A stretch of 64,000 nt of DNA from Limnoperna fortunei (lineage: Eukaryota > Mollusca > Bivalvia > Mytilida > Modiolidae). Each line of letters begins with the position of its first letter. Within the stretch, counting starts at the first letter, position 1. The position numbers and the translations under genes were made by a program. Shown here one piece after another: positions 1-64,000 of the stretch. The stretch covers positions 86,432,896-86,496,895 of the forward strand of contig OX104119.1 of NCBI GenBank assembly GCA_944474755.1. Reading direction: 5' to 3'. A model generated the notes under the pieces. That model was not told the DNA's origin. It made no database searches and saw only the letters and a program-made list of their open reading frames with translations.

Positions 1-3000
1 CAATCAGTATTAGACCTGTTTATGCGGTCAGTTGTTTGGTAATCAGTATTGGATCTGTTTAAATGGTCAGTTATATGGTACTCAGTATTAGACCTGTTTA
101 TATGGTCAGTTGTATTGTAATCAGTATTAGACCTGTTTATCTTGTCAGTTGTATTGTAATCAGTATTAGACAGGTTCATATGGTCAGTTGTATGGTAATC
201 AATATTAGACCTGTTTATATGGTTAGTTGTATGGTAATCAGTATTAGACCTGTTGATATGGTCAGTTGTATGGTAATCAGTATTAGACCTGTTTATGATC
301 CGTTGTATGGTAATCAGTATTAGACCTGTTTATATGGTTAGTTGTATGGTAATCAGTATTAGACCTGTTTACATGGTCAGTTGTTTGGTAATCAGTATTG
401 GACCTGTTTATCTTGTCAGTTGTATGGTAATCAGTATGAGACCTGTTTACATGGTCAGTTGTATTGTAATCAGTATTAGACAGGTTCATATGGTCAGTTG
501 TATGGTAATCAGTATTAGACCTGTTTATGTGGTCAGATGTATGGTAATCAGTATTAGACCTGTTTACATGGTCAGTTGTATGGTAATCAGTATTAGACTT
601 GTTTATATGTTCGTTGTATGGTAATCAGTATTATACTTGTTTATGAGGTCAGTTGTATGGTAATCAGTATTAGACCTGTTTATGAGGTCAGCTTTATGCT
701 AATCAGCATAAGACCTGTTTATATGATCAGTTGTATGGTAATCGGTATTAGACCTGTTCTTATGGTCAGTTGTATGGTAATCAGTATTAGACCTGTTTAT
801 GTGGTTAGTTGTATGGTAATCAGTATTAGACCTGTTTATGTGGTCAGTTGTATGGCAATCAGTATTAGACCTGTTTATGTGGTCAGTTGTATGGTAATCA
901 GTATTAAACCTGTTTATGTGGTCAGTTGTATGGTCATTAGTATTAGACCTGTTTACATGGTCAGTTGTAGGGTAATCAGTATTAGACCTGTTTACATGGT
1001 CAGTTGTTTGGTAATCAGTATTGGACCTGTTTATCTTGTCAGTTGTATGGTAATCAGTATTAGACCTGTTTACATGGTCAGTTGTATTGTAATCAGTATT
1101 AGACAGGTTCATATGGTCAGTTGTATGGTAATCAATATTAGACCTGTTTATATGGTTAGTTGTATGGTAATCAGTATTAGACCTGTTGATATGGTCAGTT
1201 GTATGGTAATCAGTATTAGACCTGTTTATGATCCGTTGTATGGTAATCAGTATTAGACCTGTTTATATGGTTAGTTGTTTGGTAATCAGTATTGGACCTG
1301 TTTATCTTCTCAGTTGTATGGTAATCAGTATGAGACCTGTTTACATGGTCAGTTGTATTGTAATCAGTATTAGACAGGTTCATATGGTCAGTTGTATGGT
1401 AATCAGTATTAGACCTGTTTATGTGGTCAGATGTATGGTAATCAGTATTAGACCTGTTTACATGGTCAGTTGTATGGTAATCAGTATAAGACATGTTTAT
1501 ATGTTCGTTGTATGGTAATCAGTATTATACTTGTTTATGAGGTCAGTTGTATGGTAATCAGTATTAGACCTGTTTATGAGGTCAGCTTTATGCTAATCAG
1601 CATAAGACCTGTTTATATGATCAGTTGTATGGTAATCGGTATTAGACCTGTTCTTATGGTCAGTTGTATGGTAATCAGTATACCTGTTTATATGATCAGT
1701 TGTATGGTAATCAGTATTAGACCTGTTTATATGGTCAGTTGCATTGTAATCCGTATTAGACCTGTTTATGTGTTTAGGTGTATGGTAATCAGTATTAGAC
1801 CCGTTTATATGATCAGTTGTATGGTAATCAGTATTAGACCTGTTTATATGGTCAGTTGTATGGTAATCAGTATTAGGCCTATTTATATGATCAGTTGTAT
1901 GGTAATCAGTATTGGACCTGTTTATATGGTCAGTTGTATGGTAATCAGTATTAGACCTGTTTATATGATCAGTTGTATGGTAATCAGTATTAGAACTGTT
2001 TATATGGTCAGTTGTATGGTAATCAGTATTAGACATGTTTACATGGTCAGTTGTATGGTAATCAGTATTAGACCTGTTTATATGGTCAGTTGTATGGTAA
2101 TCAGTATTAGACCTGTTTATGTGGTTAGTTGTATGGTAATCAGTATTAGACTTGTTTATATGGTCTGTTGTATGGTAATCAGTATTAGACTTGTTTATAT
2201 GGTTAGTTGTATGGTAATCAATATTAGATCTGTTTATGTGGTTAGTTGTATGGTAATCAGTATTGGACCTGTTTATATGGTCAGTTGTATGGTAATCAGT
2301 ATTAGACCTGTTTATATGATTAGTTGTATGGTAATCAGTATTTGACCTGTTTATATGGTCAGTTGTATGGTAATCAGTATTAGACCTGTTTATGTGGTTA
2401 GTTGTATGGTAATCAGTATTAGACCTGTTTATGTGGTCAGTTGTATGGCAATCAGTATTAGACCTGTTTATGTGGTCAGTTGTATGGTAATCAGTATTAA
2501 ACCTGTTTATGTGGTCAGTTGTATGGTCATTAGTAATAGACCTGTTTACATGGTCAGTTGTATGGTAATCAGTATTAGACCTGTTTACATGGTCAGTTGT
2601 ATGGTAATCAGTATTAGACCTGTTTATATGGTCAGATGTAAGGTAATCAGTATTAGACCTGCTTATATGGTCAGTTGTATGGTAATCAGTATGAGACCTG
2701 TTTACATGGTCAGTTGTATTGTAATCAGTATTAGACAGGTTCATATGGTCAGTTGTATGGTAATCAATATTAGACCTGTTTATATGGTTAGTTGTATGGT
2801 AATCAGTATTAGACCTGTTGATATGGTCAGTTATATGGTAATCAGTATTAGACCTGTTTATGATCTGTTGTATGGTAATCAGTATTAGACCTGTTTATAT
2901 GGTTAGTTGTATGGTAATCAGTATTAGACCTGTTTACATGGTCAGTTGTTTGGTAATCAGTATTGGACCTGTTTATCTTGTCAGTTGTATGGTAATCAGT

Positions 3001-6000
3001 ATGAGACCTGTTTACATGGTCAGTTGTATTGTAATCAGTATTAGACAGGTTCATATGGTCAGTTGTATGGTAATCAGTATTAGACCTGTTTATGTGGTCA
3101 GATGTATGGTAATCAGTATTAGACCTGTTTACATGGTCAGTTGTATGGTAATCAGTATTAGACATGTTTATATGTTCGTTGTATGGTAATCAGTATTATA
3201 CTTGTTTATGAGGTCAGTTGTATGGTAATCAGTATTAGACCTGTTTATGAGGTCAGCTTTATGCTAATCAGCATAAGACCTGTTTATATGATCAGTTGTA
3301 TGGTAATCGGTATTAGACCTGTTCTTATGGTCAGTTGTATGGTAATCAGTATTAGACCTGTTTATGTGGTTAGTTGTATGGTAATCAGTATTAGACCTGT
3401 TTATGTGGTTAGTTGTATGGTAATCAGTATTAGACCTGTTTATGTGGTCAGTTGTATGGCAATCAGTATTAGACCTGTTTATGTGGTCAGTTGTATGGTA
3501 ATCAGTATTAAACCTGTTTATGTGGTCAGTTGTATGGTCATTAGTATTAGACCTGTTTACATGGTCAGTTGTATGGTAATCAGTATTAGACCTGTTTACA
3601 TGGTCAGTTGTATTGTAATCAGTATTAGACAGGTTCATATGGTCAGTTGTATGGTAATCAATATTAGACCTGTTTATATGGTTAGTTGTATGGTAATCAG
3701 TATTAGACCTGTTGATATGGTCAGTTGTATGGTAATCAGTATTAGACCTGTTTATGATCTGTTGTATGGTAATCAGTATTAGACCTGTTTATATGGTTAG
3801 TTGTATGGTAATCAGTATTAGACCTGTTTACATGGTCAGTTGTTTGGTAATCAGTATTGGACCTGTTTATCTTGTCAGTTGTATGGTAATCAGTATGAGA
3901 CCTGTTTACATGGTCAGTTGTATTGTAATCAGTATTAGACAGGTTCATATGGTCAGTTGTATGGTAATCAGTATTAGACCTGTTTATGTGGTCAGATGTA
4001 TGGTAATCAGTATTAGACCTGTTTACATGGTCAGTTGTATGGTAATCAGTATTAGACATGTTTATATGTTCGTTGTATGGTAATCAGTATTATACTTGTT
4101 TATGAGGTCAGTTGTATGGTAATCAGTATTAGACCTGTTTATGAGGTCAGCTTTATGCTAATCAGCATAAGACCTGTTTATATGATCAGTTGTATGGTAA
4201 TCGGTATTAGACCTGTTCTTATGGTCAGTTGTATGGTAATCAGTATTAGACCTGTTTATGTGGTTAGTTGTATGGTAATCAGTATTAGACCTGTTTATGT
4301 GGTCAGTTGTATGGCAATCAGTATTAGACCTGTTTATGTGGTCAGTTGTATGGTAATCAGTATTAAACCTGTTTATGTGGTCAGTTGTATGGTCATTAGT
4401 ATTAGACCTGTTTACATGGTCAGTTGTATGGTAATCAGTATTAGACCTGTTTACATGGTCAGTTGTTTGGTAATCAGTATTGGACCTGTTTATCTTGTCA
4501 GTTGTATGGTAATCAGTATTAGACCTGTTTACATGGTCAGTTGTATTGTAATCAGTATTAGACCTGTTTACATGGTCAGTTGTTTGGTAATCAGTATTGG
4601 ACCTGTTTATCTTGTCAGTTGTATGGTAATCAGTATGAGACCTGTTTATATGGTTAGTTGTATTGTAATCAGTATTAGATCTGTTTATATGGTTAGTTGT
4701 ATGGTAATCAGTATTAGACCTGTTTACATGGTCAGTTGTTTGGTAATCAGTATTGGACCTGTTTATCTTGTCAGTTGTATGGTAATCAGTATGAGACCTG
4801 TTTACATGGTCAGTTGTATTGTAATCAGTATTAGACAGGTTCATATGGTCAGTTGTATGGTAATCAGTATTAGACCTGTTTATGTGGTCAGATGTATGGT
4901 AATCAGTATTAGACCTGTTTACATGGTCAGTTGTATGGTAATCAGTATAAGACATGTTTATATGTTCGTTGTATGGTAATCAGTATTATACTTGTTTATG
5001 AGGTCAGTTGTATGGTAATCAGTATTAGACCTGTTTATGAGGTCAGCTTTATGATAATCAGCATAAGACCTGTTTATATGATCAGTTGTATGGTAATCGG
5101 TATTAGACCTGTTCTTATGGTCAGTTGTATGGTAATCAGTATTAGACCTGTTTATATGATCAGTTGTATGGTAATCAGTATTAGACCTGTTTATATGGTC
5201 AGTTGCATTGTAATCCGTATTAGACCTGTTTATGTGTTTAGGTGTATGGTAATCAGTATTAGGCCTATTTATATGATCAGTTGTATGGTAATCAGTATTG
5301 GACCTGTTTATATGGTCAGTTGTATGGTAATCAGTATTAGACCTGTTTATATGATCAGTTGTATGGTAATCAGTATTAGAACTGTTTATATGGTCAGTTG
5401 TATGGTAATCAGTATTAGACATGTTTACATGGTCAGTTGTATGGTAATCAGTATTATAACCTGTTTATGTTGTCAGTTGTATGGTATTCAGTATTAGACC
5501 TGTTTATGTTGTCGGTTGCATGGTATTCAGTATTAGACCTGTTTATGTTGTCGGTTTTATGGTAATCAGTATTAGACCTGTTTATGTTGTCAGTTGTATG
5601 GTATTCAGTATTAGACCTGTTTATGTTGTCGGTTGTATGGTATTCAGTATTAGACCTGTTTATGTTGTCGGTTGTATGGTAATTAGTATTAGACCTGTTT
5701 ATGTTGTCAGTTGTATGGTATTCAGTATTAGACCTGTTTATGTTGTCGGTTGTATGGTAATCAGTATTAAAACTGTTTATGTTGTCGGTTGTATGGTAAT
5801 CAGTATTAGACCTGTTTATGTTGTCAGGTGTATGGTATTCAGTATTAGACCTGTTTATGTTGTCAGTTGTATGGTAATCAGTATTAGACCTGTTTATGTT
5901 GTCAGTTGTATGGTAATCAGTATTAGACCTGTTAATGTTGTCAGTTGTATGTTAATCAGTATTAGACCTGTTTATGTTGTCAGTTGTATGGTAATCAGTA

Positions 6001-6371
6001 TTAGACCTGTTTATGTTGTCAGTTGTATAGTAATCAGTATTAGACCTGTTTATGTTGTCAGTTGTATGGTATTCAGTATTAGACCTGTTTATGTTGTCAG
6101 TTGTATGGTAATCAGTATTAGACCTGTTTATGTTGTCAGTTGTATGGTAATCAGTATTAGACCTGTTTATGTTGTCAGTTGTATAGTAATCAGTATTAGA
6201 CCTGTTTATGTTGTCAGTTGTATGGTAATCAGTATTAGACCTGTTTATGTTGTCAGTTGTATGGTAATCAGTATTAGACCTGTTTATGTTGTCAGTTGTA
6301 TGGTATTCAGTATTAGACCTGTTTATGTTGTCAGTTGTATGTTAATCAGTATTAGACCTGTTAATAATAGG
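1..6371. repeat. 39-bp satellite array with an ~894-bp higher-order repeat
   Basis: Head-to-tail copies of a 39-bp monomer whose core reads GTAATCAGTATTAGACCTGT, followed by TTATATGGTCAGTTGTATG. Monomer variants recur in a fixed order. The shortened junction TTTATGATC starts at about 292, 1225, 2857 and 3751, and the variant TATGAGGTCAGC at about 681, 1575, 3246, 4140 and 5036, so the common spacing is 894-896 bp (23 monomers minus 3 bp). Other spacings (933, 1632, 1671) mark added or lost monomers. From about 5451 the pattern changes to a more uniform sub-array with TATGTTGTCAGTTG and no long period. Because 39 is a multiple of 3 and the monomer has stop-free frames on both strands, long open frames (up to 383 codons) appear throughout; they are not genes. 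The array runs off the left edge. Confidence 0.97.
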
Positions 6372-6811
6372 TTCTTACATGTTTCTTGGAAAGACTGAGT
6401 TATCTTCCTTGAAAGATACAAATTGTACATCTGTTTGTGAGTGGAGCTCAGCAGAACGACAATAATAAAACCCTCAAAAAAAATATTTCTATCATGAGTG
6501 GAAGATCACCTGAGCTATCACAGTTCTTGTTTCAGGTGTTTTGATTGGATTGTGTAGCATGATCAGATGAGTCACGTCTCACGAACACACCTCGCTTCAC
6601 AAATATCATAGAAGCTAGTGACATAATATCACAGGACACATTTTATTTATTTTATACATACATAAAACATTTCACTCCAACACATGTCCTCTATAAAGTC
6701 ACTTAAAAGATATATTTTACATTACACATATCTCAAGGACACATGTCATCTCGCACAAACATTTAATTCTGGCACATTCCACATGTCACCTCATAGACAC
6801 ATGTCACATGA
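6372..6811. other. Spacer between two satellites
   Basis: No gene recognised. The left part is ordinary AT-rich DNA. From about 6540 the motif ACATGTCA and close variants recur loosely, which looks like a degenerate lead-in to the 82-bp array that follows. Confidence 0.6.
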
Positions 6812-7778
6812 AGTAATCTCACATGACATCACATCTCACAATGAGATATCATCCTACAGGGACAGGTATCACTTATCACAGTCTTTTACATGTAGTAATC
6901 TCACATGACATCACATCTCACAATGAGATATCATCCTACAGGGACAGGTATCACTTATCACAGTCTTTTACATGTAGTAATCTCACATGACATCACATCT
7001 CACAATGAGATATCATCCTACAGGGACAGGTATCACTTATCACAGTCTTTTACATGTAGTAATCTCACATGACATCACATCTCACAATGAGATATCATCC
7101 TACAGGGACAGGTATCACTTATCACAGTCTTTTACATGTAGTAATCTCACATGACATCACATCTCACAATGTCATCCTACAGGGACAGGTATCACTTATC
7201 AGTCTTTTACATGTAGTAATCTCACATGACATCACATCTCACAATGAGATATCATCCTACAGGGACAGGTATCACTTATCACAGTCTTTTACATGTAGTA
7301 ATCTCACATGACATCACATCTCACAATGAGATATCATCCTACAGGGACAGGTATCACTTATCACAGTCTTTTACATGTAGTAATCTCACATGACATCACA
7401 TCTCACAATGTCATCCTACAGGGACAGGTATCACTTATCACAGTCTTTTACATGTAGTAATCTCACATGACATCACATCTCACAATGAGATATCATCCTA
7501 CATGGACAGGTATCACTTATCACAGTCTTTTACATGTAGTAATCTCACATGACATCACATCTCACAATGAGATATCATCCTACAGGGACAGGTATCACTT
7601 ATCACAGTCTTTTACATGTAGTAATCTCACATGACATCACATCTCACAATGAGATATCATCCTACAGGGACAGGTATCACTTATCACAGTCTTTTACATG
7701 TAGTAATCTCACATGACATCACATCTAACAATGAGATATCATCCTACAGGGACAGGTATCACTTATCACAGTCTTTTG
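6812..7778. repeat. 82-bp tandem repeat, about 12 copies
   Basis: The unit runs from AGTAATCTCACATGACATCA through GAGATATCATCCTACAGGGA to CACAGTCTTTTACATGT. Spacing between identical points is 82 bp (for example 6841, 6923, 7005). Copies are almost identical. At least two lack 5 bp (ending CACAATGTCATCC, near 7170 and 7407) and one lacks 3 bp near 7200. Frames open here for up to about 80 codons come from the repeat and are not called as genes. Confidence 0.95.
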
Positions 7779-8485
7779 AAAAACATAACTGAAAATCCAC
7801 TTTTGTGAATAAGTAACCAATTACTTTAATCATTTCATGTACACATTTTATTTAAAGTAAATCATTTATCACATTGATTATAAAAGAATACAAAATAATT
7901 GACATCATTTTTATTTCATAATTATTTATATTACATGGCATCACTAATACACAGACAGTAAAAATACATGGTGTTATAATGAAGACAGTGAATATGATAA
8001 CAAATTTTTAAATTGTTGACTTGTCATTTTAATCAAAATATACATTAAATTGTTTACATTCAAGGAGAAGTCCTACACTGATCAATCTAGTTAGACCTGT
8101 TTATGTAAAGACCATTTAACAGAGTAATTATATTGATTACAAAAGAGTACACAGAAATTGACATGACCTTTATTTAGTAACTATTTATATAACATGTCTA
8201 ATTATAAATATTTAGGTCAGTAGGTCAAGAATTGAAAACATGTCATGTCAGCTTTCATATTATATTTGACATTTATTCAACAGTTCATTAGACAGAATAT
8301 TATCTTTCACTAATTCTTTACATATTCACAATATTTGATTTTTTAGTTCACATTACATGTAGTAATTTAATAAATTGATACACATTGTTTACATCCAGTG
8401 ATCAATAACAACAGATAAGTCAGACATATGTAAACTACATGATCACTTCCTGGTGTCAATCAGAATATATTGTAATGTAGATTAT
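7779..8485. other. AT-rich stretch, likely 3' UTR and flank of the minus-strand TRIM-like gene
   Basis: No coding exon seen. It lies directly downstream of the stop codon of the minus-strand gene ending at 8486 and has two minus-strand AATAAA signals. The string TTAGACCTGTTTATGT at 8091-8106 matches the 39-bp satellite core by itself, which may be chance or a stray monomer fragment. Confidence 0.5.
8272..8277 (-). promoter_or_regulatory. Candidate polyadenylation signal AATAAA
   Basis: The plus strand reads TTTATT, giving AATAAA on the minus strand about 210 nt past the stop codon at 8486. A second AATAAA is at 8169-8174. Position fits a 3' UTR, but such hexamers are common in AT-rich DNA. 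Confidence 0.35.
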
Positions 8486-9356
8486 TTATACTTTCTTATA
8501 AACATAAACATTGTCATGACAACCAATAACAACAGATTTAGACAGTGAATTATAACATATGTATGGATTCTCATACAGAACAGATGATGATGGTATCTGT
8601 GTAATAATAACCTGACTCTGTTTACCATCAGGACTAATCCTGAGTACATTGTTAGACACATCACATATAACAAGTACATGTCCTTCATCATCTGTTGTAA
8701 TTCCCAGTGTTCCACTCATGTTAGGATCAGTAAATGTAAACAAAGTGTTCCCCACTGTATCAATACAGTACAACTTAACATAGTCAGTACAGTAGATACG
8801 TCCTGCCTCACCACCACAGATATACCCAGGTATTACACCCACTGGTATTGTACGTGTTACCTTCAATGACATGTTCATTACCTTTATTGTTCTATCATCA
8901 CAGCCTACAAACAGCTGGTTATCTCTGTACATGATACTCCAACACACCACCTTTACATCAGTACGTTGTATAACTTGTCTCTGTCTGACATCTACTATCA
9001 CTACAGTAGTATATAATTTAACAGCTACAGTGTTGTTGTCTACTACAGCTATACGCCATGGTCCACCAGGTAATGGAATGGTATGTTGTTGTTGTCCTGT
9101 TATATCACATGTTACTAATTGTTTACCATCAAGATCAGCTATAACTAACACATCATCATGTAACACCTTTATATCACTGATGTACTTTACATTGACCTTG
9201 AAGTTATAATCCAGTGAATACACGTCCTGTACATGTTGTACAATGTGATATTTAGTAGCTGTTGATTTCCTGTGTTGATTGTTACAGTACTGACACATAG
9301 ATCTCTGACAGCCATGACACCAGTATACAGATGGTTCCTTGTCACAGACATGACAC
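8486..9356 (-). CDS. TRIM-like protein, last exon: B-box zinc finger plus NHL-type beta-propeller
   Basis: The exon opens at a clear acceptor (CTTTACAG, AG at 9358-9357) and its first base completes a codon (phase 2). The first residues form a B-box-like zinc site: CHVCD, then YWCHGCQRSMCQYC and NNQHRK. A propeller of about 250 residues follows, built of short beta-rich repeats such as ISDIKVLHDDVLVIADLDG and GITTDDEGHVLVICD, with NNVLRISPDGK near the end as in TRIM-NHL proteins. It stops at TAA 8488-8486. There is no room for the usual TRIM coiled coil between B-box and propeller. Family knowledge suggests a ubiquitin-ligase or ligand-binding scaffold, but no RING is visible. The 5' exons must lie above 9364 and perhaps beyond the 31-bp satellite. 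The ATG at 9298 lies inside the B-box, so it is not the natural start. Confidence 0.8.
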
Positions 9357-10169
9357 CTGTAAAGGATTTATATAAATGTAATATCATAATTCTGACATAA
9401 AAAAACAATTGAACTTTATATTATATAAAGTAAACAAAACACCATGTTGTGTGCCTCTCCATTTAAATAGGTCAAAGGATGACCTCAAATCAGCATTAAT
9501 TCATGTAGATATAATATCATAATGATTCAAGCTATAATTGTATATAATTATATAAAGTAAACATAATAAAATATTAAATAGTCACAATGTCTGTATTTAA
9601 ATAGGTCACACGATGACAACTTGAATGCTTTAAAGTTGTGTGGTACATGTATTAACAATAAAAGTGTACAATGAAATAGACATTTAATGTAACATATTTA
9701 GTTCCATGTGTCGATAGCCTGACACAAAGATGACTTTATGATAAATATCAATAATAAACACTATACTAACTTGAATAATTAAATCTTTAAAACTTGTGGT
9801 GTCATACAAATGTACAAAATCTTCCTCGGGGTGCAGTGGGGACTTATGACCAATGAAGAAGTAATGTTCTTACAGCTAGGGATCACATTAACACAATTAG
9901 CAGTTGCGATCCTTAAAGGGGGTCACATGGACAGGTTTAATATACAAATCAGTCCGCGTGACCCCTGTAAGGTACCTACCTGTTTATCTGACCCACTCAC
10001 CCCCATGAAAATTTTTTATCTGTAAATTTTTGCTTGTTATGTCTGTTTTAAAGCTGTATGTCCTTGACATAAACAAATAAATGTTTATTTGTGTTTAATC
10101 TGTTGGTCTTAAAATAAGAATGACGAAAAAACTAAAAGGGTAAAATGAGTATTCTTTAAAAAGCATGAC
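9357..10169. other. AT-rich intron or flank upstream of the TRIM-like last exon
   Basis: No second exon of the TRIM-like gene (RING or another B-box) could be found on the minus strand. A 71-codon plus-strand frame at 9810-10025 shows no domain, splice logic or composition in its favour and is not called. Confidence 0.5.
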
Positions 10170-13100
10170 TAACAGTTGTCATAAGGGGGGCAATTGTCTG
10201 GGGGCAGTTGTCATAAGGGGGCAATTGTCTGGTGGGCAGCTGTCATAAGTGGCAATTGTCTGTAGGGGAGTTGTCATAAGGGGCAATTGTCCAAGGACAG
10301 TTTTCATAAGGGGGCAATTGTCTATGGATGAATTGATTGTCCAATTGGGAGTGGTCATAAGGGGTAAATTGTCTGGGGGCAGCTGTCATAATGGGACAAT
10401 TATCTAGAGGTCCGTTGTCCATGGGTGTGTTGTTTTAAGATGTTACATTACTAGGGGTAAATTGTCCGTGGGGGCAGTTGTCTTAAGGGGTAAATAATCC
10501 GGAGGCAGTTGTCATAAGGAGTAAATTGTCCATGGAGGCAGTTGTCTAAAGGGGTAAATTGTCCCAAGGCAGTTGTCATAAGGGGTAAATTGTCTGGGGG
10601 CAGTTGTCATGAGGCAATTGTCTGTAGGGGAGTTGTCATAAGGGGCAATTGCCCAAGGACAGTTTTCATAAGGGGCAATTGTCTGAGGGGGCAGTGTCAT
10701 CAGGGGGCAATTGTCTATGGATGAATTGTCTTAGGGGGCAATTGTCCAATTGGGAGTTGTCATATGGGGTAAATTGGGGGGGGGGGGGGGTTTGTGTTGG
10801 GGCAGTTGTCATAAGGGGGCAATTATCCAGGGGGTCAGTTGTCATAGGGCAGCTGTCATAAGGGGGCAATTGTCCATGTGTGAATTGTCATAGGGGGCAA
10901 TTGTCCATGGGGGAGTTGTCATAAGGGGTTACATTGTATCGAGAAGTGTCATAAAGGGGAAAATGTCCATGGGGCAGTTGTCTTTAGGGGTAAATAGTCC
11001 AGAGGCAGTTGTCATAAGGAGTAAATTGTCCATGGGGGAGTTGTCTAAAGGGGTAAATTGTCCTGAGGCAGTTGTCATTAGAGGTAAATTGTCTGGGGGC
11101 AGTTGTCATAAGGATTGTCATAAGGTAGTTGTCACAAGGGATAAATTTTCCAGAGGCAGTTGTCATAAGGGGTAAATTATTTGGGGACAGTTGTCATAAG
11201 GAGTAATTGTCAAGGGTCAGTTGTTATAAGGGGTAAATTGTGCAGAGGTAGTTGTCATAAGGGGTAAATTGTGCATGGGGCACTTGTCATAAGGGGTAAA
11301 TTATTTGGGGGCAGTTGTCTTAAGGGGTAAATTGTCAAGGGTCAGTTGTCATAAGGAGTAAATTGTCTAGGGGCAGTTGTCATAAGGGGTAAATTGTCAA
11401 GGATCAGTTGTCATAAGGAGTAAATTGTCTAGGGGCAGTTGTCACAAGGGGTAAATTGTCAAGGGTCAGTTGTCATAAGGAGTAAATTGTCTAGGGGCAG
11501 TTGTCAAAAGGGGTAAATTGTCCACGGGCAGTTGTCATAAAGGGTAAATTGTCTAGGGGCAGTTGTCATAAGAGGTAAATTGTCCACGGGCAGTTGTCAT
11601 AAGGGGTAAATTGTCAAGGGTCAATTGTCATAAGGGGAAAATTGTCCACGGGCAGTTGTCGTAGGGGTAAATTTTCAAGGGTCATTTCTTATAAGGGGTA
11701 AATTGTCCAGAGGCAGTTGTCATAAGGGGTAAATTGTCAAGGGTCAGTTGTCATAAGAGGTAAATTGTCAAGGGTCAGTTGTCATAAGGGGTAAATTGTC
11801 TAGGGGCAATTGTCATAAGTGTTAATTGTCCACGGGCAGTTGTCATAAGGGGTAAATTGTCTGGGGGCAGTTGTCATAAGGAGTAAATTGTCAAGAGTCA
11901 GTTGTCATAAGGAGTAAATTGTCTAGGGGCAGTTGTCATAAGGGGTAAATTGTCAAGGATCAGTTGTCATAAGGAGTAAAATGTCTAGGGGCAGTTGTCA
12001 AAAGGGGTAAATTGTCTAGGGGCAATTGTCATAAGTGTTAATTGTCAACGGGCAGTTGTCATAAGGGGTAAATTGTCTGGGGGCAGTTGTCATAAGGAGT
12101 AAATTGTCAAGAGTCAGTTGTCATAAGGGGTAAATTGTCTAGGGGCACTTGTCATAAGGGGTAAATTGTCTAGGGGCACTTGTCATAAGGGGTAAATTGT
12201 CTAGGGGCACTTGTCATAAGGGGTAAATTATTTGGGGGCAGTTGTCTTAAGGGGTAAATTGTCAAAGGTCAGTTGTCATAAGGAGTAAATTGTCTAGGGG
12301 CAGTTGTCATAAGGGGTAAATTGTCTAGGGTCAGTTGTCATAAGGAGTAAATTATTTGGGGGCAGTTGTCTTAAGGGGTAAATTGTCAAGGGTCAGTTGT
12401 CATAAGGAGTAAATTGTCTAGGGGCAGTTGTCATAAGGGGTAAATTGTCTAGGTTCAGTTGTCATAAGGAGTAAATTGTCTAGGGGCAGTTGTCATAAGG
12501 GGTAAATTGTCAAGGGTCAGTTGTCATAAGGAGTAAATTGTCTAGGGGCAGTTGTCATAAGGGGTAAATTGTCAAGGGTCAGTTGTCATAAGGAGTAAAT
12601 TGTCTAGGGGCAGTTGTCTTAAGGGGTAAATTGTCCACGGGCAGTTGTCATAAGGGGTAAATTGTCTAGGGGCAGTTGTCATAAGAGGTAAATTGTCCAT
12701 GGGCAGTTGTCATAAGGGGTAAATTGTCAAGGGTCAATTGTCATAAGGGGAAAATTGTCCACGGGCAGTTGTCGTAGGGGTAAATTGTCAAGGGTCTTTT
12801 CTTATAAGGGGTAAATTGTCCAGAGGCAGTTCTCATAAGGGGTAAATTGTCAAGGGTCAGTTGTCATAAGAGGTAAATTGTCAAGGGTCAGTTGTCATAA
12901 GGGGTAAATTGTCTAGGGGCAATTGTCATAAGTGTTAATTGTCCACGGGCAGTTGTCATAAGGGGTAAATTGTCTGGGGGCAGTTGTCATGAGGAGGCAA
13001 TTGTCTGTAGGGGAGTTGTCATAAGGGGCAATTGCCCAAGGACAGTTTTCATAAGGGGCAATTGTCTGAGGGGGCAGTGTCATCAGGGGGCAATTGTCTA

Positions 13101-13317
13101 TGGATGAATTGTCTTTGGGGGCAATTGTCCAATTGGGAGTTGTCATATGGGGTAAATTGGGGGGGGGGGGGTTTGTGTTGGGGCAGTTGTCATAAGGGGG
13201 CAATTATCCAGGGGGTCAGTTGTCATAGGGCAGCTGTCATAAGGGGGCAATTGTCCATGTGTGAATTGTCATAGGGGGCAATTGTCCATGGGGGAGTTGT
13301 CATAAGGGGTTACATTG

Positions 13318-16300
13318 TATCGAGAAGTGTCATAAAGGGGAAAATGTCCATGGGGCAGTTGTCTTTAGGGGTAAATAGTCCAGAGGCAGTTGTCATAAGG
13401 AGTAAATTGTCCATGGGGCAGTTGTCTAAAGGGGTAAATTGTCCTGAGGCAGTTGTCATTAGAGGTAAATTGTCTGGGGGCAGTTGTCATAAGGATTGTC
13501 ATGAGGTAGTTGTCACAAGGGATAAATTTTCCAGAGGCAGTTGTCATAAGGGGTAAATTATTTGGGGACAGTTGTCATAAGGAGTAAATTGTCAAGGGTC
13601 AGTTGTTATAAGGGGTAAATTGTGCAGAGGTAGTTGTCATAAGGGGTAAATTGTGCATGGGGCACTTGTCATAAGGGGTAAATTATTTGGGGGCTGTTGT
13701 CTTAAGGGGTAAATTGTCAAGGGTCAGTTGTCATAAGGAGTAAATTGTCTAGGGGCAGTTGTCATAAGGGGTAAATTGTCTAGGGTCAGTTGTCATAAGG
13801 AGTAAATTATTTGGGGGCAGTTGTCTTAAGGGGTAAATTGTCAAGGGTCAGTTGTCATAAGGAGTAAATTGTCTAGGGGCAGTTGTCATAAGGGGTAAAT
13901 TGTCTAGGTTCAGTTGTCATAAGGAGTAAATTGTCTAGGGGCAGTTGTCATAAGGGGTAAATTGTCAAGGATCAGTTGTCCTAAGGAGTAAATTGTCTAG
14001 GGGCAGTTGTCATAAGGGGTAAATTGTCAAGGGTCAGTTGTCATAAGGAGTAAATTGTCTAGGGGCAGTTGTCATAAGGGGTAAATTGTCCACGGGCAGT
14101 TGTCATAAGGGGTAAATTGTCTAGGGGCAGTTGTCATAAGAGGTAAATTGTCCACGGGCAGTTGTCATAAGGGGTAAATTGTCAAGGGTCAATTGTCATA
14201 AGGGGAAAATTGTCCACGGGCAGTTGTCGTAGGGGTAAATTGTCCAGAGGCAGTTGTCATAAGGGGTAAATTGTCAAGGGTCAGTTGTCATAAGAGGTAA
14301 ATTGTCAAGGGTCAGTTGTCATAAGGGGTAAATTGTCTAGGGGCAATTGTCATAAGTGTTAATTGTCCACGGGCAGTTGTCATAAGGGGTAAATTGTCTG
14401 GAGGCAGTTGTCATAAGGAGTAAATTGTCAAGGGTCAGTTGTCATAAGGGGTAAATTGTCTAGGGGCAGTTGTCATAAGGGGTAAATTGTCCATGGGCAG
14501 TTGTCATAAGGGGTAAATTGTCAAGGGTCAGTTGTCATAAGGGGCAAATTGTCCACAGGCAGTTGTCATAAGGGGTAAATTGTCAAGGGTCATTTCTTAT
14601 AAGGGGCAAATTGTCCAGAGGCAGTTCTCATAAGGAGTAAATTGTCAAGGGTCAGTTGTCATAAGGGGTAAATTGTCTAGGGGCAGTTGTCATAAGGGGT
14701 AAATCGTCCACGGGCAGTTGTCATAAGGGGTAAATTGTCAAGGGTCAGTTGTCATAAGGGGCAATTGTCCACAGGCAGTTGTCATAAGGGGTAAATTTTC
14801 AAGGGTCATTTCTTATAAGGGGCAAATTGTCCAGAGGCAGTTCTCATAAGGGGTAAATTGTCTAGGGGCAGTTGTCATAAGAGGTTAATTGTCTAGGGAA
14901 CAGTTGTCATAAGGGGGCAATTATCTGGGACAGTCGGCATAAGGAGTAAATTGTCTGGGGAACAGTTGTCATAAGGGGGCAATTGTCTTGGACAGTTGTC
15001 ATAAGGGGTAAATTGTCTGGGGGCAGTTGTCATAAGGGGTAAATTGTCTGTGGACAGTTCTCAAAGGGGCAATTGTCCATAGGGCAGTTTATATAAGGGT
15101 AAATTGTCAAGGATCAGTTGTCAAAAGGTAAATTGTCCATGGGAGAGTTGCCATAAAGGGTATATTGGCTACGGGCAGTTGTCAGTTGTCAAGGGGTAAA
15201 TTGTCAAGGGTCAGTTGTCATAAGGGGCAAATTGTCCACAGGCAGTTGTCATAAGGGGTAAATTGTCAAGGGTCATTTCTTATAAGGGGCAAATTGTCCA
15301 GAGGCAGTTCTCATAAGGAGTAAATTGTCAAGGGTCAGTTGTCATAAGGTGTAAATTGTCAAGGGTCAGTTGTCATAAGAGGTAAATTGTCTAGGGGCAG
15401 TTGTCATAAGGGGTAAATTGTCTGGGGAACAGTTGTCATAAGGGGTAAATTGTCAGGGGTCAGTTGGCATAAGAGGTAAATTGTCTAGGGGCAGTTGTCA
15501 TAAGGGGTAAATTGTCTGGGGAACAGTTGTCATAAGGGGTAAATTGTCAGGGGCAGTTGTCGTAAGGGGTAAATTGTCAAGGGGCAGTTGTTAAAAGGGG
15601 TAAATTGTCAGGGGTCAGTTGTCATAACAGGTAAATTGTCTAGGGGCAGTTGTCATAAGGGGTAAATTGTCTGGGGAACAGTTGTCATAAGGGGTAAATT
15701 GTCAGGGGTCAGTTGTCATAAGTGGTAAAATGTCCAGGGACAGTTGTCATAAGAGGTAAATTGTCAGGGGTCAGTTGTCATAAGGGGTAATTGTCAAGGG
15801 TCAGTTGTTATAAGGGGTAAATTGTGCAGAGGTAGTTGTCATAAGGGGTAAATTGTGCATGGGGCACTTGTCATAAGGGGTAAATTATTTGGGGGCAGTT
15901 GTCTTAAGGGGTAAATTGTCAAGGGTCAGTTGTCATAAGGAGTAAATTGTCTAGGGGCAGTTGTCATAAGGGGTAAATTGTCAAGGATCAGTTGTCATAA
16001 GGAGTAAATTGTCTAGGGGCAGTTGTCACAAGGGGTAAATTGTCAAGGGTCAGTTGTCATAAGGAGTAAATTGTCTAGGGGCAGTTGTCAAAAGGGGTAA
16101 ATTGTCCACGGGCAGTTGTCATAAAGGGTAAATTGTCTAGGGGCAGTTGTCATAAGAGGTAAATTGTCCACGGGCAGTTGTCATAAGGGGTAAATTGTCA
16201 AGGGTCAATTGTCATAAGGGGAAAATTGTCCACGGGCAGTTGTCGTAGGGGTAAATTGTCAAGGGTCTTTTCTTATAAGGGGTAAATTGTCCAGAGGCAG

Positions 16301-17902
16301 TTCTCATAAGGGGTAAATTGTCAAGGGTCAGTTGTCATAAGAGGTAAATTGTCAAGGGTCAGTTGTCATAAGGGGTAAATTGTCTAGGGGCAATTGTCAT
16401 AAGTGTTAATTGTCCACGGGCAGTTGTCATAAGGGGTAAATTGTCTGGGGGCAGTTGTCATAAGGAGTAAATTGTCAAGAGTCAGTTGTCATAAGGAGTA
16501 AATTGTCTAGGGGCAGTTGTCATAAGGGGTAAATTGTCAAGGATCAGTTGTCATAAGGAGTAAAATGTCTAGGGGCAGTTGTCAAAAGGGGTAAATTGTC
16601 TAGGGGCAATTGTCATAAGTGTTAATTGTCCACGGGCAGTTGTCATAAGGGGTAAATTGTCTGGGGGCAGTTGTCATAAGGAGTAAATTGTCAAGAGTCA
16701 GTTGTCATAAGGGGTAAATTGTCTAGGGGCACTTGTCATAAGGGGTAAATTGTCTAGGGGCACTTGTCATAAGGGGTAAATTGTCTAGGGGCACTTGTCA
16801 TAAGGGGTAAATTATTTGGGGGCAGTTGTCTTAAGGGGTAAATTGTCAAAGGTCAGTTGTCATAAGGAGTAAATTGTCTAGGGGCAGTTGTCATAAGGGG
16901 TAAATTGTCTAGGGTCAGTTGTCATAAGGAGTAAATTATTTGGGGGCAGTTGTCTTAAGGGGTAAATTGTCAAGGGTCAGTTGTCATAAGGAGTAAATTG
17001 TCTAGGGGCAGTTGTCATAAGGGGTAAATTGTCTAGGTTCAGTTGTCATAAGGAGTAAATTGTCTAGGGGCAGTTGTCATAAGGGGTAAATTGTCAAGGA
17101 TCAGTTGTCATAAGGAGTAAATTGTCTAGGGGCAGTTGTCATAAGGGGTAAATTGTCAAGGGTCAGTTGTCATAAGGAGTAAATTGTCTAGGGGCAGTTG
17201 TCTTAAGGGGTAAATTGTCCACGGGCAGTTGTCATAAGGGGTAAATTGTCTAGGGGCAGTTGTCATAAGAGGTAAATTGTCCATGGGCAGTTGTCATAAG
17301 GGGTAAATTGTCAAGGGTCAATTGTCATAAGGGGAAAATTGTCCACGGGCAGTTGTCGTAGGGGTAAATTGTCAAGGGTCTTTTCTTATAAGGGGTAAAT
17401 TGTCCAGAGGCAGTTCTCATAAGGGGTAAATTGTCAAGGGTCAGTTGTCATAAGAGGTAAATTGTCAAGGGTCAGTTGTCATAAGGGGTAAATTGTCTAG
17501 GGGCAATTGTCATAAGTGTTAATTGTCCACGGGCAGTTGTCATAAGGGGTAAATTGTCTGGGGGCAGTTGTCATGAGGAGGCAATTGTCTGTAGGGGAGT
17601 TGTCATAAGGGGCAATTGCCCAAGGACAGTTTTCATAAGGGGCAATTGTCTGAGGGGGCAGTGTCATCAGGGGGCAATTGTCTATGGATGAATTGTCTTT
17701 GGGGGCAATTGTCCAATTGGGAGTTGTCATATGGGGTAAATTGGGGGGGGGGGGGGTTTGTGTTGGGGCAGTTGTCATAAGGGGGCAATTATCCAGGGGG
17801 TCAGTTGTCATAGGGCAGCTGTCATAAGGGGGCAATTGTCCATGTGTGAATTGTCATAGGGGGCAATTGTCCATGGGGGAGTTGTCATAAGGGGTTACAT
17901 TG
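13318..17902. repeat. Higher-order unit A (4585 bp) of the 31-bp satellite
   Basis: One full period between successive TATCGAGAAGTG landmarks. It contains the whole series of monomer variants, including a block rich in CTGGGGAACAGTTG near 15420-15690 and the G tract at 17743-17756. Confidence 0.85.
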
Positions 17903-20900
17903 TATCGAGAAGTGTCATAAAGGGGAAAATGTCCATGGGGCAGTTGTCTTTAGGGGTAAATAGTCCAGAGGCAGTTGTCATAAGGAGTAAATTGTCCATG
18001 GGGCAGTTGTCTAAAGGGGTAAATTGTCCTGAGGCAGTTGTCATTAGAGGTAAATTGTCTGGGGGCAGTTGTCATAAGGATTGTCATGAGGTAGTTGTCA
18101 CAAGGGATAAATTTTCCAGAGGCAGTTGTCATAAGGGGTAAATTATTTGGGGACAGTTGTCATAAGGAGTAAATTGTCAAGGGTCAGTTGTTATAAGGGG
18201 TAAATTGTGCAGAGGTAGTTGTCATAAGGGGTAAATTGTGCATGGGGCACTTGTCATAAGGGGTAAATTATTTGGGGGCTGTTGTCTTAAGGGGTAAATT
18301 GTCAAGGGTCAGTTGTCATAAGGAGTAAATTGTCTAGGGGCAGTTGTCATAAGGGGTAAATTGTCTAGGGTCAGTTGTCATAAGGAGTAAATTATTTGGG
18401 GGCAGTTGTCTTAAGGGGTAAATTGTCAAGGGTCAGTTGTCATAAGGAGTAAATTGTCTAGGGGCAGTTGTCATAAGGGGTAAATTGTCTAGGTTCAGTT
18501 GTCATAAGGAGTAAATTGTCTAGGGGCAGTTGTCATAAGGGGTAAATTGTCAAGGATCAGTTGTCCTAAGGAGTAAATTGTCTAGGGGCAGTTGTCATAA
18601 GGGGTAAATTGTCAAGGGTCAGTTGTCATAAGGAGTAAATTGTCTAGGGGCAGTTGTCATAAGGGGTAAATTGTCCACGGGCAGTTGTCATAAGGGGTAA
18701 ATTGTCTAGGGGCAGTTGTCATAAGAGGTAAATTGTCCACGGGCAGTTGTCATAAGGGGTAAATTGTCAAGGGTCAATTGTCATAAGGGGAAAATTGTCC
18801 ACGGGCAGTTGTCGTAGGGGTAAATTGTCCAGAGGCAGTTCTCATAAGGGGTAAATTGTCAAGGGTCAGTTGTCATAAGAGGTAAATTGTCAAGGGTCAG
18901 TTGTCATAAGGGGTAAATTGTCTAGGGGCAATTGTCATAAGTGTTAATTGTCCACGGGCAGTTGTCATAAGGGGTAAATTGTCTGGGGGCAGTTGTCATA
19001 AGGGGTAAATTGTCAAGGGTCAGTTGTCATAAGGGGTAAATTGTCTAGGGGCAGTTGTCATAAGGGGTAAATTGTCCATGGGCAGTTGTCATAAGGGGTA
19101 AATTGTCAAGGGTCATTTCTTATAAGGGGCAAATTGTCCACAGGCAGTTGTCATAAGGGGTAAATTGTCAAGGGTCATTTCTTATAAGGGGCAAATTGTC
19201 CAGAGGCAGTTCTCATAAGGAGTAAATTGTCAAGGGTCAGTTGTCATAAGGGGTAAATTGTCTAGGGGCAGTTGTCATAAGGGGTAAATCGTCCACGGGC
19301 AGTTGTCATAAGGGGTAAATTGTCAAGGGTCAGTTGTCATAAGGGGCAATTGTCCACAGGCAGTTGTCATAAGGGGTAAATTTTCAAGGGTCATTTCTTA
19401 TAAGGGGCAAATTGTCCAGAGGCAGTTCTCATAAGGGGTAAATTGTCTAGGGGCAGTTGTCATAAGAGGTTAATTGTCTAGGGAACAGTTGTCATAAGGG
19501 GGCAATTATCTGGGACAGTCGGCATAAGGAGTAAATTGTCTGGGGAACAGTTGTCATAAGGGGGCAATTGTCTTGGACAGTTGTCATAAGGGGTAAATTG
19601 TCTGGGGGCAGTTGTCATAAGGGGTAAATTGTCTGTGGACAGTTCTCAAAGGGGCAATTGTCCATAGGGCAGTTTATATAAGGGTAAATTGTCAAGGATC
19701 AGTTGTCAAAAGGTAAATTGTCCATGGGAGAGTTGCCATAAAGGGTATATTGGCTACGGGCAGTTGTCAGTTGTCAAGGGGTAAATTGTCAAGGGTCAGT
19801 TGTCATAAGGGGCAAATTGTCCACAGGCAGTTGTCATAAGGGGTAAATTGTCAAGGGTCATTTCTTATAAGGGGCAAATTGTCCAGAGGCAGTTCTCATA
19901 AGGAGTAAATTGTCAAGGGTCAGTTGTCATAAGGGGTAAATTGTCAAGGGTCAGTTGTCATAAGAGGTAAATTGTCTAGGGGCAGTTGTCATAAGGGGTA
20001 AATTGTCTGGGGAACAGTTGTCATAAGGGGTAAATTGTCAGGGGTCAGTTGGCATAAGAGGTAAATTGTCTAGGGGCAGTTGTCATAAGGGGTAAATTGT
20101 CTGGGGAACAGTTGTCATAAGGGGTAAATTGTCAGGGGCAGTTGTCGTAAGGGGTAAATTGTCAAGGGGCAGTTGTTAAAAGGGGTAAATTGTCAGGGGT
20201 CAGTTGTCATAACAGGTAAATTGTCTAGGGGCAGTTGTCATAAGGGGTAAATTGTCTGGGGAACAGTTGTCATAAGGGGTAAATTGTCAGGGGTCAGTTG
20301 TCATAAGTGGTAAAATGTCCAGGGACAGTTGTCATAAGAGGTAAATTGTCAGGGGTCAGTTGTCATAAGGGGTAAATTGTCAAGGGTCAGTTGTTATAAG
20401 GGGTAAATTGTGCAGAGGTAGTTGTCATAAGGGGTAAATTGTGCATGGGGCACTTGTCATAAGGGGTAAATTATTTGGGGGCAGTTGTCTTAAGGGGTAA
20501 ATTGTCAAGGGTCAGTTGTCATAAGGAGTAAATTGTCTAGGGGCAGTTGTCATAAGGGGTAAATTGTCAAGGATCAGTTGTCATAAGGAGTAAATTGTCT
20601 AGGGGCAGTTGTCACAAGGGGTAAATTGTCAAGGGTCAGTTGTCATAAGGAGTAAATTGTCTAGGGGCAGTTGTCAAAAGGGGTAAATTGTCCACGGGCA
20701 GTTGTCATAAAGGGTAAATTGTCTAGGGGCAGTTGTCATAAGAGGTAAATTGTCCACGGGCAGTTGTCATAAGGGGTAAATTGTCAAGGGTCAATTGTCA
20801 TAAGGGGAAAATTGTCCACGGGCAGTTGTCGTAGGGGTAAATTGTCAAGGGTCTTTTCTTATAAGGGGTAAATTGTCCAGAGGCAGTTCTCATAAGGGGT

Positions 20901-22146
20901 AAATTGTCAAGGGTCAGTTGTCATAAGAGGTAAATTGTCAAGGGTCAGTTGTCATAAGGGGTAAATTGTCTAGGGGCAATTGTCATAAGTGTTAATTGTC
21001 CACGGGCAGTTGTCATAAGGGGTAAATTGTCTGGGGGCAGTTGTCATAAGGAGTAAATTGTCAAGAGTCAGTTGTCATAAGGAGTAAATTGTCTAGGGGC
21101 AGTTGTCATAAGGGGTAAATTGTCAAGGATCAGTTGTCATAAGGAGTAAATTGTCTAGGGGCAGTTGTCAAAAGGGGTAAATTGTCTAGGGGCAATTGTC
21201 ATAAGTGTTAATTGTCCACGGGCAGTTGTCATAAGGGGTAAATTGTCTGGGGGCAGTTGTCATAAGGAGTAAATTGTCAAGAGTCAGTTGTCATAAGGGG
21301 TAAATTGTCTAGGGGCACTTGTCATAAGGGGTAAATTGTCTAGGGGCACTTGTCATAAGGGGTAAATTGTCTAGGGGCACTTGTCATAAGGGGTAAATTA
21401 TTTGGGGGCAGTTGTCTTAAGGGGTAAATTGTCGAGGGTCAGTTGTCATAAGGAGTAAATTGTCTAGGGGCAGTTGTCATAAGGGGTAAATTGTCTAGGG
21501 TCAGTTGTCATAAGGAGTAAATTATTTGGGGGCAGTTGTCTTAAGGGGTAAATTGTCAAGGGTCAGTTGTCATAAGGAGTAAATTGTCTAGGGGCAGTTG
21601 TCGTAGGGGTAAATTGTCAAGGGTCTTTTCTTATAAGGGGTAAATTGTCCAGAGGCAGTTCTCATAAGGGGTAAATTGTCAAGGGTCAGTTGTCATAAGA
21701 GGTAAATTGTCAAGGGTCAGTTGTCATAAGGGGTAAATTGTCTAGGGGCAATTGTCATAAGTGTTAATTGTCCACGGGCAGTTGTCATAAGGGGTAAATT
21801 GTCTGGGGGCAGTTGTCATGAGGAGGCAATTGTCTGTAGGGGAGTTGTCATAAGGGGCAATTGCCCAAGGACAGTTTTCATAAGGGGCAATTGTCTGAGG
21901 GGGCAGTGTCATCAGGGGGCAATTGTCTATGGATGAATTGTCTTTGGGGGCAATTGTCCAATTGGGAGTTGTCATATGGGGTAAATTGGGGGGGGGGGGG
22001 TTTGTGTTGGGGCAGTTGTCATAAGGGGGCAATTATCCAGGGGGTCAGTTGTCATAGGGCAGCTGTCATAAGGGGGCAATTGTCCATGTGTGAATTGTCA
22101 TAGGGGGCAATTGTCCATGGGGGAGTTGTCATAAGGGGTTACATTG
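17903..22146. repeat. Higher-order unit B (4244 bp), missing 11 monomers
   Basis: The same landmark series as unit A but 341 bp shorter. The missing block lies near 21600, where GGGGCAGTTGTC runs straight into GTAGGGGTAAATTG; in unit A these two points are about 341 bp apart (near 17010 and 17350). Confidence 0.85.
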
Positions 22147-25100
22147 TATCGAGAAGTGTCATAAAGGGGAAAATGTCCATGGGGCAGTTGTCTTTAGGGG
22201 TAAATAGTCCAGAGGCAGTTGTCATAAGGAGTAAATTGTCCATGGGGCAGTTGTCTAAAGGGGTAAATTGTCCTGAGGCAGTTGTCATTAGAGGTAAATT
22301 GTCTGGGGGCAGTTGTCATAAGGATTGTCATGAGGTAGTTGTCACAAGGGATAAATTTTCCAGAGGCAGTTGTCATAAGGGGTAAATTATTTGGGGACAG
22401 TTGTCATAAGGAGTAAATTGTCAAGGGTCAGTTGTTATAAGGGGTAAATTGTGCAGAGGTAGTTGTCATAAGGGGTAAATTGTGCATGGGGCACTTGTCA
22501 TAAGGGGTAAATTATTTGGGGGCTGTTGTCTTAAGGGGTAAATTGTCAAGGGTCAGTTGTCATAAGGGGTAAATTGTCTAGGGGCAGTTGTCATAAGGGG
22601 TAAATTGTCTAGGGTCAGTTGTCATAAGGAGTAAATTATTTGGGGGCAGTTGTCTTAAGGGGTAAATTGTCAAGGGTCAGTTGTCATAAGGAGTAAATTG
22701 TCTAGGGGCAGTTGTCATAAGGGGTAAATTGTCTAGGTTCAGTTGTCATAAGGGGTAAATTGTCTAGGGGCAGTTGTCATAAGGGGTAAATTGTCAAGGA
22801 TCAGTTGTCCTAAGGAGTAAATTGTCTAGGGGCAGTTGTCATAAGGGGTAAATTGTCAAGGGTCAGTTGTCATAAGGAGTAAATTGTCTAGGGGCAGTTG
22901 TCATAAGGGGTAAATTGTCCACGGGCAGTTGTCATAAGGGGTAAATTGTCTAGGGGCAGTTGTCATAAGAGGTAAATTGTCCACGGGCAGTTGTCATAAG
23001 GGGTAAATTGTCAAGGGTCAATTGTCATAAGGGGAAAATTGTCCACGGGCAGTTGTCGTAGGGGTAAATTGTCCAGAGGCAGTTCTCATAAGGGGTAAAT
23101 TGTCAAGGGTCAGTTGTCATAAGAGGTAAATTGTCAAGGGTCAGTTGTCATAAGGGGTAAATTGTCTAGGGGCAATTGTCATAAGTGTTAATTGTCCACG
23201 GGCAGTTGTCATAAGGGGTAAATTGTCTGGAGGCAGTTGTCATAAGGAGTAAATTGTCAAGGGTCAGTTGTCATAAGGGGTAAATTGTCTAGGGGCAGTT
23301 GTCATAAGGGGTAAATTGTCCATGGGCAGTTGTCATAAGGGGTAAATTGTCAAGGGTCAGTTGTCATAAGGGGTAAATTGTCCACAGGCAGTTGTCATAA
23401 GGGGTAAATTGTCAAGGGTCATTTCTTATAAGGGGCAAATTGTCCAGAGGCAGTTCTCATAAGGAGTAAATTGTCAAGGGTCAGTTGTCATAAGGGGTAA
23501 ATTGTCTAGGGGCAGTTGTCATAAGGGGTAAATCGTCCACGGGCAGTTGTCATAAGGGGTAAATTGTCAAGGGTCAGTTGTCATAAGGGGCAATTGTCCA
23601 CAGGCAGTTGTCATAAGGGGTAAATTTTCAAGGGTCATTTCTTATAAGGGGCAAATTGTCCAGAGGCAGTTCTCATAAGGGGTAAATTGTCTAGGGGCAG
23701 TTGTCATAAGAGGTTAATTGTCTAGGGAACAGTTGTCATAAGGGGGCAATTATCTGGGACAGTCGGCATAAGGAGTAAATTGTCTGGGGAACAGTTGTCA
23801 TAAGGGGGCAATTGTCTTGGACAGTTGTCATAAGGGGTAAATTGTCTGGGGGCAGTTGTCATAAGGGGTAAATTGTCTGTGGACAGTTCTCAAAGGGGCA
23901 ATTGTCCATAGGGCAGTTTATATAAGGGTAAATTGTCAAGGATCAGTTGTCAAAAGGTAAATTGTCCATGGGAGAGTTGCCATAAAGGGTATATTGGCTA
24001 CGGGCAGTTGTCAGTTGTCAAGGGGTAAATTGTCAAGGGTCAGTTGTCATAAGGGGCAAATTGTCCACAGGCAGTTGTCATAAGGGGTAAATTGTCAAGG
24101 GTCATTTCTTATAAGGGGCAAATTGTCCAGAGGCAGTTCTCATAAGGAGTAAATTGTCAAGGGTCAGTTGTCATAAGGTGTAAATTGTCAAGGGTCAGTT
24201 GTCATAAGAGGTAAATTGTCTAGGGGCAGTTGTCATAAGGGGTAAATTGTCTGGGGAACAGTTGTCATAAGGGGTAAATTGTCAGGGGTCAGTTGGCATA
24301 AGAGGTAAATTGTCTAGGGGCAGTTGTCATAAGGGGTAAATTGTCTGGGGAACAGTTGTCATAAGGGGTAAATTGTCAGGGGCAGTTGTCGTAAGGGGTA
24401 AATTGTCAAGGGGCAGTTGTTAAAAGGGGTAAATTGTCAGGGGTCAGTTGTCATAACAGGTAAATTGTCTAGGGGCAGTTGTCATAAGGGGTAAATTGTC
24501 TGGGGAACAGTTGTCATAAGGGGTAAATTGTCAGGGGTCAGTTGTCATAAGTGGTAAAATGTCCAGGGACAGTTGTCATAAGGGGTAAATTGTCAGGGGT
24601 CAGTTGTCATAAGGGGTAAATTGTCAAGGGTCAGTTGTTATAAGGGGTAAATTGTGCAGAGGTAGTTGTCATAAGGGGTAAATTGTGCATGGGGCACTTG
24701 TCATAAGGGGTAAATTATTTGGGGGCAGTTGTCTTAAGGGGTAAATTGTCAAGGGTCAGTTGTCATAAGGAGTAAATTGTCTAGGGGCAGTTGTCATAAG
24801 GGGTAAATTGTCAAGGATCAGTTGTCATAAGGAGTAAATTGTCTAGGGGCAGTTGTCATAAGGGGTAAATTGTCAAGGGTCAGTTGTCATAAGGGGTAAA
24901 TTGTCTAGGGGCAGTTGTCATAAGGGGTAAATTGTCCACGGGCAGTTGTCATAAAGGGTAAATTGTCTAGGGGCAGTTGTCATAAGAGGTAAATTGTCCA
25001 CGGGCAGTTGTCATAAGGGGTAAATTGTCAAGGGTCAATTGTCATAAGGGGAAAATTGTCCACGGGCAGTTGTCGTAGGGGTAAATTGTCAAGGGTCTTT

Positions 25101-26726
25101 TCTTATAAGGGGTAAATTGTCCAGAGGCAGTTCTCATAAGGGGTAAATTGTCAAGGGTCAGTTGTCATAAGAGGTAAATTGTCAAGGGTCAGTTGTCATA
25201 AGGGGTAAATTGTCTAGGGGCAATTGTCATAAGTGTTAATTGTCCACGGGCAGTTGTCATAAGGGGTAAATTGTCTGGGGGCAGTTGTCATAAGGAGTAA
25301 ATTGTCAAGAGTCAGTTGTCATAAGGAGTAAATTGTCTAGGGGCAGTTGTCATAAGGGGTAAATTGTCAAGGATCAGTTGTCATAAGGAGTAAATTGTCT
25401 AGGGGCAGTTGTCAAAAGGGGTAAATTGTCTAGGGGCAATTGTCATAAGTGTTAATTGTCCACGGGCAGTTGTCATAAGGGGTAAATTGTCTGGGGGCAG
25501 TTGTCATAAGGAGTAAATTGTCAAGAGTCAGTTGTCATAAGGGGTAAATTGTCTAGGGGCACTTGTCATAAGGGGTAAATTGTCTAGGGGCACTTGTCAT
25601 AAGGGGTAAATTGTCTAGGGGCACTTGTCATAAGGGGTAAATTATTTGGGGGCAGTTGTCTTAAGGGGTAAATTGTCGAGGGTCAGTTGTCATAAGGAGT
25701 AAATTGTCTAGGGGCAGTTGTCATAAGGGGTAAATTGTCTAGGGTCAGTTGTCATAAGGAGTAAATTATTTGGGGGCAGTTGTCTTAAGGGGTAAATTGT
25801 CAAGGGTCAGTTGTCATAAGGAGTAAATTGTCTAGGGGCAGTTGTCATAAGGGGTAAATTGTCTAGGTTCAGTTGTCATAAGGAGTAAATTGTCTAGGGG
25901 CAGTTGTCATAAGGGGTAAATTGTCAAGGATCAGTTGTCATAAGGAGTAAATTGTCTAGGGGCAGTTGTCATAAGGGGTAAATTGTCAAGGGTAGTTGTC
26001 ATAAGGAGTAAATTGTCTAGGGGCAGTTGTCTTAAGGGGTAAATTGTCCACGGGCAGTTGTCATAAGGGGTAAATTGTCTAGGGGCAGTTGTCATAAGAG
26101 GTAAATTGTCCACGGGCAGTTGTCATAAGGGGTAAATTGTCAAGGGTCAATTGTCATAAGGGGAAAATTGTCCACGTGCAGTTGTCGTAGGGGTAAATTG
26201 TCAAGGGTCTTTTCTTATAAGGGGTAAATTGTCCAGAGGCAGTTCTCATAAGGGGTAAATTGTCAAGGGTCAGTTGTCATAAGAGGTAAATTGTCAAGGG
26301 TCAGTTGTCATAAGGGGTAAATTGTCTAGGGGCAATTGTCATAAGTGTTAATTGTCCACGGGCAGTTGTCATAAGGGGTAAATTGTCTGGGGGCAGTTGT
26401 CATGAGGAGGCAATTGTCTGTAGGGGAGTTGTCATAAGGGGCAATTGCCCAAGGACAGTTTTCATAAGGGGCAATTGTCTGAGGGGGCAGTGTCATCAGG
26501 GGGCAATTGTCTATGGATGAATTGTCTTTGGGGCAATTGTCCAATTGGGAGTTGTCATATGGGGTAAATTGGGGGGGGGGGTTGTGTTGGGGCAGTTGTC
26601 ATAAGGGGGCAATTATCCAGGGGGTCAGTTGTCATAGGGCAGCTGTCATAAGGGGGCAATTGTCCATGTGTGAATTGTCATAGGGGGCAATTGTCCATGG
26701 GGGAGTTGTCATAAGGGGTTACATTG
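22147..26726. repeat. Higher-order unit C (4580 bp)
   Basis: A full-length period with the 11 monomers missing from unit B present again. It differs from unit A mainly by point changes and short indels. Confidence 0.85.
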
Positions 26727-29700
26727 TATCGAGAAGTGTCATAAAGGGGAAAATGTCCATGGGGCAGTTGTCTTTAGGGGTAAATAGTCCAGAGGCAGTT
26801 GTCATAAGGAGTAAATTGTCCATGGGGCAGTTGTCTAAAGGGGTAAATTGTCCTGAGGCAGTTGTCATTAGAGGTAAATTGTCTGGGGGCAGTTGTCATA
26901 AGGATTGTCATGAGGTAGTTGTCACAAGGGATAAATTTTCCAGAGGCAGTTGTCATAAGGGGTAAATTATTTGGGGACAGTTGTCATAAGGAGTAAATTG
27001 TCAAGGGTCAGTTGTTATAAGGGGTAAATTGTGCAGAGGTAGTTGTCATAAGGGGTAAATTGTGCATGGGGCACTTGTCATAAGGGGTAAATTATTTGGA
27101 AGCTGTTGTCTTAAGGGGTAAATTGTCAAGGGTCAGTTGTCATAAGGAGTAAATTGTCTAGGGGCAGTTGTCATAAGGGGTAAATTGTCTAGGGTCAGTT
27201 GTCATAAGGAGTAAATTATTTGGGGGCAGTTGTCTTAAGGGGTAAATTGTCAATGGTCAGTTGTCATAAGGAGTAAATTGTCTAGGGGCAGTTGTCATAA
27301 GGGGTAAATTGTCTAGGTTCAGTTGTCATAAGGAGTAAATTGTCTAGGGGCAGTTGTCATAAGGGGTAAATTGTCAAGGATCAGTTGTCATAAGGAGTAA
27401 ATTGTCTAGGGGCAGTTGTCATAAGGGGTAAATTGTCAAGGGTCAGTTGTCATAAGGAGTAAATTGTCTAGGGGCAGTTGTCATAAGGGGTAAATTGTCC
27501 ACGGGCAGTTGTCATAAGGGGTAAATTGTCTAGGGGCAGTTGTCATAAGAGGTAAATTGTCCACGGGCAGTTGTCATAAGGGGTAAATTGTCAAGGGTCA
27601 ATTGTCATAAGGGGAAAATTGTCCACGGGCAGTTGTCGTAGGGGTAAATTGTCCAGAGGCAGTTCTCATAAGGGGTAAATTGTCAAGGGTCAGTTGTCAT
27701 AAGGGGTAAATTGTCAAGGGTCAGTTGTCATAAGGGGTAAATTGTCTAGGGGCAATTGTCATAAGTGTTAATTGTCCACGGGCAGTTGTCATAAGGGGTA
27801 AATTGTCTGGGGGCAGTTGTCATAAGGAGTAAATTGTCAAGGGTCAGTTGTCATAAGGGGTAAATTGTCTAGGGGCAGTTGTCATAAGGGGTAAATTGTC
27901 CATGGGCAGTTGTCATAAGGGGTAAATTGTCAAGGGTCAGTTGTCATAAGGGGCAAATTGTCCACAGGCAGTTGTCATAAGGGGTAAATTGTCAAGGGTC
28001 ATTTCTTATAAGGGGCAAATTGTCCAGAGGCAGTTCTCATAAGGGGTAAATTGTCAAGGGTCAGTTGTCATAAGGGGTAAATTGTCTAGGGGCAGTTGTC
28101 ATAAGGGGTAAATCGTCCACGGGCAGTTGTCATAAGGGGTAAATTGTCAAGGGTCAGTTGTCATAAGGGGCAATTGTCCACAGGCAGTTGTCATAAGGGG
28201 TAAATTTTCAAGGGTCATTTCTTATAAGGGGCAAATTGTCCAGAGGCAGTTCTCATAAGGGGTAAATTGTCTAGGGGCAGTTGTCATAAGAGGTTAATTG
28301 TCTAGGGAACAGTTGTCATAAGGGGGCAATTATCTGGGACAGTCGGCATAAGGAGTAAATTGTCTGGGGAACAGTTGTCATAAGGGGGCAATTGTCTTGG
28401 ACAGTTGTCATAAGGGGTAAATTGTCTGGGGGCAGTTGTCATAAGGGGTAAATTGTCTGTGGACAGTTCTCAAAGGGGCAATTGTCCATAGGGCAGTTTA
28501 TATAAGGGTAAATTGTCAAGGATCAGTTGTCAAAAGGTAAATTGTCCATGGGAGAGTTGCCATAAAGGGTATATTGTCTACGGGCAGTTGTCAGTTGTCA
28601 AGGGGTAAATTGTCAAGGGTCAGTTGTCATAAGGGGCAAATTGTCCACAGGCAGTTGTCATAAGGGGTAAATTGTCAAGGGTCATTTCTTATAAGGGGCA
28701 AATTGTCCAGAGGCAGTTCTCATAAGGAGTAAATTGTCAAGGGTCAGTTGTCATAAGGGGTAAATTGTCAAGGGTCAGTTGTCATAAGAGGTAAATTGTC
28801 TAGGGGCAGTTGTCATAAGGGGTAAATTGTCTGGGGAACAGTTGTCATAAGGGGTAAATTGTCAGGGGTCAGTTGGCATAAGAGGTAAATTGTCTAGGGG
28901 CAGTTGTCATAAGGGGTAAATTGTCTGGGGAACAGTTGTCATAAGGGGTAAATTGTCAGGGGCAGTTGTCGTAAGGGGTAAATTGTCAAGGGTCAGTTGT
29001 TAAAAGGGGTAAATTGTCAGGGGTCAGTTGTCATAACAGGTAAATTGTCTAGGGGCAGTTGTCATAAGGGGTAAATTGTCTGGGGAACAGTTGTCATAAG
29101 GGGTAAATTGTCAGGGGTCAGTTGTCATAAGTGGTAAAATGTCCAGGGACAGTTGTCATAAGAGGTAAATTGTCAGGGGTCAGTTGTCATAAGGGGTAAA
29201 ATGTCCAGGGTCAGTTGTTATAAGGGGTAAATTGTGCAGAGGTAGTTGTCATAAGGGGTAAATTGTGCATGGGGCACTTGTCATTATGGGTAAATTATTT
29301 GGGGGCAGTTGTCTTAAGGGGTAAATTGTCAAGGGTCAGTTGTCATAAGGAGTAAATTGTCTAGGGGCAGTTGTCATAAGGGGTAAATTGTCTAGGGTCA
29401 GTTGTCATAAGGAGTAAATTATTTGGGGGCAGTTGTCTTAAGGGGTAAATTGTCAAGGGTCAGTTGTCATAAGGAGTAAATTGTCTAGGGGCAGTTGTCA
29501 TAAGGGGTAAATTGTCTAGGTTCAGTTGTCATAAGGAGTAAATTGTCTAGGGGCAGTTGTCATAAGGGGTAAATTGTCAAGGATCAGTTGTCATAAGGAG
29601 TAAATTGTCTAGGGGCAGTTGTCATAAGGGGTAAATTGTCAAGGGTCAGTTGTCATAAGGAGTAAATTGTCTAGGGGCAGTTGTCATAAGGGGCAAATTG

Positions 29701-30956
29701 TCCACAGGCAGTTGTCATAAGGGGTAAATTGTCAAGGGTCATTTCTTATAAGGGGCAAATTGTCCAGAGGCAGTTCTCATAAGGGGTAAATTGTCTAGGG
29801 GCAGTTGTCATAAGAGGTTAATTGTCTAGGGAACAGTTGTCATAAGGGGGCAATTATCTGGGACAGTTGGCATAAGGGGTAAATTGTCTGGGGAACAGTT
29901 GTCATAAGGGGGGCAATTGTCTTGGACAGTTGTCATAAGGGGTAAATTGTCTGGGGGCAGTTGTCATAGGGGGCAATTATATTAGTGGTAAATTGTCAAG
30001 GGTCATTTGTCATAAGGGGTAAATTGTCCAGAGGCAGTTGTCATAAGGGGTAAATTGTCTGTGGACAGTTGTCAAAAGGGCAATTGTCCATAGGGCAGTT
30101 TATATAAGGGTAAATTGTCAAGGATCAGTTGTCAAAAGGTAAATTGTCCATGGGAGAGTTGCCATAAAGGGTATATTGTCTACGGGCAGTTGTCAGTTGT
30201 CATTAAGGGTAAATTGTCAAGGGTCAGTTGTCATAAGGGGCAAATTGTCCACAGGCAGTTGTCATAAGGGGTAAATTGTCAAGGGTCATTTCTTATAAGG
30301 GGCAAATTGTCCAGAGGCAGTTCTCATAAGGAGTAAATTGTCAAGGGTCAGTTGTCATTAGAGGTAAATTGTCTACGGGCAGTTGTCATAAGGGGTAAAT
30401 TGTCTGGGGAACAGTTGTCATAAGGGGTAAATTGTCAGGGGTCAGTTGTCATAAGAGGTAAATTGTCTAGGGGCAGTTGTCATAAGGCGTAAATTGTCTG
30501 GGGAACAGTTGTCATAAGGGGTAAATTGTCAGGGGCAGTTGTCATAAGGGGTAAATTGTCAAGGGTCAGTTGTTATAAGGGGTAAATTGTCAGGGGTCAG
30601 TTGTCATTAGAGGTAAATTGTCTAGGGGCAGTTGTCATAAGGGGTAAATTGTCTGGGGAACAGTTGTCATAAGGGGTAAATTGTCAGGGGTCAGTTGTCA
30701 TAAGGGGTAAAATGTCCAGGGACAGTTGTCATAAGAGGTAAATTGTCAGGGGTCAGTTGTCATAAGGGGTAAAATGTCCAGGGACAGTTGTCATAAGAGG
30801 TAAATTGTCAGGGGTCAGTTGTCATAAGGGATAAAATGTCCAGGGACAGTTGTCATAAGGGGTAAATTGTCAAGGGGAGGTTGTCATAAGGGGTGAATTG
30901 CCCAGGGGCAGTTGTCATAAGGGGAACATTGTCAAGGTCAGTTGTCATGAGTGGTA
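26727..30956. repeat. Higher-order unit D, rearranged at its right end
   Basis: It follows the unit order to about 29700, then repeats part of the series: the AAGGGTATATTG landmark recurs after only 1602 bp (28565, 30167). It then fades into more variable monomers before the SINE fragment. Confidence 0.8.
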
Positions 30957-31110
30957 AAATGTTTGTTTGAATGTTGTTTAATGCCACTTTCAGTAATTTT
31001 TCAGCTGTATTATGGCGTCCAATTTTTTTCGGGGGAGGAAGCCGGAGTACCCAGAGAGAACCCCAACTTTCAGTAGAAAACTGGTAGGTAAACTGTACAG
31101 GGCCAAGTTT
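30957..31110 (-). mobile_element. 3' part of a tRNA-derived SINE, inside the edge of the 31-bp satellite
   Basis: Read on the minus strand it matches the 3' half of the SINE at 39623-39890: GGGGTTCTCTCTGGGTACTC, then TTCCTCCCCC, GGACGCCAT and a CTGAAAGTGGCA stretch, ending in an A/C-rich tail. The tRNA-like head is absent. Satellite monomers resume at 31111-31222, so the SINE interrupts the array. Confidence 0.8.
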
Positions 31111-31950
31111 TCAAATTGTCAAGAGTCAGTTGCCATAAGGGGCAATTGTGCAGGGAGCAGTTGTCATGAGGCAATTGTCCAAGGCAATTGGTATGGATCA
31201 GTTATCCGTGGTGCAATTGTCCTAGACCCCCTCTAGGGTATTTACTACTGACCTTGTCCATGTCACAATAAATGAATGAGCCCCTGATCTCCATAAGTGT
31301 TGTAACATGTTTGTATTGTAATTTGGTGACCTAATTTTACTTTTGTTGTAATGTTTCCATTGTTAATGACTAAAAATGACAAATCGAGCTACCTGGCATT
31401 TTTATATGTGACCTTGACCCAACCTTCATTTGGAAATAAATATCATTATGGCTCAAATTTGGATCAATATGAAAAAAACCTCTATGTACTTAAACAGTTT
31501 AGCATTTCAATTCTTTACTTACTTCTGTTTAAATCTGCTCTCTTGAATTCCTGTAAAATACAAACAAAATGTCAGATATTGTTAACATTATATAAATAAA
31601 CTTTTGGACGTTCATTTCTGGAACAAATGACAGCTTCAGAACAATATTTCAATAACTACATTCATCCTGGATGGAATGATTTTCCGCTGTATACAATGTT
31701 AATGCCTTACATAATAAACTAAACAAACACTTAACTGACACGACTACCGGTATATTCCATCTATGTATGCAGTGTGAAAAACACCTCTGAACCCATTATT
31801 GCTAAGGATGTGTATAAACGGCGCGGGCATACACAAATCTTACTGACAAAGTTGGCAACTTGTTTCAAATCATACCGATGATCAATTCCAAGTACCATAT
31901 TGATTCAATATTAAAATGATCGTTAAGACAGACAACTCCTACGATAATTA

Positions 31951-32096
31951 TAGGATAATTAATTGGGTGGAGTGAATATCCAAAATATGATCACGAGTGC
32001 CGCATAACGCATCTGATTAAACGAGTTTAATCTGATGCTTTATCCGACACTAGTGATCATATTTTGGATATTCACGATGCCCAATTGATTATCCTA
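31951..32096. mobile_element. 146-bp foldback (MITE-like palindrome)
   Basis: Two 72-bp arms (31951-32022 and 32025-32096) are inverted copies with about ten mismatches and only 2 bp between them. Both arms start TAGGATAAT when read from outside and share GTGAATATCCAAAATATGAT. No coding capacity. The outer ends are AT-rich and no target-site duplication could be fixed. Confidence 0.8.
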
Positions 32097-33023
32097 TTTA
32101 TTACATAGATCAAAATTGTTTTCGTAAAATTTTAATGCTTAATCCTAAATTTTATGAACGGCGGATGAATATCTGTATAGTACAAAACCAACTGCAATTT
32201 TGGCAGGGAAAAACTCGAGAGTTAAAATAAACTATAATTTTCACATGTGATTTACCGTGATTTCTGTCACTCGGAAAATTCGATATTTCATCTCTATCTA
32301 TATAATAACATGAAAGACTTAATATGAACTATACATTTTTCAGTCTAACATAAAAATATGCAAAATACAATTCTGGTATTATTTGTGCAAGATTTCGTTA
32401 AAACATGTGATATGACATCTGTTGTATTTTCTGAAATGATTTAAATATGTTCCTTAGAAAATGCTGACCCAATGGTTTAATAACTATATCAGTTTATTTA
32501 CATGAAATAGATGACTCTTAATAGATGTGATGATTCTTTCTAATCATCACCAATACCATTCTAGTTATTCAACTTTGTAAATTTGACTTTGTGGTGTTGA
32601 CCTCCAAGACAGACCTTTCAACCTTATTTAGAACACTCCCTCTAGTATCGGGCAACACAAATACATAAAATCATTAATATCCTTCAAAGAATTTAAAAGG
32701 TATGTGATAGACATAACTTGATACAATAATAAATCTGATGGTTCAACACAAACGAAATAATGATTTCTTTTCTTTAAATTATCAGTAGCTTTAATAAAGA
32801 TATATGTTTACCTTCCTGACCTTTTAATTTTGGACGTGCCGGAACATAATCTTTATTCTAGAAATAGAAATTAATATTTATCAACATAGTTGAATCAACA
32901 TTCTCTAATACAAGTATAATCTCTTGATATCAACATACATGTAGGTTTGTATCCCTTACATTTCCTTGCAAACCTTTGAAAGGAAAAAGGAACCAAATGT
33001 AAACAGTATCATTTCAATTAATT

Positions 33024-33029
33024 TTTATT
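33024..33029 (-). promoter_or_regulatory. Candidate polyadenylation signal AATAAA of the HEPN-Ig-Roc-COR gene
   Basis: The plus strand reads TTTATT, giving AATAAA on the minus strand about 140 nt beyond the proposed stop at 33167. The distance suits a short 3' UTR, but the signal depends on the terminal exon call being right. Confidence 0.3.
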
Positions 33030-33166
33030 TAATAATAGACTGGACAAGACATGTTTAATTGATTTTGTATGTTATAATTAGAGTTCATAATGTTTGAAGA
33101 CACTTAATATATATATATTAATATAACTATATTATATATTATAAATATATAATATAACTTAATATA

Positions 33167-33313
33167 TCAGTCGTATTCTGATACCAAATTGACCAGTACT
33201 TGTTCTATTCCTCCATCTAATACATGCTGCGTGTTTACTTCAGAAGCAGAAGTACCCATTTTAATGTCTCTGATTTTACCCAACCATCCATTAGTTTTTA
33301 AAGATATGGCTCT
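33167..33313 (-). CDS. Candidate terminal exon of the HEPN-Ig-Roc-COR gene
   Basis: After the acceptor GCTTCCACAG the minus strand reads 48 codons from RAISLKTNGWLGK to VLVNLVSEYD and then TGA (33169-33167). The frame is phase 0, as needed to follow the COR exon, and the summed model stays a multiple of three. The peptide has no domain I recognise. An alternative acceptor about 72 nt upstream (TTTCTTACAG) would give only about 12 codons before a stop. Moderate to low confidence. Confidence 0.42.
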   Translation of the reverse strand, partial: RAISLKTNGWLGKIRDIKMGTSASEVNTQHVLDGGIEQVLVNLVSEYD

Positions 33314-36300
33314 CTGTGGAAGCATAAATATCTGTATGTGTCATAATTGTACAAACAAAGATAGGTCTTTCCCAGAATCCTGTAAGAAATTAATTTTTCT
33401 TCCTCTGTTGTTTTGAACTATATATTGGTGGGCCATTTTTTAGCCGGAATAGATTAATTCTGTGGTCATGAGTAAAACAATATATGGTTGTCAAGGGACT
33501 TTTGTTGCCATTGAAGGAGATAAAATGCAACTTCCAGTTGTAAAATGACAAATTTCAGTAACTTACATCATCCTGATTTAAAAAATATATGGTTGTTAAG
33601 GACTTTTTATATGGTTACCTTGTTGCTATAGTATAACCTTGACCCATGACCTCTAAAATTGGGCTAAAATTAAGGAATTGACTTGGTGATTATATTTTAC
33701 CCTATATGTTTACTATATAACTTCTGACAGTCTTCAAGTTTTAAGCAAAAAACTGATTAACCGATATGAGTCAAGGGCTGTAACTCAAAAACGGTTCATC
33801 ACACAATGCCAGAACAAAATGTACCAAATGAGGGTCTTGATGAGAGGAGTATTTTTCCCATTTATTGTCTTCTTCTATCCTTTATAGTTTTTGAGTTATA
33901 ATTAATAAATATAATGATAACAAGATTGGAGGCCTAAGGTCGAGGTCATTACTAATCTTCGAGATTTTGTGACAGGACAACAAATGGTAAAGACCTTAGG
34001 TGATTTCGACTTACGGTTTGTGAGTTTTTGTGATAAGCAGAGTCCTTGAACATTCAATGGATACCGCTCGCCCAGAAATTTTTTGCCAAACTATGTCATA
34101 AAGTTGTCTCAAAAGTTCCTTAACGTTTCTCACTTTTTTCTCTCAGTTTTCTTCTAACTGCTATAGTTCCAGAGATTACAGATAACAAGGTTTTCTGGCA
34201 GATAACTCCGTACAGAAAAATGTTTCGGTTTCACAGGTGAAATACGAATAGACTTTCATTGCCAAAAGCTTGTTGGGAAAGAGTGAAATGATATGTAGGG
34301 TACTCTTTAAACTCATTGGATTAAAAATATGCGGGGAAAAAAAAGAAAAAAAATCAAAGCAAAAGCAATAAGGACTTCCCACTCTATTTTGGTTTCACAG
34401 AGTGAAATCCGAATAGACTTTCAGTGCCCAAAAATTGTCCTGAAAGACCAAAATGACATGTCGCGTACTCTTTAAACTGTTTGGTTTGAAAGTTGGTGGA
34501 AAAAAAAATAAAAATAAAAAATAAAGCAAAAGTGATAAGGAAGTGGGAACAAATTTAAAGACCGATACACCACTTTCAATCATTTTTTAGCTACATAATG
34601 TACTAATATATGTATGGCATATGAATGGATGAGGGAGATACACACATTGCCATAAAAATACAAATATTTTTAAGATTTCCTACCTCTGTGTAGTCTTCAA
34701 ACCATGTCTGAAAGAAATCTTGAGTGTTATGACTGTCGCTATGTTCTTCACAAAAGAAGTCATTTCCTAATCCCACTAACTCACTGTAGCTATGGCGACC
34801 AGCAGATACGTGTATGTTGCCATCAGAGCACTTCAACTTTACAGTATAACACACACTCCTTGTTTCAAATCTTTCTTTGACTCTTTCAACTGTTACCCAC
34901 AACTCGTCTAGCATTGCTTTACAAGTTCCTTTTTCCACATTTTTCCATTGCCATATCTGAAGTGCTATTGTGTTTTTACAGAAACACAAAATAAATTTTC
35001 TGAACTTGGTTCTGTCAAGAAAGAACACTCCCATACCATGATAAATTGCCATTCGTCCAGTCTGTGGTTCAGTGCACATGGCATATTGACTGATATAATA
35101 ACACAAAATATGGTTGAAAAAGTCAAACGGCATGAAATCAAATTCAATACACAACCATGGTGTGCGCTTACAGTTATCTTTCTTCGCATTAAACCTATCA
35201 ATAATATCTGTATATGAAGCTTTCTCAGAGATCATACAAGGCATATAATAAGTAGGTAAGATTGTCCTTTGTCCATTTTCCGTTAAAGTTGTTAGCTTTA
35301 CTATAATGCCAAATATTTCCATTACATTCAGTAAATGACCACTATGTTTACTAAAATCAAGTTTTGGTTCTTTTTCAAAAAGTTTTACAATCAGAGAGTG
35401 GTCAAGCTTTCCTGTGTCTACTAGTGCTCTCCATTTATCAGACAGCTTCAAGTTGGTATCAAATTTATCCGATACAAGACATCTGAAAGCATTTGCTAAC
35501 CATTTTGGGTTAAGAATAATATATTCTTTTAAACTCTCAAAATATACGACACTTCCGACCTTATGTTGATATTTCAGGAAAAGGTTGATTTCATCCTCGC
35601 TATCGATTAAACATTTTGATGATAATTTGACAATATCTGGCCAAGATAATATATTCACACCAGCCTCTCTAAAAACATCAATTAAGTGCTCTAAACGAAT
35701 CCATTTTAAAGGCAGTTGTTCAGCAAATGTTTTCAGTTGCTTTCCATACTTAAAAATTGTGTCACGCAAACCACAGATATCCTCTTCATCAGATTCAGTG
35801 TTTGACACATAGCATACCTCTCTAATATGCTTTTTCTTAGATTCGTTTCTTAAAACAGAACCCAGCTGTTTATAGAATACTTGTTTTCTTTCTTCCAGCT
35901 TAAATGAAAAAAAACATACATGATATGATTGCACCAGTTTTTTCAGCTGGTCTAAACTGTTGTTTGCATTCTGATCAAGGGATTACATGTCCTAAATTGT
36001 ACAAATCTATTTGTATAGCTTTGTGTTATTTCACTGATAGGGAGCATAGCAGATGCGAGCTATATCATTACATGTATATGTAAAAAAGTCATGTGATCCA
36101 TATGAACAATCCCATTTCAGACGGAAGCTAAGGAATGTAGAAAAACACTAAAATAAATTTAAAGTAGGCAAAAATAATTTTTATAAAAAACAACACAATG
36201 TCAGACCATTTCCTTGCAGTCTCAAACACTGTTAAAATTGACATATGTATGACGTATGAAGCAAGGCCCAGGAAATTTTCCCAAGTCATGCCGGACATTT

Positions 36301-39300
36301 TACTGGTCATTATATGAAAGTACAAAGTACTTAAAAAAATGCAGCTAAGAAAGTTTTAGCATTCATATTTACTTTTTATTGTTTTTGCTTAAGCTGAGAT
36401 GTGTATGTGCTTTTCCTTATAGTTGAGAATTAAAGACTTTTAAATTATTTTCAAGACCGTAGTAGATATCAGTTGTGTTTTGTGATATGTTCCTAGGATA
36501 TATGCATCGTTAAAGAAAGAAAATTTATGTAGGAAAACATTCTGCTTCCTAAAATTTCTATATTATAAGATGACATGTTGTCTATTCAACATAGTAATGG
36601 CAAACAATGTTTTTATATGCACATTCATGAGACATTTTCATTAACCGGAAGTAGAAAGTTGTTACAAAATTACAATTTCGGAACAGAATTGAATTTATAC
36701 GATATTCTGCGATTGACCACGCTTTTTACAAGTTATTATTTATAGCAGGGATATACCCTAACATTTTCATCATGGTTGCCACCTGGTCTCCTAACTTAAA
36801 AAATTTTGGGGCCCAGTGAAAAAGTTAGGCGTCCACACTTTTTCATACTTTTATAATGAAAAACAATACACTCCCATAAATTAAAACTGTTCAATAAAAT
36901 GATAGGATAGAATTAGAAGTAAAAAAGACATCATTTTAAAGCAAATAATAGTATGTAGATAATGAAAAATGCACTATTAAAAGTATGTAAAGATGTAAAT
37001 TAATTTTGTTGTGAAAGTTTCTGCCAAAGACCTAATTTGTATTATGTTTATATCATTACAATACTTATTTCAACACTAGCCGCATTGTATTTGAATCTCC
37101 GGCACGGAGTTCATATCCGCCCTGGAAATTTTCGTATTTTCTTTTGCTTTGAACTGGTTTCCTGTATTATTTTCACTCTACGATTTATGTACAAAGTAAA
37201 AGTCAGACGGGACCAGCTAACACTGTGTGGCAAGTAAACATGATAAACATGATGCAGAAACAAAAATATTACGATTTCTTACCAATATGGGAATAAAATT
37301 GAAAGGAGACATACCACTACTGTTAAGAATGTCAGGGCCAAATTTGTGGAAACCTATATTGATTGCCCCCACTAAATCCTCACAAATTTTATCGCCAACC
37401 TGGAAGATCGAAAAGCAAACTTTACTCGCCCAAGCAATTATTTAGTCACCTTTACTGTTAGTGTACATCCCTGTTATAGAATGAAATATTTATTTTTGTT
37501 CTCATCATTTCAATAGAATATAATTCGAATTGATTTCCTCCAGATTTATGTACATCTGTATGATGAAATTCAATCTCTGTTGTTTCAAAATGTTGTTGCA
37601 ATAACATGTTCTATGAAATGGATGAAACAGATCTGTATTCCTAATTACGTTATCGCCTGTTATGTAATAACACTTGACCGGAGTTAATGAAACCCAATAA
37701 ACAAAGGTGCCAGTGACAGGAAATAACCATTAGCAGATTAGGGAAAATATTTCTATCTTGTTGAAATTATAGGTAATTAAAACCAATAAAAAATACCTAT
37801 ATTATTGTGCAAGTAAAATATCACTTTTTCAGATTTGACTAAACCTCAGTAAGATATTTTAATGTAAATGTCGGACATGTCTGGCAAATATGACGGTTTA
37901 CAGAACCTTGGCATGAAGTAACGTACTGAACTGTAAAATGTGAGATGATTGCATTTAGGCTGCCCCTATATTCGTATTTATTATTCATAATGACCAGAGA
38001 CATAACCCTTTATGTTTTAATTCTCGATCTCAAAAGGGTTTTTTCCCAAAATACACAGAAAACAAACTGTTCATATGTTTCAAAACACTTACATGATCTC
38101 TACATTCATCAATTCTTGTACAGACAATGATAGCTGGAGGATTGAGAAGTTCCGTCTTTATCTCCTCTTTGGTTTCTTCAATTCCACAGCAGTGAATACT
38201 ATCAAGCCAGAATTCTAGATACTCTGCAAAAAGTAATAAAGGTGACATTCTTACAAAATAACACCATTGACAATAGGCTTCCCTTTTTGTAGATTTTTTT
38301 AAATGTTTAGCAAACATGATAACCTGAATTACCTTCGATGACAACAATATGCCACAATAACGAATCATCATTAAAAATAATATGAAATGTTCAAGTGATG
38401 TTAGAATGGAGATGTGGAGGTCTTTTTGATACCTAAGAAAAGTTTTAGATAAGAATTCAGTTTTAGGATTTTTTTTACATGTCATAGGCTTCTACATTCA
38501 TGTTTAGTGATGTTCCATGGTCACAGCAATCTTGTATTTTGGATCGAAACAGAAAACTCATAATTAGTAGAGGACAATCTGAGGTACATTTTTACAAAAA
38601 CACAATTCCTTCTGCCAAGTGTTTTGTGAGAAAACGAATTTTGAAATTTCAGAAAGCATTTACAGCTATGGCAGTCATGTTTTCTATCAGCTCAAAAAAC
38701 TCAAAATAATAAGATAATTATCCAAGATTTACTTAAGGATTATTTGGATTAATTGTGAAGAACAGTTTCGGAGAAGGAGCTGTTTGCATGGTTTTCCATA
38801 AGGTTCTATGTAAAGCTGTGTTCCACGGTGGTGGCCATCTTGGATATTCACAAAAAACTTATAATTTGTAGAGGGCATCTATGGTACATTTCTGCAATAT
38901 TTCAAATTAATCTGCCAGCCAAGCGGTTTATGAGAAAATTTTCGAAATTCAGCCAATCAGAAGGCATTAATGGCTTTGTCAGCCATGTTTAATATTTCAT
39001 CAGCACCAAAAACTCAAACTTTGTTAAGAATCAACCAATAAACATTCCTGCCAAGTTTGGTTCCAATTGGACTTAGACGACGATGAATAATGCCAAGTGA
39101 TGAGAATAGCTCACATTGACCCTATGGGTCAGGTGAGCTAAAAATTGAGTGACTCCCAAAATACTTATTTTTATTATGTTTAAATCTATGCAATACACGT
39201 TTAAACACTTCACAGCATATTATTTGCAATTTCCGGCACCAACTTCAAATCTGATAAGGAATGTTTTTTTAATTTCTTTTGCTTTGAACTGGTTTCGGGT

Positions 39301-42300
39301 CGTATTGTGCGATACACATCTTGTTCATAGTAAAAGTCCGAAGTGACCAGGGTACAATGTGTTGATTATTCTTAATGATGATTACATGATAAACATGATA
39401 ACCACGATAAACATGATGCAGTAACAACAATACAAAGATTTCTGACCAAAATGGGAATAAAAATGAACGGCAACTGTTAAAAATGACAGGGATAGCTTAC
39501 TTCGGTGTTGAAGTTGAACAAGGGCGAAATGGGAAAATGAGCAATCAGAAGGAAACTTCTTGGCCTGATGACATCAGCTGCTTTTAAGGTTTTCTGTTGG
39601 AATGTTTTTCATAAATTAGGATGGGGCCTCAGTGGCCGAGTGGTTAGGATAGTTTGTCTACTGTTGATCATGTGGTCTGCCAACACTGAGATTGCAGGTT
39701 CGATTCTCACTGCAGGCAGGGTGTACTCGACTACAATCTTAATTGACAAGGATTGCCAGTTTTCCTACCGCAGGTCGGGGTTCTCTCTGGGTACTCTAGC
39801 TTCCTCCCCCAATAAAAACTGGACGCCATGATATAGCTGAAAAATGCTGAAAGTGGCAATAAAACAAGATTAAAACAAACAAACAAACATAAACAGCCCA
39901 AGTTCGGAGTGAAATTCAAGCAAACAAAATCACTGTCTTTATAAAGATAATTTTAAGACAGACACCAAGGCAATACAAATTATACTGAACTATATTTTAC
40001 TACTGAAAAAGTACAAACCTCCAATCTTATCAAAGCCATCTTCAATTTTGATGGTTTGTACATCTTTCATAATGTTGGCAACTAAGAGATGTATTGCATT
40101 AGGATTAAGGAATATTGGGTGAGTGGCATAGTATTCCTTCTCTCCAGCAAAATCCAAAAGTCCACATTCTACAAATATATCTGATGGAATATCCACTTCT
40201 TCAATCCCATTAAAAAAATCATCCAAAGCTTGAGAAACTTCTTCGCTTAATAATTTGGTAATTAAATTGTTATGTAGCTGTGAAGTACTCTCGACCTCCA
40301 TTTCTATTTCCTCTGACATATTGTGTATTGGTGGTGTCATCTGTTCTTCAAATTGACTTTCAATAGATTCATCTTCAAGCACATCATGTATTGTCCGTTT
40401 TCTTTCTAATGTAATCTGACTGGTACCAGTTGACTCTCTGATATTACTATAACTGTTTTCATCGTCTTGCAAACCAGTGACATAGTAGCTGCTCTGGGGA
40501 TTGTTCTCCAACAAAGATTGTTTACCTCCACTGCTTGAATTTTTGGCTTTTTTCAATCTCAACAAGAGTTCTTTCTTTTTGTCTGACACTGTAAAATAAC
40601 GCAAATGACTCAGTACATCATGTACATGAAGATTAGGCTATACATTGTAAACAAAAGATAATTACCATAAAAAAAGTTCATGTTATATTAAAAAAATTGC
40701 AGCATGAATCAAATAAAAATTCATAACAAAAACAAACACAACCAAAGGCTCTTAAGAGCCTGTATCGCTCACCTGATTTTATAGGCAATGAAGATGGCAT
40801 TTCCCTGATGTTAAAGTAAGTCCTGTAATTTTCAATAAACTTTAAATAGGACCATCCAAACAATATTACTAGAAAGCTTTGTTTCATTGGTTAACCAGTT
40901 GTATAGAGATTTTTTTTATTTGCCCATAGGGTCCTATGTTAAACTAAGTCCTGCGGGGGATGTGGCCATTTTGAATTTCCAATTGCCATAAAAAACATAA
41001 ACTTTATAGAGGACCATCCAAACAATATTGCTAGTAAATTTTTGTTTCCATTGATTAACCGGCTTCGGAGAAGAAGCCTTTAAAAACTTTTTCCCATAGG
41101 GTCGTATGTTAAACAAAGTCCTGCGGTAGTGGCCATTTTGAATTTCCAATTGCCATAAAAAACATAAACTTTATAGAGGACCATCCAAACAATATTGCTA
41201 GTAAGTTCTGGTTTCCATTGATTAACCAGTTTCAGAGAAGAAGCCTTTAAAAACTTTTTCCAATAGGGTCCCATGTTAAACTAAGTCCTGCGGTAGCGGC
41301 CATTTTGAATTTCCAGTTGGCATAAAAATCATAAACTTTATAAAGGACCACCCAAACAATATTGCTAGTAAGTTTTGTTTTGATTGGTTAACCGGTTTCA
41401 GAGAAGAAGCCCTTTTTAACCTTTTTCCCATAGGGTCCAATGTTAAACTAAGTCCTGCGGTGGCGGCCATTTTGAATATCAGATTGGGATAAAAAACATT
41501 AACTTTATAGAGGACCATCCAAACAATATTGCTAGTAAGTTTTGTTTCCATTGGTTGGCCGGTTTCAGAAAAGAAGCCTTTCAAACTTTTTCCCATAGGG
41601 TCCAATGTTAAATTAAGTCCTGCGGTGGCAGCCATTTTGAATTTCCAATTGCCATAAAAAACACAAACTTTATAGAGGACCATCCAAACAATATTGCTAG
41701 TAAGTTTTGTTTTGATTGGTTAACCGGTTTCAGGGAAGAAGCCCTTTTTAACATTTTTCCTATAGGGTCCAATGTTAAACTAAGTCCTGCGGTGGCGGCC
41801 ATTTTGAATATCAGATTGGGATAAAAAACATTAACTTTATAGAGGACCATCCAAACAATATTGCTAGTAAGTTTTGTTTCCATTGGTTGGCCGGTTTCAG
41901 AAAAGAAGCCTTTCAAACTTTTTCCCATAGGGTCCTATGTTAAATTAAGTCCTGCGGTGGCAGCCATTTTGAATTTCCAATTGCCATAAAAAACACTAAC
42001 TTTATAGAGGACCATCCAAACAATATTGCTAGTAATTTTTTGTTTCCATTGATTAACCGGTTTCAGAGAAGAAGCCTTTTAAAACTTTTTCCCATAGGGT
42101 TCTATGTTAAACTAAGTCCTGCAGTGGCGGCCATTTTGAATTTCCAATTCCCATCTAAAACACAAACTTTATAGAGGACCATCTAAACAATATTGCTAGT
42201 AAGTTTTGTTTTGATTGGTTAAACGGTTTCAGAGAAGAAGCCCTTTTTAACTTTTTTCCCATAGGGTCCTATGTTAAACTAATTCTTGAGGTGGCGGCCA

Positions 42301-45300
42301 TATTGGTTTACCAGTCAAAATAAAAAACACAAACTTTGTAAAGGTCCATCCAATGAACATTATGGCCAAGTTTGGTTTCAATTGGCCAAGTGGTTTCAGA
42401 GAAGAAGATTAAAATGTAAAAAGTTTACAGACGCCGCCGCCGCCGACGCACGCAAAGTGATAACAATAGCTCACATGACCCTTTGGGTCAGGTGAGCTAA
42501 AAACTACCATACCAAAGATAATGCATTCCAGAATAATTAACAGCAGACATAACCGAGATAACTCTATAAAGGAAAGATTGCAGAGTTTTTGGTTTTCTTG
42601 AAATGTACTGTAATTAACAACACGATTTACACTTCATGACAAAATATCAGTCTTCATCAAATCTTTCCAAAGAATGGTGGACATTCGCTCCACCAACTTT
42701 CCCAACTGGACCGAAGCAGCTTTTGCCGGACCAAATTTGTCTGATGTTGCCATTGTGTACATTTAACTAGCCACCTTATATGCATGTAGATACAGACACT
42801 TACCATACATAGAAGTTATTGTAAACATCATACTATTTGTAACTGCTATAAATAAGCTAAAATAACTTTTTATTATACACAGAAATAATTCACAAAGCTG
42901 AAAGCAACTGCTCCATGAGACACCCATCTACAGAAATTATCATGAGGTCATTGATAACTAGTTATTTTCATACCTTCAATTTCAGCTTACTAGTATATAT
43001 TTTATATATTATCAAAGCCAATGATTAAAATATATGTTTTATAAACGAACTTTTGAGTTTCAACCCCATTTTAAAGTGTTTGTTTATCAAACAGTTATGA
43101 TTTTTCATTAAACAGTCATGTTAAAGGCCGTTGTAGTCTACATTTTTCTCATTTCTCCCTGTTGGTAATTAGACGTATCCCAGAAATAAACAAATGGCGC
43201 GTAATCCATTTGCCAAACTAAAACGTTTCAAAAATGAGTTAAATACGCAGGATCTTTGTAATTTTTATTGGTTTTTACATTTTTACTTAAAAGTTGGAAG
43301 TCTGTTTTAAACAGTACTACCAGATATATAAGTATTTTCTGTGAATGAACCATAAGGGCAACTTGTACTTTGATAATAACAATGTAGAACTTTCAGTCCG
43401 ACTTTTTACCGGACCAAGCGTTATTACTAGTATATATTTTTTGTTCGTCAGAAAGATGCATTTTGTGACGAATGAAACATAGTTGTGATTTCTTAGTTAC
43501 AGAGATAGAAAAAAGTCCACCTGATATCATCAATGATTTGAAAATGTAATTTCTCATGAATAATATGCTACTTATCAACATATGCTAAGCAATTGGTTTA
43601 CATACCATCATTGAAGATCCATTGGCCATTACTCAGGTTAATTTTACATCGATGTATATCAACCCCATCTGTACTTTGAACTCCCATCAAACTCTGTCTT
43701 AGTAGTTAAAGTGTTTGTTTATCAAACAGTTATGATTTTTCATTAAAGGACGTTGTAGTCTACATTTTTTCTCATTTCTCCCTGTTGGTAATTAGACGTA
43801 TCCCAGAAATAAACAAATGGCGCGTAATCCATTTGCCAAACTAAAACGTTTCAAAAATGAGTTAAATACGCAGGATCTTTGTAATTTTTATTGGTTTTAC
43901 ATATTTACTCAAAAGTTGGAAGTCTGTTTTAATCAGTATTACCAGATATATAAGTATTTTCTGTGAATGAACCATAAGGGCAACTTGAATTTCGATAATA
44001 ACAATGTAGAACTTTTTACCGGACCAAGCGTTATTACTAGTATATATTTTTTGTTCGTCAGAAAGATGCATTTTGTGACGAATGAAACATAGTTGTGATT
44101 TCTTAGTTACAGAGATAGAATACAATAAAATAATCTAAAAAGTCCACATGATATCATCAATGATTTGAAAATGTAATTTCTCACGTATAATATGCTTCTT
44201 ATCAACATATGCTAAGCAATTGGTTTACATACCATCATTGAAGATCCATTGGCCATTACTCAGGTTAATTTTACATCGATTTATATCAACTCCATCTGTA
44301 CTTTGAACTCCCATCAAACTCTGTTTTAGTAGCCGTCTCAGCAGACATGTTTTACCGACTACATTTTCACCTATAATAACTTTCCTGATGTTGTACCGTG
44401 TCTCCGTTCCAGCCTTCATTATTTCCATATATAATTCTTTATCTTTTACACTTAACTGTTGGATAGCTTTGGGGATTTCTATTAAAGAAGGAAATAATTC
44501 TCTATCAACAGATCTGATGCTCACTGTGTATTAAAGTGTTATTCAAAGCATCTCTATGTTCAATTTCTTCCATATGAAGCCATGAAAGCTAAAGTATAGG
44601 TGTGGGTAGAACACAATGACAACAAACATATATTTTTACATTTACCAATACCCACAAACAAATCTTTAATGGAACTGTCCTAACTCACTTACATGTACAT
44701 GTATGATGAACATGTACAATGTACCAAATTAAAATTATAGAGTAAATTAGTTATTGTTTAGTCTCTGTGCACCACAACCATCATGAAAGTCATAAGTTTG
44801 TTTTTACACAACTCTATTTAGGACAATGTAGGATAATGAATTTATATAAATAGACTTTATCATCATCTAAATAAGCAGGGCCTCTGTGGTTAAGATAGTT
44901 ATCTACTACTGATCACGGCTGTCAACTATGAGATGGCAGGTTTGAGTCTATCTACATGATTTTATTGACAAGGATTGCCAGATTTCCTATGAAGGTTGGG
45001 GGTTATAAAGGTATCCTACAGCTTTCTCCCCACCCACCCCCACCAATAAAACTGGGAACCAAGATAAAGCTGAGAAATTGCTGAAATTAGAATTAAATCC
45101 CATTCAAGTTACCAAGGGATATCTATATAAGCTGTTGATGCATGAAAAATGATAATACATGGAAAATAGAATCGAATGTCAAAGCTTAGAGTCAAGTGTT
45201 CAGAGCAGACAAGAAAAAAAAATCCAATGTCATAACTTAGAGTCAAGTGTTCAGGGCACACAAGAAAAAAGAATTGAATGTCATAACTTAGAGTCGAGTG

Positions 45301-48300
45301 TTAAGGGCAGACAAGAAAAAAGAATCAAATGTCATAGCTTAGAGTCAAGTGTTCAGAGCAGACAAGAAAAAAAAATCCAATGTCACAACTTAGAGTCAAG
45401 TGTTCAGGGCAGACAAAGAATCGAATGTCATAACTTAGAGTCGAGTGTTCAGGGCAGACAAAGAATCGAATGTCATAACTTAGAGTCAAGTGTTCAGGGC
45501 AGACAAAGAATCGCATGTCATAACTTAGAGTCGAGTGTTCAGGGCAGACAAAGAATCGAATGTCATAACTTAGAGTCAAGTGTTCAGGGCAGACAAAGAA
45601 TCGAATGTCATAACTTAGAGTCAAGTGTTCAGGGCAGACAAAGAATGGAATGCCATAACTTAGAGTCAAGTGTTCAGGGCAGACAAAGAATCGAATGTCA
45701 TAACTTAGAGTCGAGTGTTCAGGGTAGACAAAGAATCAAATGTCATAACTTGGAGTCAAGTGTTCAGGGCAGACAAAGTATCGAATGTCATAACTTAGAG
45801 TCAAGTGTTCAGGGCAGACAAAGAATCGAATAGAGTCGAGTGTTCAGGGTAGACAAAGAATCGAATGTCATAACTTAGAGTTGAGTGTTCAGGGTAGACA
45901 AAGAATCGAATGTCATATGGCGATTTTTTTAGCGCCAGCTTTTTAGAAGCCAGAGCAGCCTTTGCTGTTATATGTGAAAAACAATTCTTTACCACAGTAG
46001 GTAATATAATGAACCTGCTCTAACTCTGCATATAAATCTTGTTAACCACAAGTAGGCAATTAACACACCGTGTACAACAGAAAAATCATTTATAAAGCTT
46101 GGATTGATAATTTTGAATTGTTTAGAAGTTGTGCGGCCCAAGAAACAGTGTTGCTTGTTAAAAGTGATCTGATATTGTTTATGGTCTAACCTTGCACTAT
46201 AAGTTCGGTTTGTCGAACACAGTGTTTTATCTGGACTGAGTATTTTCCTTTATCTTCAAGTCGTGCATTATTTACAACAAGTCTGTGAAGTTTTCCATGT
46301 CTCTCTACTTTATATCTGTCTGATGTGGTCATTTCAGTGCCATCTTTGAACCACACGGCTCTCTGATTGTCACCAAGAACTTCACATTCAAATTGAACAG
46401 TTTCACCCTCTATACATGTTATAGTACTAAATTGCTTAGTGAAATATGCTGTAATGGAAATATAAATAAAAAATGGTTAATATGTGCAGTCTCAACATAA
46501 ACAGTATTTTAATCTAAACTGACAAAATAGATATAGATTTTAGTAACGTGCCTATAGGAATTCAAGGTAAGAGATAAGTGAAACCATGTTTCAAGCCAAT
46601 TGTCTGCCCCATCTGAACAAAAAACAGGTTAAATGCATATGTCAGCTATAAGTCTATTTATGCATATCCAGGACATTGTGAGATTAGCTCAATGACAGTA
46701 AGTTTCACCCCAATAATCAATTCCTTGTAGCATTCTAGATCAGGAATAATATTTCCTCATATGTTATTTATAATTAAGTTTTGGATACAAGTACTTATCA
46801 CATTTATATCTGAAATCTTAATTCTGTATATGTAGTAAATGAAGAAGTGATCCATATATCTGTCCGATATCTGACATGAATGGATGACAAACAGGTATGG
46901 CCGGGATATCTCTGCCCTGGGCATATAATCGATATATGCACTGCCTTGATGACATCATACATAAACAGGTAAGGCCTGTTTATTTGACAAAAAACAAATA
47001 AATACTTTTGTTGATCCCCCAAAAATGTATGCATAGAAAGATAAACTGAATACAAGCAATATTCTTGCTAGTGTAGGAGAATTATAATAACTGCAATATT
47101 GAGGAGATTGACACTGCTTACATGAACAAAAATTAACAGAACATCTAAGATAAATATTATTAACATATACTTATCGTAAATAACTTATATTTTTTTACTG
47201 TATGATAAAAGGAATAAATGGGCAAAAATTTATATTTTACCAGATTGGCAAAGCGGGCTGATATCAAAATGTTATTAACTGCTTCCGAATGTTATTACAC
47301 GCTTTTCCGTAAGTGTTATCACATGCCTTTCCGTAATTGCGCTCTTGGATCAATATCAAACCTTGGGCTAATAATGCATATGATATCAAACATGTCATGT
47401 AATAATCTGATAATATTGTTAAATAATATTATTTAACCTACTTTTAAATCATCTGTAAATATATAATAAATAGATGATCACATCTCGAATTCCATATCTG
47501 CCCTGATATCTTCTACTGACCTATATCTCCCCTAGGCTGATGCCTCTGGGCAGATATAGGAGTCTCATGGAAGATATAAGGGCAGATATAAAATTGTTTC
47601 TCTGACTCTGTTGTTTATAATGACTGTATAATTCTCAATATCATGTATATTTACCTATCACAACAAGAGATGTTTCTCTAACTCTGTTGTTTATATTGAC
47701 TGTATACTTTGCTGTATCATGGAGCTCACAATTCTTAATGGACAGTCTGTGAATTTTTCCTGCTTGCAAAATTTCATACTTTCCATCACTTTCCAAGTTT
47801 ATTCCATTTTTGTTCCAGCAAGCAGGTAAGCTGTCTTCTTTAACTTCACATGTGAATACTGCTTTCTCCCCCTCAATACATTCCACACTCTGGAGGTTCT
47901 TTGTGAAGTATTCTGTAAAAAGTAAACACAATACATCTGACACCCATGCTTTACAGGCAAAGACAGCTGAGGCTTGGAAGAAACTGTAATTTCACCCTAG
48001 GGTTGCAAAATGGAATTCAGTATTATTTGTTATGGACTACTTAGCTGTCTTTCAGACAAATCACCAAGTATACTTGATTACCATGATTACAGAACCCTTT
48101 TTTACATGTTTTAGGAGGCAAATAAAATCTTCCTGACTGGAAAACGAAAAATCCCAAGTCTACTTGATTACTGAGCCCCGTGTCTATTCAGACTACTGAG
48201 CTCTACCATTACCATTTATACTTTATTTACTAAGCCCTGTGGTTTTTTTTAGTGGGACACCAGAGAGTTCTCCACAAGCAAATCAGCGGGAAATTGGTCC

Positions 48301-51300
48301 GAGTCAGCAAATTATATTTTGCCCAGCTGTTACAAAAGATTTTCTTTCAGTTTAACTATATACAATTCGCTCCTTTAGATACATGTATTATTCTCTATGA
48401 ATGTAATCATCATACCTCCAATCAAGCTAATTTAAGCACTGGATTTAAGTCACATTGTTGTCACATGCACTGATAAGCTAGTTTGTTCGTATATATTTTG
48501 AAATTTCAAAGGGTGTAAAATTCACTGGGTCAAAATTGCTGTATTATGCCAATTACATATTGTGTCATCAATGCATACCAAGTTTCATAAAATTCTGTTC
48601 AGTAGTTACAGATGAATTGCACTAAAAAAATGTGTGATAGGTAAAAGGACTTGTAGGAAAAACAGTATATTTTCCCAACAAACTGTGGAAAAATAATTTC
48701 CACTTCAACTTGACTACAAGCTCTGTCTGTCTGTCAAAACATAATGTACAGAATTGTCTCATAAGTGAAAGTCCAAAATGGCCGCTGAACATACCGTAAT
48801 AAGGGAAGCAAAAATGTATGGCACATTTTAATCTTTTTATAAGGTGTTGCTGCCCTTCAATTGACCCAATGTTGTTACTTGATCACATGACCGAAGTGTG
48901 ACATCATATATTACATCATGTTGTCGTCTGCTTCGTTTCCTCCTCCTGTGTACAACAATGTTGGTGGGAAAACGAAAAGAGCAAAGTGTTGATACAAAAC
49001 AGGCAATTATCACCTTGCATAACTCCGGAATTCGACAAGCAAAAATATAACATAGATTAGGGATACCTAGAACTACAATTACTGGTATTATTAAGAGATA
49101 TCTTTTACAAGGTAATGTGGAAAACATTAAAAGACAAGGTGCTCCTATTAGACTGAGCAACAGAGACACTTGTCGACGTTTGAGAGTTGTACATGAGAAC
49201 CGGAAAAGAACCCTGGGTGACATTACCAGTGTCTAGGCACACTATCCGGAGAAAATTGTACAGCTATGGCTACAAAAGACGAGTGGTACGGAAACGTATA
49301 TGAATAAGGGAGGTAAATAGAAAGAGACAAAAGAAAATTATATATTTCAAGATGACAATGCAGCTATTTAATAGAGCCTGTATTGTGTCAACTTACAAGA
49401 TCCAGAACAATATTCATTCCATGGAATGGCCTGCACAAAGCCCTGAATTGAATATTATTGAAAATATTGGCTAAAACCTAACCGTGAACTGAAAAACAAT
49501 TTTCCAAGGCTGGAGTCAAAGGCACAACTTGAACAGGCTATCAGACATCTTTGGACAAACCTACCTGTGAACTATATACAAAACTTGTACATGTCAATTC
49601 CTAGAATACAGAGAGAATTGAGATCAAAAGTTTATATAACCAAGTATTAAGGTAAGATTTAGTCCTTACGTGCCTCCCATGTTTGTTTGTTTTATGCTCA
49701 GTTTATAGTTTGAATGGTGGCCATATTGTTTTGGACTTTCACTTATGGTACAGTTCTGTACCAAGTTTACTTTATTACTGAGGCCTGTGTGTAGAACAAT
49801 CAACCTATAAAGGTCTTATTACTGAGGCCTGTGTAGGACAGACAACCTATAAAGGTCTAATTACTGAGGCCTGTGTGTAGAACAATCAACCTATAAAGGT
49901 CTTATTACTGAGGCCTGTGTAGAACAATCAACCTATAAAGGTCTTATTACTGAGGCCTGTGTAGGACAATCAACCTATAAAGGTCTTATTACTGAGGCCT
50001 GTGTAGAACAATCAACCTATAAAGGTCTTATTACTGAGGCCTGTGTAGGACAATCAACCTATAAAGGTCTTATTACTGAGGCCTGTGTAGGACAATCAAC
50101 CTATAAAGGTCTTATTACTGAGGCCTGTGTAGAACAATCAACCTATAAAGGTCTTATTACTGAGGCCTGTGTAGGACAGACAACCTATAAAGGTCTTATT
50201 ACTGAGGCCTGTGTAGGACAATCAACCTATAAAGGTCTTATTACTGAGGCCTGTGTAGAACAATCAACCTATAAAGGTCTTATTACTGAGGCCTGTGTAG
50301 GACAATCAACCTATAAAGGTCTTATTACTGAGGCCTGTGTAGAACAATCAACCTATAAAGGTCTTATTACTGAGGCCTGTGTAGAACAATCAACCTATAA
50401 AGGTCTTATTACTGAGGCCTGTATGGGACAGACAACCTATAAAGGTCTTATTACTGAGGCCTGTGTAGAACAATCAACCTAATAGGTCTTATTACTGAGG
50501 CCTGTGTAGAACAATCAACCTATAAAGGTCTTATTACTGAGGCCTGTGTAGGACAATCAACCTATAAAGGTCTTATTACTGAGCCCTGTGTAGGACAATC
50601 AACCTATAAAGGTCTTATTACTGAGGCCTGTGTAGGACAATCAACCTATAAAGGTCTTATTACTGAGGCCTGTGTAGAACAATCAACCTATAAAGGTCTT
50701 ATTACTGAGGCCTGTGTAGGACAATCAACCTATAAAGGTCTTATTACTGAGGCCTGTGTAGAACAATCAACCTATAAAGGTCTTATTACTGAGGCCTGTG
50801 TAGAACAATCAACCTATAAAGGTCTTATTACTGAGGCCTGTGAAGAACAATCAACCTATAAAGGTCTTATTACTGAGGCCTGTGTAGAACAATCAACCTA
50901 TAAAGGTCTTATTACTGAGGCCTGTGTGGGACAATCAACCTATAAAGGTAAAGACAAACCACAAATAATACTTGAATGCTCAACCTTATAATTACATCAA
51001 ATAATTTAATATTTACAAATGTAAATTAAAATTTAAAAATTGTTTCACCTTCTACATATAGATGTGCTTGTCTCTCAATGTCCTTTATCCTTACACTGTA
51101 TAGTCCTTTATCAGAGAGTAAAGTATTTCTTATGTCCAGACTGTGGATTTTACCAGACGTTCCTGCTATAAACTTTTCAGATCTTGCAATCTCCGCCCCA
51201 TCTTGCAACCATAGTGAGCACAGCCCGCATTCATTGGTCCAGATCTCAAAGTGAGCATCACAACCTTCAGTCACAGTGACATCACATATATCTGTGGTCA

Positions 51301-54300
51301 AACAATCTGGTTAGAAACAAATTATATTCTTAAAATAGAACTATACCAATAGAGGATAGCTATTCTGTAAATAATGTAAAGAGATGTAAATAAACACATT
51401 ATGGACCTCTAATGAAATACATGTACTTAAAAGGCTATCTTTATTCAGTTTATCACATATACATGTAATGACCATGCATGCCAGGTTAACATGTAGTTAA
51501 AAAGACATCTGAGAGGCAAAGATGAAATAGTTTACACATGAGAATATGACAAGGACCATGATGTCAAGCAAGCAATTTCATAACTTCACTTTATTTTAAT
51601 TACACATGTTAATTTTCATCAAATAAACATGTAAAATATAAACATTTGAACGATGACTAAAATTAGAACTAATTTCTAACATTCAAGAGGGTTAATTAGC
51701 AAATACAATTAACATTTTAGGTTCTACCTGGTAATTTCTTTTCAGCAAGTAGTTGTCTTATTGTCTGAAAATATAAAAAATAAAATGAAAATGAATGATT
51801 TTGATAAAATTGGACACTGATGTATAAAGAAAAGACTACTTCCACAGTTGTGTTCAACAACTCAATTAGCTGATGTGTCCTCTTTGGAAGGTTGTTCAGT
51901 TATAAAATGGAAAGAATGTATGCACACAGATCAACCGACCTGTATCATTTTGGTGAGAAGTAGTATGACACGATGAAAAAAGATATAAACAAGTTAGAAC
52001 ATGTAGAAGCCATTAAGTTTTTCCAATTTCTTTATGTTTTAAATTCACTGTAGCGAATAAAATATATTTAAACAGGATTAAGCATAGATTTGGCAAAAGA
52101 TATATTCAGTTCTTTAATCTCTTGTTTTTAATATTGTCCAACTAATCTTATTAAATAAATGAAAAAATACAGATATAGTTATAAAAATGCTAAAAAAACC
52201 TTTTAAGATACTAGTATAATTCAAATCGGACATTTAAATATAAAGAATATTCCTTTAGCTTTCGTTTATATCTTTAACATAATGCATAAACATTATTAAT
52301 GTGATTTTAATTGCACAGTCAGAGAAAGTACAATACGATATAAATCAGTTCAATGATACGGTTAAAACAAGAAATACTGCCTAGTAAGAATCACCAAATA
52401 TTGAAACATTCCAATTTAAGAAGGGGTTCAAAAGTTAAACTATAAACATTTTAATGGACATCGGCCAACAAGAAGTAGGGTTCTGAGATTTCGGATAACA
52501 GTCTATAACATACTATTTGTTTGCAAAAATCACCATATCGATCATCAAAATATTCAGATTGAAGAAAATTAAAAAGAGAGACAAAATTATGTCGACGTTC
52601 GTACCTTCTGCAAAACTGAATTTTTAAGGTCACCGCCCAAAGGAGAAGGTGGCCTTCAGATTTTGGGGTGTTGACATAAAAACAAAATAAAGACAATATT
52701 ATATGACATCGTTAAAAGCTGAGATGTTTTGGTTTTTATTGTTTGTTGATTGTTTATTATTATTTATTGTTCATTTATTAGAATTAACAATGAAAGAAAA
52801 CTGGTTAATAAACCATAAATATAAATTATTTGTAATAAAACGATGTACATTTTTGTAAGTATTGTCTTACAAGATTTGCAGATTCTTTTCTGTGTATCTT
52901 CAGGTGTCTACAGGTGTAATATGCGATGAAAATTGTGCATTATTTGATCAATTAAGGTCAATCTCGCAGTGTGTTCGAATGATATAATATTTTCCTTAGT
53001 ACGAGTAACTACATGTACGTACACATTTTCCTTTTCTCTTTTTATGTATTAAACTGTGAAATTCTTCAAATATTTGCAACCGATAATGTTAAAAATTATT
53101 AGACATAGGAAGTATCAATGTTACAGTTAGCTACAATAATGTAGCTCCTTTTTTTTTTTTTTTTTTTTTTATGGACGGAGCTACAAAGCGGTCCCATTAT
53201 TCGTAATGGAGCAGCCCGGGAGTGATTCACACCCGGGGGTTTTATGCATTTTATAAGCAATTTAACTGTTTCCCTGGTTTGCTACATACTTTTTTATGTA
53301 TTTGCAGTTTAACTGATATTTCCACAACACCGTATTTGTTAGTTTTATCACTTTATTCGTAATCATGGCATTGTTGACAAAATATGAATTCCGGAAGTGC
53401 ATAATTTCGATAATATCGGAATCGATTTGGTAAAAAATGAAATTCCGGATGATTTCAGCTGCATTCATTTGCATTATAATTATGTCCCCTTATTACAAAA
53501 TTTACCGATACGATTCCGAAATTCTACACTCCACAATTTTAATTATGTCAACAATGACACGATTACGAAAAAGTGTTAAAATTATTTAATTAGACATTGT
53601 AGACATATCAGATGAACGGCGGAGGAAAGAAAACATATTTATTTAATAAAGACAAAGGTTAAATAGCGGAAAATGTGTGTAAATCCCAAAAGTGTTTTTG
53701 CTCCATTACGAGTAATGGGACCTCTTTGTAGCTCCGTCCATAATAAAAAAAAAGGAGCTACATTATTGTAGCTATGTTACAGTTAAATATGATGCATTCG
53801 TTCTTGAGATAACTCTCATTTGTATGCTAATTAACCTTTAAATGTTCGCCTTGAGCCTTTATTATAAATTGTAGGCAGCACATTTGATAATTATTTCCTA
53901 AATTCATAACATATAATTTGTAATAAAAGTTTTACATCAATATATTGACCTACCAAGTAGATGGTTCTGTTTTATACTATTTTTTGTTGACACAGTATGA
54001 AATATTTGTACAAAATCTTGTTTGTTATGTTGTTATTTGTTGATAGGTTCGAACTCATATGTAGAGCGTTATCGACATATAACACAGATTTCCGCTTAAG
54101 CCATGCTGTGGAATTGTATCAATGAAAGCATTTACTAATTCCTCACTATGGTTTTAAGATGAATTAAAAAGCTGCTCGCTGCTTGTTACCTTTGTCCATG
54201 TCTAGTGATTTGTGTCACGAATTTATACATCATACTAGTATTCCTATTGTATTAACAATTGTAGACTTTTTGTATAATATTCAATAATGATACTAGTATA

Positions 54301-57300
54301 CAGACATTAGTTGTAAACAGTTATTGAAATGCCCCATGGCATGTGGAAGTATAAAACTAATCACTTAAGAAATACATGGCTGTTTTCAATCGTGTCAAGG
54401 GACTTTTATTACCAGTAATCGTGTCATTATAAAAAGATGAGCTTATTTTTTCCTTATCATTTTTTCAGTAAATGTGTAAAGAAAAATGATTCAAAGTCCT
54501 AATAAATTGGAATCGGAAGAAAAGTTTTGGGGTCAGAAAAAAGTTGGATAAATGTCCTTTTGAACAAAAACACTTGAGACAAAAATATAATGAATATATT
54601 GTGCAGAAGCGTAAATTTTGCATTTATTTGTTCAAATTTGTGATGCCAGTACCTTTGGAACATACATATATTGCCAGTTAACAAATGAAAACTTATAAAA
54701 TGATTTAATACATGTATGTTAATTGACAAATATATGCTAAATAATTTTTTACTACACTATATTTGATACAGTGAGTTTATAACGTAGCGATTTGTTAAAA
54801 GTCATCTGTAGACGTATAGTTCTTAACTTAATGAGATCTTTTTTCATCGTGTCATACTACTTCTCACCAAAATGATATACTAGTAAGTTGGTTCAGGTTG
54901 ATCAGTGTGGTAATTAAGTGGAAAATAGTTGGCAACATGTTTAAAAAGTGTGACCCTTTTATGTCAATTTAGAAAATGAAAAGGCACATTGGTTCCTTCT
55001 AAAAAGTATAAAATTCTCTGTCCACACACAAATCTTAACACTGTACTGGTAGTTACCAAATTACCCACTATCATTACTATCCAATAAAATCCTGTTAAGA
55101 ATTGATTGTATACTGTCATTGTCTAGAATGCAATATATTTTTGTCTGTAAAAGAAAAGGAAGCTTGACACATTTATTACTACTGCTGTTTTAATTGCAGG
55201 ATAAACGTATACTAATACATTTTAGCCATGACATACATTTAAATGAATACTAAAAACCATCTGCTACATTTACACTCCTCATGATTAGGCCCTGGTTTCA
55301 TAAAACATCTTGAGCTCAAATTTGAGGATTTACTCAACTAATCCATGTTATCTCTAACTTATACATGTTATATTAACCACTCAGATTGCTGGATTATAAT
55401 TCATAGCTCACCACACTGAGCAAAGGACCTGAAGTCGCCCTAAGGCGCCTCAAAAGTGAAGTCAAAGTCGCCCTCTTAGGCTCTTATTTCCCTCAAGTTG
55501 CCTGATGGTTCACAAAAGATACTTGTAAATCTGGTTCAAATACTTCACCCAGACTACCAATTTATCAGTAAATGTGTAATTCCAATAAAAAACGGCAAAC
55601 AATACTCGTATTTAACATATTCTCAAACAATTTACGTCGTTCAAATATATTACCTGCCATTTGTTTATTTACCAGATGTGACTATAGCTAATTACCGGAA
55701 GTGCACAATGAAGAAAAGTAATGTACAACAGCCCATAATGAAAATTCATAATTTTTTTGATAAACAAAAACTTTTAATTGGTTTCAAACCAGTTCTTTCA
55801 AAGAGGATTTTAGAAGTGACTGCAAAGGGACAAGTACAAATTTTACTAAAGATCACGAAAACGCTTGGATGAACAGAGCTTGCTAACAATAGTTGCAAAA
55901 CTACTTAGAGATTCATTCATCACTTTGTACAGGGCTCACCGTACTGGGCAATTTTCTTTGATAAGTATATGAGCTCCACTTGAAAGAATAAAGATGTATA
56001 GAAATTATTGACATCATGATAAGTTCTGTAGATGGGTGTCCCATGAAGCAATTTAGATGAGCACAACTTTGTCCAAGTGAAAGTGTGCTGAACAGAAGAA
56101 TTATTTCTGGGTTTTATGTAATGTTATTCTATCTATCTTCTTTGGAAATTTGCTCAGATAAACATGGCATGTTCATAACACCCTGTTTTAAATATTATGA
56201 TACAAGAACTGATGAATGAAGTTTATGTCTATACATATACAAATATTTTTGTTGATCTATTGTTATTTGTCAATACCTTTTACCTGTTGTAATATGGCTA
56301 CATGTACTGAAGATAGAAAAATAGTCCCAATATATGGTGTTTTTTTCATTGATTAATGATAAAGGTTATGTGCTGTTTGATATTGCATACCATGAATAAT
56401 AATGAAAAAGAAAGAAAAACAACTGAATCTAAGTGTGTTATAGATGTAAATAATGAAAAATGAAATGTAACTACTCCGAAATTAATTATTTGTACGGTCC
56501 CCCTGATTTCTCCCTAGTGTCTCCTGAAGTCTCTCTATCAGGGCCTGACTTCTCCCTGTTTGACTGCCAAGGAGAAGTCACTTCTCCCTACTTTTTTAGA
56601 GTGTGGTGACCCCTTGTTACTAAAGTATTTAATCATGAGGAAGTAGTAGGAAATTAGAGAAAAATTTAATGAGTTTTAAAAAACCAAGTTCTTACTTTAT
56701 CTTACCTCGTCTATCTGACATTGTTGGAGAAGTGTGTTCTGTAACTGTAGACATATAGAGGAATTTAGGGGTTGTTTAGAAATATCATACAGTCTCTGTT
56801 TGGTTTCTGTTTCCTTTCCATAAACCTTTGCTAGAACTAATAATGATTTCTCCATTTCTGTCATAGACTTTTGGTATTCACCGTTGGAAATTTTTCCTTC
56901 TTTAGCATGACCAAATGAGTGGTTCCTGGAATTAACTAGGTCATCCAGAGCAATCCTCTCAGGAGATCCTTGTGGTACAAGTGTTGTAAAGTTAACCAGA
57001 AGAAGTCTAGCCAGGGTAAAGTCAAGGTCCTGTAGCTGTAGGTTAGAATTGACAGGACAACAACAATGTGGAGCTGATTTGCTTCTAGGGTTATGTACTG
57101 GTAACTTATTGCCAGTTTTGTCAAACAATATGTCCATTTGTGGTGGATGTAGGACTCGACTGCCTCTGGTTCTTGTCCGAGTTCCGGATGGACACTGGCA
57201 ACAAGGATAACAATTGAAACACAGATGATAAATGAAATGTCCATTTATCTCAATAAGCTTCTGGAGTGTTATGCCTTGACTTGTCAGATGGAAATCCATT

Positions 57301-57397
57301 AGATGTAGGAATGAATCTTTGGTGACATCTACAATCACTGTTGAGTGGCGGTAGAAGTTTTCTTGTTCCTGTGTCATCTTTCTTTCAGGTCTAGACA
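33167..57397 (-). CDS. HEPN-Ig-Ig-Ig-Roc-COR (ROCO family) protein, ten-exon gene model
   Basis: Spliced model on the minus strand: 57397-56706, 51764-51728, 51306-51049, 47912-47655, 46448-46191, 44523-44233, 40588-40019, 38223-38093, 35898-34684, 33313-33167. Each boundary has GT and AG, and each donor phase matches the next acceptor. From the ATG at 57377 the model gives 1278 residues. Domains: DZIP3-like HEPN 1-224; Ig 237-322, 323-408 and 409-494; Roc GTPase about 540-880 with an acidic insert about 592-730; COR about 885-1230; tail 1231-1278. No signal peptide or membrane segment is seen, so it should be cytosolic. Roc-COR proteins are GTP-controlled dimers; HEPN domains with R-x4-6-H often cut RNA. 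A role as an immune or stress sensor is inference. An upstream 5' exon is likely, since the first exon begins at an acceptor. The C-terminal exon is the least certain part. Confidence 0.8.
33314..34683. other. Putative last intron, with a tandem duplication
   Basis: Contains two roughly 164-bp units at about 34227-34390 and 34391-34560 (both with GGTTTCACAG and CGAATAGACTTTCA), and dispersed-repeat-like text such as GTCAAGGGCTGTAACTC near 33770. Frames at 34176-34382 and 34395-34583 are poly-T-driven and not called. Confidence 0.5.
34684..35898 (-). CDS. Exon encoding the end of Roc and the COR domain
   Basis: A 405-codon exon, phase 0 at both ends: acceptor TTTCATTTAAG before CTGGAAGAAAG, donor GAG/GTAGGA. 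It starts with the last Roc helix and a G5-like VSNTE (residues 856-860). Then comes the COR signature: LPLKWIRLEHLIDVF, a charged helix, VGSVVYFESLKEYIILNPKW and LANAFRCLV. This is the part of ROCO proteins that mediates dimerisation and couples to the GTPase. The rest (about 975-1230) is a second COR lobe or an uncharacterised module rich in aromatic and cysteine residues (TPWLCIEFDFMPFDFFNHIL). No kinase, LRR or death domain is visible. The open frame runs past the donor to 34603, but that tail is probably intronic. Confidence 0.9.
35899..38092. other. Intron between Roc G4 and COR exons
   Basis: No exon found. The segment at about 37060-37330 is a diverged copy of one at about 39170-39480, sharing TTTCTTTTGCTTTGAACTGG and AACATGATGCAG, so both are probably copies of one dispersed repeat. 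Small frames are not called. Confidence 0.5.
38093..38223 (-). CDS. Roc exon carrying the G4 motif
   Basis: A 131-nt exon: acceptor ACTTTTTGCAG, donor CAT/GTAAGTG (near-consensus). It enters at phase 1 and leaves at phase 0. It encodes EYLEFWLDSIHC (a helix typical of Roc after switch II), then NPPAIIVCTRIDEC. TRID (residues 817-820) stands in the guanine-specificity (G4) place, where many ROCO proteins have T-H-x-D. The join to the preceding exon creates a GAG codon, giving KIG-EYLEFW without a gap, which strongly supports both splice sites. Confidence 0.88.
38480..39145. mobile_element. Interspersed element with terminal hairpin (Helitron-like non-autonomous type?)
   Basis: Two diverged units of about 300 bp each run through a landmark series (ATCTTG, TTGGAT, TAGAGG, GGTACATTT, TGCCA, AGAAAA, AAACTCAAA). 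They are followed by a short tail with GACGACGATG and a hairpin at 39107-39140: TAGCTCAC, TGACCC, loop, GGGTCA, GTGAGCTA. The last 19 bases, GGGTCAGGTGAGCTAAAAA, are identical to those of the element at 40740-42503. Layout suggests a non-autonomous rolling-circle-like element; the class is inference. Confidence 0.6.
39623..39890 (+). mobile_element. tRNA-derived SINE, full length
   Basis: The head carries an A box TGGCCGAGTGG (39633-39643) and a B box GGTTCGATTCT (39697-39707), as in a pol III promoter. A body with GGGGTTCTCTCTGGGTACTC and CTGGACGCCAT follows, then an (AAAC)n tail. Two more copies lie in the window (44876-45110 and 30957-31110). Possibly one of the molluscan V-SINE-type families such as RUDI, but that is from memory and unchecked. 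Confidence 0.85.
40019..40588 (-). CDS. Roc exon with long acidic insert and the G3 (DFAG) motif
   Basis: A 570-nt exon, phase 1 at both ends; acceptor TTATTTTACAG, donor GAG/GTTTGT. Residues 592-730 are Ser/Glu-rich and probably disordered (for example MSEEIEMEVESTSQL), with a basic stretch KKKELLLRLKKAK at the start. This separates the G2 and G3 motifs, which are normally close. Then comes the GTPase core again: ECGLLDFAGEKEYYATHPIF, with DFAG (737-740) as switch II. The strand LNPNAIHLLVANI follows. The insert could be a regulatory loop or phosphorylation target; that is inference. Confidence 0.9.
40740..42503. mobile_element. Interspersed element with ~10 tandem 165-167-bp core repeats and a terminal hairpin
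   Basis: A 16-bp perfect palindrome, AGGCTCTTAAGAGCCT (40746-40761), and GCTCACCTG mark one end. Core units repeat at GAATTTCC or GAATATC points 40973, 41140, 41307, 41474, 41639, 41806, 41971 and 42138; within them CCATCCAAACAATATTGCTA and AAGTCCTGCGGTGGCGGCCA recur. The other end has a GCCGCC-rich stretch and a strong hairpin at 42467-42499, finishing GGTGAGCTAAAAA. A tandem ~160-bp core between distinctive ends is the plan I recall for bivalve pearl or Helentron-type non-autonomous elements; I infer the class from layout only. Frames of 60-135 codons on the minus strand here are repeat products. Confidence 0.75.
43071..43705. repeat. First copy of a ~630-bp direct duplication
   Basis: Matches 43706-44332 along its length with small indels. 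Shared landmarks include TTAAAGTGTTTGTTTATCAA, CAAATGGCGCGTAATCCATT and TTACCGGACCAAGCG. It ends within a copied piece of the P-loop exon. Confidence 0.85.
43606..43705 (-). pseudogene. Truncated duplicate of the Roc P-loop exon
   Basis: A 100-nt copy of the 3' end of the exon 44233-44523, starting mid-helix just after the P-loop and ending at the same donor (ATG/GTATGT). It reads LLRQSLMGVQSTDG and then VDIHRCKINLSNGQ without a stop; compared with the true exon there are Lys-to-Arg and Asn-to-His changes. It has no P-loop and no acceptor of its own, so it should be silent. Confidence 0.75.
43706..44332. repeat. Second copy of the ~630-bp direct duplication
   Basis: About 627 bp, immediately following the first copy. 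Its right end overlaps the genuine P-loop exon, so this is probably the ancestral copy. Confidence 0.85.
44233..44523 (-). CDS. Roc exon carrying the P-loop (G1) and G2
   Basis: A 291-nt exon, phase 1 at both ends: acceptor TTAATACACAG, donor ATG/GTATGT. After a linker (SIRSVDRELFPSLIEIPKAI) it encodes RKVIIGENVVGKTCLLRRLL; GENVVGKT (residues 546-553) is a Walker A of the GxxxxGKT type. QSTDGVDI supplies the switch I threonine (G2) and NGQWIFND the following beta strand. All residues needed for nucleotide binding are present here. This exon identifies the gene as a ROCO-type GTPase when joined to the DFAG, TRID and COR exons downstream. Confidence 0.9.
44876..45110 (+). mobile_element. Diverged, partly deleted SINE copy
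   Basis: Follows the SINE at 39623 from GGGCCTCTGTGG through TTGACAAGGATTGCCAG and CTTTCTCCCCAC to CTGAAATTAGAATTAAA. The A box has lost about 8 bp and the B box is altered (GGTTTGAGTCT), so the copy is old. Confidence 0.75.
45160..45920. repeat. 45-bp minisatellite (15-codon frame), early units 54 bp
   Basis: Units contain GAATGTCATAACTTAGAGTC then AAGTGTTCAGGGCAGACAAA. The first four units carry an extra GAAAAAAGAA-type segment (54 bp); later ones are 45 bp. Since both lengths are multiples of three, one plus-strand frame (45159-45833) stays open for 224 codons with a real ATG, repeating RIECHNLESSVQGRQ. It lies antisense in an intron, with no splice or promoter support, so it is called a repeat rather than a gene. 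Confidence 0.9.
46191..46448 (-). CDS. Third Ig-domain exon
   Basis: A 258-nt exon (phase 1-1), acceptor CCATTACAG, donor AAG/GTTAGA. No long ATG-started frame flags it; it was found by reading the strand against the neighbouring Ig exons. It encodes AYFTKQFSTITCIEGETVQF, then ECEV, VWFKDGTEM, GKLHRLVVNNARLEDKGKYS and VQIKHCVRQTEL. This is the C, W, L-x-D-x-G-x-Y pattern of I-set Ig domains. The F-strand cysteine is replaced (YSVQI), so no canonical disulphide forms, as suits a cytosolic protein. Confidence 0.82.
46449..47654. other. Intron between Ig2 and Ig3 exons
   Basis: No exon seen. It contains a small foldback at 47495-47588 (TATCTGCCCTGATATCTTC against its inverted copy) and a near-copy of the end of the Ig2 exon at about 47594-47630. 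Confidence 0.6.
47495..47588. repeat. 94-bp imperfect palindrome
   Basis: The outer arms (47495-47513 and 47570-47588) are inverted copies with one mismatch in 19 bp. Inner TATATCTCCCC and GGGCAGATATAGG also pair partly. It could be a tiny MITE; no target duplication is evident. Confidence 0.65.
47655..47912 (-). CDS. Second Ig-domain exon
   Basis: A 258-nt exon (phase 1-1), acceptor ACTTTTTACAG, donor TAG/GTAAAT. It encodes EYFTKNLQSVECIEGEKAVF, TCEV, PACWNKNGINL, KIHRLSIKNCELHDTAKYTV and ETSLVVIG. The B-strand cysteine and the core tryptophan are present, but the F strand reads YTVNI without cysteine. It aligns over its full length with the third Ig exon, so the two probably arose by exon duplication. 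The ATG 31 nt upstream of the exon is intronic. Confidence 0.85.
48749..49758 (+). mobile_element. Tc1/mariner-family element, decayed
   Basis: Terminal inverted repeats of 30 bp (48749-48778 and 49729-49758) differ at 3 positions; both begin CAGAA and share CATAAGTGAAAGTCCAAAA. TA dinucleotides flank both ends, as expected for TA target duplication. The 1010-bp length and the internal transposase remains fit a once complete Tc1-like transposon. It lies in an intron, opposite in sense to the host gene. Confidence 0.88.
48958..49651 (+). pseudogene. Tc1-like transposase pseudogene
   Basis: From ATG 48958 the plus strand reads a helix-turn-helix segment (DTKQAIITLHNSGIRQAKI, stop, HRLGIPRTTITGIIKRY), then IRLSNRDTCRRL, a catalytic-region remnant FQDDNAAI near 49350 and MEWPAQSPELNIIENI near 49420. 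The last is the usual W-P-x-x-S-P-D/E-L-N-x-I-E motif around a DDE/D residue. At least four stops and several frameshifts break it, so no active enzyme is made. The 128-codon minus-strand frame at 48837-49223 is only its antisense shadow. Confidence 0.85.
49776..50948. repeat. 42-bp minisatellite, about 28 copies
   Basis: The unit contains CTTATTACTGAGGCCTGTGT then AGAACAATCAACCTATAAAGG. Spacing is 42 bp (for example 49911 and 49953). Early units have extra GT; one unit near 50480 lacks 2 bp. Copies alternate between GTAGAACAATC and GTAGGACAATC. One frame is open (ITEACVEQSTYKGL repeated) but has no ATG. Confidence 0.95.
51049..51306 (-). CDS. First Ig-domain exon
   Basis: A 258-nt exon (phase 1-1), acceptor TTTCTAACCAG, donor AAG/GTGAAA. 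It encodes DCLTTDICDVTVTEGCDAHF, EIWTNECGLCSLWLQDG, KIHSLDIRNTLLSDKGLYSV and RQAHLYVEG. The W, D-K-G-x-Y and hydrophobic spacing fit an I-set Ig fold. It is the most diverged of the three: the B-strand cysteine is missing (HFEIW) while two cysteines sit in the next loop. Confidence 0.8.
51307..51727. other. Short intron (421 bp)
   Basis: AT-rich; no feature seen. Confidence 0.5.
51728..51764 (-). CDS. 37-nt linker exon
   Basis: A micro-exon with acceptor TATTTTCAG and donor CAG/GTAGAA. Of the three frames only phase 0 is open; it reads TIRQLLAEKKLP and ends at phase 1. Exactly this pair of phases is needed to join the HEPN exon (ends phase 0) to the first Ig exon (starts phase 1). It forms a helical, charged linker between the domains. 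Confidence 0.65.
51943..51984 (+). repeat. Left member of a 42-bp perfect inverted repeat
   Basis: Identical, in inverse orientation, to 54836-54877. Contains GGTGAGAAGTAGTATGACAC. Partial similarity continues outward (GATCAACC and CACAC). Confidence 0.9.
53129..53773. mobile_element. 645-bp MITE with long TIRs and 11-bp target duplication (Mutator-like?)
   Basis: The ends are inverted copies over about 80 bp: AGCTACAATAATGTAGCTCC, a poly-T run, ATGGACGGAGCTACAAAG, GGTCCCATTA and GTAATGGAGCA. The sequence ATGTTACAGTT directly flanks both ends (53118-53128 and 53774-53784). Duplications of 9-11 bp are typical of Mutator-like elements. No transposase is encoded. Confidence 0.85.
54836..54877 (-). 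repeat. Right member of a 42-bp perfect inverted repeat
   Basis: The reverse complement of 51943-51984 without a mismatch. Confidence 0.9.
56706..57397 (-). CDS. Exon encoding a DZIP3-like HEPN domain
   Basis: Acceptor TTCTTGCAG, donor GAG/GTAAGA. The first ATG in frame (57377-57375) gives MTQEQENFYRHSTVIVDVTK; it is taken as the start because the HEPN fold begins just after, though upstream codons are open to the acceptor. The exon holds a long helical domain: LHLMDFHLTSQGITLQKLIE, a Cys-rich patch CFNCYPCCQC (53-62) with CCCP (105-108), then LDFTLARLLLVNF and DDLVNSRNHSFGHAKEG. R151-N152-x4-H157 fits the R-x4-6-H motif of HEPN ribonucleases. The shape matches the DZIP3-type HEPN common in bivalve immune-like proteins (from memory). 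The exon ends at phase 0 after residue 224. Confidence 0.85.
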
Positions 57398-59149
57398 CTG
57401 CAAGAAAAAAATGTATTAAAGTGAACTTGTAGTTATATACATGTACATGTAGTGACATGATGAAACATAAGTAATGTGAAGGAAGGATTACTGTACCAGC
57501 TTTTTATTTATTTATGGTTTTTTTTTTCTTTTGTTCTTTTTCGTAGCTTTTAATTAATTCACCTAAACTCAATACCAATTATTTTAATCATACTAGTATG
57601 TATACTTTGATTTAGTTTGTGTTTGTACTCCTCATTTTTTTGGGCATCTTAATTGACAAATAAAGAATGTGTTTGTTTGTTTTTTGTTTTTTGCTACTGG
57701 AGTGGAGGACATTACTGTTCACATCAGCAACAAGATTCATTAACATAGGGTTTTGAACAGAATCATGCTGTTCAAGAAAAAAACTGAAAACCGCTGAGAA
57801 CCACAGAACAATTTGGTTTATACATATAATAATCATGATAATAATTCTGCCTCTGTCAGTTGATCTGATCAGAATGGTGCAGAATATTGCAGTTAAATTG
57901 GTGGAGAAGTTATAGTATGCATCACAGAAGCAAGCTACATGTATACCATGTATACGGTTACATGACTGTCACTGTGTGTAACTAAATAAGTCAGTTATTC
58001 ATATGAACAAAACCGATTTGAGACATTAACTTAATCATGTTGATTATTTTAAGAAAATATTGTACAATGTAGAAGAACAATTAAATTAATTTAATGGTAG
58101 ACAACAAGTTTGGACACAGAAAAACGTCTCGCCTGCATTCCGTATCAGCAATGAAATTAAATTTCATCATAAGCATTACTTATCAGCAGCAGTACCAAAT
58201 ATTGTCACCATACCAGTTATAGTTACAGAGGAGCTGTCCTAATACAAAAACTTTAACGTATTTACGTTATATACGTGTATATTTCTTTTCCAGGTACAAC
58301 AGAATTGTTACTTGTCATACATTATAATAAAAATATATATATATTCTTTCTTTCTTACATCCATCTTTCTTCCTTTAGTTATTCATGTATTTAAGTAAAA
58401 TAAACATCGTGTCCGTAAATTTTCTTTTTTTTTAAATATACGGTACGTTAATTTTCAAAGCTCCATAAATGCTACTTTAAGTAAATTTAATTTAAGTAAT
58501 AAATAAAACGCAAAATTTTAGATACTTTGTATAAAACAAACTTCCAAAAACTTATATACCTACAAACGGCGATCGTTAAGTTTCAAATATTGTATTTCCG
58601 AACAATCGCAATTTAAAAAATATATATATCGATAGTATTGCTCAATTGTAAGAAATATTTCAAATATCCCAGCCAAATGTTATATCTTGTGTGTTTGTCT
58701 TCATCATTTTAGACAAGCTCGTAAAATTACCGGTACATTTAAATATTAACGGAAATCCTTCCAAATGAGTTGCACCTTATAACTAAGTAGCTTAGTGTGA
58801 TTTATTAAAGACTTATTATTATTCAAGGTTTGCAATCCCACTCTTATGTACATGTACTACTCTCCAGCATTCAACCTTACGGCAGGAGACAATTTTGTTT
58901 AATTGCCAAATTGCATTATACGCAGGTTTCAATCAACAAATCTACTTCCAACACTGTCAACACTGCCTGAGACATTGTACATAAATGGTTTGCATTTATT
59001 TACATACGTGCACCCGTGTTAAATGTACTATATATTTTTTTTGCTATGCTACATATGTAGCTATGAGATACAGTTGAACCCACGTACATGTATTCAACAC
59101 TATTTATAATTTTCGGAACTTATTTGTTTTCATCTCCGCCCATGATAAA

Positions 59150-59316
59150 CATTGTTCACTTCTTCTGCCTCTTTGGTGCAAATATTTTTTTTTTTTTTTG
59201 GGGGGGGGGGGGGGGGAGGAACGCAAACTAAAAACCCGTCAAAATAGTATTTGAAAACGGGAATTGTGACATATTTCCACCAAAGAGGTAGAAGAAATCG
59301 GCCAATATTGTTCATC
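59150..59316. repeat. Foldback with T15G17 homopolymer run in its loop
   Basis: The left arm has TTCTTCTGCCTCTTTGGTG and the right arm its inverted counterpart CACCAAAGAGGTAGAAGAA, with looser pairing outside (TTGTTCA and related). The loop begins with T15 (59185-59199) and G17 (59200-59216). Confidence 0.7.
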
Positions 59317-60689
59317 AAATATGTTCCACCCAGCTATCGTTATATTATAATTTTCAACTTCATAATTGGAACCGTACACCTAACCACGTGTTGACTTGTT
59401 AAATTCCGAAGGCAGCGAATTTACCTGTACACAGAATTTGCTAAAAAAAAACAATACTCCATTCCGAAATAATATAAGAAATAATTCAATTAAATATATT
59501 GTAATACATCCACAGTTTCTGTATATTTCTTGAAAATTCATAGAGAAAATGTAAGTACGATGTTCGAAGACAACTTCTGCTTACCGCATTATGTGTTTCC
59601 CGCCTTGATAATTGGCACGTGCAGTTTATGTAATTACAAAAGGCGTGTCATTCAAGAAATGAATACACACGTTTAAAATAAATGTACGAATCCTCATATG
59701 TATTAATAAAAAATATTTTAACTATAATTACTATTTATAATAATAAAGATGTAAACAAGATTTTACGATCGGGATCCATGATGACAGAATTGCAAAACTT
59801 CCTTCCGAGGTAGCAATGATCGTTAGAAAACCGTATAAAAAACCATACGACAGTTGTATTTGATTATTTACTGCCACATTCGTGGGTTGTAAATTTTTCT
59901 ATATCCATAATTATTTGTTTTTCAGAATTCGAAATATTTCATTAAATCGCGAAGTGACATACGAATCTATGCACGTTGATTTTTTTATAAGTGAATATTT
60001 TTTTTTCGGTAATAAATGTCGATTTATTTGCAAATTGACATTACTTATAAACTTTTTCTTGGAGATATTGTCACACATAATACGATGAACCAAACAAACT
60101 TAATAGTTCAATTGATATCGTGAAAGTTTATGAATGTTCCGAAAGTAGAAACACAAAAACCGCGTATGCTTAATCATTATAAAATGCGTATCATAAGACC
60201 AGGTTCATTTTTTCTAACTGACAAACAACGTGATAGGTATTCAAAGCGGCTCATATGATTGAGCAACATACACAAGTATAAACACAGGATTTTCTTCCGT
60301 TTTTATGGTTAATAAATCACAAACGTTCTTTTTCTCTACACACTTAATCACTTATTTTAAAATATGTGTTTCTTTTATGATACGGGTATTGAACATTTAA
60401 AAAAATGAACTGACTTTGTTCTGAAAACACGTTAATAGATGTATATGATTTCCATTTCAGTTAGTTCTTTTGGCAATAACAGCACCGCAGGCGATGCTTT
60501 TCAGTATTTGTTTTAATTGAATAAATTTACTTTCCGGTTTAATCGTATCATGATATGAAAATTTACATCAACGAATATTATTTGTACAAAAAAGAAAATG
60601 TAACGTACATTATACTTGTATAAACAATGTCTTAGATTCAAATTCTTACTGAATAGCGTTCATGTATACCGATAACATGTACAGTATCA

Positions 60690-60830
60690 CTCCCACTCAA
60701 AACTTTGTGCGTTTTTGCGCGGCATCCACGAATCACGTGGAAAGTTGAAAAACTCAATATTGTTCCACGCAAATTTGCGTGAGTAAAAAATTAGTGATTC
60801 GTGGGCAGAATTTGAGTGGATTTTGCGTGA
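60690..60830. repeat. Imperfect palindrome
   Basis: CCACGAATCAC (about 60727) pairs with GTGATTCGTGG (about 60794). CCACTCAAA and TTTGAGTGG pair outside, and CCACGCAAATTTGCGTG lies inside. It looks like a decayed foldback element. Confidence 0.6.
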
Positions 60831-61199
60831 TGACCACGCGTGGGCTATGGAAAATCACAGCATTCCGTTGACTGTACTGTACTTATGATATTCTATAATA
60901 TGCTTTAACCAAGTCAGGTTCATTTAATACGATCAAATTTTTATGGTTCGTCTTTGCCATGTGTTGCTTTTTCTTCTTTGATATAAGAGAATAATCATCC
61001 ACCACATAAGAGTTCTAAACATTTGGTTTCTTTATATAATACTGCATAGATATTAAGGACATGAGATAAATAATACAATATAAGACATAAAAAGTAATAT
61101 ATAATACAGAAAAATGTGTGTTAAATGTATTTTTAGTGTTATCTTGTAAAGTATATGTTTATTATTAATATTTATATTTTGGCATATCTGTTAAAACAT

Positions 61200-61776
61200 A
61201 TATAAAAAACCAAGTTTCATTTTTGCCCCCTTTTGGGCCACTTATTCCTAAACAGAAAAAGGAGGAACCCCCAAAATCAATCTCAGTCATCCTTTTATGA
61301 TAAGAAAAATTATTGTAAAATTTCGAAGCCGTCTGTAAACCAGAACCAAAGTTATTGTGGAAACAAATAAAAAAGTAGCATTTTTCCCTTTAGGCCCCTA
61401 ATTTTTAAACTAGAAAAGGGGGACCCCAAAAATCAATCCCATCCATCTATTAATGGTATGGGACATCATTGTAAATTTTCATTATGATTAGCATTTGGCT
61501 GACTAGAACAAAAGTGATTGTGGGAACAGACAAAATAGTAGCATTTTGGCCCCTTTTGGGCCCCTAATTTCTAAATGAAAAATGGGGGACCCTAAAAAGC
61601 AATCCTATCCATCCTTTTATTGTACGAAAGATCACTGTAAGGTTTCAAAGCAATTGGATAACTAGAACAAAAGATATTGTGGGAACACTTAAGTTAACAG
61701 ACAACGACGCAGACGCCGACACAGACGACATCATCATACCATTATACGTCCGCAATTTTTTTTGCGGTCGTATAAA
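61200..61776. mobile_element. Short tandem-core interspersed element with terminal hairpin
   Basis: Three units of 156-166 bp carry GGGCC-CTAATTT, GGGGGACCC, ATCCATC and ACTAGAACAAAAG-type landmarks. A GACGCCGACACAGACGAC stretch and a hairpin at 61742-61776 follow (TTATACGTCCGCAA, T-rich loop, TTGCGGTCGTATAA; one mismatch in 14 bp). The same plan (tandem core, GACGCCGAC-like tail, hairpin) is seen at 40740-42503, but the sequences differ. Confidence 0.7.
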
Positions 61777-64000
61777 AATAGTAGGCATGCATAGTAAATA
61801 AACCAGTTAACATTTTTGGACATTTGAAATATTGAAAGTAAAAGAAAGATGCAGGAAATTGCAATTGAGACCTGTATTTTAAAAAATTGATTAAATAATT
61901 CATTTCTATTTGATGCGACAACAACAAAATAACTGGAAAATTTAAAAGTGCATAAAACCAATAATAAAGAAACTTTTTCATCATTTTAATTTTTGACAGG
62001 AATAACAGATTTGTAATATTGCCCTGTGCCATCTTTGTCCCAAATTATTTACATTTGTACTGTTTGTTAAATCTGCAATCTCAATTGGGATAGGGACTGG
62101 CTATCGTTTGTTTTAAAAAATATTGATTTATTTGTTATTTTTATTCTGCAAAGATGTATGTGCAAATCTTGTTTACTGTTATTCATTATGATAATCAGCT
62201 GCAGCAGCACAGGCAGCTATGGCATATTAACTCTTTACATCACGAAAATTGTTTCAATACACCATTGAAAACAGTAGCAAGAATTTCATTATTGTTGGAC
62301 ATAATTACAATGCGTTAATTACATAACTGACAATAAAGATGAAAGCAGATTGAATGTGAATATGATTGTTTACCTAGCCAGCTTGATCGCATAAGAATAT
62401 ATGAACAGAATTTTATTTTTATTCAAATGCGAAGAACAAAATTATTAAATTTTGCAATACAAAACATATTGTTTTTCACCTGAAAAATAATCAAAACAAT
62501 ATTACAGATAGAAAGTACTTGCATCAGTAAATGCAAACATCGAACTATATTATCGCGCAATAGCTCAGTAAACCGTACCTGAAATTAGTTATAACCCCAC
62601 GTGTGATTCAATGCAATGATTTGAGTTATGAAAATTACTTACAGTCGAGTCTGGTAAGTTGACGCGTCCGGTAATTTGACGCATTACGTCACATCCGTGA
62701 ATATACATTTATAGACTGGAAGACACCTTACTTTTTCGGCCTTAATTTTCATATCAAAATTGCAGAACAAGCTCTAATTGGTAAGTTTTATAGAAAAAGT
62801 TGTGATTATTTTCCCTAGTCATTAAATTTAACGAAATGTTCAACTCAAAATGCACATGCACACTCGATAAAACAAGTTCCCAATGTAAACAAACAACGGG
62901 AATTCCCTTTGTAGCAATGACCTATACTATACATAAATAAATGGATGACTGACCTCAAATGTTGTTATTTCCATATTTTCTGATCATTTTACTGCTAGTT
63001 CAAGAGTTTATTCCATATTAAAACAAACTGACCATTAATGAATAACAAAACAACCACGAATCTTGGAAAATGCTCTGCAATACACACATCGTCTGCAACG
63101 CCATTATTGTCAATGAAGCTATAAAGATATATGCAGTTTTTCGATTGGTTGGCAGAAATACTTGGTACCGAATAAATGAAAGATTTTACTAGGAAACTCC
63201 TAATATTGTAAGATATGTGTAGTACTAAGTATATAATATTTACCTTATTTACCAAATAAATAAAAAATTAATTCTTTTTGTAGCAAATGTCTGGAGCTAA
63301 GAGAAAATTATGATACTCACTAGAGATGCTTAATGAGGCATATAATGATGTTAGAGAAAAAGGCATTCTTCCTGCGAATTTTTCTATACTTTTCTTTCAG
63401 TAATATTTAAATAAACTATATATCATTTTGAAGCTAAATGAATACCCTTTATTAAACACTAAGACTTATTTGACCGGGGTAAAGCATTTTGGAGAAATCT
63501 GGGTTCTAATCTGAGAACTTGATGTATGCAAACTCGCAAAAAACATTTCCGGTCAACTTTTAGGTATTTTATTAATAATTAATTGCATTAAACTATATAT
63601 CTCCATAGAGATCTTTTAAATATCTTCCAGAGGCATTTAAAATTTTTATTCTATGTTAACCCGTTTAAAAGTTATGAACAAAAATATATGTGTTTTTATG
63701 TTTCCGGTTTTTCCATTTCCGCGTTTTAGCCCAACCCCCGGACATTGTTAAAGTGTTTCAAAACATGGGGGTGCACGTGTTTACATCTGAATAATAAAAT
63801 ATCTACCATATCTAACCCAAAAATGAAAATGTCTGACTAATAACAGTATATGAAGGTATTTAATTTTTAAAGAGCAGTATAATTATAATATTTACTGTGT
63901 GATAATATCAATCGGAAACGGTAGGAATATAGACAGAATTCCTTGAACTACGTCAGAAATCTGTGGAATAGTAACAGTGATACAGAGTGGGACAGGTTAG
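61777..64000. other. AT-rich region to the right edge
   Basis: No gene recognised. At 62640-62700 lie a CRE/ATF-like site (ATTACGTCAC) and several GTAAGT donors on both strands, which could mark a promoter or UTR exon, but there is no supporting frame. The small open frames (up to 96 codons) are not called. Confidence 0.4.

What the first reader, a model, noticed from the sequence alone, without database searches (positions are those of the whole stretch)
33167..57397. A HEPN - triple Ig - Roc - COR gene: possible RNase-armed ROCO GTPase
Seen: ten exons with matching phases encode a DZIP3-like HEPN domain with RNHSFGH, three I-set Ig domains, a Roc GTPase with GENVVGKT, STDG, DFAG and TRID, and a COR domain. 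Known: Roc-COR units are GTP-switched dimers, and HEPN domains with R-x4-6-H often act as RNases in defence and stress systems. Inference: ligand or RNA sensing through the Ig or COR parts may gate a HEPN ribonuclease, much as NLR or RNase L-like switches do. I know of no well-described system with this exact order.
Basis: partly seen in the sequence, partly recalled or inferred. Interest (0 to 1): 0.88.

Follow-up and report, generated by a model that had tools for sequence, protein, structure and literature searches.

The report
Mussel RNase-like ROCO GTPase gene family
The sequence is one member of a large, shuffled gene family in a mussel-like bivalve that joins a probable RNA-cutting domain to immunoglobulin domains and a GTP-driven switch of the kind found in the Parkinson's protein LRRK2, probably as part of innate defence.

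Summary
Nine minus-strand exons with AG/GT borders and matching phases encode a HEPN_DZIP3-like domain, three cytosolic-type I-set Ig domains, a split Roc GTPase and a full COR domain. A tenth exon is unconfirmed. In the joined protein Ig, Roc and COR pass Pfam's cut-offs, and the COR model matches Chlorobium Roco and LRRK2 folds. HEPN is just below its cut-off; a fold search could not confirm it. Its R-N-x3-[GA]-H motif is kept in 30 of 30 exons examined (window's own included), under purifying selection.

It is not a lone gene. In the same 1.34-Gb genome, 89 distinct places carry HEPN, first Ig and Roc exons in this order on one strand, largely near contig ends. The window and three other copies read share the chain. 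HEPN, Ig1-Ig2 and Ig3-Roc-COR segments vary largely independently: one neighbour is 96% identical in COR but 51% in HEPN, with a break in the Ig2-Ig3 intron. So modules have been swapped.

Best reading: a cytosolic, GTP-switched HEPN effector family of innate immunity; RNase activity and sensing are inferred. The pieces are known (oyster HEPN-Ig-DED-TRADD-N, HEPN-NACHT, Mytilus Ig-ROCO); I saw the HEPN-Ig-ROCO combination in no paper found.

The parts
56706..57377 (-). Exon 1: HEPN_DZIP3-like domain, residues 1-224; donor after codon 224 (phase 0); a splice acceptor lies 20 bases upstream of the ATG, so a 5' untranslated exon is likely
   Evidence: start Met and frame match P0001
56907..56927 (-). 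R151-N-H-S-F-G-H157, the R-x5-H motif of the putative HEPN RNase site
   Evidence: R, N and H invariant in 30 of 30 exons, the window's own included; 109 of 224 positions are invariant in that set
51728..51764 (-). Exon 2: 12-residue linker TIRQLLAEKKLP
   Evidence: related exon at the same place in copy A, E 0.015; no match below E 0.05 in C10 or D
51049..51306 (-). Exon 3: Ig domain 1 (I-set)
   Evidence: 150 of 748 candidates scored in the genome, in two similarity classes
47655..47912 (-). Exon 4: Ig domain 2 (I-set)
46191..46448 (-). Exon 5: Ig domain 3 (I-set)
44233..44523 (-). Exon 6: Roc part 1, P-loop GENVVGKT (from residue 546) and switch I STDG
40019..40588 (-). Exon 7: Roc part 2, an acidic stretch of 145 residues (29 D/E, 13 K/R) followed by DFAG (G3) at residue 737
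   Evidence: a like insert is visible by eye in Mytilus relatives
38093..38223 (-). Exon 8: Roc part 3, TRID (G4) at residue 817
34684..35898 (-). Exon 9: end of Roc plus COR-A and COR-B
   Evidence: Pfam COR-A over cut-off; model pLDDT 82.5, best fold matches C. tepidum Roco COR (E 6e-14), then LRRK2
33167..33313 (-).
   Evidence: AG site and phase fit; no match in C10, while A and D were not fetched far enough; the donor after exon 9 is conserved in A and D, so some further exon is likely
46744..47655 (-). Stretch of the Ig2-Ig3 intron in which homology to neighbour D changes from exons with short pieces to long intron alignments (recombination zone)

Best explanation
SHOWN: the locus is one member of a large family of HEPN-Ig-Ig-Ig-Roc-COR genes in a mussel-like bivalve genome, built from at least three modules (HEPN; Ig1-Ig2; Ig3-Roc-COR) that have been exchanged between family members. 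INFERRED mechanism: the protein is cytosolic. The Roc-COR tandem is a GTP-driven dimerising switch. In the resting state it holds two HEPN domains apart or masked. On a pathogen or damage cue, received through the Ig array or a partner, the GTP cycle changes the COR dimer and lets the HEPN domains pair into a metal-independent endoRNase that cuts cellular or foreign RNA, causing translation shut-off or cell death. This would be the same logic as HEPN-NACHT/STAND proteins, with a ROCO GTPase in place of the STAND ATPase. Module swapping would diversify the repertoire.
For: Exon chain and domains. Both domain junctions are backed by other species: HEPN to Ig in P0001, Ig to Roc in P0122 and P0147. 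Family: 83 clean HEPN-Roc-COR triples and 89 distinct HEPN-Ig1-Roc genes, with 0 of 150 Ig1 exons having a listed HEPN on the opposite strand within 25 kb. The window and copies A, C10 and D have the same chain (exon 2 seen only in the window and A), with GTPase and HEPN motifs kept. R151, N152 and H157 are invariant in 30 of 30 exons and in three Mytilus genes; median pairwise dN/dS of HEPN is 0.21 over 429 of 435 pairs. COR fold. Defence analogy: HEPN-Death-nSTAND3-ANK relative; oyster HEPN-Ig-DED-TRADD-N and bacterial AP-GTPase-COR conflict systems (PMC8195603, passages); pearl-oyster HEPN_DZIP3 expansion with Rx4-6H in 194 of 202 (PMC9646362, passages).
Confidence: 0.5

Rival explanations
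1. Same gene family and same GTP-switched dimer, but HEPN is a non-catalytic interaction or RNA-binding domain; the protein is a scaffold or adaptor of defence or stress signalling.
For: HEPN is divergent from the Pfam family, carries several invariant Cys (C59, C60, C62, C105, C106), and the active site of DZIP3-type HEPN is only 'mostly conserved' in the family table of PMC3710099 (passage). Conservation of the motif could reflect the fold, as 109 of 224 positions are invariant in the close set.
Against: R, N and H are invariant in 30 of 30 exons and kept in three Mytilus proteins of three genes, where 57 of 224 positions are invariant, and in the diverged second HEPN class of C10 and D (RNESYGH).
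Confidence: 0.3
2. Two adjacent genes duplicated as a cassette: HEPN-Ig (ending after Ig3) and a separate Roc-COR gene.
For: P0001 of Mytilus coruscus is HEPN-Ig without Roc-COR. In the window and in copy D the frame meets a TAG just past the Ig3 donor, so an unspliced or alternatively ended HEPN-Ig form is possible.
Against: Exon 6 starts mid-codon (phase 1) after a splice acceptor, and coding sequence shared with the other copies precedes its first Met. Annotated Mytilus proteins join Ig to Roc (P0122, P0147). Ig3, Roc and COR diverge together in copy D.
Confidence: 0.1
3. A decaying, repeat-rich gene cluster with little present function (many pseudogenes); the window copy may not be expressed.
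For: Copy A has a stop in the COR exon; stops in 4 of 150 HEPN, 7 of 150 Roc, 3 of 150 Ig1 and 3 of 103 COR exon hits, these being the best-scoring ones; large minisatellites and a partly duplicated exon in the window.
Against: Most scored exons are open. Pairwise dN/dS is about 0.2 for HEPN and 0.25-0.39 for COR. The window copy has no stop in exons 1-9.
Confidence: 0.1

Closest known systems
Crassostrea gigas HEPN - Ig repeats - DED - TRADD-N expansion (PMC8195603, passages)
   Same: Bivalve lineage-specific expansion; N-terminal HEPN followed by Ig repeats; predicted immune effector
   Different: Switch is DED-TRADD-N plus WD40 or cGAS-TPR; here Roc-COR, with no DED called by Pfam in the joined exons
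HEPN_DZIP3-NACHT (NLR-like) proteins of pearl oyster (PMC9646362, passages) and HEPN-Death-nSTAND3-ANK of Mytilus galloprovincialis (P0157)
   Same: N-terminal HEPN_DZIP3 with an R...H motif ahead of an NTP switch; P0157 HEPN is 51% identical
   Different: STAND ATPase instead of Roc-COR GTPase; LRR, TPR or WD40, or Death and ankyrin, instead of Ig
Mytilus Ig-ROCO and receptor-like ROCO proteins (P0121, P0122, P0147)
   Same: Closest Roc-COR relatives found (31-37% identity over 92-93% of the Roc-COR query); a like insert in Roc; Ig before Roc in P0122 and P0147
   Different: No HEPN called; several start with an ectodomain and membrane span (judged by eye), and some end in a beta-propeller
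ROCO family (LRRK1/2, DAPK1, MFHAS1, C. tepidum Roco) and bacterial AP-GTPase-COR conflict systems
   Same: Roc GTPase followed by COR; COR fold matches 3dpu, 3dpt, 6hlu and LRRK2; bacterial forms carry variable effectors (PMC8195603, passages)
   Different: Effector is an N-terminal HEPN, not a kinase or a C-terminal bacterial effector; no LRR called
Mytilus coruscus OBSCN-named protein P0001
   Same: HEPN plus I-set Ig, 42% identity over residues 1-494 including the start
   Different: Seven Ig domains and another C-terminus; no Roc-COR

Membership tests
ROCO (Roc-COR) proteins | Roc GTPase with P-loop, G3 and G4 | tested here: met
   Pfam Roc 30.8 bits over cut-off 27 in the joined protein; GENVVGKT, STDG, DFAG, TRID
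ROCO (Roc-COR) proteins | COR directly after Roc | tested here: met
   Pfam COR-A 52.6; COR fold, Foldseek E 6e-14 to C. tepidum Roco
ROCO (Roc-COR) proteins | GTP-dependent dimer cycle | not testable with these tools
   needs protein
HEPN superfamily, DZIP3 family | Profile match over the curated cut-off | tested here: inconclusive
   25.5 bits against cut-off 27 in the exon; 28 of 28 exons scanned (window's own included) match at E<=0.1 and no other family does; hhalign to genuine HEPN_DZIP3 of the same genome E 2.9e-5, probability 48%, reversed control score -2.5
HEPN superfamily, DZIP3 family | R-x4-6-H motif with Asn after Arg | tested here: met
   30 of 30 exons, window's own included; RN aligned to RN of genuine HEPN_DZIP3
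HEPN superfamily, DZIP3 family | HEPN helical-bundle fold | tested here: inconclusive
HEPN superfamily, DZIP3 family | Metal-independent RNase activity | not testable with these tools
   needs enzyme assay
NLR / STAND immune receptors | NACHT or other STAND ATPase | tested here: not met
   no NACHT or STAND among the nine families listed at E<=1 for the joined protein
Oyster HEPN-Ig-DED-TRADD-N proteins | DED-TRADD-N after Ig | tested here: not met
   no death-fold family listed at E<=1 in the ten exons; Roc-COR stands there
Obscurin/titin I-set proteins | Obscurin architecture (long Ig/FN3 array, RhoGEF or kinase) | tested here: not met
   only three I-set stretches and no FN3, RhoGEF or kinase listed; the vertebrate obscurin hits listed cover 16-25% of the query

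The most novel reading that the evidence does not exclude
An innate immune repertoire of RNase-armed ROCO GTPases: dozens of genes in one animal in which a Roc-COR switch, not a STAND ATPase, gates a HEPN endoribonuclease, and in which effector (HEPN), Ig1-Ig2 and switch (Ig3-Roc-COR) modules are reshuffled between genes by recombination in introns. It would be, as far as I know, the first ROCO-gated nuclease and an animal counterpart of the bacterial AP-GTPase-COR conflict systems.
Probability: 0.45. Interest if true: 0.85.

Novelty: new variant of a known kind. Interest (0 to 1): 0.72.

Why it matters
ROCO proteins are studied mostly through LRRK2 and DAPK, where what the GTPase switch controls is debated (recalled). 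A large natural family in which the switch is wired to a small putative RNase would give a readout that is easy to assay. It would also add a GTPase-based class to animal HEPN immune effectors and show an animal defence repertoire that diversifies by exchanging effector, Ig and switch cassettes.

Tried and rejected
Whole-protein homology search was swamped by obscurin hits; region searches replaced it. Fold search of the HEPN model gave nothing significant; no HEPN-named entry was among the rows shown, which is no evidence against the fold. PDB sequence search with the COR exon was weak (3dpt E 0.16); the fold search was clear. Considered and rejected: obscurin/titin-like muscle protein; NLR; bacterial contaminant (introns; the 89 genes lie on ten contigs, seven of which have known lengths of 51-103 Mb). 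Positive selection on Ig exons as a sign of sensing: looked for, not found (only the 44-codon Roc3 exon in the window-D pair exceeds 1). Rfam: no match. Extra 5' coding exons upstream of the ATG: not searched systematically.

Limits: genome searches score only the best candidates (150 of 417 COR-A, 150 of 550 HEPN_DZIP3, 150 of 312 HEPN exon, 103 of 567 COR exon, 150 of 344 Roc exon, 150 of 748 Ig1), so counts are lower bounds and copies missing from one list cannot be called absent. Class limits (60% for HEPN and Ig1, 75% for Roc) were set after seeing the values. Identity is to one reference copy, not a tree. In one search three of the 92 rows were dropped because they share one HEPN; 58 of the 89 have a COR identity. 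A search with the second HEPN class as query did not complete. Six of 435 HEPN pairs (dS 0.02 or less, or not computable) were left out of the dN/dS median.

Literature. Searches returned largely unrelated papers because common words met their minimum. Supplements could not be read, so the list of expanded Pfam families in PMC5836269 (passages) was not checked.

Full report
What was checked. I rebuilt the gene on the minus strand from the window sequence. In the joined protein Pfam finds three I-set stretches, Roc and COR-A above their cut-offs. HEPN_DZIP3 is below its cut-off of 27: 24.5 bits in the open frame, 25.5 in the exon, 18.6 in the whole protein. The Ig domains lack the usual cysteine pair and the protein has no signal-peptide-like start (both judged by eye), so a cytosolic place is likely.

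Exon 10. No match to it below E 0.05 was found in the three other copies read, but only C10 was fetched far enough past COR to hold it. The splice donor after exon 9 is conserved in copies A and D, so a further exon is likely, but which one is open. Four of the seven Mytilus relatives that I printed end in or carry a beta-propeller after COR (P0121, P0125, P0129, P0140; by eye). About 25 kb downstream of exon 9, on the same strand and past a 20-kb minisatellite, the window has a B-box plus propeller frame whose propeller is 30% identical to that of P0121. Whether it belongs to this gene is unknown.

Support from other species. The HEPN-Ig part aligns from the start methionine through Ig3 with a Mytilus coruscus protein named OBSCN (P0001; 42% over residues 1-494), which has seven Ig domains and no Roc-COR. 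The Roc-COR part finds 36 proteins, all from Mytilus species, at 27-37% identity; partner domains listed there include Ig, fibronectin III, ankyrin, PARP with macro, LRAT and HSP70, but no HEPN. In P0122 and P0147 an Ig precedes Roc on one chain. The HEPN part finds two isoforms of a Mytilus galloprovincialis HEPN-Death-nSTAND3-ankyrin protein (51%) and one M. edulis protein. That search missed P0001, so it is not exhaustive. Each junction is thus seen elsewhere, but the full order was in none of the proteins retrieved.

The genome. The window lies at C9:86432896-86496895 of an assembly of 1,335,373,924 bases in 285 contigs. COR-A gave 417 first-look candidates, of which 150 were scored and all 150 passed the cut-off. 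HEPN_DZIP3 gave 550, of which 150 were scored and all 150 passed. Size and the number of large contigs seen (C1-C15) fit Limnoperna fortunei (1.34 Gb, n = 15; PMC10541798, abstract and assembly section). That identity is inferred, not shown by a tool.

One architecture, many copies. With the window's HEPN exon as query, 150 of 312 candidates were scored, 146 of 150 free of stops. With the COR exon, 103 of 567, 100 of 103 free of stops. With the first Roc exon, 150 of 344, 143 of 150 free of stops. With the Ig1 exon, 150 of 748, 147 of 150 free of stops. Within 30 kb a listed HEPN lies upstream on the same strand for 98 of 150 Roc exons and upstream on the opposite strand for 0; downstream it is 0 on the same strand and 1 on the opposite strand. 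There are 85 HEPN-Roc-COR triples, 83 with no other listed element between. Of 150 Ig1 exons, 114 have a HEPN upstream within 25 kb, 0 have one on the opposite strand within 25 kb, 112 have a Roc exon downstream within 45 kb, and 92 have both; these are 89 distinct genes. The 89 lie on ten contigs, 45 of them on C9. Of the 73 on contigs whose length I know, 59 lie within 10 Mb of an end, a zone that makes up 24% of those contigs. Besides the window, three copies were read: A (C4:100443901-100457500), C10 (C10:77361901-77377500) and D (C9:86628001-86651500). All show HEPN, Ig1, Ig2, Ig3, three Roc exons and COR in order on one strand; exon 2 was found only in A. Copy A has a stop in its COR exon.

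Module swapping. Identity to the window protein by exon: A: HEPN 84, Ig1 38, Ig2 44, Ig3 69, COR 77 (main piece). C10: HEPN 52, Ig1 80, Ig2 78, Ig3 69, COR 80. D: HEPN 51, Ig1 80, Ig2 80, Ig3 95, Roc1 94, Roc2 79, Roc3 89, COR 96. Between window and D, the long DNA pieces (over 700 bases) all lie between 46744 and 34143 and are 84-93% identical, introns included; upstream only the Ig1 (82%) and Ig2 (87%) exons and short intron pieces (77-87%, partly repeats) align, and HEPN does not align as DNA. Synonymous divergence jumps accordingly: 0.35 and 0.32 in Ig1 and Ig2; 0.045, 0.083 and 0.074 in Ig3, Roc1 and COR; saturated in HEPN. Another neighbour, at C9:86552172-86573604, is alike in all exons measured (HEPN 99, Ig1 94, Roc 95, COR 93). 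Over the 89 genes all four combinations of HEPN class and Ig1 class occur (39, 34, 14, 2), as do those of HEPN with Roc (49, 24, 13, 3) and of Ig1 with Roc (41, 21, 15, 12). Rank correlation of identity is -0.18 for HEPN-Ig1, 0.09 for Ig1-Roc and 0.27 for HEPN-Roc (n = 89), but 0.69 for Roc-COR (n = 58). In the same 58, HEPN-COR is 0.40 and Ig1-COR -0.31, so independence is not complete. In the 68 triples with a COR identity the values were 0.27 (HEPN-Roc), 0.32 (HEPN-COR) and 0.66 (Roc-COR).

Is the HEPN real and kept? Of the 30 HEPN loci fetched (the window's own among them), 28 were scanned (L057 and L066 left out): 28 of 28 match HEPN_DZIP3 at E<=0.1 and nothing else. Profile comparison to genuine HEPN_DZIP3 of the same genome gives E 5.8e-4, probability 29%, and E 2.9e-5, probability 48%, with C10 and Mytilus relatives added (reversed control score -2.5). 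R151, N152 and H157 are invariant in 30 of 30 exons, but so are 109 of 224 positions; median pairwise dN/dS is 0.21 over 429 pairs. The motif also holds in P0001, P0157 and P0159 and in the second HEPN class (RNESYGH in C10 and D). The structural check was inconclusive. I take the domain as a divergent DZIP3-type HEPN, likely but not proven catalytic.

Is the ROCO part real? Yes: the motifs are present in four of four copies, COR-A is above cut-off, and the COR exon model (pLDDT 82.5) has C. tepidum Roco and LRRK2 as best fold matches. The window copy has V where A, C10 and D have G in the P-loop (GENVVGKT against GENGVGKT); by recalled Ras numbering this is the Gly13 position, so the window copy may have an altered cycle (inference).

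How it most likely works. ROCO switches act as GTP-driven dimers (recalled), and AP-GTPase-COR proteins of bacterial conflict systems carry exchangeable effectors (PMC8195603, passages). HEPN RNases work as dimers (recalled), and HEPN_DZIP3 sits N-terminal to NACHT in pearl oyster (PMC9646362, passages). The simplest joint reading is a GTP-gated HEPN pair in the cytosol. The Ig array may sense, space or dock; its dN/dS below 1 does not favour fast-evolving ligand contact. Steps shown: architecture, family, swapping, constraint. Steps inferred: GTP binding, dimerisation, RNase activity, immune role.

Novelty. Oyster HEPN-Ig-DED-TRADD-N proteins are described (PMC8195603, passage), HEPN-NACHT proteins are described (PMC9646362), TIR-ROCO proteins are described in Aplysia (PMC9334734, passages), and DZIP3-type HEPN fusions in animals are listed without Roc (PMC3710099, passage). 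In the listings, and in the passages that I read, I saw no description of HEPN with Ig and Roc-COR; most listed papers were not opened and supplements were not readable. I class it as a new variant of a known kind.

Noticed in passing
window 43703-43600: A second, partial copy of the 3' half of exon 6 with flanking intron lies in the following intron; in the DNA alignment to copy D both copies match the same D stretch.
   Followed up: partly
window 10453-30962 and 2-6366: Large minisatellites (31/62-bp and 39-bp units) with strong G-over-C skew downstream of the gene.
   Followed up: no
window 49772-50949, 45168-45917, 40835-42407: Tandem arrays of 42, 45 and 167 bp inside the gene's introns.
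   Followed up: no
window 8486-9367, minus strand: B-box plus beta-propeller open frame (both below Pfam cut-offs); the propeller is 30% identical to the C-terminal propeller of Mytilus ROCO protein P0121.
   Followed up: partly
P0121, P0125, P0129, P0140: Mytilus ROCO relatives look like receptors: signal-peptide-like start, Cys-rich ectodomain, membrane span, Roc-COR, propeller (by eye).
   Followed up: no
P0142, P0148, P0123, P0137: Mytilus ROCO proteins with PARP plus macro, LRAT, or nSTAND3 plus ankyrin domains on the same chain; some may be gene-model fusions.
   Followed up: partly
G000:C9:86594145-86594639: Partial HEPN copy (92%, residues 1-165) stranded between two family members, as unequal crossing-over would leave.
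   Followed up: no
G000:C5:17140859, 17147919, 17154253: Three HEPN exons (83-84% identical to the window's) about 7 kb apart on one strand.
   Followed up: no
exon 1, C59 C60 C62 C105 C106: Cysteines invariant in the HEPN exons and in three Mytilus relatives suggest a metal-binding site beside the HEPN core.
   Followed up: no
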